From: Fodinibius salsisoli | GTDB taxonomy: Bacteria > Bacteroidota > Rhodothermia > Balneolales > Balneolaceae | Assembly: GCF_026229185.1 (NCBI RefSeq) | Contig: NZ_JAGGJA010000002.1 | Span: 372,001 to 436,000, forward strand | Length of the DNA stretch: 64,000 nucleotides | Reading direction: 5' to 3' | Shown here: positions 1 to 64,000 of the stretch, one piece after another | Layout: the number at the start of each line of letters is the position of its first letter | Numbering within the stretch: the stretch's first letter is position 1 | Program-made: the position numbers and the translations under genes | Notes under the pieces: generated by a model | Told to the model about the DNA's origin: nothing | Database searches by the model: none | What the model saw: the letters and a program-made list of their open reading frames with translations, nothing else

Positions 1-1624
1 TGGTATAGCCACGGTCTGCTCTTGGTTTTGGTGGCGACCACTCTGCCCGGCGACGTTCGAGCTCATCCTCTGGTACATCGAGATGTAGTCGCCGGCCGGG
101 GACATCCAACTCGATCATATCACCGTTTTCCACCAAGGCCAAGGTGCCGCCGATGGAAGATTCTGGAGACACATGCAGGATAACCGTACCAAAAGCCGTG
201 CCGCTCATTCGTCCATCCGAGATGCGAACCATGTCTTTAACACCTTTTTCAATAAGCTTGGCAGGCAGATCTACGTTACCTACTTCTGGCATACCGGGAT
301 ATCCTTTAGGCCCCACGCCTTTGAGCACAATCACACAGGACTCGTCGATATCGAGATCAGGATCATCAATTCGTTCATGATAATCCTCATAACTTTCAAA
401 CACCACGGCCCGGCCCCGATGGGTCATCAATTCCGGCGTGGCAGCCGAAGGTTTAATAACGGCTCCATTTTCACTGAGATTCCCTTTAACGACCGCAATG
501 CCCGCATTCTCTTTAACCGGATCATCAATACTGGCAATCACATCCCGGTTGTAGCATTCGGCATCAGCGCTATTTTCCGTGATTGGCTTTCCATTAACCG
601 ATATGGTGTCGTCGTGCAGGTGCTTGCTCAGTTCTTTTACGACAACCGGCAGTCCACCCGCATAGTAGTAATCCTCCATTAAATACTCGCCGGATGGCAT
701 CAAGTTAACCAGCAAGGGTATATTACTGCCAATCTTATCAAAATCATCCAGCTCCAGGGGAACGCCTATACGCCCGGCAATCGCCAGAAGATGGATGATA
801 AGATTCGTAGATCCACCTACGGCGGCATTAATTGCGATGGCATTTTCGAATGCTTTGCGACTGAGGACATCCGATAACTTCAAATCTTCTTCGACCATCT
901 CGACAATTCGGCGACCGGAAAGCTGGGCCATCAACTTTTTACGAGAATCTACAGCCGGGATAGCAGAAGCACCCGGTAATGTAAGCCCCAGTGCTTCGCT
1001 CATGGTGGCCATCGTCGAGGCGGTGCCCATGGTGTTGCAATGCCCGTTGCTGCGCGACATGCACACTTCGGCCTCTCGCAAATCTTCTTCAGAAAACCCT
1101 TCGGTTTCCTGCTTTTCTTTAATCATCCAGGTAAACGTTCCCGATCCAATCTCTTCTCCCCGAAAACGACCGTTTAACATCGGTCCCCCGGGTACTACAA
1201 TGGTCGGCAAGTCAACGCTGCAAGCTCCCATAATTGTGGAGGGCGTTGTCTTGTCACAACCGGTGAGCAGCACAATACCATCCAGAGGATTAGCCCGAAT
1301 TGATTCTTCGGTATCCATACTGGCTAAATTACGGAACAGCATAGTTGTAGGACGCATGAGTGTTTCCCCAAGAGAAGTAACCGGAAATTCAAGCGGGAAG
1401 CCCCCGGCTTCAGCAACTCCTCGTTTTACCACATCAGCAAACCCTCTAAGGTGCGCGTTACAGGGCGTCAATTCTGACCATGTATTACAGATCCCGATAA
1501 CGGGTTTTCCTTCAAAGTAATCATCCGGATACCCTTGATTCCGAAGCCAAGACCGATGAATAAATCCCATCTTACCATCATCGCCAAACCATTCCTGACT
1601 TCGTAATTTTTTGTCCTTATCCAT
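1..1624 (-). CDS. IlvD/EDD-family sugar-acid dehydratase (pentonate dehydratase-like), 3' end cut by window edge
   Basis: This would dehydrate a sugar acid such as L-arabinonate or D-xylonate to the 2-keto-3-deoxy acid, using an iron-sulfur cluster and Mg in the cytoplasm. My own reverse-strand translation from ATG at 1624 stays open for 541 codons to the edge. It shows the three family cluster cysteines: TPCN (Cys55), TGCDKT (Cys123, with the Lys beside it) and SNGHCNTMG (Cys196). That spacing is typical of the [2Fe-2S] pentonate dehydratase branch rather than of branched-chain IlvD. Family members run about 575-590 residues, so roughly 40 C-terminal residues are missing. An AAAGG lies about 10 bases before the start. 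It is third in a row after the FAH-family and aldehyde dehydrogenase genes, which supports a Weimberg-type role. The exact substrate is inferred from this context and could be another aldonate. Confidence 0.88.
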   Translation of the reverse strand, partial: MDKDKKLRSQEWFGDDGKMGFIHRSWLRNQGYPDDYFEGKPVIGICNTWSELTPCNAHLRGFADVVKRGVAEAGGFPLEFPVTSLGETLMRPTTMLFRNLASMDTEESIRANPLDGIVLLTGCDKTTPSTIMGACSVDLPTIVVPGGPMLNGRFRGEEIGSGTFTWMIKEKQETEGFSEEDLREAEVCMSRSNGHCNTMGTASTMATMSEALGLTLPGASAIPAVDSRKKLMAQLSGRRIVEMVEEDLKLSDVLSRKAFENAIAINAAVGGSTNLIIHLLAIAGRIGVPLELDDFDKIGSNIPLLVNLMPSGEYLMEDYYYAGGLPVVVKELSKHLHDDTISVNGKPITENSADAECYNRDVIASIDDPVKENAGIAVVKGNLSENGAVIKPSAATPELMTHRGRAVVFESYEDYHERIDDPDLDIDESCVIVLKGVGPKGYPGMPEVGNVDLPAKLIEKGVKDMVRISDGRMSGTAFGTVILHVSPESSIGGTLALVENGDMIELDVPGRRLHLDVPEDELERRRAEWSPPKPRADRGYT

Positions 1625-1848
1625 ATAAGAAATACCTTTAAAACCTTATCATTATTTTTTAAAGCTGATTTCAATCAAAGAAATCAGTCCCATTGTACTG
1701 TAAAAGTCACGTATTGCATCCCTTTATTTGAACTTGTATGACTCGGTTTGCCTACTTACACAAAATATTTCATCTATTCAATTTTGGAACCCAATAGGTG
1801 GTTGCACCGGAATAGTCCAGTGTTTATCATTAAACCACTATAGATGGA

Positions 1849-3408
1849 CTATTTCGTCCATTCTCCATTTTCGAGCCGCCGAATATTGAGCGGATTATCA
1901 TTCTTCAACTCATCAGGCAGCTGGGGATCCGGGAAGTCCTGGAAACAAAAGGGACGTGCAAACCGGTTGATAGCCAACGTCCCCACCGAGGTTGTTCGAC
2001 TGTCAGTGGTAGCTGGAAAGGGTCCGCCATGAACCATAGAGTGATTAACTGCTACCCCCGTAGGAAAGCCATTAAAAATAAGCCGACCCACTTTACGCTG
2101 CAGAATGTTGATCAGATCCGAATAATTACCCAGATCTTCTTCGGTACCAAAAAGCGTAGCTGTTAAATGTCCCTGCAGGTTTTCGGCAATGGCTTCCAAA
2201 TCCTGTTTACCTTCTGCCGTTATCGTCACTGTTGAAGGACCAAATACCTCTTCTTCCAGCAGTTTATTGGAAAGAAAAGTTTCTGAACTGACCTTTAACA
2301 AATGGGGAATCCCTGAGGTGGGAGAGCCATTGGACTGACCGTCAGCAACCAGCTCAACGCCCTCCTGTTGCAGCAGCTTCTCAATCCCATCTTGGTAAGC
2401 TGAATGGATGCCTGAAGTCAGCATGGTGCCCGCGCCGGCCTGTTTAAAGTGTTGTGCAACGGAATCCTGGAAAGCTTGGGCTTCATCAGAATCCTCGTAT
2501 GCTACGAGACCTGGATTGGTGCAAAACTGACCAACCCCGAGATTCACCGAATCGGTCAGCCCCTCCGCAATTTCTTTATTCTTTTCTTTTAAGGCCCCCG
2601 GCAATAAAAAGACCGGATTGGTGCTGCCCATTTCGGCGTAAACCGGGATGGGTTCCGGGCGACTGGTGGCTGCATCATACAGCGCTTTTCCTCCTGTAAA
2701 GGAACCGGTAAACCCTACCGCCCTGATCAGGGGATGCTCTACGATAGCCAATCCAACCTCATGCGAGGTCCCCTGGACCATCGAAAAGGTGCCCTCCGGC
2801 ATGCCTGTTTTTTCAACAGCGTTGCGGATGGCCGTCGCTATCATCTCGCACGTGCCGGGGTGAGCCGGATGCGCTTTAACCACGATACTACAACCGGCGG
2901 CAAGAGCAGAAGCCGTATCGCCCCCTGCTACCGAAAAGGCCAACGGAAAATTACTGGCCCCAAAAATACCTACCGGTCCAAGGGCCATTTTCATGCTTCG
3001 AGTGTCTGGTCCATCTTCTGGGTTATCAATGCGGGCATCTACCCAGGATCCCTCCCGAAGCACTTTCCCGAATAGACACAACTGCCCGACCGTCCGGCCA
3101 CGCTCCCCGGTCAGGCGTCCTTCGCTCAGGCCCGTTTCCTTGCTGGCCCGCTCAATCAACGGGTCCCCGAGTTCCATGATTTCATCGGCTATCGCTTCCA
3201 GGAAGTCCGCCCGTTCGGCGCCGCTTTTTTGTCTATACACTGTAAACACTTCTTCCGCCTGTTCCACGGCCTGGTCTACTTCGGCCTTGGTAGCCTCCGT
3301 ATATACGGGATCCAGCTTTTCATCACTGGCGGGATTTATCCCTTGAAAAGTTGTACTTCCCTCTTCTGACCTGCTATTTCCTACAAAATTCTGTCCTGTC
3401 AATTCCAT
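1849..3408 (-). CDS. Aldehyde dehydrogenase, probable 2-oxoglutarate semialdehyde (2,5-dioxovalerate) dehydrogenase
   Basis: This would oxidise 2-oxoglutarate semialdehyde to 2-oxoglutarate with NAD(P)+, the last step of oxidative pentose or hexarate breakdown. The 519-residue protein has an ALDH fold throughout: the cofactor-loop segment near residues 149-180 (FGASNFPLAFSVAGGDTA), the general-base Glu in YAEMGSTNP (about 259) and the catalytic Cys in GQFCTNPG (296). GSTNPVF and QFCTNPG are characteristic of the KGSADH branch of ALDHs. It begins 4 bases after the stop of the FAH-family gene, so the two are very likely co-transcribed. The downstream dehydratase follows after 224 bp. The class is firm and the exact substrate rests on the neighbourhood. 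Confidence 0.88.
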   Translation of the reverse strand: MELTGQNFVGNSRSEEGSTTFQGINPASDEKLDPVYTEATKAEVDQAVEQAEEVFTVYRQKSGAERADFLEAIADEIMELGDPLIERASKETGLSEGRLTGERGRTVGQLCLFGKVLREGSWVDARIDNPEDGPDTRSMKMALGPVGIFGASNFPLAFSVAGGDTASALAAGCSIVVKAHPAHPGTCEMIATAIRNAVEKTGMPEGTFSMVQGTSHEVGLAIVEHPLIRAVGFTGSFTGGKALYDAATSRPEPIPVYAEMGSTNPVFLLPGALKEKNKEIAEGLTDSVNLGVGQFCTNPGLVAYEDSDEAQAFQDSVAQHFKQAGAGTMLTSGIHSAYQDGIEKLLQQEGVELVADGQSNGSPTSGIPHLLKVSSETFLSNKLLEEEVFGPSTVTITAEGKQDLEAIAENLQGHLTATLFGTEEDLGNYSDLINILQRKVGRLIFNGFPTGVAVNHSMVHGGPFPATTDSRTTSVGTLAINRFARPFCFQDFPDPQLPDELKNDNPLNIRRLENGEWTK

Positions 3409-3412
3409 TATT

Positions 3413-4249
3413 CTATCTGACTTTATTAATTAACGTCCCAATTGGGTCAATTGTAATGCTGATTTCATCGTCATGTTGCAAAGTAAATTCATTGGAGGGG
3501 ACAATACCCGTTCCCGTCATCAGGAGACTTCCATCCGGGAAGGAACATTCCCTGTATAAATATGAAACAAGATCTGTAAGATTTCGTTTTATCTGACTGA
3601 TTTCAATCTTCTCTTCGAATACTACGGAACCATTGCGCTTGATCTCGAGCTCCACTTGAGTATCTGGCGGGAGCGGCTCATTGGTAACATATATGCACGG
3701 GCCAATGGCGGCAGACCCGTCGTAGCATTTGGCCTGTGGAAGGTAGAGCGGATTTTCTCCTTCGATGCTCCGGGAGCTCATGTCGTTGCCGATGGTGTAT
3801 CCCACGATGGTGCCGCTGGAGGTAATCACCAATGTAAGTTCCGGTTCGGGAACATCCCAAGAGGAATCTTTGCGGATTCTTACCTTTCCGCCGGGCCCGA
3901 CCGTTCGGCTCTTTGTGGCTTTGAAAAAGAGTTCCGGACGCTTGGCATCATACACCCGCCCGTAGAAATCGGCCCCGCCCGCTTCTTTTGACTCTTCTTC
4001 CCTGCCCAGCTTGCTGTTATAATACGTTACCCCACTGGCCCAAATCTCCTGGCTTTCAATCGGGGCTTCCAGTTCATTAGCGAGAAGGTCCGGTCCGTTT
4101 GCTATCGGGGCATTCGAAGAGGCAAGCTTTGCTACTTTATCATAGAGGTTATCGTCATTAATAAATGAGTCCCAATCTATTCCCTCCAACAGGTAAAAGG
4201 CATCCTGGTAGTGAATCAAAATCCCCTTAGTGGTTTTATATACTTTCAT
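3413..4249 (-). CDS. Fumarylacetoacetate hydrolase family protein, probable 2-keto-3-deoxy-pentonate dehydratase
   Basis: In Weimberg-type pathways an FAH-family enzyme dehydrates 2-keto-3-deoxy-pentonate to 2-oxoglutarate semialdehyde. This 278-residue protein shows the FAH C-terminal domain: the metal-binding PEPELTLV (E-x-E near residue 135), GYTIGNDMSSRSIEGENPLYLPQ with the third acidic ligand, and GTGIVP near the C-terminus. The N-terminal 80 residues are more divergent, as is usual. It is the first gene of a compact minus-strand set with the aldehyde dehydrogenase (4-base gap) and the IlvD/EDD dehydratase, and together the three cover aldonate to 2-oxoglutarate. The family also contains hydrolases and isomerases, so the reaction is inferred from context. 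No sugar dehydrogenase or lactonase is seen beside it; these could lie beyond the left edge. Confidence 0.82.
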   Translation of the reverse strand: MKVYKTTKGILIHYQDAFYLLEGIDWDSFINDDNLYDKVAKLASSNAPIANGPDLLANELEAPIESQEIWASGVTYYNSKLGREEESKEAGGADFYGRVYDAKRPELFFKATKSRTVGPGGKVRIRKDSSWDVPEPELTLVITSSGTIVGYTIGNDMSSRSIEGENPLYLPQAKCYDGSAAIGPCIYVTNEPLPPDTQVELEIKRNGSVVFEEKIEISQIKRNLTDLVSYLYRECSFPDGSLLMTGTGIVPSNEFTLQHDDEISITIDPIGTLINKVR

Positions 4250-4491
4250 TGCAACAGATAACTGAATGAATATTTCTGCTGCTGTTAATTTAAAAGCATG
4301 AGGGCATATTCCAAATAAATCTCTGAAATACAGCCATCTGATGCATCGCGCATTCCTGAGAATTTAATTATTCTTGTCTTAGGTTGGGGAATAGATGACA
4401 ATGCTATACCGTCGTAGAATCTACAGTTGACTTAATTATATTAAACTTAGGAGCCCATTTTTTATTGGCATATCACATCCCACTTTAATTT
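4250..4491. other. Intergenic region upstream of the oxidative pentose genes
   Basis: This non-coding stretch lies between the sulfatase remnant and the FAH-family gene and must carry the promoter of the latter on the minus strand. I see no clear operator dyad and no copy of the AAGTGT-N7-ACACTT motif found in the arabinan region, which argues that the two loci are controlled separately. Confidence 0.4.
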
Positions 4492-5520
4492 TTAGTAATT
4501 GAAGTTATAGGCTCCTTTTTCATTAAATCCGTGAAAGTTGCGCATATTACTGTATCGCGGATAGCTTTCAAAAATATCATATCCATAGGCCCTGGGATCA
4601 TACTGAGTTGTTAAAATGCTGTCAAGTCGGGCTCTGAGTTTGTTTCGTATTGGCTGATATTCAGGATCGCCCACCAAATTATTAAGGCAAGCCGGATCTT
4701 CTTTAATATTATATAACTCTTCCGCAGGCCGTTTTCCAAAAGCCCGGTGAAAGAGCTCTTGGACTTCCGCATCATTTCGATGCTCCAACATATATCTCTT
4801 GGTGGGAGAACCGTCAACATCAGCATATCCCAATCCGAAGGACTTAAAATTTCCGGTCGTCAAATCTTTTCTATCCTGCGGTCGGGGATTGCCGGCCGGC
4901 CATCGCTCGGGAGCTACATTCCAGATATATAGATAGTTCATAGTCCGAATGGATCGAGAGGGATAGCCCAAATTATCAGGCCGGGCATGCGTATGCCGTT
5001 CCCGACCGGTAACAACAGCATCTCGCTTGGCATCCACCTGACCTTCTTGTTTAGATTGCAAAACGTGCCACAAGCTTTTTCCCGTAATTTGAGAAGGAAT
5101 ATCAACGCCTGCTATTTGTAAAAAGGTAGGGGCAAAATCAATGGAGCTTGTCAAATCATCCACCACACGGCCAGCCGGAATAGCATCAGGCCAGCGGACC
5201 GCTAAGGGGACATGCGTGCCATACTCGTATAAATTGGCTTTGGCCCGAGGAAAAGGCATGCCGTTATCGGAGGTCCACCACAACGACGGTATTATCGACT
5301 TCTCCCCGGTTTTCTAAGAGGTTCAAGATCTGAACAAGCTGCCGGTCAAACCATTCAATCTCGGTATAATAGTCCAGTAAGTCGCTGCGTACTTCAGGAA
5401 CATCCGGTAAAAAAGGAGGAACCCGGATTTCATCTGAATCTTTACCACCCTTTATACCAGATCCCTTTTCATATCCCCGGTGGGGCTCGTAGGTCCCCAC
5501 CCAAAAGAAAAATGGGGAAG
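4492..5520 (-). pseudogene. Sulfatase remnant, N-terminally truncated and frameshifted
   Basis: Two pieces in different frames together make the middle and C-terminal part of a sulfatase of the arylsulfatase/heparan-sulfatase type. The upstream piece (about 5520 to 5264) reads SPFFFWVGTYEPHRGYE and ends in NTVVVV; the downstream piece (to 4492) continues as TSDNGMPFPRAKANLYEYG, HVPLAVRWP and a C-terminal domain ending GAYNFNY. Between NTVVVV and TSDNG one extra G in GTGGTGGACC (about 5275-5280) breaks the frame. The N-terminal half, including the catalytic C-x-P-S-R formylglycine motif, is absent, and in-frame stops lie just before SPFFF. The gene cannot make an active sulfatase. Its presence suggests that the ancestral locus handled a sulfated polysaccharide. 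Confidence 0.85.
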
Positions 5521-5523
5521 CTT

Positions 5524-5735
5524 ACATTGTTCAGCCAATCCAATACTGAAAAGTGTACAAATAACCATTCACGCGGATGTTACGAGCTTCACAACGTTTT
5601 AACCCATTGGGCTTGTCAAACAAAAAAGCTCCGTTAGAAACGGTGACGCTACCGGGACCATCCCATTCAATATTTCCAAACACTGCTGTTCCCTGACTTG
5701 GATCACCTTCGCAGATAAAATGATGGAGCTATAAG
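5524..5735 (-). pseudogene. Orphan C-terminal coding fragment of an unidentified protein
   Basis: Between the GH16 stop and the sulfatase remnant, the minus strand keeps one open frame of about 60 codons with no start, bounded upstream by TAG and ending in TGA. It reads in part CEGDPSQGTAVFGNIEWDG, then VTVSNGAFLFDKPNG, and ends LYTFQYWIG. Composition and coherence look like genuine protein, probably a beta-rich C-terminus, but I cannot assign a family. It runs in the same frame as the following sulfatase piece, separated by two stops, as expected if a deletion joined the tail of one gene to the middle of another. Confidence 0.5.
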
Positions 5736-7106
5736 TTAGTTAGCATGAGAATATTCAATCTGTGGCCTACGCGACGAAGTACTGTAATCACCAGAACGGA
5801 AGCCATGGTATTGGGAATTTGTTGAAACTAACTTAAAAGAAATCAAACTATCCGTTAGACTATTATTGAGTTCATCTGTAATTTCTAATTCGATGTAATC
5901 ACTGCTCATTGCTCCAGATACACTGGTTAAAAGAGTTCCACTTTCTGTAGGAGCATTATTCCAGGTCAGCGCACTGGTTATAGTATTATTTTGTCCCAAA
6001 TAATTGCCATTTCCTTCAATCCAAGTTGTATCATTAATTCGGTATAGACGAAACTCTGTACCTGGATGATCATTTAAAGAATAGAGTTTTAATTTTGCAC
6101 CCGACAAGCTTTGATTGATATCTGAAATATCAAACTTAAAGTAACTTATCTGCTGATTGCTTTGAGAACCTTCACTTACTACATACCCTGCAGCACCATA
6201 ATTTCTATCCGGGTATGAAGACCGAACCCAGGTATCCGCTACTGGGTCAATGCTATTTGATGGTGAAATTGCTGATGTATCGCTTAGTTCATACCATTTG
6301 ACATAGTCTACTTTCATAATGGTAGAAGAAGAAGCTAAGCTTCCATATCCTTTGGAAGGAATAGGACCTGCCCAGGTTCCTGTGTTATAATTCTTTACCT
6401 CGGAGCTTAGGATAACATATTCTTGTGTTTGGGAGATGGGGCCTGAATATGTCCAAGTATGCTCCCCATCTACATAAAATTTATAATAGTCTGGTGTCCA
6501 TTCAAACGTATAGATGTGGTAGTTTCCGCTATTCGCTCCCTTATCTCCAGTTATATATCCTGCTGTTTTATGGTCGCTACTATAACCATCCCAATGCAAA
6601 TTGTGGTGTACGCGTCCGTCGCTAGAAAGCGTTTCCACCACATCTATTTCCATACCAGCATTCTCAGGATCTCCTATAGGGTTACCCATCGTCGGACTCT
6701 GTAGCCAAAAAGCGGACCACGATCCCGATACGTTAGTAAACGCAACTCGTGCTTCAAACTTTCCATAAGTGAATCTTTTATGGGTAGCGATCATCCCCGT
6801 ATGATGCCGAGGGGCATTATCTACCGTATCAGTATACACTTTTATAAATAAATTATCATTGGCTACCTCTACCGTAGTAGTATCATTATAGCCATCATGC
6901 CTAGGCCCCAGATAACGATAATACCACTTAGAAGTATCCAAGGAAGTACTATTAAAATCATCCTGCCAGGCCAACTCAAATTCATGAGTCGACATTGAAG
7001 GATCTCCTCCGTCAGCATCTATCCCTTCTGGTATATTTGAACATGACGTTATAATGAATAAAATAATAATCAGTATGTCTATTGTAATCCCGTTTATCTT
7101 TTTCAT
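5736..7106 (-). CDS. GH16-family lipoprotein with C-terminal DNRLRE/CBM96-like domain
   Basis: This is a probable surface-exposed endo-acting glycanase (laminarinase, agarase or porphyranase class). I chose the ATG at 7106 because it gives a clean lipoprotein signal (MKKINGITIDILIIILFIITSC, lipobox Cys at residue 22); an upstream ATG at 7169 would add 21 unlikely residues. The GH16 catalytic motif E-x-D-x-x-E is present as MEIDVVE (Glu about 153, Asp 155, Glu 158), preceded by SWSAFWLQSP and followed by FEWTPDYYKFYVDG, both typical of the beta-jelly-roll. After about residue 295 a second domain starts at DTWVRSSYPDRNYGA with TWNNAP, which resembles DNRLRE/CBM96-type carbohydrate-binding modules. 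It lies downstream of the alginate-lyase-like gene in the first PUL. The substrate cannot be read from sequence alone. Confidence 0.86.
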   Translation of the reverse strand: MKKINGITIDILIIILFIITSCSNIPEGIDADGGDPSMSTHEFELAWQDDFNSTSLDTSKWYYRYLGPRHDGYNDTTTVEVANDNLFIKVYTDTVDNAPRHHTGMIATHKRFTYGKFEARVAFTNVSGSWSAFWLQSPTMGNPIGDPENAGMEIDVVETLSSDGRVHHNLHWDGYSSDHKTAGYITGDKGANSGNYHIYTFEWTPDYYKFYVDGEHTWTYSGPISQTQEYVILSSEVKNYNTGTWAGPIPSKGYGSLASSSTIMKVDYVKWYELSDTSAISPSNSIDPVADTWVRSSYPDRNYGAAGYVVSEGSQSNQQISYFKFDISDINQSLSGAKLKLYSLNDHPGTEFRLYRINDTTWIEGNGNYLGQNNTITSALTWNNAPTESGTLLTSVSGAMSSDYIELEITDELNNSLTDSLISFKLVSTNSQYHGFRSGDYSTSSRRPQIEYSHAN

Positions 7107-7274
7107 CTCTTTGTCTATATAGTTAAAAATACCCATCTTGCTACAACAGCTCACATAAGACCCGCTCAAGATTCTTTTGCTTCATAACCTAAGACCCTAC
7201 AAATTTTACTCATGATTAGATGGTTGTTTCTCTGTGTGGATAAGTAATCTTATGTTACATCTTTAATCAGGAAC

Positions 7275-8402
7275 TTATTTACTCATTTTCTGGTTGACCC
7301 AATAATCAAAAGATAAATTATACTTTGTAATGGATGGATCGATCGTGGTGATGTAATTTATACAGCGAGATTCGCTAGCCATCAGTTCTTCTAAAACATA
7401 GATTGAAGTGGCAGGATTATAGGGCTCATTATAGTCCGATCTTTCCTTATCGGGAGGGTATTTGGTATCCAAAAACTCGATATGCTGGTTTTCGTTTGGT
7501 TCGAGAAGGTAGGACTCCCAGAAATCTACTGCTTTTTTAACCCGAGAAAAATCAGGCTCATCATATAGGCTTATATTACCGGATAGTTTTATTGATTTGA
7601 AAATTTTTGCATAAAAAAGCAGATTATAGGCATGGTAAGCGAAAGCATCGCGGTCTTCAAAGTCGTGACTAGTCCCATCAGCATAAATATTTTTGGGGAT
7701 GAACGATTTCAGTTCACTTATAGCATGCTCATATAATATTTCATTTTCCGTAATCAATGAAATATAAGTAAGTATATTTAAACGGATTGTATTCCAGTTA
7801 TTGATAGCCAGTTTTCCCGACAGCTTTAATCCGTTTTTGTAGTATTGTGCCTGATCGAGAAGCCACTTGTCAATGCTCTTTCTTTCATTATTAGTTAATG
7901 CATCCCGCACAATGGAATAGGCCTCAAACATGGGCAGTAATGCCGTCTCACGGGGTGTATGATCAGAAAGAGAATAGTTTTGGCTGAACTGTAATAAAAA
8001 ATCTACTGTCTTTTGCAGGTATTTCCTTTTTTGAGTACTGTCTTCTTCAAAAACCCACTGAATTGATAATAACAAAGTTGTTTTACAGTAATCTTTTACC
8101 GTAGTCTCATTGTCTCCTGTAATATGGGGTATTGCTATAGGCTCTTTGTTTAAACCTGCATTCGCCTTTGCAGTAACAAAATTATTAAATGCTGTTGCAG
8201 CTTTACCAGATTCTTTCATTTCCTTCTGGATGCTGGCCACCGTCAACGAATCAATATAAAGATTAGGATAAGATGGTTGGGATCCTCTAACAATGTCTTT
8301 CTTGTTTTCTTCTTCAATTGAGGCAATATGTTCATTTTCTTTACATCCCGTCAGAAGTGCTAAGAACATCACCCAAAATAATGGATAAAAAAATAACTTC
8401 AT
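7275..8402 (-). CDS. Alginate-lyase-superfamily lipoprotein (PL5-like alpha/alpha barrel)
   Basis: This is a probable lipid-anchored polysaccharide lyase. The 375-residue protein begins with a lipoprotein signal (LFWVMFLALLTGCKEN, Cys about 20). The rest is helical, with landmarks of the alginate_lyase (PL5-type) family: NNWNTIRL near residue 205 and ADGTSHDFEDRDAFAYHAYNLLFYA near residues 245-270, where the Tyr/His pair sits in family enzymes. The C-terminus is complete (NQKMSK, stop at 7275). It follows susD by 75 bp containing a perfect 18-bp inverted repeat, so it is probably expressed from the same transcript at a lower level. The fold call is good; whether the substrate is alginate or another uronate polymer is inference. 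Confidence 0.72.
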   Translation of the reverse strand: MKLFFYPLFWVMFLALLTGCKENEHIASIEEENKKDIVRGSQPSYPNLYIDSLTVASIQKEMKESGKAATAFNNFVTAKANAGLNKEPIAIPHITGDNETTVKDYCKTTLLLSIQWVFEEDSTQKRKYLQKTVDFLLQFSQNYSLSDHTPRETALLPMFEAYSIVRDALTNNERKSIDKWLLDQAQYYKNGLKLSGKLAINNWNTIRLNILTYISLITENEILYEHAISELKSFIPKNIYADGTSHDFEDRDAFAYHAYNLLFYAKIFKSIKLSGNISLYDEPDFSRVKKAVDFWESYLLEPNENQHIEFLDTKYPPDKERSDYNEPYNPATSIYVLEELMASESRCINYITTIDPSITKYNLSFDYWVNQKMSK

Positions 8403-8420
8403 GAATACTGATTTTTAAGT

Positions 8421-8458
8421 AACTGTTTCAGGGAAGAAACTTCTTCCCTGAAACAGTT
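8421..8458 (-). terminator. Perfect 18-bp inverted repeat between susD and the lyase gene (attenuator or processing hairpin)
   Basis: Arms AACTGTTTCAGGGAAGAA (8421-8438) and its exact complement (8441-8458) are separated by 2 bases. The hairpin starts 20 bp after the susD stop and ends 19 bp before the next ATG. On the minus strand it is followed by ACTTAAAAATC and not by a clean T-run, so partial termination or mRNA end protection is more likely than full termination. SusCD transcripts are typically needed in excess over enzymes, and the position fits that. Confidence 0.75.
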
Positions 8459-8477
8459 TAAATTATAAAAGATCAAC

Positions 8478-10253
8478 TTATTCCCATCCCGAATTTTGTT
8501 CAATATTGGGGTTCCTTTCAATTTCGGTCCGTGGAATAGGCCAAGTATACAGATGATCACCTCTCCATGAGTATTCGTATGTTGGTGCTCCCCAGATTTC
8601 CTTCTGTCCGCTTTGCGGAGCAAACTTCGTTTCTTTCCAGGTCTCCCAACGCATTTCATCGAAAAGATTAATTCCTTCCAAAGGGAATTCCCATCGACGT
8701 TCATTTCGGATACGCTCACGCAGATCTTTTTGTCCACTCACATATGTTGGCAAACTGGGATCACCTGTTTGTAGAAGAGCAGCGCCGGCGCGGTCTCGCA
8801 CCTGATTTAAAATACTTACTGCTTCTTGGTCAAACCCCTGTTCATTAATAGCCTCAGCAAGCATTAAAAGAACATCAGCATATCGAATGAGCGGCTGATC
8901 TGTTGGGCCATAGGCTCTATTTTCTATACTGGCACCTTCGTAAACCCATTTTCTCCATAGATAGTAAAACTTACTGTTCGTATCTGTTCGAAGGTCAAAA
9001 GGCTCCGAACGGTCGTAACCTATATAAGGCCAGCGCAACGTATAGGTAAATTCATCACTTCCGGCTGCTCCGTGAAACTCAGAATATGGTGTAATGATAT
9101 TGGCTTGAAGCCGAGGGTCTCGGTTTTCATAAGCAGCTTTAACTCTGGCTTCATTTCCATTCGGTAAATAGAGCGACATCTCCACACCTTGTGACTCGAA
9201 TTCGTCTTGCTCTTCTTGGGTTAGCCCATCTCTTAAAAAGAACACCTTACGCTCTGTGGGAGACATTGATGAATACCCAGGTAAATATTCATCCCATTTA
9301 AATTCTGATCCATCGGCATTTTCATAGCTTTCTACAAAGTCAACATTCGGTAGATGGTTGTTCCAGTTTGATCCAAAAGCAACACGCGTACCGACATGTT
9401 TTTGTGTTCGGGTACCCAATCCTGACAAAGCAATATTTTGAACTGAGAATATCATCTCAGGATGATCTTCATTAGCCTCTTTAAACAGGTCTTTATAGTC
9501 TCCCTGAAATAATGCCGGGCCCAAATCACCAACTTTTCTTAAATCTTCTTCTGCTTTTGCATACTCTTCCATATACAGATAAGCCTTTCCTCGCAGAGCA
9601 TATGCCGCTGCTTTTGTAGCATGCCCTTTGTTGGCATCACCGCGTGCATACATGTCCGGCAGATTGGCTTCATTGATGGAAGCAGTGAGATCTTTAATAA
9701 TTACATCCCAAACGGCTTGTTCTGTCTCCCTTGGCCGATTTACTTCCTCAGCAGGAACAGGCTCAAGATAAATCGGTACACCTTTATACACCCTGTTCAG
9801 ACCGAAGTAGAAATAAGCCCTGAGGAATTTCATTTCTGCAATTAGACGAGCTGTTTTCTCTTCTGAGACAGGAACTCCTGACGTGAGGTTTTCAATAGCA
9901 TCATTAGCTCGATGAATACCCTCATAATGTTGCTGCCAATAGGCTTGGAATAGTCCATCAGCTGCCGTTATAACACCACTCTTGAGTGTTGAGGAACCCA
10001 ATATCCAAGATGTTCGATCCCTATTAGACCCTGTAAAAGCATCCTGATCCAGCATCCAAAGTTCATTCCCGACATAGGTATAGCGTAGCGTATTGTAAAC
10101 ACCATTAACCCCTTTTTCAACGAGGTTTTCACTATCCCACATATTACCCGAGCCTATTTGGCTGTAAGGTGTAGTATCCAGAAGATTCTCTTTACACCCG
10201 CCTATTGTGGTAAAAATGATAACAAGTATTAATATATATTTTAACATCTTCAT
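8478..10253 (-). CDS. SusD/RagB-family nutrient-binding outer-membrane lipoprotein (PUL 1)
   Basis: This is the glycan-binding lid partner of the adjacent SusC, anchored by lipid at the cell surface. The 591-residue protein starts with MKMLKYILILVIIFTTIGGC (lipobox Cys 20) and has the SusD N-terminal signature (LLDTTPYSQIG, ENLVEKGVNGVYNTL), a TPR-like segment (EMKFLRAYFYFGLNRVYKGVP) and the C-terminal landmarks RYADVLLMLAEAIN, ERRWEFPLEG and YTWPIPRTEIERNPNIEQNSGW. It starts 12 bp after the SusC stop, the usual tight pair. Length is normal for the family. Confidence 0.95.
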   Translation of the reverse strand: MKMLKYILILVIIFTTIGGCKENLLDTTPYSQIGSGNMWDSENLVEKGVNGVYNTLRYTYVGNELWMLDQDAFTGSNRDRTSWILGSSTLKSGVITAADGLFQAYWQQHYEGIHRANDAIENLTSGVPVSEEKTARLIAEMKFLRAYFYFGLNRVYKGVPIYLEPVPAEEVNRPRETEQAVWDVIIKDLTASINEANLPDMYARGDANKGHATKAAAYALRGKAYLYMEEYAKAEEDLRKVGDLGPALFQGDYKDLFKEANEDHPEMIFSVQNIALSGLGTRTQKHVGTRVAFGSNWNNHLPNVDFVESYENADGSEFKWDEYLPGYSSMSPTERKVFFLRDGLTQEEQDEFESQGVEMSLYLPNGNEARVKAAYENRDPRLQANIITPYSEFHGAAGSDEFTYTLRWPYIGYDRSEPFDLRTDTNSKFYYLWRKWVYEGASIENRAYGPTDQPLIRYADVLLMLAEAINEQGFDQEAVSILNQVRDRAGAALLQTGDPSLPTYVSGQKDLRERIRNERRWEFPLEGINLFDEMRWETWKETKFAPQSGQKEIWGAPTYEYSWRGDHLYTWPIPRTEIERNPNIEQNSGWE

Positions 10254-10265
10254 ATTAGTAGTTCT

Positions 10266-13200
10266 TTAAAAATTAATATTGATACCAAGAGAAACTTGTC
10301 GCATGATAGGATAATTGGTATTAGCTCCCATCTCGGGGTCCAATCCCGGAAAAGATGTTATGGTCAATAGGTTTTCTGCTGAAAAATAAACCCTGACTCT
10401 TCGCGTCATTATCCTACTTGCAATATTATCAGGCAGTGTGTATCCAATAGTAAGGTTTCTAAGTTTGACGAAAGAAGCATCATATAACCAAGCTGAACTG
10501 GCTTGTATGTTTTGGGGATCACCCTCATCTAGTTTGAGTCGAGGATAAGTAGCATTAATATTATTCTTCGGATCATTAGGATCATCGGGGTTGTAGTAGT
10601 AATGATCATTAGCAAGAATTTTACCAACTTGAAAGCCAATCCTCGTATTGGGACGATTGTAACCACTCTCATTCCAGTATAGATCAAATCCGGCCTGGCC
10701 TGACCAAACCATACTCATGTCAAAGTTTTTCCAGCTGGCTCTCATATTGACACCAAAGGTATATTTTGGCATGCTGGAAGACCCCATGAAATTGCGGTCA
10801 TATGCGTTACCATAGACCCCATCATTATTATGGTCCGCATATATGTAATCGCCATACCATATTCCTTCTTCCGCCACACTTTGATTTGGCAGAAAGGTAT
10901 TCCCATTTGCTACCATGGCCTTTAGCCACTCCATATCTTCTTCTGTACGGACTATACCATCAGTAGGACCACCATCTGGATTTACGGACCCATCTGCATG
11001 GAAGTGATTTCCGCTTCCTTGATAAGGATCGAGCAAATAGTATTCATTGATTTTATGTTCTTCCAGAATACGAGTCATTCCACCACTTGAAACGTCGCCC
11101 AAATTAGTTTCATAGATCTCATCACCTCCTTCATTTGTAAGCCACCCTTCAACCAATTTACCTTTATACTTAGTAACTTCATTATTATTGAAGGCTATAT
11201 TTCCTGAAATAGAGTAGGATACTTCACCAATCTGATCTCTCCAGCCAAGGTTCAGTTCAACTCCTTTATTGGTGACCTCAGCAGTATTTCTGGTAGGGGC
11301 GCCAATTAACCCTGTAGTCAAATTAATTGGTGGCACGGTTAAAATGCCATCAGTTACTTTGTTGTATACATCGAACTCTGCTGTAAGTTTGGATTCAATT
11401 GCGGCTATATCCAGTCCAGCGTTTGTCATCGTTGTTGTTTCCCACCTTAAGAAAGGGTTGGCAATTTTTGTCGGACGTAGTCCCGCAACCTGGTTTCCAC
11501 CAAAAGAATAGCCTACACCACCATAAACTGCTTGATAATCGTAGTTTCCTGAAGCGTTGTTCCCCAGCTGTCCCCAGGACCCTCTCAATTTAATATTGTC
11601 AAAGCCTGGTAATAAATCCTGTATAAAGCCTTCTTCTGAAAGCCGCCAGCCAGCAGAAAAGGAAGGAAACACGCCCCAACGATTATCGGAGTTAAACCTA
11701 GATGACCCATCATAACGGAAGTTAGCCTCAAAAAGATACTTTTGTTTATATGCATAGTTTGCTCTACCGAACCAGGAACGAATGGCATAATCTCTGGCAT
11801 TTCCACCTATTGACAACATATCTGTTGCTGCCCCCAAGGTTGAAATACTTTGGTCAATGAGCCCTCTTTTTTGTCCATTATGGTCGTACGAGAAGTAGTA
11901 ACTTTCGTTATAACCCATTAAAGCACCGATATCGTGATTTTCATTAATCAGGGTGGAGTATCTCAAAATATTTTCAAGAGTATAGCTTTCGTTGGCATAG
12001 GTTCGATAGTAAGTACTCATCAGGTCGGGAGGAGTTGCCTGACTCATAACCTTACCCGTGCTGAATCTAATTTTTTCCTGGGCTTGACCATTAGTATGAC
12101 TGTTATACTCATCGAATCTTCTGGAATAGTTAAAGTTAAAATCCCAAGATAATTCTTCAAGAAAGCTTATCTTTGAATAGATAGTTGCATTGATACGTGA
12201 CAACCGATCACTCCCTTCATTACCATTCAAAAAACTGTAGAGGTTGTTGGCCGTCGCACTTTCTTCTGGTGCTTCCGGATAACCATATTTTCCGTTATGT
12301 TTGCCGATTAAACCGGGAGTACTCTGTCGCATGAAATTAAGCATACTGTCATAATTGCCGAGCTCTTTATCTTGCTGCAAAGCATAGGTACGTGTGCCTG
12401 CAACCAACCAGTCAGTAATGTTTGACTCAAGATTAAATCGGATGTTGTATCGTTTGGCTCCTGTATTTTCCACTAACCCTGGATTATCCAAATATCCGGC
12501 CGATAGAAGATACCTTGAATTTTTACTCCCACCATTAACGGATATTGTGTGCTTCTGAACCATATTAGATTCATACATTTCTGTTGCCCAGTTGGTATTT
12601 GGATACGCTAACCAGTTTGGAACCCCATTTTCATTCAGCTTGCTTGGATTCGCATTGGCTTGTTTCCATGCTTCAATAGTATTAGAAGAAAAGTGGGCTG
12701 GCATACTAATGTTTTGAGCACTTTCATTGATGAGCTTCATATACTTGGGGTAATCTGAAACAAATTCCAACAAATTGGTTGGAGATGACACAGATATATT
12801 TCCTGAATATGAAACGGTTGTTTGCTCCTTGTTGCCTGTTTTGGTAGTAATAAGAATAACGCCGTTCGCTGCCCTGGATCCATAGATGGCGGCTGATGCA
12901 GCATCCTTAAGTATAGAAATGGATTCAATATTATCCGGGTTGACTGCATCTAAGTTCCCCTCCATTCCATCGATCATAACAAGCGGATCGTTGTTGTTTA
13001 GAGTCCCCAAGCCCCGAATTCTTATGGAAGCACCGTCCTCACCGGGCTTACCTTCACTTTGACGAATTGTAACGCCCGAGCTGAGACCTGATAAGGCTGA
13101 AGAAACATTCGTAATGGGCCTTGATTCTGCCTGACCTGAAAAATCGACCGAACTAACTGAGCCGGTCAAATTCACCTTTTTTTGCGTCCCGTAACCCACT

Positions 13201-13868
13201 ACAACTACTTCTTCGCCGGCAATGGCTTTCGGAGTTAACGAAATATTGATCTCTCTCCTACCATTAATTGGGACCTCTTGAGTCTGATAACCAATGAACG
13301 AAAATATTAGTGTATCCTGCAGGGAAGGCACATTTGCAAGCTCATACCTCCCTTCTGCATCAGTAGAGGCCCCAAACGTCGTGCCTTTAACAGATACATT
13401 AACAGCAGGGAGTGTTTCTCCTGATTCTGCATCGGTAACAGTTCCACTCACCGTCTCAGCTTCAGGAAGCTGTTTTTCTTCCGGAACTTTTTGAGCAGGA
13501 AAAATACCATAGGTTTTGGGATTCAAATATTTGAACTCGAGCTGCTTGCCCTTCAATAGCCTTGTCAAAGCCTTTTCTACATTGTTAGGCAATACCAGCG
13601 TATGAGCAACCCTCTGGTCCTCCATTACATCAGTTCTATATAAAAATACCACATTAAATTGACCTTCAAGGCGTTCAATTGCTTCTGCCAAGCCCACCCC
13701 TTCTTCGATCACCAACTCCTTTGCCTGTATTCTGTCGGGAGATAAATGCAGTGATCCCAAGGTTTGAGCCTGAGTAAAGCTACTCATTAAGCAAATCCCG
13801 ACTATTAAAAAGAGCATTTTTACAAAACGATATTTAACTAATTTCATAATCATATCTGATTTTCCCAT
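10266..13868 (-). CDS. SusC/RagA-family TonB-dependent transporter with N-terminal STN signalling domain (PUL 1)
   Basis: This outer-membrane oligosaccharide importer is also likely a signal transducer. The 1200-residue protein has a signal peptide ending near SSFTQAQ, then an STN domain (about residues 48-120; LVIEEGVGLAEAIERLEGQF, FLYRTDVM), a carboxypeptidase-regulatory-like domain (about 138-222), the plug with VVVVGYGTQKKVNLTGSVSS and SILKDAASAAIYGSRAANG, and a long beta-barrel ending in VSLGININF. The STN domain is absent from the two other SusC proteins in this window. Together with the FecR gene immediately upstream (18 bp) and the ECF sigma factor it indicates trans-envelope signalling. 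The first Met (13868) is used; ATGs at 13853 and 13847 are also possible. Confidence 0.95.
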   Translation of the reverse strand: MGKSDMIMKLVKYRFVKMLFLIVGICLMSSFTQAQTLGSLHLSPDRIQAKELVIEEGVGLAEAIERLEGQFNVVFLYRTDVMEDQRVAHTLVLPNNVEKALTRLLKGKQLEFKYLNPKTYGIFPAQKVPEEKQLPEAETVSGTVTDAESGETLPAVNVSVKGTTFGASTDAEGRYELANVPSLQDTLIFSFIGYQTQEVPINGRREINISLTPKAIAGEEVVVVGYGTQKKVNLTGSVSSVDFSGQAESRPITNVSSALSGLSSGVTIRQSEGKPGEDGASIRIRGLGTLNNNDPLVMIDGMEGNLDAVNPDNIESISILKDAASAAIYGSRAANGVILITTKTGNKEQTTVSYSGNISVSSPTNLLEFVSDYPKYMKLINESAQNISMPAHFSSNTIEAWKQANANPSKLNENGVPNWLAYPNTNWATEMYESNMVQKHTISVNGGSKNSRYLLSAGYLDNPGLVENTGAKRYNIRFNLESNITDWLVAGTRTYALQQDKELGNYDSMLNFMRQSTPGLIGKHNGKYGYPEAPEESATANNLYSFLNGNEGSDRLSRINATIYSKISFLEELSWDFNFNYSRRFDEYNSHTNGQAQEKIRFSTGKVMSQATPPDLMSTYYRTYANESYTLENILRYSTLINENHDIGALMGYNESYYFSYDHNGQKRGLIDQSISTLGAATDMLSIGGNARDYAIRSWFGRANYAYKQKYLFEANFRYDGSSRFNSDNRWGVFPSFSAGWRLSEEGFIQDLLPGFDNIKLRGSWGQLGNNASGNYDYQAVYGGVGYSFGGNQVAGLRPTKIANPFLRWETTTMTNAGLDIAAIESKLTAEFDVYNKVTDGILTVPPINLTTGLIGAPTRNTAEVTNKGVELNLGWRDQIGEVSYSISGNIAFNNNEVTKYKGKLVEGWLTNEGGDEIYETNLGDVSSGGMTRILEEHKINEYYLLDPYQGSGNHFHADGSVNPDGGPTDGIVRTEEDMEWLKAMVANGNTFLPNQSVAEEGIWYGDYIYADHNNDGVYGNAYDRNFMGSSSMPKYTFGVNMRASWKNFDMSMVWSGQAGFDLYWNESGYNRPNTRIGFQVGKILANDHYYYNPDDPNDPKNNINATYPRLKLDEGDPQNIQASSAWLYDASFVKLRNLTIGYTLPDNIASRIMTRRVRVYFSAENLLTITSFPGLDPEMGANTNYPIMRQVSLGININF

Positions 13869-13886
13869 TTAACAATAACCATCTGT

Positions 13887-14963
13887 TCATTTATTTCCGA
13901 TATAAACCGTTTGAAGATCTTTTGACTGGTAAACCCGTACGTTTGTTACATCTGACACTGTTCGGACGAGCCCCGACAGTGATTCAAAATACACGGCTCC
14001 ATCAAGCGCTATGGAAGCAACTTCGGAGTTTGTAATCCGTACGTCTACCTCAAATCTTTGCTCAATAAAAGCAGCGAACTCTTGAATTGAAGTCCCACTA
14101 AACTCCATGTATCCCGTCGCCCATGATGTGTAAAGGGTTGCGTTGACTCTCGTCTGGGATATTAAGGATGACTTGTCAAACACAAGCATCTCTCCTTTCT
14201 GCATAGTAATTTTTTGATCCTTGGGTCCCTTATTCTTTGTATTTACCTCTACCTTACCCTCTTGCAATACTACGTTTGATCGATTTTCTTCTACCTTCAC
14301 CAAAAATTCGGTCCCAATATCCCGAATGATACCATCGGGCGTATGTACTGCAAAGACCGGTTGTTTCTGGGAAGAGTCACTTTCTGCATCGAAGTAGGCC
14401 TCCCCCTCTAAAACCACTTTGACCGTCTGATTGTGGAGCAATCCGACTTGATACGTGATGCTGGAATTACTATTCAATACGATCTTCGATCCATCCGAAA
14501 ATTTTACTGTCTTTTGCTCTCCGGAACCTGCTTTTACTGTTCGTTCCTGGGTAATCTGTTCTACTTCCGTTATTTGATCGGTATTAGAGTACATATAGGT
14601 GGCATACCCAACACAGACTCCCAAAACAAGTACCGCGGCAATCCTATAAATCCATTTCAATGAAGCACCTCTGGTAGCCGGATTTCTAGTATTTAATCGT
14701 TGCTCTTTTCTCCCGATGGTCTCTTTATAAAGGCGGTTCCACTCCCTTTCTACATCTGGCTTACCAGGTATATTGAAGCCAAATCCGGCAATTTCTGAAG
14801 CCGCTTCTTTGGCCCGTTCTCTATTTTGATCACTAGCTTCCATCCATAGAATCCACTGGTTGACCTCTTCAGTAGAGGCGGTACCTTTTACCATTCGGCG
14901 AAAGGACGGATCATGAATGAGATCAGTAACGGTATAATTATTTGGGTCCAACTTATCGCTCAC
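13887..14963 (-). CDS. FecR-family anti-sigma factor
   Basis: This inner-membrane regulator would bind the ECF sigma factor in the cytoplasm and contact the STN domain of SusC in the periplasm. The 358 residues divide into an N-terminal cytoplasmic helical part (1-100), one membrane segment (WIYRIAAVLVLGVCVGYATYMY, about 104-126), a FecR domain (about 140-240; TVKFSDGSKIVLNSNSSITY and GIIRDIGTEFLVKVEE) and a C-terminal DUF4974-like part (about 285-355; LDGAVYFESLSGLVRTVSDVT). It lies directly before the STN-type SusC. Its partner sigma gene is 750 bp upstream, an unusually large gap filled with repeats. Confidence 0.93.
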   Translation of the reverse strand: MSDKLDPNNYTVTDLIHDPSFRRMVKGTASTEEVNQWILWMEASDQNRERAKEAASEIAGFGFNIPGKPDVEREWNRLYKETIGRKEQRLNTRNPATRGASLKWIYRIAAVLVLGVCVGYATYMYSNTDQITEVEQITQERTVKAGSGEQKTVKFSDGSKIVLNSNSSITYQVGLLHNQTVKVVLEGEAYFDAESDSSQKQPVFAVHTPDGIIRDIGTEFLVKVEENRSNVVLQEGKVEVNTKNKGPKDQKITMQKGEMLVFDKSSLISQTRVNATLYTSWATGYMEFSGTSIQEFAAFIEQRFEVDVRITNSEVASIALDGAVYFESLSGLVRTVSDVTNVRVYQSKDLQTVYIGNK

Positions 14964-15713
14964 AATTAATGATTTTCTTCCAATTCGTTAAAGGAGAGTC
15001 AAAAAAATTCCAGCGTACTCAAATTTTTTGAAATATCTTTTGATCAATAACTTCTGTGGGGAGATAAAAAGACATTTCAAACGAAAAACAGTACTATTAA
15101 CCCAATCTAAAGATCACTATATCGATATAATGAATGTTATTTTTTTGCCTTTTGGTCCTTGGCAACCACTTTTGTATCGACAAAAGTGGAGCAAAAACGA
15201 CCGGCTGAATATATTACTACTGTCGTTCGCTTCGCCTGCACTAAAATCATTTAACTCGTCCCGTTGGTCCTCAGACAAGAAATGATTTTCGACGCTCCGG
15301 ATTCGGTCACTTTCCCTGCAGAATTCATTTAGGCCGGAATATTCTTTTCTTTTAAAAGCGACAAAGCCCCACCGGAAGAATTTCTGTTTGACGAAGTGCT
15401 GGCAGCAAACCGCTATCAACGGTAACAGATGATAACAGCACTGCGGAGTTAAATTCTTCTTGACCTTTTACGAACCTTTTGGGTCAAGCCAAAAGGTGAA
15501 AACAAAATTGATTAAATACAGAACTACCTCTTGCATTTTTGGGAACGACGCATCCCACAGGCGCTGGACTGGCAGAGCTGGTAGCCCCAAAATGTCGCCG
15601 GCTGAGAATCATGACTCGCTCCGGTCTCGGATGGGATCATTTCCATGGTCTTTAATTTATACAGTAGTGTTGTATTAACGATCTTTCGGATTAAGTCAAA
15701 ACAAATAAGCGGA
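14964..15713. repeat. 750-bp non-coding gap between sigma factor and fecR with several palindromic repeats
   Basis: No credible gene is present; short open frames here lack start signals and family features. Inverted repeats are visible: CCACTTTTGT-ATCG-ACAAAAGTGG (15166-15189), AAAATCATTT at 15243-15252 with its complement at 15280-15289, and ACCTTTTGG-N6-CCAAAAGGT (15474-15497). The text resembles dispersed intergenic repeats common in Bacteroidota-type genomes, from memory and not from a search. It separates two genes that normally act together. Confidence 0.55.
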
Positions 15714-16328
15714 TTATACAAATAAGAGGAAAGTTACTAATAGTGATATCACTAATTTCATAATCTCTGTATCGAGAATCGAACGGAGGGTTTCCATACC
15801 CCTGTAGATATGATTACGAACCGATTGTCGGTTAATTGAGAGAATCTGCTCGATTTCTCTGTAACTCATCCCATTATAAAAATGAAGAAAGATTACTTCC
15901 TTTTGTCGATCAGACAGTTGATTTAGGGCTTTTTTGAGCTCTTCTTTCTGTTGGAATTTTACTTCGTCTTTGATAATAATCTCTTCCCGGGCAAATTGAG
16001 TAAATTTGCCTTCATCAACTTCTTCCAGATCTCCATCTAATTTTCGTTGTGCTTTTTGTCTTGTGATAATTTTTCTTCTCAATGAAACAAATAGATACAC
16101 ATTAGGAGACTCAATGTGTTCTAATTCATCCCTTCTCTCCCAAAGGGTTTTAAATAGCTCTTGGATGCAATCTCTGACTAACTCCGGACGGCTACATAGC
16201 TTAATGCCATACCCATACATTGAATCAAAATGAATTTTAAAAAGACGTCTAAAGCAGGACTCATCCCCTTGGACAAACCTATCCCATACGGCATCACCAT
16301 TTCCCATTTTTCCCTTATTAGAGTCCAT
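15714..16328 (-). CDS. ECF RNA polymerase sigma factor with C-terminal hydrophobic tail
   Basis: This would direct RNA polymerase to the PUL 1 promoters when released by FecR. The 204-residue protein has sigma region 2 (FRRLFKIHFDSMYGYGIKLC, DCIQELFKTLWERRDEL) and region 4 (LSDRQKEVIFLHFYNGMSYREIEQIL, then SRQSV-like NRQSVRNHIYRGMETLR). The last 15 residues (MKLVISLLVTFLLFV) are strongly hydrophobic and could insert in the membrane. It heads the sigma-FecR-SusC(STN)-SusD order and is transcribed the same way. The terminator of the upstream symporter (16491-16522) separates it from the arabinose genes. Confidence 0.92.
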   Translation of the reverse strand: MDSNKGKMGNGDAVWDRFVQGDESCFRRLFKIHFDSMYGYGIKLCSRPELVRDCIQELFKTLWERRDELEHIESPNVYLFVSLRRKIITRQKAQRKLDGDLEEVDEGKFTQFAREEIIIKDEVKFQQKEELKKALNQLSDRQKEVIFLHFYNGMSYREIEQILSINRQSVRNHIYRGMETLRSILDTEIMKLVISLLVTFLLFV

Positions 16329-16490
16329 TAAAAGAAACCCTGAAGTTAATTTACTACCCTACTGATCCATCAAATTGATATTATATATCCAATTCTTTTT
16401 GGCCTTACTAATCTATAAAAACTCAGGAGTTCTTCAAATTTTTCTCATTTTTTGAAATTTATTCTCAATTATAGCATCAGTTCTGATAAT

Positions 16491-16522
16491 AAAAAAGGCC
16501 CACAGATTCTATCCTGCAGGCC
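16491..16522 (-). terminator. Rho-independent terminator after the symporter gene
   Basis: On the minus strand GGCCTGCAG and CTGTGGGCC pair across an 8-base loop (two G-T wobbles), followed at once by six T. It sits about 30 bp after the symporter stop (16554) and should end the araBDA-symporter transcript. Confidence 0.75.
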
Positions 16523-16553
16523 ATGAAATGGAATGCTACGTAAAATTATCTAA

Positions 16554-18302
16554 TCAGCTGAAATAAATATAAATAAACAGGATGATGCCCACCAACAGTA
16601 CCGAGAGCGTCACATCCAACCAGTTCCAGCTGGCGCGAGATGCGGCTTTATCTTCCTCGGTTAGCGTGCCGTAGGTTAGACCGGAAATCTTTTCGTAGCT
16701 GGGTGGAGCCGTCATATAACTAACTCCAAACATGACCGCAATACAGACCAGAAAGATAAACAGGCTGTAGTACTGGAAGAAAATGTTATTTATAATCCAG
16801 AAAAAGGAGCCTTCGGTATAGGTCATATCGCCCAGCATCACCGGGGTGTCGATGGCTAAACGGAATATTCCCAAAAACAGTCCCACAAACAATGCTGATA
16901 AAGCACCCTGCTTGTTCAACCGCTTAAAGAAAATTCCCAAGAAAAAGACTACAAATATAGGCGGAGCCAAATAGGCCTGAACGCCCTGAAGGTAATCATA
17001 TAAGCCCCGGCTTCCCTGAATAACAGGAATCCACAGCAGGCCGATAAGAACCATAACTACAGTGGCCAGACGTCCCATCCATACCAGATGCTCTTCCGAG
17101 GCCTCGGGCTTAAACTTGCTGTAAAAGTCCATCGTAAACAGCGTTGAAGATGCATTAAACACCCCAGCAAGAGAACTCATCAGAGCAGCCAGAAGCCCGG
17201 CAACAACAATACCCCGTACGCCTACCGGCAAGATATGGGCTACCAGTAATGGGAAGGAGGCCTGCGCATTTTGATTAATGATTTCACCCTGGGCGTTCAT
17301 TAATTCTTGTTGAAGAATCGCTACTTCACCGGATTTAGCAATAGCAAAAGCGATAATACCGGGTATGATAAAAATAAACACAGGCAATAGTTTCAGGAAA
17401 GCAGCTGCAATCGTACCACGGCGTCCTTCTTTTTCATTGGGAGCACCCAATGCACGCTGGACGATGTATTGGTCAGTTGTCCAGTACCATAATCCCACAA
17501 TCGGAGCGGCAAATAACATCCCCAGCCATGGATAGTTGCTGTTGAAATACCAAGCCATCTGTCCATCGCCTATAACGGGTGCCCAAGTTGCATTGTAGCC
17601 TTCTGGCACAATGGGTTTCCACAGGTCAAACATTTCAGGTCCGGCGATTTCATAGAGCCGCCCCCAGCCGCCTACGGCGTCGAGCCCGTAGATGAGCACC
17701 ATAATAGATCCAAAAATAAGGACTACGGTTTGCACAGCTTCGGTATAAGCGACCGCGCGCAATCCACCTAAAGCGGTATAAAGCCCGGTAAAAAGAATAA
17801 CTAAGATGGAACCTATCCAGAAGCTGTTCATTCCCAGGAAGGAAAGCTCGGGCATTAGAACACTAAAGACGATTCCTCCAGCAAAAATACCTACCGCAAT
17901 TTTAGTAAGTACATAAGCCACCAGCGAAATTCCGGATAACAGCGTTCGTGCAAGAGGTGAAAATCGCTTCTCCAAGAACTCGGGCATGGTAAATACCTGT
18001 GAGCGTATATAAAATGGCAACATTACCCATCCCAGTATCAAAAGACACCAGGCGTGGAGCTCGTAATGGGCCATAGCCACCCCGTCAGTGGCCCCCGTTC
18101 CGGTTAAACCCACAAGGTGTTCCGAACCGATATTCGAGGCAAATATTGAAGTTCCTACGATGATCCATCCCAAATGACGACCTGCCAAAAAGTAATCGGC
18201 CGTTGTATCCGTTTTCTGATTGATGACCCACCAGGCAAGTCCTGCGATAAGCAGGAAGTATCCCCCAATGACCACCCAGTCCACTACTGCAAGTGTTCCC
18301 AT
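16554..18302 (-). CDS. Sodium:solute symporter (SSS/SGLT family), probable arabinose importer
   Basis: This inner-membrane sodium-coupled sugar importer has 582 residues and about 14 hydrophobic segments. Family landmarks are the N-terminal YFLAGRHLGWIIVGTSIFASNIGSEHLVGLTG, the sodium-site region near IKxGxYTALGGLRAVAYTEAVQT, and TTDQYIVQRALGAPNEKEGRRG, all typical of the SGLT-like branch. It is last in the araB-araD-araA-symporter row and is followed by a terminator, so L-arabinose is the natural substrate by context. It is separated from araA by 245 bp with no obvious signal, so its own weak promoter is possible. Confidence 0.9.
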   Translation of the reverse strand: MGTLAVVDWVVIGGYFLLIAGLAWWVINQKTDTTADYFLAGRHLGWIIVGTSIFASNIGSEHLVGLTGTGATDGVAMAHYELHAWCLLILGWVMLPFYIRSQVFTMPEFLEKRFSPLARTLLSGISLVAYVLTKIAVGIFAGGIVFSVLMPELSFLGMNSFWIGSILVILFTGLYTALGGLRAVAYTEAVQTVVLIFGSIMVLIYGLDAVGGWGRLYEIAGPEMFDLWKPIVPEGYNATWAPVIGDGQMAWYFNSNYPWLGMLFAAPIVGLWYWTTDQYIVQRALGAPNEKEGRRGTIAAAFLKLLPVFIFIIPGIIAFAIAKSGEVAILQQELMNAQGEIINQNAQASFPLLVAHILPVGVRGIVVAGLLAALMSSLAGVFNASSTLFTMDFYSKFKPEASEEHLVWMGRLATVVMVLIGLLWIPVIQGSRGLYDYLQGVQAYLAPPIFVVFFLGIFFKRLNKQGALSALFVGLFLGIFRLAIDTPVMLGDMTYTEGSFFWIINNIFFQYYSLFIFLVCIAVMFGVSYMTAPPSYEKISGLTYGTLTEEDKAASRASWNWLDVTLSVLLVGIILFIYIYFS

Positions 18303-18547
18303 AAAAGCGTTTGTTTAAATTAGATGTTAGATAGTGTTACAAATGTTGCAGGCAAAAAATGAAAACAGCCCATCCCGTTATAGCTTTATCCAAGCTGCTC
18401 CACTTATTTATCAACCTTCAGTATTTGAACCTTCCGGCTGAGGCCTCTCAATCTCAAATCAATAAATGATAATAGATTATAGACGAAAGACAAATACAAA
18501 ATTACCGTGGATTCAACAGGAAGAACTTTTCATTTTGTCAGCCTTAC

Positions 18548-19948
18548 CTAAACCTCTACATATTCAATATCGAGGATACGGCACAGCATCTGCCATTTTC
18601 TGCGTTGGTCGCCCATCAGCAGCGTTTGATGGTGCGTTCCGCCGGCTCGAAGCCAGTTGTCGTTACAGTCTCGAAGACCAGAATCTGGCTTGAAGTGAAA
18701 ATAAGGCATTTCAATTGTTGGATATTTTTGTGAATCTAATACCTCGCCCTGAGCGACTACTAAGCGAAACTCATCGCCAACAAGGTGAACAATTGAAGCA
18801 ATGGTTGCCGGTCCGGGTTCTGTTCGGAATACGGTCGTTGGTGGATTGTCCAGATCTCCAATGCCTAACTCTCGATTGGCTAAGCGGACCGGCTCATCGC
18901 TACGCGCTACTTTCCAGTTCCCTTCGCCCATGTGACTCATTAGCATGGATCCACGTTTAAAATCCATGGCGTACATTTCAGTAAAGTGGGCATTTTCGTC
19001 GAGCACATGCGCTGCCGCCACCATACTTGCGGTATTAGTATCACCTTCGGCCGCATAGCCATAGCCTTCGGCCATCAGGTTCGAAGCCGCCAGCATGTTA
19101 ATCTGATCAAACCTTCCATCGCCTTTGAAGGTGTCGAAATGCGCTGAGAAACCAGAATAGTTTCCTTCCTCTAAAAATTGTTTAAACCCCAGATACATTC
19201 GGGCTGCATAGTTCAGGTTTTGGGCCGGCATATCCTCATCTACCTCAAAACGCTCTTTCTCGGTAGCCACTTGAGTCTCTATTTCTTCATCCGAGACGGC
19301 CTCCATATTGCGATAAATCTGCCCAATATACTCGCGGTTCACTTCGGGTCCCACAATACGGGTGAATGCGGCCTCATCCGACAAGGTATCACCCATGCCA
19401 TGCATTTTACCAATAGAAGCAATCTTCATCTCTTTCAATGTAGCCGCTGTCTGAGCAGCACTGGCCCAGTCGCCAACATAAGCTTCGAATTCGTCACTTT
19501 TCCAATCGGCGGAAATAACTTCAAAATTATCACCCGATGTGCGTAGGATAGCATTGGCCATATCCTGCGCGCCGTGAATGCCCTGATTGTACGTCAGATC
19601 ATCCATATCCCAGTCCGTGGTAACTTCGGGTACAGGCTGAATGTTAGCTAACAACAACGGCAAGTTATTGTTCTGCAGCGCACGTACCGTCCGCATAGCC
19701 GGACCGTAGGTGAGCATGACAATCATCACGCCATCAAGCCCGTGGTGGTTAAAGTCTCCCAAAATCTCCTCGATGTCATCGCGATTACGGGCCGCCCGTG
19801 GAAATTCCCAGTCTGCTACATCGGAAAGCTGATCACATACTTCACGAGCATATTTTTCTTGGTGTTCGGTAATATTTGGAATGTCATCATCATACAGCTC
19901 CTGCATGATTCCTAGGAGCCCTATCCGGGGCTTACGATCGTCAATCAT
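18548..19948 (-). CDS. araA: L-arabinose isomerase-type protein
   Basis: This would interconvert L-arabinose and L-ribulose in the cytoplasm with a divalent metal. The 466-residue protein belongs to the L-arabinose/L-fucose isomerase fold: SAHFDTF...FDQINMLAASNLMAEGYGYAAEGDTNTAS around residues 268-308, and the four expected catalytic/metal residues are seen as Glu301 (YAAEGD), Glu324 (FTEMYAMDF), His339 (MSHMGEGN) and a His of GGTHHQTLL (439/440). It is about 30 residues shorter than the classical enzyme and clearly diverged from it, so it belongs to a side branch of AraA. The ribulokinase and ribulose-phosphate epimerase genes next to it fix the pathway. Confidence 0.88.
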   Translation of the reverse strand: MIDDRKPRIGLLGIMQELYDDDIPNITEHQEKYAREVCDQLSDVADWEFPRAARNRDDIEEILGDFNHHGLDGVMIVMLTYGPAMRTVRALQNNNLPLLLANIQPVPEVTTDWDMDDLTYNQGIHGAQDMANAILRTSGDNFEVISADWKSDEFEAYVGDWASAAQTAATLKEMKIASIGKMHGMGDTLSDEAAFTRIVGPEVNREYIGQIYRNMEAVSDEEIETQVATEKERFEVDEDMPAQNLNYAARMYLGFKQFLEEGNYSGFSAHFDTFKGDGRFDQINMLAASNLMAEGYGYAAEGDTNTASMVAAAHVLDENAHFTEMYAMDFKRGSMLMSHMGEGNWKVARSDEPVRLANRELGIGDLDNPPTTVFRTEPGPATIASIVHLVGDEFRLVVAQGEVLDSQKYPTIEMPYFHFKPDSGLRDCNDNWLRAGGTHHQTLLMGDQRRKWQMLCRILDIEYVEV

Positions 19949-19977
19949 TGTTGAGTAAATCTTAATCTAAATTAAAG

Positions 19978-20685
19978 TTAATCATTTTCTTGTCCATAGT
20001 AGGCACCGTCACCATGTTTACGCTCCCAGTGTTTCTGGATGAGCGTATCTTTCAGGCGCGGGGCATCCGGCCGAATTTGGAGCGACAGATATGCCATTTT
20101 AGCAACTTCTTCTAAGACGGCGCTATTGTAAACCGCCTTTTTTATGGTTTTACCCCAGGTGAATGGGGCATGGTTGCCGACAAGTATCATCTCCACTTCC
20201 TCATAAGAAAATCCGCGGTCTTCCAAATCATTAATAATTTGATAGCCCGTCTGTTCTTCATAGTCGCCTTTAATCATCTCGTCACTCATAGGGGGGGCGC
20301 AGGGGATATCCTGAGTCAAGTGATCGGCGTGTGTCGTTCCCATAATAGGGATATCTTGTTGGGTCTGTGCCCAGGCCGTTCCGTAAGTGGAATGCGTGTG
20401 AACAATGCCCCCGATATGTTCCCAGTGTTTATACAGCACGGCATGTGTTTCCGTGTCGGAAGAAGGACGCATATTGCCTTCCACAACATTGGCATCAAAA
20501 TCAACGATGACAATGTCTTCGGGTTTTAATTCGGCATAAGGTACACCACTCGGCTTAATAGCAAACACTTCTCGTTCCCGATCTACGGCACTGGCATTTC
20601 CAAAAGTAAACAGCACCAAATCCAGTTCGGGTAGACGCATATTGCCTTCATACGCCTGCTGTTTCAGTTCTTTAAACTCACTCAT
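19978..20685 (-). CDS. araD: L-ribulose-5-phosphate 4-epimerase
   Basis: This converts L-ribulose 5-phosphate to D-xylulose 5-phosphate. The 235-residue class II aldolase-fold protein shows the phosphate-binding FGNASAVDRE and KPSGVPYAEL, the zinc ligand pair in GIVHTHSTYGTAWAQ (about residues 93-107), the catalytic-site Asp/His region GTTHADHL, and the third zinc-side His in GNHAPFTWG. Length is normal (231 in E. coli). It lies between araB (21-bp gap) and araA (29-bp gap) in the same operon. Confidence 0.95.
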   Translation of the reverse strand: MSEFKELKQQAYEGNMRLPELDLVLFTFGNASAVDREREVFAIKPSGVPYAELKPEDIVIVDFDANVVEGNMRPSSDTETHAVLYKHWEHIGGIVHTHSTYGTAWAQTQQDIPIMGTTHADHLTQDIPCAPPMSDEMIKGDYEEQTGYQIINDLEDRGFSYEEVEMILVGNHAPFTWGKTIKKAVYNSAVLEEVAKMAYLSLQIRPDAPRLKDTLIQKHWERKHGDGAYYGQEND

Positions 20686-20706
20686 TTTAAATCTACTTTA
20701 CTTTTA

Positions 20707-22380
20707 TTAAACTCGTTCCTCTACAAAAGCACCCAAAGAAGTGTATTGTTGATACAATTCATTATAGACAGATACTTTTTCTTGTTCTGGCGCATAAATC
20801 TCACCAAAGCCGCTGCCCATCGCTTCCATGGCCTCATTGACATCCTCAAAAATACCGGCCGCAGTAGCAGCAAACATAGCGGCTCCCCGGGCACAGGATT
20901 GATCCGCCTGGGCTATCTTAATTTCCATATCCAAGACATTCGCCAACGTCTGCATGACAAAGGGCGATTTTTTGGCAACGCCTCCCAGACCAATAATTCC
21001 CTTAATTGGGATACCTTCGTCTCTAAAACGTTCAACAATAGCACGAGCACCAAAACAGGTAGCCTCAACCAGCGCTTTAAAGATACGGGGCGCGTCGCTG
21101 CCCAGATCCAGTCCTTCAATGGCTCCTTTCAGCAACTGGTTGGCATCGGGAGTACGACGCCCATTCAGCCAGTCCAGAGCAACGATGCCGGTATCAACTT
21201 CATCAATGGCAGCAGCCTGCTCAGAAAGGGTTACCAATAGCTTATCATTCAGCTCTTGGATTAATGCCTCTTTTGATTCATCCGGCAGCAGTTCACTTTT
21301 GCGAATGATGCCTGCAGCAGGTTCTCGAATAACTTCCTTAAACCAGGCATAGACATCGCCAAACCCTGACTGGCCGGCCTCAAGTCCTACCAAGCCAGGG
21401 ATAACCGATCCATCAACCTGGCCACAGATGCCTTCAACTAAATTATCCTGCACATCTTCATAGGGAGCAACCAGGATATCACAAGTTGATGTTCCCATGA
21501 CCCGGCTTAGATAATAGGGTTCAATTTCACCGCCAACGGCCCCCATATGGGCGTCAAAAGCGCCTACGCCTATGACCACGTCTTCAGGAAGGGCCAGTTT
21601 TTCAGCCCATTTGGAAGAAATGGTACCCACCGCTTCATCAGCCGTATAGGTTTTGTTGTATAGACGCTCACGAATGCCAGCAAGCAAAGGATCGAGCTCA
21701 GTCAAAAATTCCTGACTGGGCAGACCATCAAACTCCTCGTTCCACATGGCCTTGTGACCTGCTGCACAGCGACTGCGTTTCATCTCGTAAACATCAGTTC
21801 CGCCAGCCAATTCGTATGGTATCCAGTCGCAGAGCTCTACCCAAGAGTAGGCGGCATCACGAATCTCATCATCGGTACGCAGGGTATGTAACATCTTGGC
21901 CCAATACCATTCGGAAGAATAAATGCCTCCCACGTATTTGGTGTAGTCGGGTCCGTCCCAGCTTTTAGCGAAATTAGTGATTTCTTCGGCCTCTTTTACG
22001 GCGGTATGATCTTTCCACAGGATGAACATAGCATTGGGATTCTCCGCAAACTCATCGTGCAGTGCCAATGGTGTACCTTCCTTATCCGTAGCTACCGGGG
22101 TAGATCCGGTAGTATCTATCGAAATGCCTCGTACGTTTTGCGCCATACTATCGGGGACCTCTGTAAGGACCTCCTTCAAGGTCTGCTCCAGACCCTCAAG
22201 ATAATCGAGCGGATGATGACGAAATTGATTTTTTGTGGAATCACAAAATTTACCCTCTGCCCAGCGGGCGTAATTATAGACGGCCTCGGCTTGGGTTTTT
22301 CCCTCTGCATTTACAAGAACCGAACGTACGGAATCGGTTCCATAATCAACTCCTATGATACAATTTTCCTTAGATGCCAT
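20707..22380 (-). CDS. araB: Ribulokinase
   Basis: This phosphorylates L-ribulose at O5 with ATP. The 557-residue FGGY-family kinase opens with GVDYGTDSVRSVLVNAEGK (phosphate-1 loop), has ISIDTTGSTPV near residue 90, GVGAFDAHMGAVGG near 280, the ADP-binding GIIGLGGVAKKSPFVMQTLANVL and a C-terminal SCARGAAMFAATAAG. Length fits bacterial ribulokinases (about 560). It is the first gene of the araB-araD-araA row. Its 134-bp upstream region holds a near-match (one base off) to the dyad found before susC2 and susC3, 63 bp from the start codon. Confidence 0.96.
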   Translation of the reverse strand: MASKENCIIGVDYGTDSVRSVLVNAEGKTQAEAVYNYARWAEGKFCDSTKNQFRHHPLDYLEGLEQTLKEVLTEVPDSMAQNVRGISIDTTGSTPVATDKEGTPLALHDEFAENPNAMFILWKDHTAVKEAEEITNFAKSWDGPDYTKYVGGIYSSEWYWAKMLHTLRTDDEIRDAAYSWVELCDWIPYELAGGTDVYEMKRSRCAAGHKAMWNEEFDGLPSQEFLTELDPLLAGIRERLYNKTYTADEAVGTISSKWAEKLALPEDVVIGVGAFDAHMGAVGGEIEPYYLSRVMGTSTCDILVAPYEDVQDNLVEGICGQVDGSVIPGLVGLEAGQSGFGDVYAWFKEVIREPAAGIIRKSELLPDESKEALIQELNDKLLVTLSEQAAAIDEVDTGIVALDWLNGRRTPDANQLLKGAIEGLDLGSDAPRIFKALVEATCFGARAIVERFRDEGIPIKGIIGLGGVAKKSPFVMQTLANVLDMEIKIAQADQSCARGAAMFAATAAGIFEDVNEAMEAMGSGFGEIYAPEQEKVSVYNELYQQYTSLGAFVEERV

Positions 22381-22442
22381 AGATTTATTCTGTTATGCTC
22401 CTGTCTATCAATAAATAAAAATGAAACAACATTTGAAATAAA

Positions 22443-22461
22443 AAGTGTATTTTTTACCCTT
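22443..22461 (-). promoter_or_regulatory. Candidate operator upstream of araB (AAGTGT-N7-ACACTT family, one mismatch)
   Basis: On the plus strand the site reads AAGTGTATTTTTTACCCTT; only one base of the right arm deviates from AAGTGT-N7-ACACTT. It lies 63-81 bp upstream of the araB start. It is grouped with the sites at 33777, 39262 and 39784. Confidence 0.5.
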
Positions 22462-22514
22462 TAAATTTTTGTGCAAAAAAATCCCTGCCTTGAAAAAGCA
22501 TGCAAAAACCTATC

Positions 22515-23219
22515 TTAAAGTTTTATGGGCTTAAAAACCAGGCTGTCTCCGTTATTTATCTTTGCCTGGTATTTATCTTTGTTAAATTTATAGAAATAAG
22601 CTCCTTTCTTGGAGTATTTCTTCTGTTTTTCATCCATCTTTTTCAGGACATCCATCGATAATATTCTCCGTCTGAAATTTCGCTTATCCAGCTCTGTCTC
22701 ATAGATCCCTTCATATAGAATCTGCAATTCAGGCATGGTAAACTTTTCGGGCAGTAGTTCAAAGCCAACCGGTTCATGAGAGGCCCGATATTTGAGACGA
22801 GATTTAGCAGCCTGTACCATTTCATTATGATCGAAAATAAGGTCTGGCAGGTCTTCTACCGAGAACCAACGGGCACCATATTGTTCCAATAGTTCCCGAT
22901 CGTGTTCGCGAATATTAATCAGTGCGTAATAGGCAATAGATACGGTTCGCTCTACCGGATCCCGGTCAACTTCTCCAAATCCATATAGCTGCTCCAAATA
23001 AACATTTTGCAAACCTGTAAGCTGATGCAGAATGCGATCTGCAGCCTCATCCAGGCTTTCTTCTCGTTTTAAAAAACCTCCCATAAGCGACCATTTCCCT
23101 TTTTCTGGCTCAAAATCCCGCTTAATCAAAAGCAATTTTAAACCTCGTCGATCAAATCCAAAAATGATACAATCGAGTGCTACAAGTATTCGGTCGTTAT
23201 TTAAATAATGATTTTGCAT
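22515..23219 (-). CDS. araR: Nudix-fold transcriptional regulator of arabinose utilisation (AraR/NrtR type)
   Basis: The 234-residue protein has an N-terminal Nudix domain and a C-terminal winged-helix region (about residues 150-234; EKFTMPELQILYEGIYETELDKRNFRRRIL). This is the architecture of NrtR-type regulators and of the Nudix-family AraR described in gut Bacteroides. The Nudix box at 47-70 (GGFLKREESLDEAADRILHQ...) has lost the catalytic REUxEE: the Glu positions are Ile, Gln and Leu. It should therefore bind a ligand (L-arabinose in the Bacteroides protein) rather than hydrolyse it. It sits between the GH51 gene and araB, the expected place for a local regulator. The DNA site it binds is not proven by sequence. 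Confidence 0.88.
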   Translation of the reverse strand: MQNHYLNNDRILVALDCIIFGFDRRGLKLLLIKRDFEPEKGKWSLMGGFLKREESLDEAADRILHQLTGLQNVYLEQLYGFGEVDRDPVERTVSIAYYALINIREHDRELLEQYGARWFSVEDLPDLIFDHNEMVQAAKSRLKYRASHEPVGFELLPEKFTMPELQILYEGIYETELDKRNFRRRILSMDVLKKMDEKQKKYSKKGAYFYKFNKDKYQAKINNGDSLVFKPIKL

Positions 23220-23240
23220 GCTACATACTTTTTTATAACT

Positions 23241-23265
23241 ATGGCAGATTTTACTAACCTGCCAT
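23241..23265 (-). promoter_or_regulatory. Inverted repeat between GH51 gene and araR
   Basis: Perfect arms ATGGCAG (23241-23247) and CTGCCAT (23259-23265) are separated by 11 bases, in the 61-bp gap between the GH51 stop and the araR start. No T-run follows on either strand, so it is not a standard terminator. It could be an operator or a processing hairpin within the operon. Confidence 0.4.
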
Positions 23266-23280
23266 GCTCAAATATACCGT

Positions 23281-24855
23281 TTATTTAATCTGTAAAACGA
23301 TAACGGATTTTGACGGCAAGCGCAATGTTAAGTTATTTCCATCTAATGTATAGTTATTAAACTCTTTGGGCGACACCCTCTCCGGGTTATCAAAGGTGTT
23401 GATGGCATCTACTTCATTTGCTGTAAGAACCCGGGCATTACTAACGGATCCAACCTCTAGTCCTCGGATGTCGACGGTCACTTCCTGCGATTGAGTTGCA
23501 TGAAGATTGGTGGCCGTTACATGAACTGCTCCCTCACTATTCTTGGATGCGGTGGCGCTAATAGCTGGGATACTCTCATCTCCAAATTCATAATTTTCGA
23601 CCTGTAAATCCAGGGGTAATAACATGGCATTATGATGGACGGTATAAAATTCAAACACATGAAAGGTCGGCGTTTTCAACATTTTTTCACCTTCTGTAAG
23701 CACCATGGCCTGCAGTACGTTTACCGTCTGAGCAATATTAGCCAGACGAACACGATCGCTGTGCTTATTCAAAATATCAAGTGAGGTTGAAGCGACCAAC
23801 GCATCCCGGATGGAGTTCTGTTGCTGCAGAAACCCTGGATTGCTTCCGGGCAGCGGATCGGTCCAAACGCCCCATTCATCTACCGCCAAGTTAATTCGTT
23901 TCTGTGGATCGTATTTATCCATAATGGTAGAATGCCGGGTCACGAATTCATCTAACCGAAGCCCCTGTCGAAGTCCCGAAAAATACATTTCTTCTCCAAA
24001 ATCCTGGGAAGGTCCTTTATTTCCCCAATCGCCGTTAGGAAGAGTATAATAGTGCAGGGAGATAGCATCCATATGATTGCCGGCATTTTTAACCACGGTC
24101 TCAGTCCAGTCGTAATTATCATCAGAAAACCCACTGGCAATTTTATAGAGGTCATTCCCGCTGTAATCCTTGGCAAAGGTGGCGTATCGACGATAAAGGT
24201 CAGAATAATAATCGGCTTTCATACTGCCGCCGCACCCCCAGCTTTCGTTACCAATCCCCCAGAACTTGACGTCCCAGGCTTCATCCTGACCGTTTTCACG
24301 GCGCAGATTAGCCAGCGTACTATTGCCGTCGTAGGTCATGTATTCAATCCAATTGGCCATCTCTCGAGGCGTTCCACTCCCTACATTAGCAGATATATAA
24401 GGTTCGGTATCCAACAGCTCCGTAAGTCGCATAAATCCGTGGATTCCAACGGCATTATTTTCTTCAACCATCCCCCAATGCGTGTTTATGCGTACGGGTC
24501 GATCCTCGCGGGGACCGATTCCGTCTCGCCAGTTATATTCATCAGCAAAACAGCCCCCGGGCCAGCGAAGGTTGGGAATCTCCAGTTCCCTGAGGGCTTT
24601 CAATACGTCGTTACGAAATCCATCGGTATTGGGGATGTCCGAATCCTCTCCAACCCAGAGTCCCCCGTAAACGCCGGTGCCTAAATGTTCAGAAAACTGA
24701 CCATAGATATGCTCATTAATTTTATTCTGAGGCTGGTCGGCATCGATGACCATGGTGTTTTGTGCCTGTAGTGGAATCCAGCTACTAATAGCCAGGATAA
24801 ATGCCAGGCATAAAACCCTCTTCGTAGTAAACGTATCGCTGCTGTACTGTGACAT
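23281..24855 (-). CDS. abfA: Exported GH51 alpha-L-arabinofuranosidase
   Basis: This releases terminal arabinofuranose from arabinan and arabinoxylan oligosaccharides. The 524-residue protein has an N-terminal signal (FTTKRVLCLAFILAISSWIPLQAQ, cleavage near residue 32), so it acts in the periplasm, whereas many GH51 enzymes are cytoplasmic. The (beta/alpha)8 domain carries LRWPGGCFADEYNWRDGIG (about 97-114), the acid/base Glu204 in GIGNESWGCGG and the nucleophile Glu327 in VDEWGVW. A C-terminal beta domain (about 430-524) ends SKSVIVLQIK. The start is 9 bp after the mutarotase stop, so they are co-transcribed. Confidence 0.94.
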   Translation of the reverse strand: MSQYSSDTFTTKRVLCLAFILAISSWIPLQAQNTMVIDADQPQNKINEHIYGQFSEHLGTGVYGGLWVGEDSDIPNTDGFRNDVLKALRELEIPNLRWPGGCFADEYNWRDGIGPREDRPVRINTHWGMVEENNAVGIHGFMRLTELLDTEPYISANVGSGTPREMANWIEYMTYDGNSTLANLRRENGQDEAWDVKFWGIGNESWGCGGSMKADYYSDLYRRYATFAKDYSGNDLYKIASGFSDDNYDWTETVVKNAGNHMDAISLHYYTLPNGDWGNKGPSQDFGEEMYFSGLRQGLRLDEFVTRHSTIMDKYDPQKRINLAVDEWGVWTDPLPGSNPGFLQQQNSIRDALVASTSLDILNKHSDRVRLANIAQTVNVLQAMVLTEGEKMLKTPTFHVFEFYTVHHNAMLLPLDLQVENYEFGDESIPAISATASKNSEGAVHVTATNLHATQSQEVTVDIRGLEVGSVSNARVLTANEVDAINTFDNPERVSPKEFNNYTLDGNNLTLRLPSKSVIVLQIK

Positions 24856-24864
24856 AATTTTTAG

Positions 24865-26058
24865 TTATCTGGTTGAGAATTGATAAATGGTTGAGGTGCT
24901 GTAGGTTTCCCCGGGCTCTAATATGGTTGATGGAAAATCAGCTTCGTTTGGAGCGTTGGGAAAATGTTGTGTTTCGAGACAAAATCCTGAGTGTTGCTCA
25001 TATGGAATGCCTTCTGAATTTTGGAGCGATCCATCGAGGAAATTTCCGGTGTAAAACTGAACGCCAGGCTCTGTAGTATATACTTTCATCTCACGTCCAC
25101 TTGCCGGAGAATAAACGGTAGCGGCAAGGAACATGGAACCATCGTCGGGTTGATTTAATACGAAATTGTGGTCATATCCTCTGCCATCCACCTGATCGAT
25201 ACGCTCGCCAATGCTGTGAAATTCTTTAAAGTCAAAGGGCGTTCCTTCTACGGAAGCAATTTCACCGGTAGGAATTAACTCCTCATCCACGGGGGTGTAC
25301 TGATCAGCATTCAGTTTCACCTGGTGGTCCAAGATGGTACTATCAGCATTGCCCGAAAGGTTAAAATAGCTGTGGTTCGTAAGGTTAACGGGCGTAGCTT
25401 CGGTGGTTGTAGCCTCATAGTCAATTTTCAACTCGTTGTCATTGGTCAGAGAATAAATGACCGTTACATCCAGCTGACCCGGATATCCTTCTTCCATATC
25501 CTCACTTACGTACGTCAGTTGCAGGGTACTATCGGGCGTAATTGAAGCATCCCAAAGAACGTCATCGAAGCCTACCTCACCGCCATGCAAATGATTGTTG
25601 CCATCATTTTTAGCCAGCTTATAAGTGGTCCCATTCAGCTCAAATTCACCATCCGCAATGCGATTTCCATATCGCCCGATGAGAGCCCCGAAATTAGGAT
25701 GTCCGCTTAAATATTTGTCCAGAGAGTCGAAACCCAGGGCTATATTATCCATATTCCCTTCATTATCGGGTGTTTTGATGGACGTTACGATACCACCAAA
25801 GTTCGTGATTTGGACTTTCATATTGTTACCGTTAGTCAAGGTATAAAGCTTGACGTCCCGACTATCTTCAAGCGTTCCAAAAGATTCTTCGCTTATACTT
25901 ATGGTATTGCTTTGTTCTTGTGCCTGTTTTTGCTGCTGTCCACTTTCAGTATCGTTACTGGCACAACCCCCGATTGCCAAGGCGATGAGTATACTCAATG
26001 CCGTGATCACCCACCCGGCATAACTGATATTTTGGTCGATCGTTAATAATTGTGTCAT
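24865..26058 (-). CDS. galM: Aldose 1-epimerase (mutarotase), lipoprotein
   Basis: This interconverts alpha and beta anomers of the sugars released outside the cytoplasm, matching enzyme products to the importer. The 397-residue protein begins with a membrane segment ending in a lipobox (ALAIGGCAS, Cys about 32). It then shows the mutarotase beta-sandwich: FGGIVTSIKTPD, ALIGRYGNRIADGEF, the catalytic His in NNHLHGG, NHSYFNLSG (second catalytic His) and the catalytic Glu near YEQHSGFCLETQHFPNAPN. It lies between GH43 and GH51 in the arabinan operon. Confidence 0.93.
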   Translation of the reverse strand: MTQLLTIDQNISYAGWVITALSILIALAIGGCASNDTESGQQQKQAQEQSNTISISEESFGTLEDSRDVKLYTLTNGNNMKVQITNFGGIVTSIKTPDNEGNMDNIALGFDSLDKYLSGHPNFGALIGRYGNRIADGEFELNGTTYKLAKNDGNNHLHGGEVGFDDVLWDASITPDSTLQLTYVSEDMEEGYPGQLDVTVIYSLTNDNELKIDYEATTTEATPVNLTNHSYFNLSGNADSTILDHQVKLNADQYTPVDEELIPTGEIASVEGTPFDFKEFHSIGERIDQVDGRGYDHNFVLNQPDDGSMFLAATVYSPASGREMKVYTTEPGVQFYTGNFLDGSLQNSEGIPYEQHSGFCLETQHFPNAPNEADFPSTILEPGETYSTSTIYQFSTR

Positions 26059-26180
26059 AATGATGTTTTCCTGTTACTAAGATTAAGTTATTTGTGTAAT
26101 GCTAACCAGAGAATAACAAATCCTTAGTATTCTTTCAGTTAGTAATCCAAATTAAGTATCATTATAAGATTCATCGTTAC

Positions 26181-27785
26181 TTAATCACTTGTTTTCTTGC
26201 CCCATATCGAACGTCCTGAAGGCGTCAACCCGGCATACGTTATGGTTATTTTCCTGGGTATGTCTTCCCAATCCCAGGCGTAGTCTACACCTAACTCTTT
26301 GTCATTAACCGTCAGCGTTTGCGTTGATTCATCAAACGACCAGCTCCCCTCCAAGGCACCACCGAGCGTGTGATCTTCGTTAAAGAGGACCTCATAAGAA
26401 GTCTGTATTTGTTGATATCGATATCTCAACGTAATTTCTTCCCATCTACCTGTTATTTCCTCTTCGGTTATGGGCTCATTTGGCACCGCGGCATACCGTT
26501 CGGGAGCTACCACAGGCCAGCCGTCCTCGGTCCAGTAAAGCTCACGCACATGGCCCATCATTACTGCATTAGAAGCAGTGATACCCCCTACATTTTTCGG
26601 TAACCGTGCTTGGGATGAATAAAACCACTCACCGCTATCCGGATCTTGGAACACCGAGCCGTGCGCGAAGCCTACCCAGCCGTAATGTTCATCAAAGGCA
26701 TACGGATGGGTAATCATCGGCCAGGCTTCTGCTCCTTCGGTTACATTTTTGCCATCGATACCGTAATAGGGACCGGTTATATTTTTGGACCGGGCCACCC
26801 GGGTATTATAGGCAACCGATAGTTCATCATAAGCCAAAAACAGGTAGTAATAGCCCGTTTCTTCGTTATAGATAATTTCGGGTGCTTCGAGTCCTTGCCA
26901 CCGGTTAGTGTTCACATTCCCTCGCCCTGCTATCCGGGTTCCGTAATCCTCCAAGCCGTTTAATTTCAAAGGTTTTCCGGTCTCCGGATCAACTTCTACA
27001 GCAGCAATGCCTGAGTGCCACGATCCATAGACGAGCCAATGCTCGCCTTCGGGTGTAACCACATATGAGGGATCAATGGCATTATATTTAAAGTATGCAC
27101 TCCAGTCCGAGCTGCCCTGGCGATCGTAGGTTTCCTTACCGTCAGCTACCGAACTAATGACCATGCCTTTGTCTTCCCAATTATCGGATGACAAATCCGA
27201 AGATTCTGCGAGCCCAATAAACGCTCGCTCGGTCCATGAGGTATTAGGGTCGGAACCTACTATAGGGTTTGTAACGACTACACTGTAGTATAGGCGGTAC
27301 CTTCCATTTATTTTGGTAACATGCGGCGCCCAAAATCCATAATTGGGATCTTCGATGGGCGGCAAGGGTGGATCCATCTCAGCCCTCATGCTATTTAAGG
27401 TATCTTTGATCCACGGTTGTACCTCCGAAAAAGCGGCGCCCTGGTATTCCCAGTTCACTAAATCCTTAGACCGGCGGTAGGGATAATTTCCGTGCCCTGC
27501 ATGAACGTTACCGTAAGAGGCATTCGTCTGATACATATAGTAGTACTCGCCATCTTTTATAACAGTGGGATCGTGAACATTGGCCAGATTCCACTCCGAG
27601 CGATTCGACCAGGATGATAAGGGCGTGTAATCATCCGCATATTCCGGACCATCGAACGGGCTCTCCTCTTCCTGTTCTTGCTCTTCGTTAGCGTCGTCCC
27701 CACCATTGACACCGGTGCTGTCAGAGCAAGCCACAACAAAGCCAAGCATCCCAAAAAGAAGAAGAATAGAGACTGAGAACTTCAT
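26181..27785 (-). CDS. GH43-family endo-arabinanase-like lipoprotein
   Basis: This is a probable endo-alpha-1,5-L-arabinanase at the cell surface. The lipoprotein signal ends at VVACSDS (Cys20), followed by an acidic linker rich in Glu/Asp (25-45). The five-bladed propeller of GH43 shows the general base Asp72 (VHDPTVIKDGEYY), Asp238 (NAIDPSYVV) and the catalytic acid Glu300 (GLEAPEIIYN), all in the right order. A C-terminal beta domain (about residues 440-534; ITGRWEEITLRY..., SWSFDESTQTLTVN) resembles the C-terminal domain attached to extracellular arabinanases. It is preceded by susC2/susD2 and the DUF3823-like gene. Confidence 0.9.
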   Translation of the reverse strand: MKFSVSILLLFGMLGFVVACSDSTGVNGGDDANEEQEQEEESPFDGPEYADDYTPLSSWSNRSEWNLANVHDPTVIKDGEYYYMYQTNASYGNVHAGHGNYPYRRSKDLVNWEYQGAAFSEVQPWIKDTLNSMRAEMDPPLPPIEDPNYGFWAPHVTKINGRYRLYYSVVVTNPIVGSDPNTSWTERAFIGLAESSDLSSDNWEDKGMVISSVADGKETYDRQGSSDWSAYFKYNAIDPSYVVTPEGEHWLVYGSWHSGIAAVEVDPETGKPLKLNGLEDYGTRIAGRGNVNTNRWQGLEAPEIIYNEETGYYYLFLAYDELSVAYNTRVARSKNITGPYYGIDGKNVTEGAEAWPMITHPYAFDEHYGWVGFAHGSVFQDPDSGEWFYSSQARLPKNVGGITASNAVMMGHVRELYWTEDGWPVVAPERYAAVPNEPITEEEITGRWEEITLRYRYQQIQTSYEVLFNEDHTLGGALEGSWSFDESTQTLTVNDKELGVDYAWDWEDIPRKITITYAGLTPSGRSIWGKKTSD

Positions 27786-27857
27786 GTTAAGTCATTTATT
27801 TAATAAGCCGGAGGCTAAACTTGTCGATAGCCCCCGACCTTAATAGACACTATGCTA

Positions 27858-28562
27858 TTATAGTTGCAGCTTATAAGACTTAGAGTACAAGGCATCTTCC
27901 TTACCCTCAATTTCCACACAGATGCGGGCATACACATAATCCCGGTTTGATAACTCTTCGGGCAATTGAGATAAGGTTATATCCATCGTATTGGAACCAT
28001 TCGTATTTATTTCGATCTCTTCCTGGAGGTGATTCCAGAAAAATGAGTTATTCTGAATACTGGTGAACTTCCCGGTCCCAATAAATAAGGTCACAAATGT
28101 AATGGGCTGTGAGGTATTGACCTCTTCCAGGTCAAAATCAGCTACAATCGAATTGCCCTGTAACCCGATATTCTCACTGGTTATTTTATAATAAGGTTCT
28201 ACCTGGAAGTTCATTTGCTTGTTACCACTGATTTCGAATTCGGTGGTATCCGAACTGGGAACCCACGGTCCATCGCCAATCAGCTCGGTTAATTTATAGG
28301 TACCTCCAAAAAGTGTGGAAGAAAACGAACCGTCCTGGTTCACTCTGAGAGGTATCTTTTCATAATCCTTATATCCCTCTTCCCAAATCTCCAGTTGTAC
28401 GGCTCCGTTACGTACCCGAATGGTATCACCTTCGTGGACTACAGCCCCCTCTAAGGTCGATTGAGGCTTATCGTAGTTATCGTATTCGGTAATACCACAA
28501 CCGGCAACGGTGGCAAGTAATGCCCCAAAAACTAATGATGTTATATACGTTGAATACTTCAT
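27858..28562 (-). CDS. DUF3823-like lipoprotein next to SusD (arabinan PUL)
   Basis: This is probably a surface glycan-binding accessory protein of the SusCD complex. The 234-residue protein has a lipobox (LATVAGCGITEYDNYDKP, Cys about 22) followed by two beta-rich domains. The first (about 35-120; LEGAVVHEGDTIRVRNGAVQLEIWEEG, FSSTLFGGTYKLTEL) resembles the carboxypeptidase-regulatory-like fold of DUF3823 proteins, which are typically encoded right after SusD in arabinan and pectin loci. It lies 29 bp after susD2 and 72 bp before the GH43 gene. The family name rests on recognition from memory; the lipoprotein nature is clear. Confidence 0.7.
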   Translation of the reverse strand: MKYSTYITSLVFGALLATVAGCGITEYDNYDKPQSTLEGAVVHEGDTIRVRNGAVQLEIWEEGYKDYEKIPLRVNQDGSFSSTLFGGTYKLTELIGDGPWVPSSDTTEFEISGNKQMNFQVEPYYKITSENIGLQGNSIVADFDLEEVNTSQPITFVTLFIGTGKFTSIQNNSFFWNHLQEEIEINTNGSNTMDITLSQLPEELSNRDYVYARICVEIEGKEDALYSKSYKLQL

Positions 28563-28591
28563 AGTTCAGTAATTTTATTAGCAAAGTTCTA

Positions 28592-30526
28592 TTAGTGGAA
28601 TGGATTCCGTATCAGCTCCGGATTGTTGTTGATAGCGCCATCCGGAATACGTGCGTAGTAGTTTCCCATCTGGAACCATCGTGCATTGACAAAGCTGGGC
28701 GCTTGCGGTCCAATTTTGTCAAATACATACTTTCCGTGCATGGGTGATCCCGGCCGGTAGACACGATAGGGGAAAAGGGCTGCAACATTCGCTGTAGGGT
28801 TGCTGTCATCGCCGTCCCAAACGACATGGGCTTGCCTCCACCTTATAAGATCCCACAGGCGGTGCCCTTCAAAAGCCAGTTCAATACGGCGTTCGTTCAT
28901 GATCGTCTCAAAATCAATGGTAGCTGCACTGAGCAGTCCCGACTCTTCAAAACCGGCACGCTCACGAAGTACATTAATATAATCAGCAGCCTCGGCCGCC
29001 GTTGCCCCGCCCCCAAGCTCACTAAGCTGATAGGTTGCCTCAGCAGCATTCAGATACATCTCAGAAAGACGCATGCGTACCCACCAGGTATCACTCTGGT
29101 CACCACGCGTACTGGCGCCCGTCGTATTATCAACAAATTTACGCAGATAAAAGCCAGAACTACTGATATTCTGGATAGTCCGGTGAGGACCTCCGCTTGC
29201 CGTTAGGGCCCAGTCAACTTCAGGACCACTTTCGGTTCCGCTGAACTGTGACCCAAGGGAACTACCCTCCATCGTTTCATATGAAGAGCCGTTCCAGATT
29301 TTAACACCCGCCTGCATCGGGATATCCTGCCCGCGGAAACTTTCTCCAGGAACAATTACGGTGCCATCTAAACGACCGTCTTTTCCTTCAAAGAGATCCC
29401 CTGCATTATCGTAATAGATGTAATCTCCACTTCCATCCTGGGTCTGTAACTCTCCGGAACGACCGTCAGTGTAGGGATAGGCTTCCACCAATCCGAGGCC
29501 AGGTGTAATGGATGAAGAACTTAAATTATCTTCCCGCACCGGTCGGGCGATGTTTTCATAGGTAAAAAAGTGCCGGCGATCAGCTGAAGCAAGAAAGTCT
29601 TCAGCAAACATCACCTCATTATTTCCATCTTTAACCGTAACGGCCTGATAGAAATTCTGCCCGGGATCACCAGGTGTTGCATTATGCAAAGAGTAAGGAC
29701 TATTCTGAATAACCTCCTCGGCGGCATCTAACGCCTTTTGATAGTACTCCTCAGCTTTTGCTCCCTGAATACCTACGATGCGGCCTCCGTTCTCATTCTC
29801 CAGTGTAATAGGATTCGACATTTGGCTATTATGATAAGCAACAGACCCAGCATAAAGCATCGCACGGCTTTTAAGCCCAAGTGCCGTGTATTTATTGGCC
29901 CGGGTCTGGCTTCCGGCATTATGTCCTAAGCTATCTTTGATGGCATCAAGCTCACTGGCTATAAAATCATATATCTCGGCTTCTGTACTTCTTGGTATAT
30001 GAAATTCAGATGCGTTTTCAGGATTATATTCCATCGTAGAGGTGACCAATGGCACGCCCCCCATCCGTTTGACCATCTGAAAATAGACCCAAGCCCGAAC
30101 GAACCGGAATTCTGCCTTAAATTGTCCTCGCTGCTGCTCGGTCAAACCGGTAGAAAACTGGTCGATATTTTCGATCGCTTTGTTGATGTCATAAATCAAA
30201 TCGTAATCCCAGAGACTCCACCAGTCGGTGCCAAAGGTTTCGATATTGAGTAAGTCATCATTGTTTTCCTGGCCCGACCACATGGCATCGGTCATCAGGG
30301 CGAACTCTGTCCAACCGCCGCCCTGTCCGTCAGTCAGGGAATGAAAGCGGGGCAGGCGATCATAATAGTTTGACAATACACCGCGAATCAGTTCGGGGTC
30401 GTTCCAAACCTGATCTTCGGTTATAATAGTCTCCGGATCCTGGGAGAGCCATTCGCTATTATCGCATCCTGCTATTAAACTAAACAGCAGTACAAGCAAT
30501 AAGGTAGATCTTTTAAATATTTTCAT
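28592..30526 (-). CDS. SusD/RagB-family lipoprotein (arabinan PUL, susD2)
   Basis: This is the surface glycan-binding partner of SusC2. The 644-residue protein has lipobox LIAGCDNSEWLSQDPETIITED (Cys about 21) and the SusD signatures GQFKAEFRFVRAWVYFQMVKRMGGVPLV, RMRLSEMYLNAAEATYQLSE, NERRIELAFEGHRLWDLIRWRQ and a C-terminal YARIPDGAINNNPELIRNPF. It starts 37 bp after the SusC2 stop. Length is on the long side for SusD. Confidence 0.95.
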   Translation of the reverse strand: MKIFKRSTLLLVLLFSLIAGCDNSEWLSQDPETIITEDQVWNDPELIRGVLSNYYDRLPRFHSLTDGQGGGWTEFALMTDAMWSGQENNDDLLNIETFGTDWWSLWDYDLIYDINKAIENIDQFSTGLTEQQRGQFKAEFRFVRAWVYFQMVKRMGGVPLVTSTMEYNPENASEFHIPRSTEAEIYDFIASELDAIKDSLGHNAGSQTRANKYTALGLKSRAMLYAGSVAYHNSQMSNPITLENENGGRIVGIQGAKAEEYYQKALDAAEEVIQNSPYSLHNATPGDPGQNFYQAVTVKDGNNEVMFAEDFLASADRRHFFTYENIARPVREDNLSSSSITPGLGLVEAYPYTDGRSGELQTQDGSGDYIYYDNAGDLFEGKDGRLDGTVIVPGESFRGQDIPMQAGVKIWNGSSYETMEGSSLGSQFSGTESGPEVDWALTASGGPHRTIQNISSSGFYLRKFVDNTTGASTRGDQSDTWWVRMRLSEMYLNAAEATYQLSELGGGATAAEAADYINVLRERAGFEESGLLSAATIDFETIMNERRIELAFEGHRLWDLIRWRQAHVVWDGDDSNPTANVAALFPYRVYRPGSPMHGKYVFDKIGPQAPSFVNARWFQMGNYYARIPDGAINNNPELIRNPFH

Positions 30527-30563
30527 AATACTTATGCTCTTAAATTAAATCCGTTTATTTGTA

Positions 30564-33500
30564 TTAAAGTGAGATATTGAAGCCAATACTGTACAAGCTC
30601 TGACGAGGATAGACCAAGCCGTTTTCTGCTGAAATCTCCGGATCAATTTCATAGTCCTTCATATTATCGAAAGAGAATATATTGGTTCCCCGGACATACA
30701 CATTCAGAGAATTCACTCCTACTTTTGATAAAAGACTTTTCGGCAGATCGTACCCTACTTGCAGGTTCTGCAGGCGCAAATACCAGATATTATGGGTCCA
30801 ATAGGTGTTAGATTCATAATTATAGTGGTTATAGTTTGCCCCCCTGTTAGCGGGATAGTCGCCAGCGATCCACTCACTACTGGGATCGAAAGGATCGGCC
30901 CGGTGCCAGCGATCAGTCAACATAAACTCTGGTGAGTTTCCGTTGTTCTGGAAGAAATAGCGAAGCTCCCAGTTACGGGTATAACTCTGCATGGCGGCAC
31001 CGGCAAAGTTAAAACTTAAACTCGCCCCCTTGTAGGAAAACATTCCATTTAAACCAAAACTGGTATATGGATTCCAACCCTGGGCATAACCGATGGGACG
31101 CTGATCCAGCCCGGTGATAATACCATCACCATTTACATCTTTATAGATAAAGTCGCCGGGCATAGCCGTCGTGTTGCTTTGCCCATCCATTTCTACAGGA
31201 TAATTATCGATCTGCTCCTGCGATTGGAAACGGCCAATAACCTGATACCCCCAAGTAATAGCTGACCAGCGACCAATCTCTGAATTACGATACTCGTCCC
31301 AGGAGTTACCTGCCCGGAAGTTATAGTCGGTTTGTTGCCGCCAGCGAGATATGGTAGCATTGGCGCCTACACGATAGCTAATATCGGTTCCCACTTGTCC
31401 CTGGTAGGAAACCGAACCTTCAACGCCCCGTGTCACATCGGAATTCAGATTTTGTATCGGTGTATTATACCCCAGCTCTGAGGGAATAGCTTCGTCTTCC
31501 GGCGTTCCGGGCAATCCATCGCGCTCACGTTCAAACACATCTATAGTTGCCGAAAGCCGATCTTCAAAAAATGAAACATCTAGACCGATATTTTTACTTA
31601 TGGCTGTAATCCAGCTAAAGTTTGTTATTGGACGATTTCTCGGTCCTACACCTGCATAATATTGGCCATCCAGGACAGAACTTCCGGAATCCCCTCCAAA
31701 GTTATAGCCCGCGAGGTAGCTATAGGGACTAATTAGATAATTGCCTCCCGAATCGGTTTCACTACCCGTACGACCATAAGAAGCCCGCAGCTTTAAATTG
31801 GTAATGGTACTTCCAACCGCCTCCTGGAAGAAATCCTCTTCAGAAATTCTCCATCCGGCCGAAACGCCCGGAAAAAAGCCCCAGCGACTTTCTGATGGAA
31901 AGAGGAAGGAACCGTCATAACGACCAACAAACTCAACAAGATACTTTTCATCGAAGTTATAGTTCACCCGACCAACATAACCAGCATGGGCTGACTTACC
32001 GATATCATGAACCAAGATATCCTGGTTATCGAAACTCATGATATTTACATAGTTATTATCTGGCACAGTGTGCACCCGCTGCTCATCCCCCCGGTAGTCC
32101 GATCGCTCATAAGCAGCAAGAGCCGCGATACTGTGTTTGCCAAAATCAGCTTCATAGTTCGCCTGAAACTGGAAGAAGCGGTTAATCTCGTTTCTCCATC
32201 GGCGTTCTCTCCAGGGATTATCATTACCCTGCACCGCATTATATTCATCGGTTTCTTCGTTATAGACATAACCATTGTAGGTATATTCAAAACCGTCAAA
32301 ATCCCATGCTCCGTATCCGTAGGAACCGGTTCCCTTAAGACTCAGTCCAAAGTCAAAATCATATTCTGCGTATAAGTTTACCTTAGCCTCGCGCCAAATA
32401 TCATCAATCCACCCGGTTACATCTTCGGTATACGTAGCCGGATTTACATTAATGTTGTGAACATCGCCGTTTACATAGTTGGGATTATCATTAGCATAGG
32501 GCGATTCGGTAGGCCACATTGTGGAAATACTCAGGAAAGGATTAAAATAGTCATCCAGCCCCGGGACCCCTACCTGTTGGCGATTCTCGATGCGACCACT
32601 TATCTGAGTTCCAATTGTCAGTCGGTCAGAAATGGTACCTTCGATATTCGCCTGAATGTTATTCCGGCTGAAGCTATAATCATCTATAATTGCTTGTTGC
32701 CCCAGACGAGTGGCCGATAAATAATAGCTTATCGATTCCGACCCACCGGAAACACTGGCACTTAGCTGGTTTTGGGGAACACTTGGCTCCATGACAATAT
32801 CATAGTAGTCATAGCTTTTATAATCATCGCCGTTGCGCCATTCCCTCAACTGCTCAGAAGAATTTATCCCCAGATAGTTGGGATTTTCACCCCGATTCTG
32901 TTGTGCATACAGCTTGCCTCGTACAAACTGGTAAGCATTAGCAGGTTGTGGATAACGCGTAAACGTTTGCCAACCGTAATAGCCGTCAATATTTATTTCC
33001 GTCTGTTCTCCATACCCTCCATCTTTCGTTTCCACAAGTACAACACCGCTTGAGGCCCTAATTCCGTAAACGGCTGCTGAGGCATCTTTCAGGACTGAGA
33101 TACTTTCGATATCTCCCTGCCCCAACTGTGCAAAGTCTCCTTCTGAGGAAGGTACCCCGTCAATAACATAGAGAGGGTCGCCCATATTCCGGATTTCAAT
33201 CTGTGGAGACGAACCAGGGCGGGCATCTGCTTGCCGGGCCGTTACCCCCTGCACTCTACCTACCAAAGCATCTCCTGTAGTCACCGAGGGCGTTTCTTCC
33301 AGATCGCCAAACTCAACAGAGCTAATGGATCCGGTCACACTTTGTTCGCTTTGTTCTCCATATCCAACAACTACAAGGTCTTCGCCAACCAAAGCCTGTG
33401 GTTGAAGTGTAATATCGATCTCTGTTCTTCCGTTTATCGGTATTTCTTGCGTTTGATATCCTACAAATGAAAAGACCAGTGTATCTGACAGAGAAGAAAC

Positions 33501-33704
33501 CTCCAATTGGTACATTCCATCCGCACCAGTTGATGTCCCCTGGGAAGTACCTTTCACAAGAATGTTAACACCGGGCAGCGACTCGGATGTACTACCATCG
33601 GTCACTGTTCCCGAAACTTCCTGTTGTGCAAATACAGCTCCTGTTGATAAACCCCAGACGGCTACTACCAACAGCAGGCATTTCAGTTGTAAATATGATT
33701 TCAT
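30564..33704 (-). CDS. SusC/RagA-family TonB-dependent transporter (arabinan PUL, susC2)
   Basis: This outer-membrane importer would take up arabinan oligosaccharides. The 1046-residue protein has a signal peptide ending near STGAVFAQQ, a carboxypeptidase-regulatory-like domain (about 28-115; GTVTDGSTSESLPGVNILVKG, VFSFVGYQTQEIPINGR), a plug with VVVGYGEQSEQSVTGSISSV and SISVLKDASAAVYGIRASSG, and a barrel ending YSIGFNISL. There is no STN domain, so it is not expected to signal through FecR. About 75% of the N-terminal 90 mature residues match SusC3, and the promoter regions of the two genes are also alike. It leads the operon susC2-susD2-DUF3823-GH43-galM-GH51-araR. Confidence 0.95.
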   Translation of the reverse strand: MKSYLQLKCLLLVVAVWGLSTGAVFAQQEVSGTVTDGSTSESLPGVNILVKGTSQGTSTGADGMYQLEVSSLSDTLVFSFVGYQTQEIPINGRTEIDITLQPQALVGEDLVVVGYGEQSEQSVTGSISSVEFGDLEETPSVTTGDALVGRVQGVTARQADARPGSSPQIEIRNMGDPLYVIDGVPSSEGDFAQLGQGDIESISVLKDASAAVYGIRASSGVVLVETKDGGYGEQTEINIDGYYGWQTFTRYPQPANAYQFVRGKLYAQQNRGENPNYLGINSSEQLREWRNGDDYKSYDYYDIVMEPSVPQNQLSASVSGGSESISYYLSATRLGQQAIIDDYSFSRNNIQANIEGTISDRLTIGTQISGRIENRQQVGVPGLDDYFNPFLSISTMWPTESPYANDNPNYVNGDVHNINVNPATYTEDVTGWIDDIWREAKVNLYAEYDFDFGLSLKGTGSYGYGAWDFDGFEYTYNGYVYNEETDEYNAVQGNDNPWRERRWRNEINRFFQFQANYEADFGKHSIAALAAYERSDYRGDEQRVHTVPDNNYVNIMSFDNQDILVHDIGKSAHAGYVGRVNYNFDEKYLVEFVGRYDGSFLFPSESRWGFFPGVSAGWRISEEDFFQEAVGSTITNLKLRASYGRTGSETDSGGNYLISPYSYLAGYNFGGDSGSSVLDGQYYAGVGPRNRPITNFSWITAISKNIGLDVSFFEDRLSATIDVFERERDGLPGTPEDEAIPSELGYNTPIQNLNSDVTRGVEGSVSYQGQVGTDISYRVGANATISRWRQQTDYNFRAGNSWDEYRNSEIGRWSAITWGYQVIGRFQSQEQIDNYPVEMDGQSNTTAMPGDFIYKDVNGDGIITGLDQRPIGYAQGWNPYTSFGLNGMFSYKGASLSFNFAGAAMQSYTRNWELRYFFQNNGNSPEFMLTDRWHRADPFDPSSEWIAGDYPANRGANYNHYNYESNTYWTHNIWYLRLQNLQVGYDLPKSLLSKVGVNSLNVYVRGTNIFSFDNMKDYEIDPEISAENGLVYPRQSLYSIGFNISL

Positions 33705-33746
33705 AGAACCCCATTTTTGTGTGTTTAGATATTATTTTTTCCTACC

Positions 33747-33795
33747 TGAATTGGCTATTCAATTCAAAATATTACAAAGTGTTTTTTATACACTT
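33747..33795 (-). promoter_or_regulatory. Regulatory module upstream of susC2: two dyads
   Basis: Two inverted repeats lie before susC2: TGAATTG-N6-CAATTCA (33747-33766) and AAGTGT-N7-ACACTT (33777-33795, AAGTGTTTTTTATACACTT). The second lies 73 bp from the start codon. Both have counterparts in the same order and at the same 30-bp offset before susC3 (39232/39262), while the bases between them differ. This is good evidence for a conserved promoter/operator module. Confidence 0.7.
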
Positions 33796-34176
33796 CTTAT
33801 GTTAAAACATTCTGTAAAACTGATGCAAATAATTGCAAGAAATTTATTCCTTCCGATATACTTGCTTACAAGAAAAGTACCTATACACCTCAAAAAGACA
33901 AACACATAAATGCTATAAATAACTATATATCAATTATTTACGCATTTCTACTATTGTATATAAAAAGAGATAATTTTTTTTAAAAAAACCTAAATAACCA
34001 AAATATTACCCGTAGATTTATTTCAGTTAAACTTATTTTTTCGGTAAAACACTTATTAATTGTTCGAAACACACTTAAAAATGTGGATACCTGACGCCTA
34101 AATCCTCTCTCAAGATTTCCTCTATATAAGGCACTCTTCTTGAGAAGTCTTGCTACTCCAGCACTCACCAATAAGA
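33796..34176. other. AT-rich intergenic region between susD3 and susC2
   Basis: No gene is visible; short open frames lack family features. The stretch is AT-rich and holds the far upstream part of the susC2 promoter region and the region beyond the susD3 terminator-like hairpin. I see no further clear dyads. Confidence 0.4.
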
Positions 34177-34211
34177 AAGGTGCAGCCCATTTCGAAAATG
34201 GACTGCACCTT
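34177..34211 (-). terminator. Strong hairpin downstream of susD3, probable terminator
   Basis: The arms AAGGTGCAGCCCATTT and AAATGGACTGCACCTT form a 16-bp stem with one G-T wobble and a 3-base loop, about 90 bp after the susD3 stop. On the minus strand TCTTATT follows, a weak T-tract. It should end or stabilise the susC3-susD3 transcript and insulate susC2. Confidence 0.65.
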
Positions 34212-34301
34212 CTATTCTATTGGAGATAGAGCACACATGCCGGTGGCCTCTATCTTAAATTGATGTTTACAATAAGCTTAAAAACACGGTGCTACCAGTC
34301 T

Positions 34302-36074
34302 TTAGTATCCCGGGTTCTGTTCTAAGTTATTGTTCAGGTCCCGCTCGCCCGATGGGATCGGCCACAAATAGTCTCGCGGGGCCTCAAACGACCGCACGTG
34401 TTGCCCTGGTACAGGCTCCATGTCGCTACCGCTGGCGATATTAATCCCAAGAGTGCTACCGTTTAGCACTTCCTCAGCAGTCGCCCACCGGCGGATATCC
34501 GCCAAGTGCAGGCCTTCCCAGGCCAGCTCGATCGTCCGCTCATTGCGGATGAATTCAATAGCCTCCTCCTGCGACATTGTGGTGACATCGACAGGCAGGG
34601 GAATGTCCACCCGGTCACGAATCTCTTCAAGCACCGTTTGCACTGACGCGTCCAACTCACCCAGCTCAGCCTTCGCCTCTGCATACATCAGCAGAATATC
34701 GGCATACCGCATCTTTATGAAATTGAGACCACTGTTAGTTGGAGACGAAGCGTCCTGTGGATCTACATACTTCATGGCGGTATAGCCGGTGTAGGTGTTA
34801 TTGTAATCCGTTAGCAGGATCCTATTGCCGGTCGGACTACAGTAGCCATCTGGCGCTCCACTTTCGCATGACGGATATGAGTTATAAACAATTCCATTGA
34901 ATTCAGCACCTGGAAACAGGACTGTTCCATAGAACCGTGGATCTCGATTTGCATACATACCGAGCGTCTGTACCATCGGTTCACCGTTGCTATAGGTGAT
35001 CTCCGGCGGAGAATCATCGTACATCGGCGATTCGTCAATGGGCAGACCATCCTCCATGGGGAATTTATCAACCAGCTCCCGCGTCGGTGCAACATTAACC
35101 TCGCTGCCCATAGTTTTAGGTGCAAAATCGGCCCAGGCCGGCCAGCCATTCTGGCCAGCAACCTTTTGGTAATCGAAAATAACTTCCTCGCTTTGCTCAC
35201 CTGCGTAAGTGAAAAGATCCCGAAAGTTGGGATGCAGGCTATACTCATTGAGATTCATCACTTCTTGAGCCATATCGGCAGCAGCGCTATATAACTCGTT
35301 AGCACGACCTTGGTTGCCTTCCTGGTACTCTTGCCAGCTCGCCTCGTACAAGGCGGTCCGAGCCTGGTAACTCAAGGCAGCTCCCTGGGTAGCACGACCG
35401 TAATCGGAGGACGCTAAATCGGAGGCAGAAGGCAGCAAACCTGCTGCTTCCGACAGGTCTGAGGTAATACGGTTATACACCTCTTCCCGCGAAGCACGGC
35501 TCACGCTGCGCGCCTCTTCCACAGTCGGAACGCTTGTGAAGATTGGAACCCCACCATACATCCACAGCAGTTCGTGATAAAAATATCCGCGCAAAAACAG
35601 GGCCTCACCGCGAATCCGATTAGCGGTTTCCTGTGAAAGCACCTCTCCACCTACCGCTTCGAGCTGTGCGAGAATCTCATTGGAGCGACTTATTCCGGTA
35701 TAATTCTGGCTCCAAATACCACCTGACCAGCCGGACAGAGCATTGGCACGCCCCATTACGTACTCGTGCTGACGTCTCCAATCAGCGTGGGAGTAACCGA
35801 TCTCTGTGGTACCGTCAAAGTACATTGGGTCATCACCCTGCCCCATCATCTGGCTATATGCACCATTAAGGGCGGTGTTAAAATCACGCTCGTTGGTCCA
35901 GAAGGTTGCTGATGATACCCTGTCTGTCGGTTCTGTAGTCAGGAAGCCCTCATCACACCCCGTGGTTCCAAGAGCGATACATAGAAGCAGTATGCCTGCA
36001 AGCAATACATTCGTTGTCTTCGTTATCTTGTAAGTCATAATCTTGGTTTTTTTATCAATCATAGTCTTGGTCAT
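34302..36074 (-). CDS. SusD/RagB-family lipoprotein (susD3)
   Basis: This is the binding partner of SusC3. The 590-residue reading starts directly after the SusC3 stop (TAA/ATG abut at 36074). Its signal is long: an ATG at 36038 would give MTYKITKTTNVLLAGILLLCIALGTTGC with a better-shaped lipoprotein leader, so the true start is uncertain. SusD landmarks are EGFLTTEPTDRVSSATFW, RGEALFLRGYFYHELLWMYGGVPIF, KMRYADILLMYAEAKAELGE, RNERTIELAWEGLHLADIRRW and a C-terminal DYLWPIPSGERDLNNNLEQNPGY. Substrate is unknown; the neighbourhood suggests arabinan or another pectic polymer. Confidence 0.93.
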   Translation of the reverse strand: MTKTMIDKKTKIMTYKITKTTNVLLAGILLLCIALGTTGCDEGFLTTEPTDRVSSATFWTNERDFNTALNGAYSQMMGQGDDPMYFDGTTEIGYSHADWRRQHEYVMGRANALSGWSGGIWSQNYTGISRSNEILAQLEAVGGEVLSQETANRIRGEALFLRGYFYHELLWMYGGVPIFTSVPTVEEARSVSRASREEVYNRITSDLSEAAGLLPSASDLASSDYGRATQGAALSYQARTALYEASWQEYQEGNQGRANELYSAAADMAQEVMNLNEYSLHPNFRDLFTYAGEQSEEVIFDYQKVAGQNGWPAWADFAPKTMGSEVNVAPTRELVDKFPMEDGLPIDESPMYDDSPPEITYSNGEPMVQTLGMYANRDPRFYGTVLFPGAEFNGIVYNSYPSCESGAPDGYCSPTGNRILLTDYNNTYTGYTAMKYVDPQDASSPTNSGLNFIKMRYADILLMYAEAKAELGELDASVQTVLEEIRDRVDIPLPVDVTTMSQEEAIEFIRNERTIELAWEGLHLADIRRWATAEEVLNGSTLGINIASGSDMEPVPGQHVRSFEAPRDYLWPIPSGERDLNNNLEQNPGY

Positions 36075-39000
36075 TTAGAAGCTAATGTTGGCGCCTATAC
36101 TGATCACCCTCGTCTGTGGAGTGTAATCACCGGTCGTCCATGGATACTCAGGATCCAGACCGATACCCAAATTATTTGTCATCCATAGATTTTTGCCGGT
36201 TGCATACAGTCGCAGGCGTTGAATCCCTATACGGCTGACAATATCCTGGGGTAGTGTATAGCCGAGTTGAACATTACGCAGCTTCATAAAACTCCCGTCC
36301 AAGATCCACCAGGAGTTTGTCGTGTAGTAATTCCGGTTCACGTTGGAGTAGTATGCGGGGTGCCGTGCGTCTTGGTTATCGGGCCTCCAGTAGTCTTTAT
36401 GCCACTCCGACGTATAGTTTTCCCAAACCGGGCCCTGCGCAAAGCCGAGGCCCAGGTACTGATCCCGCTTACCTACACCTTGAAGGAGCGCACTGAAATC
36501 AAAGTTTCGCCAACCTGCGTTAACATTCACGCCATAGATATAATGGGGGTTGGGATTACCGATCACTTTACGATCCGCTTCATTGATAACCCCGTCGTCA
36601 TTCTGGTCCACATACATAAGGTCGCCCAAACGGGTTTCTTCTCCCGGAACATGTGCACCGTAGCTATCAATCTGTTCGTATGAGTCGAATAAACCTGCAA
36701 CCTCAAGACCGTACCATGCATTGACGGGCGAACCTTCCTGAATCACTCTGCCGCCGAGGTTTCCACCTTCAATATACGGACCGGTTTCGACCAGGTCGAT
36801 AACTTCGTTCCGGTTATCGGAGAGATTGACGTTGATACCGTAGCTGACTTCACCGATATTATCCTGCCAGCCGACCGACACCTCCCAACCTTTGTTTTCG
36901 ACAATACCCCCGTTCTGGTAGGGCGCGTTTAGGCCGACCATATCGGGGACTGAAAGGGCCAGGAGGATATCTTCTGTGCGCCGCTCGTAGATATCACCCG
37001 TTACACTCAGGCGGTTATCCCAAAATGCGGCGTCGAACCCGATATTGGTAACTATCGTTGTTTCCCACGAAAGCTCTTCGTTGACAAGATCCGTAGCAGC
37101 ACCACCTACCGACTGTGCACTACTGGCGTTGCCCAGATGATACGGAGTACTCAGATTGATGGAAGAATAGTAAGAGTACAGTGGCACATTCTGGTTACCC
37201 AACTCGCCCCAGGATCCGCGCAGCTTAAACTCATCTACCCAGTCCACGTTAAAGAACGGCTCCTCGGAAACCCGCCAGCCGAGCGAAAACGAGGGAAAGA
37301 AACCATATCTGTGCCCTTCAGCAAATCGGCTTGATCCGTCATAGCGAGCGTTGAATTCGAACAGGTAACGACCCATCAGCTCGTAGTTGAGCCGCCCAAA
37401 CACTGAGCGCAGTGCCCAACTATTACCGTACCCCCGTGTTCCGTCGTTCGTTTCGTTACCCAGGTCGAGTTGGCGTAGTTCGTTGTTATAAAACTGATCT
37501 CGCCAGGCCCGAAACTCCTCAAAGTTGGCGTCGGTCTGTTCATATCCCACTACACCGGAAATATTATTATTTTCATTAAACGAATAGTCATAGTCGATCA
37601 TAGCACGGAGTGTCGTTTGCTTATCCGTATAGGTTCGGTTTTCACCGAAACTGGGTCCCCAGTAGTATGCGTCGTCGGGATACTCTTCAATAAGGTTTGG
37701 GTCGGTCACAAACCGTTCCCAATCCATGGCACCATAGTCAAAAGAAGCCAGGGTCTGTATTTCTGCCCATGAAGCTATTCGATAGTTCAAGCGACCGGTG
37801 ACAGTACCCTCCCAGAACACCCGCTGCTGGTTACCACTGACCTCGGCGGAAGCCAATGAACTACGGCCAAACAAGTTTGTGCCGTATGTGCCATCGGAAT
37901 ACCGGGTTCTTATTGTGGGCGGCGTATCGTGGACGATATAAAAATTCGCTGCCCATTCCTCAGCAGGAAGAATATCCCAACTACGATTCGCTGACAAGTC
38001 CACCCCGCCTGATATCTTATCAGTCAGATTAAAATCGGTGTTCAGACGTACGCCATACCGGTCGTGCCCCGTATTTGCCATCAATCCATCTTCTTCCAGG
38101 TAATTGAGTGAGAGCGAGTAGCGGGCTACCTCGCTTCCGCCAGCTATACTCAGGTTATGATCCTGCATTCGTGCCGGATTGAAAATTTCGTCCACCAATT
38201 CATTATCCGGATAAGCGTCGGGGTCCGTTCCCGCGATGGTATTCTGGATATATTCATCTGTGTATCGTGGCTGGTAACTGTCATAAGATTCACACTCACT
38301 AACCGCATTATTGGGATCGCGACCGTCGAGGCACCAATTCATAAGATTCTCCCGGGCCACGTTTGCAAGCCGCATGTGCGTCTCAGTGTCTACACGTTCC
38401 GGCCAGGCTGTACGGCTCTGTGTTCCTATGTATCCGTTATACGTAACCTGCAGGTCGCCGGCCGTTCCTCGCTTCGTGGTGACCAAGATTACGCCATTTG
38501 CTGCGCGCGAGCCGTAAATGGCCGCCGAGGCTGCGTCTTTCAGAACGGAAATATTCTCTACATCATTTATATCAATGTTGGAGAGATTCCCTTCGACTCC
38601 ATCGATCAGCACCAGCGGTCGCGAGGCGCCTGCGCCGCCAGTGTCATCACCCCGGCCCAGAGTACCTTGTCCCCTGACCAGTAAATTTAGCTGGTTGTGA
38701 CCTGGATGATCTCCACCGTCCAGCAGCTGCAAGCCCGGTGCCATTCCCTGCAGCGCATGTGTCACCGTAGGAACGGGTACTTCAGACATTTCAGCAGTCG
38801 AGACGGACGCCACCGAGCCCGTTAGGTTCACCTTTTCCTGCTCGCCATATCCTACAACAACCACATCTTCTCCCATCAAAGCTTGTGGCTGTAGGCCAAC
38901 ATCAAGTTCACTCCTGCCCTCAATGGCTATCTCCTGTGTCTGATAGCCAACAAAAGAAAAAACCAGCGTATCCGTAGTGGATGCCTCTAATTCGTAATAA

Positions 39001-39188
39001 CCATCAATATTAGTTGATGCCCCCTGCGAAGTCCCCTTCACAAGAATATTTACTCCAGGTAATGTTTCAGATGTACTCGCATCTGTAACTGTACCTGATA
39101 CTTGTTGTTGTGCAAGTACAGCTGTTGATGACAAGCCTAAAATGCATATCATCAATACCATATATTGTAGCTGTAGATATGTTCTCAT
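36075..39188 (-). CDS. SusC/RagA-family TonB-dependent transporter (susC3)
   Basis: This is an outer-membrane glycan importer of 1037 residues. It has a signal peptide ending STAVLAQQ, a carboxypeptidase-regulatory-like domain (about 28-112), a plug with VVVVGYGEQEKVNLTGSVASV and ISVLKDAASAAIYGSRAANG, a barrel and a C-terminal VISIGANISF. Like SusC2 it lacks an STN domain. The plug has an insertion (RGDDTGGAGASRPLVLIDG) that SusC2 lacks. The similarity of its N-terminal domain and promoter to susC2, with diverged barrel and SusD partner, suggests an old duplication or recruitment under common control. It is first in a two-gene operon with susD3. Confidence 0.95.
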   Translation of the reverse strand: MRTYLQLQYMVLMICILGLSSTAVLAQQQVSGTVTDASTSETLPGVNILVKGTSQGASTNIDGYYELEASTTDTLVFSFVGYQTQEIAIEGRSELDVGLQPQALMGEDVVVVGYGEQEKVNLTGSVASVSTAEMSEVPVPTVTHALQGMAPGLQLLDGGDHPGHNQLNLLVRGQGTLGRGDDTGGAGASRPLVLIDGVEGNLSNIDINDVENISVLKDAASAAIYGSRAANGVILVTTKRGTAGDLQVTYNGYIGTQSRTAWPERVDTETHMRLANVARENLMNWCLDGRDPNNAVSECESYDSYQPRYTDEYIQNTIAGTDPDAYPDNELVDEIFNPARMQDHNLSIAGGSEVARYSLSLNYLEEDGLMANTGHDRYGVRLNTDFNLTDKISGGVDLSANRSWDILPAEEWAANFYIVHDTPPTIRTRYSDGTYGTNLFGRSSLASAEVSGNQQRVFWEGTVTGRLNYRIASWAEIQTLASFDYGAMDWERFVTDPNLIEEYPDDAYYWGPSFGENRTYTDKQTTLRAMIDYDYSFNENNNISGVVGYEQTDANFEEFRAWRDQFYNNELRQLDLGNETNDGTRGYGNSWALRSVFGRLNYELMGRYLFEFNARYDGSSRFAEGHRYGFFPSFSLGWRVSEEPFFNVDWVDEFKLRGSWGELGNQNVPLYSYYSSINLSTPYHLGNASSAQSVGGAATDLVNEELSWETTIVTNIGFDAAFWDNRLSVTGDIYERRTEDILLALSVPDMVGLNAPYQNGGIVENKGWEVSVGWQDNIGEVSYGINVNLSDNRNEVIDLVETGPYIEGGNLGGRVIQEGSPVNAWYGLEVAGLFDSYEQIDSYGAHVPGEETRLGDLMYVDQNDDGVINEADRKVIGNPNPHYIYGVNVNAGWRNFDFSALLQGVGKRDQYLGLGFAQGPVWENYTSEWHKDYWRPDNQDARHPAYYSNVNRNYYTTNSWWILDGSFMKLRNVQLGYTLPQDIVSRIGIQRLRLYATGKNLWMTNNLGIGLDPEYPWTTGDYTPQTRVISIGANISF

Positions 39189-39230
39189 AACACCCCATCT
39201 TTTATATTTAAGTATTTTTGTTATCCCTAT

Positions 39231-39280
39231 TTGAATTGGCGATCCAATTCAAAATGTGTCTAAGTGTTTTATATACACTT
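39231..39280 (-). promoter_or_regulatory. Regulatory module upstream of susC3: two dyads
   Basis: TTGAATTGG-CGAT-CCAATTCAA (39231-39252) is a perfect inverted repeat with 9-bp arms. AAGTGT-N7-ACACTT (39262-39280, AAGTGTTTTATATACACTT) follows, 74 bp from the start codon. Order, spacing and distance to the start match the module before susC2. Confidence 0.72.
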
Positions 39281-39783
39281 TTTATTTTTCAAAAAATCCC
39301 GGTTTTATGCAAATAATTTTGAAAATATTTTTAATATAACTCATTTACTTCATTTGCTCATCGTAACAAGGGTTGCTAAAAAAAGACCTATCATTCTATT
39401 CTCCTGCCTATCATGCAATTATGCCAAATAAAAACATGAACTTATTATCAAGTTTTTTTGACCTCGCTTTTCTTGATAAGCAAAAATAAATACGATTTAG
39501 TCTCCTTGGATACTACTCTATTTTTAAAAATTGAATTTAATTGTTCGTATAACACTTAATGGCATCTTGGTAATTTTGCACTCAATTATTGCTACTGCTT
39601 TATTTAAATTTTCATATCTCTATCTCCTTTATAATTGACTTCATCGTTTCTCAGTAATTATATCCCATAATACCTCTTCTTGATATTGGACTTTTATCGA
39701 GCAAAGTCCTCTCCAAGGCTTTGTCAATTTATTTCCGAAATAACCCAATTTTTTTTTGCAACTTTCAAAAATATTCTCTCTTT
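39281..39783. other. AT-rich divergent intergenic region between susC3 and the ThuA-fusion gene
   Basis: About 500 bases without a credible gene, between two divergent transcription units that each carry the AAGTGT-type dyad close to their start. The middle is AT-rich and I see no further clear repeats in it. Confidence 0.4.
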
Positions 39784-39802
39784 TAGTGTATTTGCTACAC
39801 TT
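39784..39802 (+). promoter_or_regulatory. Candidate operator upstream of the ThuA-fusion gene
   Basis: TAGTGTATTTGCTACACTT has inner arms AGTGTA/TACACT and the same 17-bp core AGTGT-N7-ACACT as the dyads before susC2 and susC3. It lies 52 bp upstream of the start codon. Confidence 0.55.
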
Positions 39803-39853
39803 GTGTATATTTAGACAATTTTGGGACTTATTTTAAACTAACTACAGGACATT

Positions 39854-42853
39854 ATGACATTCACAAAATTTTGGGGATTACTTCTTAGCCTCGCAATAAT
39901 TACGATTGGCTGCCAATCTCAGGGGAAGCAAATTCCTGATGATCAACCTCGCAAGATTGAAGTGCTTTTTCTCGGCCATGACAGCGAGCACCATAATAGT
40001 GCTGCCTATGCTCCGATCCTGGCTTCCGCACTGGCTGATGACGGGATCAATATAAGTTACACTGAGGATCCGGCGGATTTGAATACCCAGAATCTAAATA
40101 AGTATGATGCCTTGATGCTCTACGCCAACCATGATTCCATCAGTACCTCCCAGGATGAAGCCTTGCTGGACTTTGTGGAATCGGGCCACGGATTTCTACC
40201 GATCCACTCGGCCAGCTTCTGCTTTCGCAACTCCGAAGCATTTGTCGATCTGGTCGGTGCTCAATTTAAAGAACATGGCACAGGCACTTTTACCGCTTCT
40301 ATTACGAACAAGGACCACCCCATTACCCAAGATCTTCAGGAATTTGAAACCTGGGATGAAACCTACGTCCACAGCAAACATAACTCTGAAAACCGAACGG
40401 TGTTGATGGAGCGCGAGGAAGAGCCCTGGACCTGGGTACGCACGCAGGGCGATGGCAAGGTTTTTTATACGGCCTATGGACACGACGAGCGCACATGGGA
40501 GCAGCCCGGATTCCAGGAACTGGTGAAGAACGGAATTATCTGGTCAGTCAGCGACCAGGTACGGTCTAACTGGGAGCAATTTGCCTCCTCTATGCCAGAA
40601 TTACAATACGAAGACCGCGATAATATCCCCAACTACGAGGAGCGTGATCCCGCTCCCCGGTTCCAGCTGCCGCTCTCGCCGGAAGAATCGCAGAAACATA
40701 TCCAGGTGCCGGTTGGTTTTGAGCTGGAGCTTTTTGCCTCCGAGCCCGACATCATCAACCCTATTGATATCTCCTGGGACGCCCAAGGACGATTGTGGGC
40801 CATTGAGACTGTTGACTATCCCAATACCGTGCGCGAAGAAGATGGGGTAGGCGATGACCGAATTAAAATTCTCGAAGATACCAATGATGACGGAAAGGCC
40901 GACAAAGTCACCGTCTTTGCCGACAGCCTGAACATCCCCACCAGCTTTACCTTTGTCAATGGAGGCGTGCTGGTTTCCCAGGCCCCGCACTTCCTGTTTC
41001 TGAAGGATACCGATGGAGATGACAAAGCTGATGTGCGCCAGAAAGTGATCTCAGGCTGGGGCACCTTTGATACCCACGCAGGGCCTTCTCACCTGCAGTA
41101 TGGTTACGACAACAACATCTGGGGATCCGTCGGGTATTCTGGATTTGAAGGTACCATTGCCGGGGATTCCCTCAAATTTCCCCAGGGCTTCTACAAATTT
41201 AACACTGACTTTGATAACCTAAATTTCGAGTATCTGACCACCACCAGCAACAATACCTGGGGACTTGGTTTTAACGAAAGTTTCGATGTGTTTGGCTCCA
41301 CGGCCAACAATACGCACGCAGTTTATATGGGAATTCCCAAACGATACTATGAGCACTACGAATGGCCGGAAGGCACTGAGCGGCAGCAGTGGAGCGCCGG
41401 GCGTAAGAAGATTGACGGCCACTACGCAATGCACCCCATCACCCGTAATTACCGGCAGGTGGATGTATTTGGTGGATTTACGGCCGCCTCTGGCTTCCAA
41501 TTCTATACGGCCCGCCAGTTCCCCAAAGAATATTGGAATCGCACGGCTTTTGTCAGTGAACCTACCGGTGGACTGACGCACCGGGCCATCATTGAGCAAG
41601 ATGGAGCTGGCTTTAACGAAAAGGACGGATGGAACATTTTTGCCGGCCATGATGAATGGATCTCACCGGTACAGGCCAAAGTGGGCCCCGACGGGGCCCT
41701 TTGGATCGCCGACTGGTACAACTTTATTATTCAACATAACCCCACCCCCAGCGAAGAGCGGGGCGGCTATGATGCAGAAAGTGGGGATGGGAATGCCCAT
41801 ATAAACCCGAATCGCGACCGCGATCACGGGCGCATCTATCGGCTTACTTACACCGGATCTGAGCCATCCGAACCAATGAGCCTCAGCAAAGATGACCCAG
41901 ACGCGCTGGTTGAAGCCCTGAGCCACGACAATATGTTCTGGAGACTGACCGCCCAGCGTCTGCTCGTGGAGCGCGGTGAAACGGATGTGCTTTCTGAGTT
42001 ATATGAACTCGTCCAAAATGAAGAAGTTGATGAGATGGATCTAAATCCGGCGGCCCAACATGCGTTGTGGACGTTGCACGGACTCGGAGCCTTTGATGAA
42101 TCTAACCAGGAAGCTATTGATACGGCTACCGGAGCGCTGCAGCACCCGTCTCCAGCCGTGCGCAAAGCCGCTATCCAGGTGCTGCCCCAAACCGATGCGG
42201 CTAATCAGGCCCTGTTGGATTCCGGGGTCCTTACCGATCCTGACGGCCGGGTCCAGCTGGCGGCTATCTTAGCCACCATTGAAATGGAGACCTCTACAAC
42301 GATCGGCGAAAAACTTTTTGCCCTCAGCAAAGATGAGAACCTCATGCAAGATGAGTGGTTGGCTGAAGCCCTGAAACTGGCTGCCAGCAAGCATGAAGAC
42401 GGATACAAAGCAGCGGCCGGACAAACCTCACAGGATGCTGAAGCCAGTGAGTCTCAAGGCAATGACGATGCTGATGTTACCATCCAAATTGGGACGGTCA
42501 TTAACGAACTGGAGTTTGATAAAACCGAATTTTCAGTCAAAGCGGGTGAAACGGTACAAATAGTCTTCAAAAATTCGGATTTCATGCAGCATAATCTTTT
42601 GATCCTTGCATCCGGCTCCCTGGAAAAGGTGGGCGAAGCAGCAGACGAAATGGCCGGTGAACCGGATGCCGCCGAGCAGAGCTACGTGCCGGATATGGAG
42701 GAAGTACTGTTTTCTACAGCGCTCATTAACCCGGACCAGACCGTTACCCTCACATTCACCGCACCGGAAGAGCCCGGAGAGTATCCCTACGTATGTACCT
42801 TCCCCGGGCACTGGCGGACCATGCAGGGTGTAATGACGGTCACCGAAGAATAA
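39854..42853 (+). CDS. ThuA / PVC-type beta-propeller / HEAT / cupredoxin fusion lipoprotein
   Basis: This 999-residue exported protein has four parts. A lipoprotein signal (LAIITIGCQSQ, Cys about 20) precedes a ThuA domain (about 33-235; IEVLFLGHDSEHHNS, FLPIHSASFCFRNSEAF, VFYTAYGHDERTW). A beta-propeller like those of the PVC-type membrane-bound dehydrogenase proteins follows (about 280-640; VPVGFELELFASEPDIINPIDISWDAQGRLW, GPDGALWIADWYNFIIQHNP). Then come HEAT-like repeats (about 675-860) and a plastocyanin/azurin-type domain (about 885-999) with a complete type-1 copper set: MQHN His, YVCTFPGHW Cys and His, and TMQG Met. Many relatives end in a cytochrome c domain; no CxxCH is present here. 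It likely oxidises a sugar or passes electrons in the periplasm. An AGGA lies 5 bases before the start. Confidence 0.88.
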   Translation: MTFTKFWGLLLSLAIITIGCQSQGKQIPDDQPRKIEVLFLGHDSEHHNSAAYAPILASALADDGINISYTEDPADLNTQNLNKYDALMLYANHDSISTSQDEALLDFVESGHGFLPIHSASFCFRNSEAFVDLVGAQFKEHGTGTFTASITNKDHPITQDLQEFETWDETYVHSKHNSENRTVLMEREEEPWTWVRTQGDGKVFYTAYGHDERTWEQPGFQELVKNGIIWSVSDQVRSNWEQFASSMPELQYEDRDNIPNYEERDPAPRFQLPLSPEESQKHIQVPVGFELELFASEPDIINPIDISWDAQGRLWAIETVDYPNTVREEDGVGDDRIKILEDTNDDGKADKVTVFADSLNIPTSFTFVNGGVLVSQAPHFLFLKDTDGDDKADVRQKVISGWGTFDTHAGPSHLQYGYDNNIWGSVGYSGFEGTIAGDSLKFPQGFYKFNTDFDNLNFEYLTTTSNNTWGLGFNESFDVFGSTANNTHAVYMGIPKRYYEHYEWPEGTERQQWSAGRKKIDGHYAMHPITRNYRQVDVFGGFTAASGFQFYTARQFPKEYWNRTAFVSEPTGGLTHRAIIEQDGAGFNEKDGWNIFAGHDEWISPVQAKVGPDGALWIADWYNFIIQHNPTPSEERGGYDAESGDGNAHINPNRDRDHGRIYRLTYTGSEPSEPMSLSKDDPDALVEALSHDNMFWRLTAQRLLVERGETDVLSELYELVQNEEVDEMDLNPAAQHALWTLHGLGAFDESNQEAIDTATGALQHPSPAVRKAAIQVLPQTDAANQALLDSGVLTDPDGRVQLAAILATIEMETSTTIGEKLFALSKDENLMQDEWLAEALKLAASKHEDGYKAAAGQTSQDAEASESQGNDDADVTIQIGTVINELEFDKTEFSVKAGETVQIVFKNSDFMQHNLLILASGSLEKVGEAADEMAGEPDAAEQSYVPDMEEVLFSTALINPDQTVTLTFTAPEEPGEYPYVCTFPGHWRTMQGVMTVTEE

Positions 42854-42860
42854 TAATGGC

Positions 42861-42979
42861 TTTGCGAAACCATCAAACTTGTCACTCTGAGCCTGCCGAA
42901 GAGTCTCTGGATAATAGGCTATTGCTTCTAAGAGGAGATCCTTCAACTTTGTTCAGGATGACAAACAAGGTTTCGCAAA
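42861..42979. repeat. Palindromic dispersed-type intergenic element
   Basis: TTTGCGAAACC (42861-42871) and its exact complement (42969-42979) bound about 119 bp. Inside, TGTCACTCTGAGC pairs imperfectly with GTTCAGGATGACA. The wording TCACTCTGAGCCTGCCGAAG...CTTTGTTCAGGATGACA is, from memory, a widespread Bacteroidota intergenic repeat. It could form one long hairpin between the ThuA-fusion and epimerase genes. Confidence 0.6.
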
Positions 42980-43018
42980 ACCTTTTAATAGAAGATTGAA
43001 TATAAAATTTGCAGTATA

Positions 43019-43870
43019 GTGAATATACAATTTGGTATAAGCACGTGGGTTTGGACGTCTCCTTTTACCACTGAATCAACAAAATTATTCCCCGCAATAA
43101 AAAAAATGGGCTACGATGTGGTCGAAATTCCTGTGGAGGATCCAGAAGTTATTGATGCTCCACAGGTTAAGCAGGCACTGGATGAGCATGGACTAGACGC
43201 TGTCATTTGTGGAGCCTTTGGCCCGGGTCGCGACCTGACCCACGAAGATCCATCCATCCATCAGCAGTGCTTTGATTATTTAGACGCACTGATGCACTTG
43301 GCCGACACCTGGGAGGCTGATTTTATTGCCGGTCCCATGTATTCGGCGGTTGGCAAAGCCCGGCTCGTATCCCCTGACCAGAAAAAGCGGGAGTGGGAAT
43401 TAGCCGTGACCAATCTACGAAAAGTTAGCCAAAAGGCTGCTGACAATGGATTGCAGCTGGCCATTGAACCGCTCAATCGGTTTGAATCGGACCTGATTAA
43501 CACCACGGCCCAGGCCAAGCAACTGATTAACGATATTAACCACCCGGCCGCTAAAATTATGGTCGATGGCTTCCATATGAGTATCGAGGAAAAAAGTTTG
43601 GAAGCTGCCATCCGCACCGCCGGTGATGACCTCATCCACGTGCAGACTTCTGAGAACTACCGGGGCACGCCCGGTACCGGTCAAACCGACTGGCAGAGTT
43701 TTAAGCGCGGATTGGAAGCTGTAGATTATTCGGGGGTGGTATCCATCGAAAGCTTTACTTCCGACAACCAAGAGCTGGCCGATGCGGTCTGTATCTGGCG
43801 ACCCCTGGCTGAAGATCAAGACGAGTTGGCGGAACAAGGACTTCAATTTTTAGAGCAAACATTTCAATAA
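43019..43870 (+). CDS. Sugar epimerase/isomerase of the AP-endonuclease-2 TIM-barrel family
   Basis: This 283-residue protein belongs to the tagatose/psicose 3-epimerase-like xylose-isomerase-fold family. It shows the four expected metal ligands: Glu in LAIEPLNRFESD (about 150), Asp in IMVDGFHMSIEE (about 183), His in DLIHVQTSENYRGTPGTGQ (about 208) and Glu in GVVSIESFTS (about 245). There is no signal peptide, so it acts in the cytoplasm. The start is GTG at 43019. It is followed 16 bp later by a Gfo/Idh/MocA oxidoreductase, so it probably acts on a keto-sugar in the same path. The epimerase versus isomerase or lyase role cannot be settled by sequence. Confidence 0.85.
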   Translation: MNIQFGISTWVWTSPFTTESTKLFPAIKKMGYDVVEIPVEDPEVIDAPQVKQALDEHGLDAVICGAFGPGRDLTHEDPSIHQQCFDYLDALMHLADTWEADFIAGPMYSAVGKARLVSPDQKKREWELAVTNLRKVSQKAADNGLQLAIEPLNRFESDLINTTAQAKQLINDINHPAAKIMVDGFHMSIEEKSLEAAIRTAGDDLIHVQTSENYRGTPGTGQTDWQSFKRGLEAVDYSGVVSIESFTSDNQELADAVCIWRPLAEDQDELAEQGLQFLEQTFQ

Positions 43871-43886
43871 AAAATCAATAAGCACT

Positions 43887-45014
43887 ATGTCAGATAAACA
43901 AGTAAACATTGCAATTATTGGATTGGGCTTTGGGGCCGAATTCATCCCCATCTTCCAGAAACATCCGGATGTAAACATGTACGCCATTTGTCAGCGTACT
44001 GAATCGAAGCTTAATGAAGTGGGTGATGCTTTTGACATCGATCAGCGATACACTTCCTACGAAGAGCTGCTGGCCGATCCCAAAGTGGATGCGGTGCATA
44101 TTAATACGCCCATCCAGTTGCATGCCAAACACAGCCTGATGGCTTTGCGGGCTGGCAAGCACGTCTCTTGTACCGTGCCAATGGCAACAACTATCGAAGA
44201 ATGCGAAGAAATTATCGATACGGTGGAGGAAACCGGCCTTAAATATATGATGGCCGAGACCGTGGTTTACAGCCGGGAATATTTGTTTGTTAAAGAACTC
44301 TATGAAAAGGGCGAGTTGGGTAAAATCCAGTACCTGCAGGCCAGCCATCCGCAGGATATGGAAGGATGGCCCGAATACTGGGAGTACATGAAACCCATGC
44401 ACTATGCCACCCACGTGGTCAGCCCTGTATTGGGACTCACCAATGCACAGGCAGAATATGTTTCTTGCTTTGGATCGGGTAAAATTAGCGATGACCTTAT
44501 TGAAAAGTCAGACTCTCCCTTTGCTGTGGAAACTTGCCACATCAAGCTTAAGGATTCGGATCTGTCGGCCCATATTTACCGATCGCTTTTTGATACGGCC
44601 CGACAGTACCGCGAGAGCTTCGATGCTTACGGTTCCAAGAAGTCCTTCGAATGGCCGCTCATCGAGGGCGAAGATCCAGTTATCCATACCGCCAAGAAGC
44701 CCGAACCGGAAATTCCCGAACGTGTGGAAGTACCGGATTACGGTCACCGATTGCCGGAAGAAATCCAGGAATTTACCCAGGAAGGCGTCTATGATGCCGA
44801 CGAACATGCCCACCTCTCGTTCATACAGGGCGGCGGCCACGGTGGCTCTCACCCGCACTTGGCTCACGAATTTATCGCAGCCATCAAAGAGGACCGGGAT
44901 CCGTATCCGAATGCAGTACAAGCAGCCAACTGGACCTGTGTAGGACTGCTGGCCCATGAGTCGGCGATGGAAGGTGGAGCGATCAAGCACCTGCCGGAGT
45001 TTACGCTGACTTAA
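43887..45014 (+). CDS. Gfo/Idh/MocA-family NAD(P)-dependent oxidoreductase
   Basis: This would oxidise a sugar or cyclitol hydroxyl with NAD(P)+. The 375-residue protein has a Rossmann N-terminus (NIAIIGLGFGAEFIPIFQKHPDV), then DAVHINTPIQLHAKHSLMALRAGKHVSCTVPMATTIEECEEI, the family E-K-P region replaced here by TVPMATT, and a C-terminal alpha/beta domain. A His-rich stretch (HLSFIQGGGHGGSHPHLAHEF, about residues 311-331) is a conserved feature of one branch of the family. No Tat or Sec signal is seen, so it is cytoplasmic. It pairs with the upstream TIM-barrel epimerase, a recurring combination in keto-sugar and inositol metabolism, and is followed by a terminator. Confidence 0.88.
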   Translation: MSDKQVNIAIIGLGFGAEFIPIFQKHPDVNMYAICQRTESKLNEVGDAFDIDQRYTSYEELLADPKVDAVHINTPIQLHAKHSLMALRAGKHVSCTVPMATTIEECEEIIDTVEETGLKYMMAETVVYSREYLFVKELYEKGELGKIQYLQASHPQDMEGWPEYWEYMKPMHYATHVVSPVLGLTNAQAEYVSCFGSGKISDDLIEKSDSPFAVETCHIKLKDSDLSAHIYRSLFDTARQYRESFDAYGSKKSFEWPLIEGEDPVIHTAKKPEPEIPERVEVPDYGHRLPEEIQEFTQEGVYDADEHAHLSFIQGGGHGGSHPHLAHEFIAAIKEDRDPYPNAVQAANWTCVGLLAHESAMEGGAIKHLPEFTLT

Positions 45015-45037
45015 AAAGCTCTCTATTTTATTCTATA

Positions 45038-45076
45038 AGGCTTTCCTGCCCACCGGTGGGAAAGCCTTTTTCTTTT
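45038..45076 (+). terminator. Rho-independent terminator after the oxidoreductase gene
   Basis: AAGGCTTTC and GAAAGCCTT pair around an inner CCCACCGGTGGG palindrome, followed by TTTCTTTT. It lies 24 bp after the stop codon. Confidence 0.85.
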
Positions 45077-45129
45077 AAGAAAATATGTGTGTTTAGAATA
45101 ACCTTGGTAGGCTCTTTCCTTAATACGAA

Positions 45130-45470
45130 ACCGTCATTGCGAAAGAGGGGCGCTCTCCACCGACTGACGCAATCTCCAATTAAATGCAATATCATCCTGA
45201 GCGGAGTCCAACGGACGCAGTCGAAGGATCTCCCTATACTTACATATTCTTTTAGTATGGACGGGACTCACCATGATATTAGCGTTGATCTTGTTCAGCA
45301 GACTCCTTCTGGGACAATCGGATAGAGAAGGAGCTTTTATTTAAAAAACTCTAACTTTAACAGTGCGTCTCTTCCCCTGCATCGTAGGGGAAGAATAAGA
45401 TGGGGTCACTTATCATTAAGATGAGGATCCTGCGGCAACGCAATCTCTGTGGCAATGCCTTTTACTCATC
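45130..45470. repeat. Cluster of dispersed-type intergenic repeats
   Basis: This non-coding stretch strings together repeat-like pieces: GTCATTGCGA...GACGCAATCTCC (45133-45176), ATCATCCTGAGCGGAGTC...CGAAGGATCTCC (45191-45233), and a hairpin CTTCCCCT-N7-AGGGGAAG (45371-45393), then another GCAACGCAATCTCTG. The first two resemble very common Bacteroidota intergenic repeats (memory, not a search). Confidence 0.5.
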
Positions 45471-45531
45471 TTTAAGAGGTACTTCCATTTCGTCAAGGTC
45501 CACTACAAAACGAGTTAAGCATGCCCCTTCG

Positions 45532-45620
45532 ACTCGTCAGAGGTTATAACACCTAGGGTTATGGGATATAACACGTCGTGTTAAGGGTCCTAACAAGTAG
45601 GGTTAAGACCCCTGACGAGT
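45532..45620. repeat. Array of three 22-bp tandem units with internal dyads, bounded by 9-bp inverted repeats
   Basis: ACTCGTCAG (45532-45540) and CTGACGAGT (45612-45620) are exact complements. Between them lie three diverged 22-bp units at 45545-45566, 45567-45588 and 45589-45610, each carrying TAAC...GTTA; the middle one contains the perfect palindrome TAACACGTCGTGTTA. The region could fold into a multi-arm structure. No gene overlaps it. Confidence 0.6.
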
Positions 45621-45858
45621 GAAAAATACATCCAAGTCCCTGGCTATTGGGCGATAACAACGTCTGTCCCAAAATTTCAGAGGTGAAGGTGAGATCAATG
45701 ATAAGGTGCCACAAATACCCAATAGCCCGGAATATTTACACCATTCAATTCTAACCGAATAATGCGTTAATTAACAACAGCTCTTCTTCTATTAAAGCTC
45801 ATGCCTTCTTATTGTAAACAGCCGGGATATCTAAAATAACATTTGACTTACATCTCAA

Positions 45859-45874
45859 TACTATTATATTAGTA
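45859..45874 (+). promoter_or_regulatory. Candidate BlaI/MecI-type operator upstream of the blaI-like gene
   Basis: TACTATTATATTAGTA has arms TACTA/TAGTA with a 6-base spacer, the arm sequence known for MecI/BlaI operators in Gram-positive bacteria (TACTACA...TGTAGTA). It lies 44 bp upstream of the start of the BlaI-family repressor gene, consistent with autoregulation. Confidence 0.55.
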
Positions 45875-45917
45875 CTAAGGAAATACAACTAGACAGATAA
45901 TTATAAATTTACGCTTT

Positions 45918-46295
45918 ATGAAAAAGTCACTTACCCCCCTTGGAGAAACAGAAATGGAAGTGCTACACCACGTATGGGAACTGGAAGAAGCTACCGTTAA
46001 GCAGGTTCGTAACCGCATCCTGGAAAGGCGGGAAGTTGCCTACACCACCATTATGACGGTTATGAAAAATTTAGCAGAAAAGGGATATCTGAAATATCGT
46101 AAAGATGGTGTTACTTACGTCTACAGTCCCGCTCAACAACCTGAATCCGTGCGGTCAAACCTTATTGGAGATTTAGTCAATAAAGTTTTTAAAGGCTCCC
46201 CTAAAGAACTCGTTCAAACGCTGGTTAAGAGTAAAAATATTACGGAAGACGATCTTAATGATATCAAAAACATGATTGACAACATGGAGGACTAA
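45918..46295 (+). CDS. BlaI/MecI/CopY-family transcriptional repressor
   Basis: This 125-residue winged-helix repressor has LGETEMEVLHHVWELEEATVKQVRNRI (N-terminal helices), REVAYTTIMTVMKNLAEKGYLKYRKDGVTYVYSPA (recognition helix and wing) and a helical dimerisation tail (about 85-125). It is normally inactivated when the cognate membrane protease senses a signal. The M56 protease gene follows 2 bp after the stop, with its GGAGG ribosome site inside the end of this gene, so translation is probably coupled. No beta-lactamase is next to it. Confidence 0.93.
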   Translation: MKKSLTPLGETEMEVLHHVWELEEATVKQVRNRILERREVAYTTIMTVMKNLAEKGYLKYRKDGVTYVYSPAQQPESVRSNLIGDLVNKVFKGSPKELVQTLVKSKNITEDDLNDIKNMIDNMED

Positions 46296-46297
46296 CA

Positions 46298-48250
46298 ATG
46301 TTTGAATTAATCGATTTTCTACAATCTTTTGGTGCAACAATACTTAAACCAATCTGGTTTCCAATTGTAATATGGACCGGTGTTGCCATTCCTATTACAT
46401 TGCTATTACGTAAAATCGAATCGCTGCAGCCCGTGTATCAGTATCACAGCCGAGTGGCCCTGTTACTGGCGCTGCCCCTGGGGATCGTTGGATCATACGG
46501 CATGGAATGGTTGGGACAACTCCTTGCTTCATTGCAAGCGGGGGGCACGAAGTTTATTGTCATCCAAAGCCCCATAACCGTTACGGCCCAACAAGCTATT
46601 CCTACTTTCTGGGAAAGCCTCTTAAATCCTATGTTCTGGATTGGTTTAACCAGTGCCCTTCTGGCAATCGGTATTGGCTACCACCTGCTCAGGTTAGGCA
46701 TCAATGGGATACAGTTGAACAAGCTGGGGCAACAGCTGTCTTTCAAACCATTGAAACAGATGGGCGAGCATTATCTACCAGTAAATGATAAAAAGCTTCA
46801 AAATATTAATCCGCTTATTGCTTTTTCACCACAGGTTAGCATTCCATTCACCTATGGATGGCTGAATACGAAGATCGTCATCCCGGAAGAACTCAGAGAT
46901 GAACCGGAAAAAGCAGCCATGGCTATTCGTCATGAGCTGATGCACATCAGGCATAATGATTTCCTACTAAATGGTGTACTGATGGTCGTCAAAGCACTAT
47001 TCTGGTTCCATCCCCTGTCTCACTACTTATATCGCAGCAGCCAGGAATATCGCGAAATTACCTGTGACGGACAGGTACTGGCGGATACCCAGTTTTCAAA
47101 AAAACGATATGCAAGCCTTCTTTTTGAACTTGCTGAGCGCGAATACCAAAACAGTAATCTGGCCATGAGTATGGCTGTTAATCCTTCATCATTAAAAAAA
47201 CGCATCCAAATTATGTCTACACAAAACATATCAACCACCACCTTTCGATCGAGCTTTCTGATGACTCTCGCAACGGCAGCACTCGTTGTGCTGACGATCT
47301 CCTGCAGCGATCTCAACAGCGAGGATGGAATCACTAATACTGAGTTCCAGGAGGCGCAGTCGCAACTGAATCTGCAAGTTGACAAAAATCAACCATTGTA
47401 CGTAATAAATGGTGCAATTATTACTGAGTCTGAAGTGGATGAACCTAATGCTCTTTCACGACTCAAAGCAGAGTATATTTACTCTATTGACATTTTAAAG
47501 GGACAAAATGCTACTGATGCATATGGTGAATCCGGACAAAATGGAGTTGTTAAAATTCAGCTCCATGACGGCATCGATATTGAAACAGTTTTGTCAGACT
47601 TGAAACCAGCATCTGCACCAAAGGTTGATCCTAACTCTAAGGCACAGCAAAATGATTACTTTGTAGCTGTCGAACAGATGCCGGAGCTTATTGGCGGACT
47701 CCAATCACTCGCCGAGAAGATTAATTATCCGGAAGAAGCACATAAGGCAGGCACTGAAGGACGTGTTATTGTACAATTTATTGTCAACGAACAAGGTGAT
47801 GTCGAAAGACCTCAAGTTATTAAAGGTGTGAGCGAATCACTGGACGAAGAGGCTCTGCGTGTGGTTAAGCAAGCAAAGTTTAAACCGGGGCGGCAGCGTG
47901 GTCAAGCCGTTCGGGTACAGTATTCACTGCCCATCGTATTCAGGTCTTCCTCTACTATAAGCAAAAAAGAACCCAAAGTTGATTTAGAAACGCCCAAAGT
48001 GGATGGAGCTACAATGAAACTCCAAAATGTGCAGGCCAACCAGAATGGTACAATCACAGGGAAAGTCATATCTGCAAAAGATAATGCCCCTCTTGCCGGT
48101 GCAAATGTTATCATGGAGGGCACCAGCCAAGGTTCGTCGACCGATCAAAACGGGAAATTCTCTATCCAGGGATTAAGCAAGGGAACGCATAATCTGACGA
48201 TCAGTTATGTCGGCTACCAGCCATCGAAAGGGACAATCACTATTGAGTAG
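46298..48250 (+). CDS. M56-family (BlaR1-like) membrane metallopeptidase with TonB C-terminal and carboxypeptidase-regulatory domains
   Basis: This is a sensor-protease partner of the BlaI-like repressor. The 650-residue protein has N-terminal membrane segments (about 18-38, 50-78, 110-132), the zinc site H212-E-L-M-H216 in MAIRHELMHIRHNDFLLN, and a further membrane segment near 310-328 (SSFLMTLATAALVVLTISC). The exported C-terminal part has a segment like the SusC plug (about 365-425; PLYVINGAIITESEV, IYSIDILKGQNATDAYGESGQNGVVKI), a TonB C-terminal domain (about 455-545; YPEEAHKAGTEGRVIVQFIVNEQGDV) and a carboxypeptidase-regulatory-like domain (about 575-650; LAGANVIMEGTSQGSSTDQNG). BlaR1 itself instead has a penicillin-binding sensor, so the signal here is different. 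A terminator follows. Confidence 0.9.
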   Translation: MFELIDFLQSFGATILKPIWFPIVIWTGVAIPITLLLRKIESLQPVYQYHSRVALLLALPLGIVGSYGMEWLGQLLASLQAGGTKFIVIQSPITVTAQQAIPTFWESLLNPMFWIGLTSALLAIGIGYHLLRLGINGIQLNKLGQQLSFKPLKQMGEHYLPVNDKKLQNINPLIAFSPQVSIPFTYGWLNTKIVIPEELRDEPEKAAMAIRHELMHIRHNDFLLNGVLMVVKALFWFHPLSHYLYRSSQEYREITCDGQVLADTQFSKKRYASLLFELAEREYQNSNLAMSMAVNPSSLKKRIQIMSTQNISTTTFRSSFLMTLATAALVVLTISCSDLNSEDGITNTEFQEAQSQLNLQVDKNQPLYVINGAIITESEVDEPNALSRLKAEYIYSIDILKGQNATDAYGESGQNGVVKIQLHDGIDIETVLSDLKPASAPKVDPNSKAQQNDYFVAVEQMPELIGGLQSLAEKINYPEEAHKAGTEGRVIVQFIVNEQGDVERPQVIKGVSESLDEEALRVVKQAKFKPGRQRGQAVRVQYSLPIVFRSSSTISKKEPKVDLETPKVDGATMKLQNVQANQNGTITGKVISAKDNAPLAGANVIMEGTSQGSSTDQNGKFSIQGLSKGTHNLTISYVGYQPSKGTITIE

Positions 48251-48274
48251 TTCCAAATAAGCTGTTATTATTTT

Positions 48275-48310
48275 AAAGCGGAGCTTCATAGGTTCCGCTT
48301 TTTTTATTTT
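48275..48310 (+). terminator. Rho-independent terminator after the BlaI-M56 operon
   Basis: AAGCGGA pairs with TCCGCTT across a loop of about 11 bases and is followed by seven T, then ATTTT. It lies about 25 bp after the M56 stop codon. Confidence 0.8.
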
Positions 48311-48359
48311 ATTAAGGAATAGTTACAGATAAGAATTATAACGGCTTACTCAATCCTTC

Positions 48360-49043
48360 GTGAAAAAAATTGCGGCGTACGGCGTTCATTTATTTACAGC
48401 ATCGGGAGCAGCATTGGGATTATGGTCGCTCATCCTTATCTATGATGGCTTTTATCAAAACGCTCTGTGGGTGCTCGTGGCCTCAGCCGTTGTCGATTCC
48501 GTGGACGGAGCCTTAGCCCGGCTTTTCCAAACCAAGCAACATGCGGCGGCTATAGACGGTGCACTAATGGACAATGTTATCGATTTCCTCACCTGGACTG
48601 CCGCCCCCCTCCTCTGGGTCTATGTAACCATGCAGCTTCCTATCTGGGTGCTTCTTATATGTGCTATTGCCAGTGCTTTTGGATTCTCAAATGCACGGGC
48701 CAAGACTGATGATTATTTTTTCCTTGGTTTCCCTTCCTATTGGAATATCGTCGTTTTTTATCTTTTTGTCCTTAACCTACCCGTGATATTCGCCTCTGCT
48801 ATCCTGCTGATATTCGCTTTTACAACATTTTTGCCCGTTAAATTTGTCTATCCCACACGTACCCCATTTCTCCGTCCGGTCACGCTTTTCCTCGGTGCTT
48901 TGTTTGTACTTCAATTTCTTGCTTTAATATACTTCTTCGACGAATCATCTCCGCTCTTGATCTACACCTCCTTTCTTTTTCCCTTTTATTATTTTGGACT
49001 TTCTTTTTACTTAAATATTAAAACAACTGAAACATCTGTCTGA
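48360..49043 (+). CDS. CDP-alcohol phosphatidyltransferase, phosphatidylcholine-synthase-like
   Basis: This 227-residue integral membrane protein has about eight hydrophobic segments and the CDP-alcohol phosphotransferase motif written DGALAR-x12-G-x3-D-x3-D (VDGALARLFQTKQHAAAIDGALMDNVIDF, about residues 43-72). The 12-residue spacer instead of the usual 8 is a mark of phosphatidylcholine synthases, which condense choline with CDP-diacylglycerol. Length also fits (about 230-250). The start is GTG at 48360, without a clear ribosome site. It stands alone on the plus strand before a PspC protein. A different headgroup alcohol cannot be excluded. Confidence 0.75.
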   Translation: MKKIAAYGVHLFTASGAALGLWSLILIYDGFYQNALWVLVASAVVDSVDGALARLFQTKQHAAAIDGALMDNVIDFLTWTAAPLLWVYVTMQLPIWVLLICAIASAFGFSNARAKTDDYFFLGFPSYWNIVVFYLFVLNLPVIFASAILLIFAFTTFLPVKFVYPTRTPFLRPVTLFLGALFVLQFLALIYFFDESSPLLIYTSFLFPFYYFGLSFYLNIKTTETSV

Positions 49044-49097
49044 TTCATCCGTATGATTCTATCAGAAACAAGCATACAATGAACTAAACCTACTTCT

Positions 49098-49280
49098 ATG
49101 GGAGCTCGATTAAGAAAATCACACAGCGATCGCATGATTTCCGGTGTTTGCGGAGGCATTGCAGAATATCTGGGCTGGGATCCTACGATCGTTCGCATTA
49201 TATTTGTTATTTTAACATTCTTAGGCTGGGGTAGCCCCATATTGTTATACTTCATTCTTGCTATTGTGATGCCGGATTAA
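49098..49280 (+). CDS. PspC-domain small membrane protein
   Basis: This 60-residue protein is essentially one PspC domain: RLRKSHSDRMISGVCGGIAEYLGWDPTIVRIIFVILTFLGWG followed by a hydrophobic segment ending AIVMPD. PspC proteins act in envelope-stress control or have unknown roles as stand-alone units. Single-domain copies of this size are common. It starts 54 bp after the CDP-alcohol transferase gene, which could be co-transcribed. Confidence 0.9.
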   Translation: MGARLRKSHSDRMISGVCGGIAEYLGWDPTIVRIIFVILTFLGWGSPILLYFILAIVMPD

Positions 49281-49365
49281 TTTTAACTCATTGGTAGAAT
49301 AGGTTTTGAAAATAAACTCCTATTTCATAATTATAGTCCATTAAGCAAACAGAATGGATTAGATT

Positions 49366-50220
49366 ATGAAAATTGGAATTGTAGGTCCCGCCGAACAGGC
49401 TGTAGCATGGGAAAATCATTTACGTATCCATCAGTCAGTAACCGAGGTGGTTATTGTGCCCCAATTAAACAGCCTGAATTCAATTGATGCCTGTTTTTTA
49501 CTTGATAATTCTGACAACCGCCTCAACCATGTGCTTGAGGCCGTAAAACAAGGACTACATACCTTTTTAATAGCTCCTCTCCCTACTTCTGACAGTAAAC
49601 TTGCCAACCAGGTCTATCATGCTTCACAGGAAGCCAATGTTCGCCTGCAATTTTCCCACTGGCCGACCCTCACACCCGCCTCCAAATGGATGGCTAAAAA
49701 GATTACAAAGCCTTCTTTTATACAAATTAACCGAGATATAACCCACAGCGAGCAGTTGGAGTCCGATTCCAGCTTTGACCATCTGTGGACCAATGAACTT
49801 GCTTTTTGCTTGCGATGGATCAATGGGGCTGTTCATCATATCGACTTGAATACCGTAACTTTTCAAAGCCAAAAGCCTCATACCTTACATCTGCTTATCC
49901 GATTTGACAGTGGGGCGACCGCTAATATTTGCGTGAATGCTGCAGCATTTGCTTCCAGGCATCATCGTATTGCTGCAGACCATAACTATCTTACAGACTG
50001 TGATGTTTTAGAACAGACGGTTCGCCTTGGAGAAGAAAATGAAAGCAAACACCTATACTTTAACAGGCAATCTTTTGATGCATCCAAAGCGGCAGAGTTA
50101 GCAGCCATGGAATTCATCAAATCGATTCAGCTCAAAAGGCCTACGATTTATAACGGATACCATCTCATGGAGTTGACGCAAACACTGGACAAAATTAATA
50201 AGCGCCTGAGCAGGATATAG
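49366..50220 (+). CDS. Divergent Gfo/Idh/MocA-like Rossmann protein of unknown function
   Basis: The 284-residue protein begins MKIGIVGPAEQAVAWENHL and keeps the outline of a Gfo/Idh/MocA oxidoreductase: a short Rossmann N-terminus, DACFLLDNSDNRLNHVLEAVKQGLHTFLIAPLPTSDSKLANQVYHAS where the family has E-K-P, and a C-terminal alpha/beta domain with LLIRFDSGATANICVNAAAF. The typical catalytic motifs are degraded (APLPTS instead of EKPxA), so it may bind a cofactor or ligand without catalysis. It stands apart from the other sugar genes. The fold assignment is moderate and no function can be claimed. Confidence 0.6.
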   Translation: MKIGIVGPAEQAVAWENHLRIHQSVTEVVIVPQLNSLNSIDACFLLDNSDNRLNHVLEAVKQGLHTFLIAPLPTSDSKLANQVYHASQEANVRLQFSHWPTLTPASKWMAKKITKPSFIQINRDITHSEQLESDSSFDHLWTNELAFCLRWINGAVHHIDLNTVTFQSQKPHTLHLLIRFDSGATANICVNAAAFASRHHRIAADHNYLTDCDVLEQTVRLGEENESKHLYFNRQSFDASKAAELAAMEFIKSIQLKRPTIYNGYHLMELTQTLDKINKRLSRI

Positions 50221-50396
50221 TTAGCAGGCTGGGTATTTCTGAGCTTGGTGTCAAAGATTAATTTTGAGATTCTATTTGATACTTCTCACTGCCTGCCGCC
50301 AACTGCCCACTGCTTCTCACTTTTTAAATATCCGTTTTTCGTAACGCGTATTCCGCACTACTCTGTTGTACTGATCACTGACCTACTGTTTCACCG

Positions 50397-51266
50397 CTAA
50401 CTGCCCTTCTCATGCATGGCTTTAAAAAACTGCTTGAGCTTTTCTCTGGGGGCCAGTTTATCGATAAAATTAAATTGTCCGGCTCCCAGGCGTTCTCCAC
50501 CATCTATCACCACACATTCACCCGTTATATACGGAGCCATGTCTGACATCAGGAAAGCGGCTAAATTAGCTAACTCTTCTTTGTCACCGTACCGTTTGGC
50601 CGGAATTTTGGAAAGAAACTGCTCTTCAGCATCCTCGTCTGGCACTAACCGGGACCACGCTCCCTTGGTCGGAAAAGGTCCGGGAGCGATGGCATTCAAC
50701 CGGATGCCATAGGTCGCCCATTCGTAGGCCAGTGAACGCGTCATCGCCAATACCCCTGCTTTGCCACAAGCTGAGGGTAAAACAAAAGCTGAGCCAGTGG
50801 ATTCGGAATAGGTGGTCACCATATTCAGGATGTTTCCCTCCTGCTCTTCATCTATCAGGTAGTTTCCAAACGCATGCGTACAGTTGAAAGAGCCGTGTAA
50901 AACGATATCCACAACAGCCTTAAACCCACCCGGGGACAGATCCTCGGAAGCAGAAAGGAAGTTCCCGGCCGCATTATTCACCAAGCCGGTCATGCGACCA
51001 AAATCGGACACAATTTGGACAATCATTTCTTGAATTCGATCATGATCACGAACGTCTGCCTCATAATACCTTACTTCAACAGCACCTGTTCCCGCTTCGG
51101 AGATAGCTTTGGCCGCCTTTTTCAACTTCTCTTTCGTACGCCCGCAAATAGCAATATTGCTTCCCAAAGCAGCAAACTTCTTGGCCATCGCCAATCCAAG
51201 GCCGCTACCTCCTCCGGTAATTAAAATGGTCTGCTCTGATAACGTATCCGAAGTAAACATAAACAA
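50397..51266 (-). CDS. SDR-family 2,4-dienoyl-CoA reductase-like enzyme
   Basis: This 289-residue short-chain dehydrogenase/reductase has ITGGGSGLGLAMAKKFAALG (cofactor loop, about 15-35), NNAAGNFLSASEDLSPGGF and a C-terminal ECVVIDGGERL. The usual YxxxK is replaced: the sequence reads SAFVLPSACGKAGVLAMTRSLAYEW, with Ser in place of Tyr, as in the mitochondrial/peroxisomal type of 2,4-dienoyl-CoA reductase. It follows thiolase and FadN-like genes on the same strand, which supports a role in oxidising unsaturated fatty acids. ATG at 51260 is an alternative start. NADPH as donor is expected for that family and not shown by the sequence. Confidence 0.82.
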   Translation of the reverse strand: MFMFTSDTLSEQTILITGGGSGLGLAMAKKFAALGSNIAICGRTKEKLKKAAKAISEAGTGAVEVRYYEADVRDHDRIQEMIVQIVSDFGRMTGLVNNAAGNFLSASEDLSPGGFKAVVDIVLHGSFNCTHAFGNYLIDEEQEGNILNMVTTYSESTGSAFVLPSACGKAGVLAMTRSLAYEWATYGIRLNAIAPGPFPTKGAWSRLVPDEDAEEQFLSKIPAKRYGDKEELANLAAFLMSDMAPYITGECVVIDGGERLGAGQFNFIDKLAPREKLKQFFKAMHEKGS

Positions 51267-51276
51267 ACTAAATTTT

Positions 51277-51364
51277 ATAGAACACGGATCGTACAGGTAT
51301 TACGGATCTCCACGGATTAGTTTATCTGTGTGAACCCGCCCAATTCGCAAAATCTGTGTTCTAT
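51277..51364. repeat. Palindromic intergenic repeat with ACGGAT motifs
   Basis: ATAGAACACGGAT (51277-51289) and ATCTGTGTTCTAT (51352-51364) are inverted copies with one mismatch. Between them ACGGAT recurs twice (51302, 51312). This pattern resembles dispersed repeats seen in many Bacteroidota genomes (memory). It fills the gap between thiolase and SDR genes. Confidence 0.6.
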
Positions 51365-51370
51365 TTCTAT

Positions 51371-52558
51371 TTAACTTAAATTTTCGAAGATTCCGGCTGC
51401 GCCCATGCCGCCGCCCACGCACATGGTGACCAATCCGTAGCGTTTATCCAGTCTCTTCAAGTCATGCAAAATTTGGGTCGTAAGCTTCGCTCCGGTACAT
51501 CCCAACGGATGTCCCATGGCAATGGCTCCACCGTTTATATTGACGATATCCTCATCCAGTCCTAATTCGCGGATCACTGCCAATGACTGAGCGGCAAAGG
51601 CTTCATTAAGCTCAATCAAGTCAATGTCCCCCAAATCCATGCCCGTTTTACCAAGCACTTTGGGTACCGCTTCAACTGGACCAATACCCATAATTTCCGG
51701 TGGAACTCCAGCTACTGAGAATCCCACGTAGCGGGCAATGGGTTCCAGCTCCAATTCCTCGGCCTTTTCGCGGCTCATCACGATGACGGCCGCGGCTGCA
51801 TCATTCATTTGCGAAGAATTTCCTGCCGTAACAGTCCCTCCCTGCTTAAAAACCGGGTTAAGCTTGGCCAGTATTTCTTCGGAAGTATCGGACCGAGGGC
51901 CCTCATCCGTATCAAATATAAATTCAGATTCTTCCACTTCCCCACCGGCGGTCACCTTTTTTTCATGAACTTCAATCGGAGTTATCTGCTCTTTGAAATA
52001 GCCTTCGTCCCATGCTTTGATGGCTCGCTGGTGACTTTGATAGGCAAAGGCGTCCTGATCTTCCCGACTGACACCATATTTTTCGGCTACATTTTCTGCC
52101 GTCAGTCCCATGTTGATATACATTTCCGGGTAATTATCCACCAACTCCGGATTTGGATGAACCACATAGCCGCCCATGGGCACCATCGACATCGACTCTA
52201 CCCCGCCGGCAATGACCACATCGGCTCCGCCCACCATAATACGCTCGGCCGACTGTGCAATGGTCTGTAATCCGGATGAGCAAAATCGGTTCATGGTTGC
52301 GGCCGGTACCGACGGCGGGAGTCCCCCGAGTGCCGCGCATTGACGAGCCATATTCAATCCCTGGGACGCTTCCGGAAAAGCGCAGCCCATGATGACGTCA
52401 TCAACCATTTCAGGTTGTAGATTAGGGGCACGCTCCAGCAGTGCTTTAATGACCTCTCCCCCAAGTTTATCAGGAGGTGTAAAACGAAGCGATCCTTTAT
52501 TGGCTTTCCCGGTCGGTGTTCGTGCAGCAGCTACAATTACGGCATCATTGGTAGTCAT
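51371..52558 (-). CDS. fadA: Acetyl-CoA acyltransferase (thiolase)
   Basis: This cleaves 3-ketoacyl-CoA with CoA in the last step of beta-oxidation. The 395-residue protein has the catalytic Cys in [17 protein letters not shown] (about 92), [20 protein letters not shown] with the active-site His near 349 and [14 protein letters not shown] with the second Cys near 381. Length is typical. It lies 125 bp after the FadN-like gene; the gap carries GAGTCAG/GAATTC-like degenerate short repeats. The neighbours favour degradation over biosynthesis. Confidence 0.94.
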
Positions 52559-52683
52559 AAGTCAAAAGTATTAAGTAGAAAGTTATTACAGACTTTTCAA
52601 AGCGAATAAATAATTTGTTGAATTCAGGAGTCAGAATTCCGAATTAAACAACTACTGAACCCAGACAACTGAATACTGATTCC

Positions 52684-55056
52684 TCAGTTCCTCAATGGTT
52701 TTCCTTTCTTGAGCATATGTTCAATACGGGCCTGGGTTCGTTCATCTTCCAGAAGTTCTAAAAAGGCTTGGCGCTCCAGTTTGAGCAGGTAATCCTCGGG
52801 AACCTCTTGCGGCTCGCTCAGATCACCTCCACTCATAATATAAGCCACTTTATCTGCCACCACTTTATCGTAGTCAGTTATAAACTTTGCTTCGTGCATG
52901 ATGTAGAGCATTAATCGCAGAGAGCTCAGAGCGGTCTTGCCTAGTACCCTCATAGATGGCTTTTGAGGTGGATGATACCCAGCATCTGCCATGCGTTTAG
53001 CCTCTGCTTTAGCGTTGGCAATCAGTAGATCTCGATTCATGATTACTGCATCCGAATCTTTCAGGTAGTGATATTTCCGAGCCTTGGGTGCTCCATCCGA
53101 GACTTTAGCCATGCCAATCGTCTTAAAAACTTCTTTGATATTGGGCAAGGGGTCCACCTGCTCATCCCCAATCACCTGATCCATCGCACGGCGCAGCATT
53201 TCCGTGGTGCCTCCGCCGGCAGGAAGCAGTCCAACCCCCACTTCCACGAGCCCCGCATAGAGCTCATAGTGAGCAACCACCTTATCAGCATACAACATAA
53301 ACTCCACGCCGCCTCCCAGGGATCGTCCAAAGGGAGCAGTAATAACCGGAAAGGGCTGGTAACGCAAGCCAACCGCCACATCCTGAAAATTCTGTACGGC
53401 CTGTTTCACTCGCTCTTTCTCTCCTTTCTGCCAGGTTCCCATCGCCTCCATCAGGTTGGCGCCATAGGTAAAGTTCTCATTATCATGACTGATAACCAGT
53501 GCATCGAATTGATCTCGAACAATATCACAGGCTTTGTCCAGAGACTGCACAAGTTCAAAGCCCAGCGTTTGTTTCCGGGTTCGAAACTCAAATAGTGCTA
53601 CGCCATCTCCCAGATCATAAAGGCCCGCACTCTTGTTTCCAAAGACCTCTTTATCTTCAGCCTTAAGGGCAGCAATCTGGATGGCGCCTTTGGCCGGAGG
53701 CGTCAACGGCTCGATCTTACCAGAAGCCAAGTTATAAACGGTGCGATCTTCTTGGTCGTAAAACTGCTCACGACCGGATTTCAACATCTGCAACACGGAA
53801 TCGGGCACCTCTCGTCCCTCTTCCTGCATCCGTTCCACGGATTCGCGAACACCAATGGCATCCCAGCGTTCGAAAGGCCCCAGTTCCCAGTTAAAGCCCC
53901 ACTTCATAGCGCAATCGATGGATTCAACCGAATCCGTAATTTCCGGAATACGGTTCGCGGCATAAAGCAGCAGATCACAATGAATTTCCCAGATAAATTC
54001 CCCCGCATCATCATCCTGTTGTACTAAAAAACGGAGCCGCTCTTCCGGGGTATCAAATTTCCTCTCAGCTTTTGAAGCACTTTTAAATTCAGGGTTCATC
54101 TGCGACTTGTATTCCATCGAATCCGGGTCAATAACTTTGTACTCTTTACCCGAATCCGTACGAACTTTTTTATAGAATCCCTCGCCTGACTTGTTACCAA
54201 ATTTTTCCTGCTCGATCATTTTCTTGAACCCCTCTGGCAACTCAAACACCTCGCGCCGCTCGTCATCTGGTATTGACGGATGTAAGTTGGTCGCTACATG
54301 GTGAATAATATCCAGACCAGACATATCGGCCGTACGAAAAGTGGCAGCTTTGGAGTACCCTGTGAGGGTACCCAGCAGGTAATCAATTTCTTCGGCACGG
54401 AAATCCCTATCAAAGAAATGAGGCATAATACTGGCCATCGAAAAAATACCGATACGATTGGCCACAAAATTTGGCGTATCCTTACAACGCACCACGCCCT
54501 TACCCAGCGTCTTTTCACAGAAACCAGACATAAATTCCGTCACCTCTTCAGCAGTGGAGGTAGTAGGTATTACTTCCAGGAGCTTCATGTACCTCGGTGG
54601 ATTAAAAAAGTGGGTCCCCAAAAAATGGCTCCGAAACTCATCCGAACACTCTTCGCTGATCTCGCCAATAGGCAAGCCCGAAGTGTTGGAAGTTACAATG
54701 GTATCAGCTGTTCTGACCTCCTCGATATCGCTCATCATCTGCTTCTTGATATCCATCTTTTCAATGATGGCCTCGCAGACCCAATCCACTTCCTGGATGA
54801 TATCCAGATCGTCCGTGAAATTGCCCGGTTGTATTTTGGTCGCATCACTTTTATTGCCAAGCGGCGAAGGGTTCATTTCTCCAAGCTTTTTAATGGCATC
54901 CACCGCTCGCTGGTTGGGATTGTCGCTCTCTTCACCCTTTAAATCGAGCAGCCATACCTGTAAGCCAGCATTTACACAGTGGGCTGCTATTTGGCTGCCC
55001 ATCGTACCAGAACCTAACACGGCTACTTTCTGAATAGAATATCTTTTGTTTAACAT
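52684..55056 (-). CDS. fadN: Bifunctional 3-hydroxyacyl-CoA dehydrogenase / enoyl-CoA hydratase (FadN-like)
   Basis: This carries out the hydration and NAD-dependent oxidation steps of beta-oxidation. I start at ATG 55056 (MLNKRYSIQKVAVLGSG); an upstream TTG at 55065 would add three residues. The dehydrogenase comes first: KVAVLGSGTMGSQIAAHCVNAGL (Rossmann), ATFFNPP-like LGTHFFNPPRYMKLLEVI and KDTPNFVANRIG. A crotonase-type domain follows in the C-terminal half (DALVISHDNENFTYGANL, APFGRSLGGGVEFMLYADKVVAH, GLLPAGGG). This order is that of Bacillus FadN (about 790 residues) and the reverse of E. coli FadB. It lies between the acyl-CoA synthetase and thiolase genes. Confidence 0.92.
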   Translation of the reverse strand: MLNKRYSIQKVAVLGSGTMGSQIAAHCVNAGLQVWLLDLKGEESDNPNQRAVDAIKKLGEMNPSPLGNKSDATKIQPGNFTDDLDIIQEVDWVCEAIIEKMDIKKQMMSDIEEVRTADTIVTSNTSGLPIGEISEECSDEFRSHFLGTHFFNPPRYMKLLEVIPTTSTAEEVTEFMSGFCEKTLGKGVVRCKDTPNFVANRIGIFSMASIMPHFFDRDFRAEEIDYLLGTLTGYSKAATFRTADMSGLDIIHHVATNLHPSIPDDERREVFELPEGFKKMIEQEKFGNKSGEGFYKKVRTDSGKEYKVIDPDSMEYKSQMNPEFKSASKAERKFDTPEERLRFLVQQDDDAGEFIWEIHCDLLLYAANRIPEITDSVESIDCAMKWGFNWELGPFERWDAIGVRESVERMQEEGREVPDSVLQMLKSGREQFYDQEDRTVYNLASGKIEPLTPPAKGAIQIAALKAEDKEVFGNKSAGLYDLGDGVALFEFRTRKQTLGFELVQSLDKACDIVRDQFDALVISHDNENFTYGANLMEAMGTWQKGEKERVKQAVQNFQDVAVGLRYQPFPVITAPFGRSLGGGVEFMLYADKVVAHYELYAGLVEVGVGLLPAGGGTTEMLRRAMDQVIGDEQVDPLPNIKEVFKTIGMAKVSDGAPKARKYHYLKDSDAVIMNRDLLIANAKAEAKRMADAGYHPPQKPSMRVLGKTALSSLRLMLYIMHEAKFITDYDKVVADKVAYIMSGGDLSEPQEVPEDYLLKLERQAFLELLEDERTQARIEHMLKKGKPLRN

Positions 55057-55143
55057 GTAAGTCAAATTTGTTTGGGGATTAAGGAGTCAGATGACAGGAT
55101 ACAGGATCAGTTCCTCTGACTACCGAATTCTGATTACTTTTTC

Positions 55144-56940
55144 TTATTCCTCCTCCCGTTCTTCTACATCCTCATACATTGAATTAATTTCTGCCTCGTA
55201 ATGTTCCTTCACCTTGGGTCGCTTAACCTTGTGCGTGGGCGTTAATTCACCAGATTCAATGGTGAAGGGCTCCTCTAACAAGACAAACTTTTTGACGGTC
55301 TCCCAGGGAGATAAATTCTTATTCACTTTATCCACTTCCTCCTGCACAAGCTTGAGCACCTTTGGATCTCTGCTCTGATTATCCTCCGAAATGGTGGCAT
55401 TCAGCCTTTTTCTTATGTTCTCGTAGTTAGGAACAATCAATGCCGAACAAAACTTACGCTGATATCCAATTACAACTGCCTGGTCGATATACCCGCTTTC
55501 AATTAACCGATTCTCTATAATCTGGGGCGCAATATATTTACCGGTGGAGAGCTTGAATACCGATTTCTTACGATCGGTAATAAAGAGGTATCCATCTTCT
55601 AACTTTCCAACATCACCAGTTTTAAACCAACCATCCTCAGTAAAAACTTCATCGGTCTTTTCCTGATTTTGGTAATAGCCTTTCATAATATTTGGACCTT
55701 TGGCTAAAATCTCACCATCGTCTGCAATTTTAATTTCCACATTGGATAATGGCATCCCGGCACTGCCTACTCTCAGGTGCTCCTTGTCATGAACCGACAG
55801 TACCGGCGATGTTTCCGTCAGCCCATATCCCTGCAGGCAGATGATGCCCAGCGCATTCATGAAACGGAACAGTACCGGTGACAGAGCAGCTCCACCGCTT
55901 ACAATTCCAAAAAGTTTGCCTCCAAAAAGCTCGCGAATTTTAGAGTACACCAATTTATCCGCAACTTTATGTTTTAGTGCTCCCAATCCGGTAGGCGGAT
56001 GTTCAGGATCATAGTTTTCGGCAAGATTTATGGCCCAATAATAGAGCCTTTTCTTCAGACCGCTCATCTCCTGTCCCTTCACCTTGATCCCGGTATGCAC
56101 TTTCTCGAGCAGTCGTGGGACGGTAGCGAAATGATAGGGCTTTATGGTTTCAAAATCTTCTCGTATCTGATCGACCTCTTCAATATAGTAAATAGGGTAT
56201 CCCATGCGTAAATAGAGGTAGGTAATCAATCGTTCAAACACATGCGACAGCGGAAGGTAAGATAACATACGCTGCCCTTCTTCTACCTCTTCATCAAAAG
56301 GTACACGCTCTCGGGAAGCCACAAGGTTGGTGGCTATATTTTGATGAGACAGCATTACCCCCTTCGGAGCTCCTGTTGTGCCTGATGTATAAATAAGAGT
56401 CGCTAAATCTTCCGGCTTTACCTCAGACCTCAATTTTTCAAAAAGTTCCGGTTCTTCTTCGTGCTTAGCTGCTCCTTTGGCAAGAATATCTTCAAATACC
56501 TTCAACTTCTTGTGCTCAGATCCCAGGATACTGATCACCGCCTCTACCGTTTTAATGCTCTTAATTATCGGTTTGGTATCACGGAAAAGTTTATCTGTGG
56601 ATACGATATGGGCCTTAGTCTGCGAATTTTGTAAAATATATTCGATCTGCTCACCCGGCTGGGTAGTGTAGATGGGAACGGTAACCGCACCCAGTGAAAG
56701 GATGGCCTGATCACATATTAACCATTCCGAACTATTTTCGGAATGCAGGCTAACCCTATCACCTTTCCGAATGCCCAACTCATAGAGTCCCAGGGCCAAG
56801 TTCCGAACTTTCATCAAGAACTCCTGCTTATTCATCTCAATCCACTTCCCATCCCTCTTGGTCCCAAAAAGTACGTCCTTGTCATGCTTTTTCAGGCCCT
56901 TGTCTACTTCAGAAATAATAGTTGTTGAATTGTTTATCAT
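55144..56940 (-). CDS. fadD: Long-chain acyl-CoA synthetase (AMP-forming)
   Basis: This activates fatty acids with ATP and CoA. The 598-residue protein is of the long, FAA1-like type: LATLIYTSGTTGAPKGVMLSHQN (P-loop, about 175), YLPLSHVFERLITY, LQGYGLTETSPVLSV, DGWFKTGDVGKLEDGYLFITDRKKSVFKLSTGKYIAP and the C-terminal lysine region LTPTHKVKRPKVKEHY. A GGAG lies just before ATG 56940. It is the first gene of the minus-strand beta-oxidation cluster, so it likely feeds FadN and FadA. Confidence 0.94.
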   Translation of the reverse strand: MINNSTTIISEVDKGLKKHDKDVLFGTKRDGKWIEMNKQEFLMKVRNLALGLYELGIRKGDRVSLHSENSSEWLICDQAILSLGAVTVPIYTTQPGEQIEYILQNSQTKAHIVSTDKLFRDTKPIIKSIKTVEAVISILGSEHKKLKVFEDILAKGAAKHEEEPELFEKLRSEVKPEDLATLIYTSGTTGAPKGVMLSHQNIATNLVASRERVPFDEEVEEGQRMLSYLPLSHVFERLITYLYLRMGYPIYYIEEVDQIREDFETIKPYHFATVPRLLEKVHTGIKVKGQEMSGLKKRLYYWAINLAENYDPEHPPTGLGALKHKVADKLVYSKIRELFGGKLFGIVSGGAALSPVLFRFMNALGIICLQGYGLTETSPVLSVHDKEHLRVGSAGMPLSNVEIKIADDGEILAKGPNIMKGYYQNQEKTDEVFTEDGWFKTGDVGKLEDGYLFITDRKKSVFKLSTGKYIAPQIIENRLIESGYIDQAVVIGYQRKFCSALIVPNYENIRKRLNATISEDNQSRDPKVLKLVQEEVDKVNKNLSPWETVKKFVLLEEPFTIESGELTPTHKVKRPKVKEHYEAEINSMYEDVEEREEE

Positions 56941-57073
56941 AACACTCCCTATTAAATCGCTAATGTTATTCTACATAATAATTTAGCCGTTTACAGATAA
57001 ATTCAAAGTTGAATTTTATTTCTGTAACCGGCTTCCTATCATTCGATACACTTTTAATGGTAAAACAATATTT

Positions 57074-57505
57074 ATGTATATCCAACCAGAACTCAAAGAA
57101 CGTGTAGAACTCTTTTTAGATTCCGGGCAAAAACATATGGGGCATGCGCTGGGCATTACTTTTTCTTCCTTTAAGAAGGATGAAATAAAAGCTACTATGC
57201 CCGTAAATGAGAACACCATACAGCCCTTTGGCATTCTACACGGCGGGGCTTCGGTAGCCCTGGCCGAAACACTTGTCTCAATAGGCGCCTGGCTAAATCT
57301 TAAAGATCCTTCGCAAACAGCTGTAGGCGTCGAAATTAATGCCAACCACATCCGATCCGTTAAAAAAGGGAGTCGTGTTGAAGCCGTAGCTACTCCCATC
57401 CAACGCGGGCGTAAAATCCATGTTTGGGAAACAAAGATCTACAACACCAATGATAAGCTGGTGTGTGTGTCGCGGTGTACGCTGGCGATTGTGGACAAGT
57501 CGTGA
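57074..57505 (+). CDS. Hotdog-fold acyl-CoA thioesterase (PaaI/MenI type)
   Basis: This would hydrolyse an aromatic or acyl-CoA thioester. The 143-residue protein has the signature QPFGILHGGASVALAETLVSIGAWLNL (about 53-80), in which HGG and the Glu of ALAET form the active site of the YdiI/MenI/PaaI branch. The C-terminal strand VCVSRCTLAIVDKS completes the fold. It is divergent from fadD, with the 133-bp gap carrying both promoters. 1,4-dihydroxy-2-naphthoyl-CoA (menaquinone synthesis) is a possible substrate, as for close relatives, but this is inference. Confidence 0.88.
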   Translation: MYIQPELKERVELFLDSGQKHMGHALGITFSSFKKDEIKATMPVNENTIQPFGILHGGASVALAETLVSIGAWLNLKDPSQTAVGVEINANHIRSVKKGSRVEAVATPIQRGRKIHVWETKIYNTNDKLVCVSRCTLAIVDKS

Positions 57506-57600
57506 GTAGTGAGTTATGAGTCTTGAGGTATGAGCAATGAGTCCTGAGTTATAAACAGGGAACTATGGGTGTTGAGTTTTGAGTAGCGAGGAACGAGATA
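57503..57600. repeat. GAGT-rich degenerate repeat, left arm around the four-helix-bundle gene
   Basis: About 100 bp of repeated GAGTAGTGAGTTATGAGTC-like pieces. Reversed and complemented counterparts (GAGTCCTGAGTTTTGAGTAGTGAG) occur at 58030-58066 on the other side of the four-helix-bundle gene, making the gene the inside of an imperfect inverted repeat. Confidence 0.6.
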
Positions 57601-57669
57601 ATTTTTTTGTAAGGATTTGCTGACTAATTGGTCTTACTTATAGTATTAATTATAAAAAGACCGATTATC

Positions 57670-58026
57670 ATGAATAAATTTAAAGATTTAGAAATCTGGA
57701 AACGTGCCGTAGCATTGGCAACTAAAATTTATGAAGAGACTTCAACCTTTCCTAAAACTGAGAAATATGGATTGGTTTCGCAACTTCGTCGATGCGTAGT
57801 TTCTATTGGATCTAATATTGCGGAAGGAGCAGGACGGAATACTAACAAAGATTTTAAGCGTTTTTTGAGTATTGCATATGCTTCTTCCTACGAATTAGAA
57901 ACACAAATAATAATTGCATCAAACCTTGACTACATAAGTAGTTCTGTAAACAAAGAATTGTGTGAAGAGATTGATGAGCTCCAAAAAATGATTTATGTAT
58001 TTTCAAACAAGCTTAAATTGAAATAA
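57670..58026 (+). CDS. Four-helix-bundle protein (23S rRNA intervening-sequence protein family)
   Basis: This 118-residue protein matches the IVS-type four-helix family: FKDLEIWKRAVALATKIYEET, YGLVSQLRRCVVSIGSNIAEGAGRNTNKDFKRFLSIAYASSYELETQI. I start at ATG 57670; a longer reading from 57628 adds an implausible hydrophobic leader. Family members were first found inside 23S rRNA intervening sequences but stand-alone copies are common in Bacteroidota-type genomes; their role is unknown. Here it is bracketed by inverted GAGT-rich repeats, as if it moved or spread as a unit with them. Confidence 0.9.
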   Translation: MNKFKDLEIWKRAVALATKIYEETSTFPKTEKYGLVSQLRRCVVSIGSNIAEGAGRNTNKDFKRFLSIAYASSYELETQIIIASNLDYISSSVNKELCEEIDELQKMIYVFSNKLKLK

Positions 58027-58029
58027 TGG

Positions 58030-58066
58030 ACTGCTCACTACTCAAAACTCAGGACTCATCACTCAA
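58030..58066. repeat. Right arm of the inverted repeat around the four-helix-bundle gene
   Basis: CTGCTCACTACTCAAAACTC and the following GGACTCATCACTCAAG are reverse complements of parts of the 57503-57600 repeat. The last bases overlap the 3' end of the next, convergent gene (stop at 58063). Confidence 0.6.
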
Positions 58067-58788
58067 GATTCCGCATGCAGTTGCTGCATAAGCTTTCGTT
58101 TCGTGATAGGAAAAATAGTCTCCCTGAAAGGAAACTGCAGATCAATACTAAAAGCATAAGTAGCCGGATTTGGCATTTTTTTGTTTTCATTAATCAAATC
58201 CAGTTTGATGGCGTTTGGCGACAAATGAGCACGCCCTTTTTCCAATGCCTTTAAAAATGCCGTTTTCAGGGAGCGATAGGTATCATTGGAGCTCTCAAAG
58301 ACGGATATTTCGTACTGAAACAGCAAAAGTTTTGATGTCTCATTATCAGGGACGAACAGGTATCCCTCATCGGTGTAATTGGGGATAATACCGACCTCTT
58401 CAATCTGTATCTCTTCATCCACGAACTCATAGATAGTCTGGCCTTCCTCAATCTTTGCTTTTAGGTACGGCAGGGCCCATGCTATCAGATCTTCTACTTT
58501 TGCCAAGTCTGAACCCGAGACAAAAACTACCTCGTGCTCAATAACCTGGTTAACAAAATCAATCTTTTTGATCCGTTTGGGAAACTTGTCTCTCAAATCT
58601 TGCAGACGATCAAGGATATCACTGAGCGTAGCATGAAGCTTAATAAGATGACTTAGGTGAGGGTATATCTTGTTCTTTTGAAAGTCCTCGGAAATAGTCT
58701 TCAGTCCTGCGAGAACCTTATACTGGGATACTTCGAAGTCGGATTGAACCTGGGTGAACAGATCAAGATTGAGTGGTAAATCGCTCAT
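58063..58788 (-). CDS. Unrecognised cytoplasmic protein
   Basis: I do not recognise this family. The start is ATG 58788: an upstream ATG at 58800 overlaps the ribosome site GGAGGT, which sits 4 bases before 58788, so the upstream one is unlikely. The 241-residue product has no signal or membrane segment. The first 75 residues look helical (VQSDFEVSQYKVLAGLKTISEDFQ, HLIKLHATLSDILDRLQDLRDKFPKRIKK). The C-terminal half looks beta-rich (VGIIPNYTDEGYLFVPDNETSKLLLFQYEISVF) and ends FPFRETIFPITKRKLMQQLHAES. It lies alone between the repeat-flanked gene and the acyl ligase. The strong ribosome site and good codon structure support a real gene. Confidence 0.75.
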   Translation of the reverse strand: MSDLPLNLDLFTQVQSDFEVSQYKVLAGLKTISEDFQKNKIYPHLSHLIKLHATLSDILDRLQDLRDKFPKRIKKIDFVNQVIEHEVVFVSGSDLAKVEDLIAWALPYLKAKIEEGQTIYEFVDEEIQIEEVGIIPNYTDEGYLFVPDNETSKLLLFQYEISVFESSNDTYRSLKTAFLKALEKGRAHLSPNAIKLDLINENKKMPNPATYAFSIDLQFPFRETIFPITKRKLMQQLHAES

Positions 58789-58923
58789 AGTTACCTCCAA
58801 TGATTTGATTAACCGATATGTAGCGACATCTTTCTATCAATAGCTTACTTATTAACGAAATCAGGAGCAAGTTTTATTGTGCCTCTCTGGTACAGCACTC
58901 CAAAATACCAGAATCAAGGCTAC

Positions 58924-60579
58924 CTATTCATGTTCACGGAACTGCACACTTTTCCACTTTAGGAACCGATCTGTCACCTTACGTCGCTGGTACTTTCCGG
59001 TTGAAGTCACCGGTATTTGATCCCCAATCACAACTACTTTGGGCGATTTCGGAAACGGTAAATGCGCACGACAATAGTCTAAAATAGCGTCTTTACCTTC
59101 CATTCCTTCCTCAAGTTGAATGTATGCTCCCACTTCTTCCCCATACCAATCATTTTCAAAGCCTACGGCGATGCCCGCCTTGACACCCGGGGCTTTGTTG
59201 ATAACCTCATCAATTTCGAGGGGCGATAAATTTACCCCTCCTCTAATGATTAGCTCCTTCAGCCGTCCCGTAATAAAAAAGTATGGTCGTCCCTTTTCAT
59301 CATTTACATAAAATCCCTCATCCCCGCTGCGAAACCAGCCGTTCTTGAAGGCATGCTCGTTGGCTTCTTTGTTGTTATAGTATCCCCGCATCACATTCAC
59401 GCCCCGAACAACAATTTCTCCACGCTCTTCTTCCCCCAAAGCATTACCCTCTGAGTCATGGATGGCCATCTCATTAGCAGCAACTGGAATACCTATACTC
59501 GGATAGCCATAATGGCTGTGCCAAAAATCACGTCTTTCTCCCGTAATACCAACAGGAACAAAACAGGAATAACAGGTGGTTTCCGAGAGCCCATAACCGT
59601 GAACAATCGGTATATCAAAGCGTTCTTCGAAGATTTGGGCGACTTCCACGGTCAGTGGCCCCGCCCCACAGATGACGTGCCGCAACGGGACTGTCTTGGG
59701 GGCATCCTGTTCCTTATAAAAGTTATTCAAATACTGAAGCAGGGTAGGAACCATGCTGACTATATGAACCTGATGTTCTCTGATCAGCGGAAAAAACTGA
59801 CTAACCTTAAATTGACGGTTCAACACTACAGATCCCCCTGCCCAGAATGGTGTCAGGAGCGTTACTACCGTTCCGTTCACGTGATGAATCGGCAATACAC
59901 ACATCATACGAGTTTGCTTGTCGATGTTATGCCATCGGGCAATAGCTCGCGCATCCTCCAAGAGGTTACGTTGGGTTAATACGACCCCTTTGGGCTTCCC
60001 GGTCGTGCCGGATGTATAAACAATGAGGGCATCTGACTCTGAAAGGGATTCTTCCTCAAGTTGAAGTGTACCTCCGGTTTTGGTAAAGTTCGAAACCTCA
60101 CCCTCGCAAACAATCCATTCGATGTGTTTAAGCTGGTCATATTGTTCCAGGATACCGCGAAATCGATCTCTATACTCGGTGCGGACGAACGCCAGTTCGA
60201 TTTGACCGTTTTCCAGGATATAGGCAATGCGTTCATCATCTTCCTCCAGGTTTACCGGAACAACCACCAATCCCAGCATCCAGGCTGCAAAATACTGAAC
60301 AACGGTATGCCAGTGGTTGTGGGCAATCGTGGCTATACGGTCGCCGCGGCTCAGCCCATGATGTTGTAAAAAGCGGGCACACCCGAGAACATGTTGATAA
60401 AATTCAACATAGCTTTTTTTAGTTTCTTTCCCCTCACCATCGATATAGCTTATATAATTCTTTGAATCTTCCGATCGGGCTTTTAGTAGTTCTTTTACAT
60501 CTTGGAATGACAAAGAAGGTAATGAAGTTTCCAGATTCCGAGCGTGACTAATTTTATCCTGAAGCTCTTGAAAGTCCAT
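58924..60579 (-). CDS. AMP-forming acyl-CoA ligase of unknown substrate
   Basis: This 551-residue class I adenylate-forming enzyme has ALIVYTSGTTGKPKGVVLTQRN (about 190), VLPIHHVNGTVVTLLTPFWAGGSVVL, HGYGLSETTCYS, NGWFRSGDEGFY and a C-terminal lysine motif PVTSTGKYQRRKVTDRF. It is shorter than the FadD-like enzyme in this window and closer to the medium-chain or CaiC/4-coumarate-like ligases. It stands alone, with 135 bp to the unrecognised gene and a divergent Pcm-like gene upstream. The substrate cannot be inferred. Confidence 0.87.
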   Translation of the reverse strand: MDFQELQDKISHARNLETSLPSLSFQDVKELLKARSEDSKNYISYIDGEGKETKKSYVEFYQHVLGCARFLQHHGLSRGDRIATIAHNHWHTVVQYFAAWMLGLVVVPVNLEEDDERIAYILENGQIELAFVRTEYRDRFRGILEQYDQLKHIEWIVCEGEVSNFTKTGGTLQLEEESLSESDALIVYTSGTTGKPKGVVLTQRNLLEDARAIARWHNIDKQTRMMCVLPIHHVNGTVVTLLTPFWAGGSVVLNRQFKVSQFFPLIREHQVHIVSMVPTLLQYLNNFYKEQDAPKTVPLRHVICGAGPLTVEVAQIFEERFDIPIVHGYGLSETTCYSCFVPVGITGERRDFWHSHYGYPSIGIPVAANEMAIHDSEGNALGEEERGEIVVRGVNVMRGYYNNKEANEHAFKNGWFRSGDEGFYVNDEKGRPYFFITGRLKELIIRGGVNLSPLEIDEVINKAPGVKAGIAVGFENDWYGEEVGAYIQLEEGMEGKDAILDYCRAHLPFPKSPKVVVIGDQIPVTSTGKYQRRKVTDRFLKWKSVQFREHE

Positions 60580-60701
60580 ATACTGATGGTAATATTTATT
60601 ATCCGATGTATTTCTATGTTAGTTTATGCCAATCGAAAAGGCAAGTGAACTAAAAAAGATGGGTCTCTTGTTTTACTTCTAAAGAATATAAAACCTGCCC
60701 G

Positions 60702-61523
60702 ATGAAATATATTCTAACCATGATAACAGCTCTCATTGGTGGATGTATGATAAGCCTGCTCTTTTCTGTAATTCCTTTGTCTGAATTGACAGATAATACT
60801 GTTTTGGCTCAGCAGTCCGAAACAATCAGTGACACGGTGCGTTGGGAGCGTCCTCGGTTTTCTGAGCGTAAAAACGAACGGCATCAATTGGTAGAAAGGG
60901 GTATTCAAAATAAAGGAGTAACTGATCCAACGGTATTGGAAGCCATGCGGCAGGTACCCCGGCACTTGTTTGTCCCCAAACAATACCAATCTTATGCCTA
61001 TCAGAATCGACCGTTGCCTATAGGCTATAACCAGACCATTTCTCAGCCGTATATCGTAGCGTATATGACGCAAATGCTAAACCTGGAAGCAGGCGAAAAA
61101 GTGCTGGAGATTGGAACCGGAAGTGGATATCAAGCTGCGGTATTATCTGAGCTAACCTCCAACGTATTCACTATTGAAATTGTAGAACCATTGGGCCAAC
61201 AAGCCAAATCTCGTTTCGACTCGCTTGGGTATTCCACCATTAAAACCAAGATCGGCGACGGCTACAAGGGCTGGTCCAAGCACGCTCCTTTTGATGCGAT
61301 CATCCTAACAGCCGCACCCGAAGAGATCCCACAGCCGCTTATTGAGCAGCTTGCGCCCGGCGGCGTGCTGGTGGCACCGGTCGGCAGAGCCGGTAAGGTA
61401 CAAATGCTTACCAAAGTGACCAAAGATCAGAATGGGAAAGTGGAAATACAGAAAAAATTACCTGTTCGCTTTGTTCCCATGATGGGTGGCCCCGATGAAA
61501 ACGGATCAGAAGTTGACGAATAG
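60702..61523 (+). CDS. pcm: Exported protein-L-isoaspartate O-methyltransferase-like protein
   Basis: This would methylate L-isoaspartyl residues in damaged proteins using S-adenosylmethionine. The 273-residue protein has a Pcm core (about 60-260): LVERGIQNKGVTDPTVLEAMRQVPRHLFVP, YNQTISQPYIVAYMTQMLNLEAGEKVLEIGTGSGYQAAVLSEL (SAM site), FDAIILTAAPEEIPQPLIEQLAPGGVLVAPVG. Unlike typical cytoplasmic Pcm it starts with a hydrophobic segment (ILTMITALIGGCMISLLFSVIPL), so it is exported or membrane-anchored. SAM is not expected outside the cytoplasm, so an inward-facing anchor is possible. Confidence 0.9.
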   Translation: MKYILTMITALIGGCMISLLFSVIPLSELTDNTVLAQQSETISDTVRWERPRFSERKNERHQLVERGIQNKGVTDPTVLEAMRQVPRHLFVPKQYQSYAYQNRPLPIGYNQTISQPYIVAYMTQMLNLEAGEKVLEIGTGSGYQAAVLSELTSNVFTIEIVEPLGQQAKSRFDSLGYSTIKTKIGDGYKGWSKHAPFDAIILTAAPEEIPQPLIEQLAPGGVLVAPVGRAGKVQMLTKVTKDQNGKVEIQKKLPVRFVPMMGGPDENGSEVDE

Positions 61524-61864
61524 TTGTTAACCGGATATTCCTCTCGACTGCCCGCAAATCTTAAATTTGTGATAACCTTAATAATACCTTCCAATATACA
61601 ATGCAATGATTACCAAGACAGAATATCCTTTATATTTTGCTGTTATATATTCGGGGCTTGATAAAACAATCACAGGGTTCTGTCATTGACATGGCATATC
61701 CAAAGAGTGTTGTGCTCCGACCCCTAACCTGGCAATCTCATCAGGGTTCCTCAGAAGCCTTTTCCATCCGCTTGAAGAGTTCCCAAACGTCCCTTCCAAT
61801 TCTGTATCCAGACCAAAAGTGAGTATGCTCCATGGACGTTCGGCTCAGCCGGACTCTAGGCTGC
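61524..61864. other. Intergenic region without a supported gene
   Basis: About 340 bp between two convergent genes. A 30-codon open frame on the minus strand (61741-61833, MEHTHFWSGYRIGRDVWELF...) looks protein-like but has no ribosome site or recognised family. No terminator-like hairpin is clear. Confidence 0.35.
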
Positions 61865-62707
61865 CTAGGAACTTAGTTCGGCCACTGTTTGACGGTACTC
61901 ATCTGGATCTTGCATCTCGAAATATGCACGACCAATGGCAAAAACTGGTCGCGCCGGCAGTCGAAGCGCTCCAATAGACGGATTTTCCTTACTTCGCGTG
62001 GGCTGTCCCAAATCTTCATTATTCAACCGAGCAGTTGCAGATCCCACTGGAAACATTCGAATGGGCATTACCTTGGCAAAATGACCATTCGGGGCATTGC
62101 CAGACAATGTCACATCCCCGAGATCGAATAATAGGTCAGCTATATGCTCGAAGGCCTTTAACATTAGGGGCCTGCGCCAGAAGCGCTCCGGAATTCCTTG
62201 ACTGACGGCATTCACCAATTTTACGAGTGGAGTCGTTGTCATTGAGACGCACCATTCAAGCCTCGGGGCATCAACTTCTATAGAGAGTGTCATTGGACCC
62301 GTCCAGTTTAGTGATATATTTGCATGAATGTTATGTGCCGCGGCAGCGCTGTAGTAGCGGGGGCAGGCGATATCCAGCCGCGGAGTATCAGCAAAAATGG
62401 ACCATACCCCCTCCGGTGAACAGTGCCAAATTGTGCTGTAGGGAGCGAAATCGTTCTCCGGAAAGACCCGCAATGCCAATACGTGCCCTGTATCAAAGGG
62501 CAAAGCGAAAACGCCGTAACCGCGTACATACTCAAATCCGGACAGTGGCGAAGGGGCAATACGCGGCTTAATCGTTTGTACTTCCCCGGCTAAATCCAGG
62601 GAGGCTTCTGTCTTGTTATCTATTTTCAGAGTTGACCAATCGTGATTGATGTGACTTTCAGCCTCTCGAAATTTTTCATCAAGTGCCATTTTTTTCGGTC
62701 TTTCCAT
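61865..62707 (-). CDS. Unrecognised conserved-looking protein
   Basis: I cannot name the family. The 280-residue product has no signal peptide or membrane helix. It reads as a well-ordered, beta-rich globular protein, for instance GYGVFALPFDTGHVLALRVF, DFAPYSTIWHCSPEGVWSIF and GAPRLEW-like DAPRLEWCVSM. It closes with GALRLPARPVFAIGRAYFEMQDPDEY. Similar strings are, in my memory, found in uncharacterised actinobacterial proteins, which would suggest transfer. No ribosome site precedes ATG 62707 clearly, and ATG 62689 is an alternative. It is 52 bp downstream of the beta/gamma-crystallin-like gene, so the two may be co-transcribed. Confidence 0.65.
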   Translation of the reverse strand: MERPKKMALDEKFREAESHINHDWSTLKIDNKTEASLDLAGEVQTIKPRIAPSPLSGFEYVRGYGVFALPFDTGHVLALRVFPENDFAPYSTIWHCSPEGVWSIFADTPRLDIACPRYYSAAAAHNIHANISLNWTGPMTLSIEVDAPRLEWCVSMTTTPLVKLVNAVSQGIPERFWRRPLMLKAFEHIADLLFDLGDVTLSGNAPNGHFAKVMPIRMFPVGSATARLNNEDLGQPTRSKENPSIGALRLPARPVFAIGRAYFEMQDPDEYRQTVAELSS

Positions 62708-62758
62708 AATTATAATTCTACGTCTTCATTCTTATTAACATCTATACGGTTGATTCTT

Positions 62759-63727
62759 CTAAACTAAAGCTGGCTTCGGTCCACCATCAATACTTACTAC
62801 AATATTCTTCTTGTCGCCTGTCAGCGTAACCTTTTTTAATTTGCCTGTAAAGGTGTAGGCATCCTTGCCGCCGTCAACGACGCCTCGTGCGGTGGTCCAG
62901 TCATTGAATATTTTATCGCTGGCCTGGACTGATCCCTGACGGACATTTTTCCGTATCCACCCGGATCCTTCGATAATCTCAACGACATATTCGGTGCGCA
63001 TGGCCTCTGTGCCGTCAATAACGAGTGCTCGGCTGGGGTTATCCCGGTCTTCAACACTCAGATACGAGACGCCCATCACCTCTCGGTCAAGTCTATTTGT
63101 ATCTTTTGTATATACTTTGCACTCTTCAGGTTTACCCTCACCCGGGCGGTGCCTGCAGACAAGGACTTTCATCCGGGGTGGTACTTTAATGGAGGTAATC
63201 CGGTCGTTGCCAACCGTCCAGAAATCATCGGCTTCATAGACGCCCGGCGTAAAGGTTTGCGAGGTTCCCTTAAAGTTAGATTTTGTATAGGCCGTGATGC
63301 CGTGCATCCGCTTATAAGCTGCAAGGGCAATGCGAAGGGCCAGCCTTTGTATATCAACTTTCCATTCACCATTTTGCATTGTGTCAAGCTTGTCCCCTAT
63401 TTCTTCAATTTTATCAGGCGGAACGGGGAACCCCAAAACTTCGATCGAATCAGTAATAAATTCCGCGATCTGACTCCAACCTCCTGCTTCGATATTAATT
63501 TCTCTTTTCTTAAGTTCGCCGTTTTCAAAGACAAACTTATAGAACAGGTGGTCGTCATTCATTACAAGTACACTATGATCAATCTGTCCCTCGATGGTAA
63601 CTTTAGATCCCTCTCTACGCAATATATTGGCCGGCTTAACATTCCAGTGATGGCCATAAACCTTCAATCGCTGAATTTCCGGCCCGTCTATAGCTGCATG
63701 GAGAGCTTTATTTATATTCTGTTTCAT
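62759..63727 (-). CDS. Beta/gamma-crystallin-like domain protein
   Basis: The start is ATG 63727, preceded by GAGGA at 8 bases; the longer reading to 63808 adds a non-conserved hydrophobic leader. The 322-residue product has an N-terminal helical/beta region (1-135; LHAAIDGPEIQRLKVYGHHW, VTIEGQIDHSVLVMNDDHLFY). It then has a Greek-key segment (about 141-215): ITAYTKSNFKGTSQTFTPGVYEADDFWTVGNDRITSIKVPPRMKVLVC, typical of beta/gamma-crystallin and I36-type folds. A beta-rich tail (about 225-322) ends VVSIDGGPKPALV. Such domains often bind calcium and occur in secreted or stress proteins. No signal peptide is seen. The role is unknown. Confidence 0.75.
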   Translation of the reverse strand: MKQNINKALHAAIDGPEIQRLKVYGHHWNVKPANILRREGSKVTIEGQIDHSVLVMNDDHLFYKFVFENGELKKREINIEAGGWSQIAEFITDSIEVLGFPVPPDKIEEIGDKLDTMQNGEWKVDIQRLALRIALAAYKRMHGITAYTKSNFKGTSQTFTPGVYEADDFWTVGNDRITSIKVPPRMKVLVCRHRPGEGKPEECKVYTKDTNRLDREVMGVSYLSVEDRDNPSRALVIDGTEAMRTEYVVEIIEGSGWIRKNVRQGSVQASDKIFNDWTTARGVVDGGKDAYTFTGKLKKVTLTGDKKNIVVSIDGGPKPALV

Positions 63728-63896
63728 TGGTTCTTCCTCTTTTGGAATTATGGTAAGGGGGATAAGTAATTGTGTTATTCTGTTGTCATTTAATAAACCT
63801 GGCAGCATTACAGCGGCGTTCAGGGTTTGGCCCCAAATGGAACGCTGCCGGACTATGTTCTCTTTTTCTGCTCATGGCGTATGAACACATACTCAC

Positions 63897-64000
63897 TTAC
63901 TGAGCATGTTTACACGATACATTGGGATGCCAGAATGAAAACATACCTTCCGGATTATCTTTCCAAATCCACATATGAAGACCATAGAGTCCATGATCTT
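63897..64000 (-). CDS. C-terminal end of a protein running off the right edge
   Basis: The minus strand from 63998 reads DHGLYGLHMWIWKDNPEGMF, then SFWHPNVSCKHAQ and a TAA at 63897-63899. HxWxWKxNPxGMFxxWxPxVSC is a C-terminal pattern I associate with small exported proteins of unknown function, but the family call cannot be made from 33 residues. The gene runs on beyond base 64000 and precedes the crystallin-like gene on the same strand, 170 bp away. Confidence 0.6.
   Translation of the reverse strand, partial: DHGLYGLHMWIWKDNPEGMFSFWHPNVSCKHAQ

Follow-up and report, generated by a model that had tools for sequence, protein, structure and literature searches.

The dyad AAGTGT-N7-ACACTT, which recurs upstream of two SusC-type transporter genes, araB and a ThuA-fusion gene in Fodinibius salsisoli, is very probably the operator of the Nudix-type repressor AraR. 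Through it, AraR would repress both susCD units, araBDA and the cassette headed by the ThuA fusion until arabinose releases it, which would make this cassette a part of the AraR regulon. The sites are rare, lie in promoter regions, co-occur with araR and are conserved at ThuA-fusion genes in two separate clades. The operator type, the regulator and the mechanism have been published before, and the new part is the link to the ThuA cassette; in a literature search of open-licence PMC papers, none of those read connects ThuA with arabinose.

Dyads in the arabinan locus

The window, by which we mean the whole 64-kb stretch of DNA analysed, holds six dyads with at most one mismatch (Table 1) against 0.10 expected, a count that was reached by none of 100 shuffles. 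An earlier note on this DNA had described four of them as marking four transcription units, and all four were confirmed in position. Its count was too low, however, as the dyads at 34058-34076 and 39539-39557 were overlooked. The same note held that the sigma factor gene of PUL 1 (15714-16328) has no such dyad upstream, and this is the case at up to one mismatch. Counting at up to three mismatches was dropped as uninformative, since the 22 dyads then obtained in the window resemble chance (24 expected).

Table 1 Features of the arabinan locus and ThuA cassette (positions in the window).
Feature	Position	Strand	Remark
Sodium:solute symporter, araP-like by position	16554..18302	-	
araA, L-arabinose isomerase	18548..19948	-	
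araD, L-ribulose-5-phosphate 4-epimerase	19978..20685	-	
araB, ribulokinase	20707..22380	-	
Predicted AraR operator, one mismatch, araR/araB intergenic	22443..22461	.	62 bp to araB start
araR, Nudix + winged-helix repressor, BtAraR orthologue	22515..23219	-	domains and alignment to 5bs6
alpha-L-arabinofuranosidase	23281..24855	-	Alpha-L-AF_C domain; GH51 inferred
Aldose 1-epimerase, araM-like	24865..26058	-	
GH43 arabinan endo-1,5-alpha-L-arabinosidase	26181..27785	-	NF049889, 671 bits vs cut-off 600
DUF3823 protein	27858..28562	-	
SusD-like protein, PUL 2	28592..30526	-	
susC2, SusC-like transporter	30564..33704	-	
Predicted AraR operator, exact dyad, before susC2	33777..33795	.	72 bp to start
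Second susC2 dyad, one mismatch, AATTGT arm	34058..34076	.	281 bp upstream of susC2 operator
SusD-like protein after susC3	34302..36074	-	
susC3, SusC-like transporter	36075..39188	-	
Predicted AraR operator, exact dyad, before susC3	39262..39280	.	73 bp to start
Second susC3 dyad, one mismatch, AATTGT arm	39539..39557	.	277 bp upstream of susC3 operator
TTGCAA, possible -35 element	39756..39761	+	28 bp before ThuA dyad
Predicted AraR operator, one mismatch, before ThuA-fusion gene	39784..39802	.	51 bp to start
ThuA - DUF7133/TIGR02604 - HEAT - cupredoxin fusion	39854..42853	+	
TIM-barrel protein, ketose-3-epimerase-like	43019..43870	+	
Gfo/Idh-type oxidoreductase	43887..45014	+	

The two additional dyads stand at similar distances upstream of the susC2 and susC3 operators, and the susC3 gene of Fodinibius roseus DSM 21986 (G003) has a second dyad 279 bp upstream. 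Other genomes have spacings of 130, 98 or 50 bp, or no second dyad. Paired sites of this kind could allow looping.

Dyads before ThuA-fusion genes

Among the other 11 Fodinibius genomes, only F. roseus and G004 encode close orthologues of the ThuA fusion (75-79%), and all three genes of the genus are preceded by a dyad, at 51 bp in the window, 38 bp in F. roseus and 55 bp in G004. The site at 39784 could alternatively be an auxiliary element of susC3 only, for example a loop partner, in which case the ThuA cassette would stand outside AraR control. The region is divergent, and both susC genes do have farther-upstream second sites, but the distance from this site to the susC3 start is 595 bp against the 51 bp to ThuA. 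In G004 a gene for a 528-aa MFS-type protein separates ThuA from susC3, placing the dyad ~2.5 kb from the latter and yet just before ThuA; we therefore regard it as ThuA's own. The reading as an auxiliary susC3 element also fits poorly with Flavobacteriaceae, where the site precedes ThuA genes without araR in the flank and where the second fusion gene of one genome (G014) has an exact site of its own. We consider it unlikely and favour control of the ThuA cassette itself by AraR.

Outside the genus, 80 loci of related fusions were fetched, one of which proved to be F. roseus again, leaving 79 (1,545,820 bases). Six dyads turned up in these loci at a tolerance of one mismatch; each is intergenic and lies no more than 200 bp before the start of a fusion gene. 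The reversed pattern gave five matches in the same loci, all inside genes. The dyad is exact in Muricauda sp. CAU 1633 and Marixanthotalea marina and has one mismatch in three Confluentibacter species and one Flavobacteriales MAG. AraR (58-63% identity) is encoded in five of these six genomes, either on a contig other than that of the fusion gene or half a megabase from it; none was found in the sixth, the 2.5-Mb Flavobacteriales MAG, and a search of the fetched flanks of the dyad-bearing Flavobacteriaceae ThuA loci returned no araR.

Across the six genomes, AAGTGT-N7-ACACTW, a pattern picked once A had been noted as the last base of four of these ThuA sites out of six, has a total of 21 matches, compared with at most three for the reversed control. 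Seven of these sites belong to ThuA fusions (two of them in G014), five to araB and/or araR, three to GH95-type genes and two to SusC-like genes (268 and 347 bp away), with single sites at an SSF symporter, a transketolase and a molybdo-hydroxylase pair, and one site unassigned. Since the genomes were picked for having a ThuA site, the seven ThuA sites are not independent, whereas the other 14 are. That the ThuA cassette might belong to the arabinan regulon had been raised only conditionally before, and the sites at three Fodinibius and seven Flavobacteriaceae fusion genes lend this support.

In a FastTree phylogeny of 88 fusion proteins, dyad-bearing genes fall into two separate clades, one formed by the three Fodinibius genes and the other by all seven rows of one Flavobacteriaceae clade, and supported branches (SH-like support) force at least two changes. 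This distribution would fit either two recruitments or one old recruitment followed by many losses.

Ten genomes outside the genus that bear an AraR of at least 54% identity (G018, G020, G021, G022, G026, G027, G029, G156, G040 and G030) have a ThuA fusion without a site at up to one mismatch, which indicates that the link between ThuA and AraR is lineage-restricted. Two of them, G020 and G021, have a two-mismatch sequence at the upstream position of ThuA. A family sample of 149 Flavobacteriaceae genomes yielded 11 true orthologues (over 300 bits), three with a site, seven without and one cut. Five Cyclobacterium loci have a two-mismatch sequence in common, which was left out of the counts.

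Sugar-oxidation cassettes with ThuA, Gfo/Idh and TIM-barrel proteins side by side are found in many Bacteroidota loci. Unlike the Fodinibius cassette, most of the fetched loci of this type lack an AraR dyad, and in Dyadobacter and relatives the cassette lies beside sigma factor, SusCD and DUF3823 genes and is presumably regulated otherwise.

AraR and its predicted sites across genomes

The Nudix protein encoded inside the locus had been put forward as the candidate regulator, and our results support this. It aligns to the BtAraR structure 5bs6 with 272.9 bits (E 2.2e-80), ungapped over residues 1-218, and exceeds the cut-offs of the NUDIX (44.4 bits), NrtR_WHD (89.7 bits) and AraR_C (39.3 bits) domains. 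BtAraR binds arabinose via R34, R86 and H131 (PMC4666351), all of which are kept in the window protein, while V92 is T. Four of the six DNA contacts are identical (K179, R180, N181, K204) and two are changed conservatively (K184R, R205K); other substitutions are S163 to P and A208 to Y.

The published gel-shift probe from the BT0365 promoter contains a single BtAraR operator, AAGTGT-AAAAAAG-ACACTT (AAGTGTAAAAAAGACACTT; PMC4666351), and the window dyad equals it letter for letter in arms and spacing. In the BtAraR crystal structure the DNA contacts define a GTGT motif, and DNA release is triggered by L-arabinose (PMC4666351). Because the dyad matches the gel-shift site, the arabinose contacts and core DNA contacts (K179, R180, N181) are kept and exact sites track araR in the genus, we regard operator and mechanism as known. 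According to PMC5061871, AraR of B. thetaiotaomicron represses araM about 30-fold in vivo and arabinose relieves this repression, while loss of araR changes the timing of arabinan-gene expression and leaves its steady level unchanged. The proteins called AraR in Halomonas are, according to PMC5507952, of the LysR type and unrelated to the Nudix AraR.

The locus therefore has the regulator family, operator arms and spacing in common with the AraR (BT0354) regulon of Bacteroides and Prevotella (PMC4666351, PMC5061871, PMC3878776), and the core targets are alike (ara genes, GH43 arabinanase, arabinofuranosidase and SusCD). It differs in three respects. AraR orthologues were reported only in Bacteroidetes (PMC4666351), whereas the host here belongs to the Balneolota, so that operator and regulator now extend outside Bacteroidota as NCBI defines that phylum. 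The ThuA-fusion cassette has an operator here, whereas the term 'thua' is absent from the main text of PMC4666351. The arabinan locus of B. thetaiotaomicron is also under BT0366, whereas a scan of 18 proteins encoded between 16554 and 48250 turned up no regulator of the hybrid two-component type, which suggests that AraR may act alone on the PULs. NCBI also lists F. roseus DSM 21986 under Balneolota.

Orthologues of AraR (81-88% identity) are present in seven of 12 Fodinibius genomes, the present one included, and in all seven araR neighbours araBDA, abf and an epimerase gene. Exact dyads occur in each of the seven (14 sites) and in none of the five genomes without araR, the absence in G010 and G011 being judged from an inexact first-ranked match. 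The dyad could instead belong to another regulator, such as the second NrtR_WHD protein of this genome (contig C41), which is likely a relative of XylR (BT0791), a Nudix and winged-helix protein of the NrtR family. This protein is 33% identical to AraR, but its recognition helix is a different one (core NRSSF vs DKRNF in AraR), and exact sites track AraR orthologues in the genus and cluster at araR loci. Given also that the published AraR operator has the identical sequence, we hold this alternative to be highly improbable. The reading of the earlier note, in which arabinan import, araBDA and the ThuA cassette share one regulator, thus remains the best one, with AraR as that regulator in view of operator identity and AraR orthology.

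Among sites with at most one mismatch, 36/56 are intergenic in araR genomes and 1/21 in araR-negative ones (Fisher p 1.5e-6); the test covers 56 of the 58 sites of the former (all but two in G009) and 21 of the 32 of the latter, and the in-genus counts include orthologous sites and are thus not independent. By genome, the share is 9/9 in G000, 5/10 in G001, 6/10 in G003, 5/8 in both G004 and G006, 3/5 in G008 and 3/6 in G009. One G001 site (C2:1493918) lies inside a called ORF. We counted it with the intergenic sites, since the orthologous gene in G006, like its GH43 domain, begins 26 bp after the site; the caller alone gives 35/56.

The genes preceded by sites in araR genomes are susC and araB, the ThuA fusion, GH43 genes at three locations with loose linkage or none, and, in G008, the araM-abf-araR unit. 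Dyads recur at orthologous promoters of close relatives within Fodinibius. At araB the dyad has degenerated to two mismatches in three relatives (G004, G006 and G009), and G008 has none there. A few sites do not fit the scheme: in F. roseus one precedes a DeoR-type regulator and one another SusC, in G006 one is distant from any start, and in G008 an exact dyad shares its region with a gene that, by eye, resembles an integrase.

The whole genome (4,847,776 bases) contains nine dyads with at most one mismatch, the only two exact ones being inside the window. As the reversed control pattern occurs 15 times, this total is not enriched, and what is unusual about the sites is their placement rather than their number. 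All nine are intergenic and six are packed into 17 kb. Genes were called as longest ORFs with a minimum of 80 aa and not taken from an annotation, and two mechanical ORFs overlapping sites (22006-22464 and 33562-33909, both on the + strand and antisense to araB and susC2) were dropped. Eight of the nine sites precede araB, susC2 (two), susC3 (two), the ThuA fusion or GH43 genes (two). The GH43 sites, which lie outside the window 14 bp and 48 bp upstream of their genes, are only suggestive since the GH43 family also has xylan-active enzymes, and the ninth site (C1:70603) stands 77 bp before an ECF-type sigma gene outside the window. Nine sites in 4.85 Mb represent a near-complete candidate AraR regulon for a halophile. 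A chance origin of these matches, to a palindrome rich in A and T, as a genome total below that of the reversed control and the three-mismatch window count at expectation might suggest, can be dismissed given the shuffle test, the araR-negative congeners, the confinement of exact sites to araR genomes and the clustered, wholly intergenic placement.

Proposed control and function of the cassette

We propose that, without arabinose, an AraR dimer on each operator most likely blocks transcription of its targets, namely the two susCD units, araBDA and the ThuA-fusion/TIM/Gfo-Idh cassette, and that cytoplasmic L-arabinose would release AraR from the operators. We infer this binding, repression and release, and likewise the siting of the operator where transcription begins and the function of the cassette. 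TTGCAT occurs ~30 bp before the dyad in all eight aligned susC or araM upstream regions in the genus, and the TTGCAA block is common to the three Fodinibius ThuA upstream regions (alignment read by eye). If the TTGCA element is a -35 element, the operator would cover the point where transcription starts, in keeping with repression. A sigma-70 scan around the ThuA site found promoters at no excess over shuffles (5 vs 4.4) and did not detect TTGCAA.

Repression keyed to a single sugar would narrow the substrate of the cassette to arabinose and its glycosides, and a widespread cassette of ThuA, DUF7133 propeller-type domain, cupredoxin and Gfo/Idh proteins would thereby gain a sugar context. The most likely role of the cassette is in the use of arabinose or arabinan, with arabinose, an arabinoside or a by-product of arabinan degradation as its substrate, and arabinosides may plausibly be processed oxidatively. 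More tentatively, we can envisage that the cassette adds a second route for arabinose or arabinosides, this one oxidative, in which an envelope lipoprotein would oxidise the sugar and hand the electrons to the blue-copper domain that it carries, the keto product would be processed in the cytoplasm by the Gfo/Idh and epimerase-like enzymes, and AraR control would have arisen at least twice independently, in Balneolota and Flavobacteriaceae; this full scheme is possible though rather doubtful. By eye, the ThuA fusion opens with a signal of the lipoprotein type. A cupredoxin resembling auracyanin (82.5 bits to 2aan) forms the end of the fusion, and a search of it for the CxxCH haem motif was negative.

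The TIM-barrel protein is nearest to ketose 3-epimerases (7cj4, 145.7 bits; L-ribulose 3-epimerase 3vyl, 105.5 bits). It scores below the cut-off for this family (180.2 bits against 300 for NF051856) and has Gln in place of a His of 7cj4 that we take to be a metal ligand; the Gln is found in 35 of 49 homologues, the other 14 being unmatched by the pattern. Its gene is absent from the F. roseus cassette, so the protein is not essential. Homologues of the Gfo/Idh protein have CT(V/I)PMA in 57 of 67 cases (10 unmatched by the pattern), at the position where the family presumably has its catalytic EKP.

Additional sites ahead of susC2 and susC3

Between the predicted AraR operator (AAGTGT-N7-ACACTT) and the start of susC3 lies an exact palindrome, TTTGAATTGG-N4-CCAATTCAAA, where shuffled sequences predict 0, and an imperfect counterpart occupies the same interval ahead of susC2. 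The palindrome was not seen in the remaining susC upstream regions of the alignment. It could form a 5'-UTR hairpin or be a site for a protein other than AraR. Both genes also have a distal AraR-like dyad with one arm reading AATTGT, and in Fodinibius roseus the corresponding distal dyad lies 279 bp upstream of the proximal one. This arm variant was found repeatedly at intergenic sites of araR genomes.

Positions of the upstream sites, cassette genes and following pair in the window
Feature	Position	Detail
Palindrome, susC3	39230-39253	exact
Palindrome, susC2	33745-33768	three mismatches
Distal dyad, susC2	34058-34076	281 bp upstream of proximal dyad
Distal dyad, susC3	39539-39557	277 bp upstream of proximal dyad
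Epimerase-like TIM-barrel gene	43019-43870
Gfo/Idh gene	43887-45014
BlaI/BlaR1-type pair	45918-48250	next after cassette

Predicted AraR dyads elsewhere

An exact dyad in an araR-bearing Fodinibius relative (G008:C5, L070 9856-9874) is intergenic and near an integrase-like gene, with no arabinose genes seen nearby. Outside the window, a one-mismatch dyad (G000:C1:70603, L003 1501-1519) precedes the start of an ECF sigma gene by 77 bp. In Muricauda sp. CAU 1633 (G012, L193 1501-1519), a dyad stands ahead of a 2Fe-2S/molybdopterin hydroxylase pair, a further oxidative enzyme that may belong to the AraR regulon.

Residues of the cassette enzymes and neighbouring genes

The Gfo/Idh protein carries a CTVPMA motif, kept in 57/67 homologs, in place of EKP, the usual family motif at this position; its chemistry may therefore differ from that of the family. 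The epimerase-like protein has Gln (conserved in 35 of 49 homologs) at the His position of ketose 3-epimerase 7cj4. In the pair following the cassette, the BlaR-like protein contains TonB_C and CarboxypepD_reg domains.
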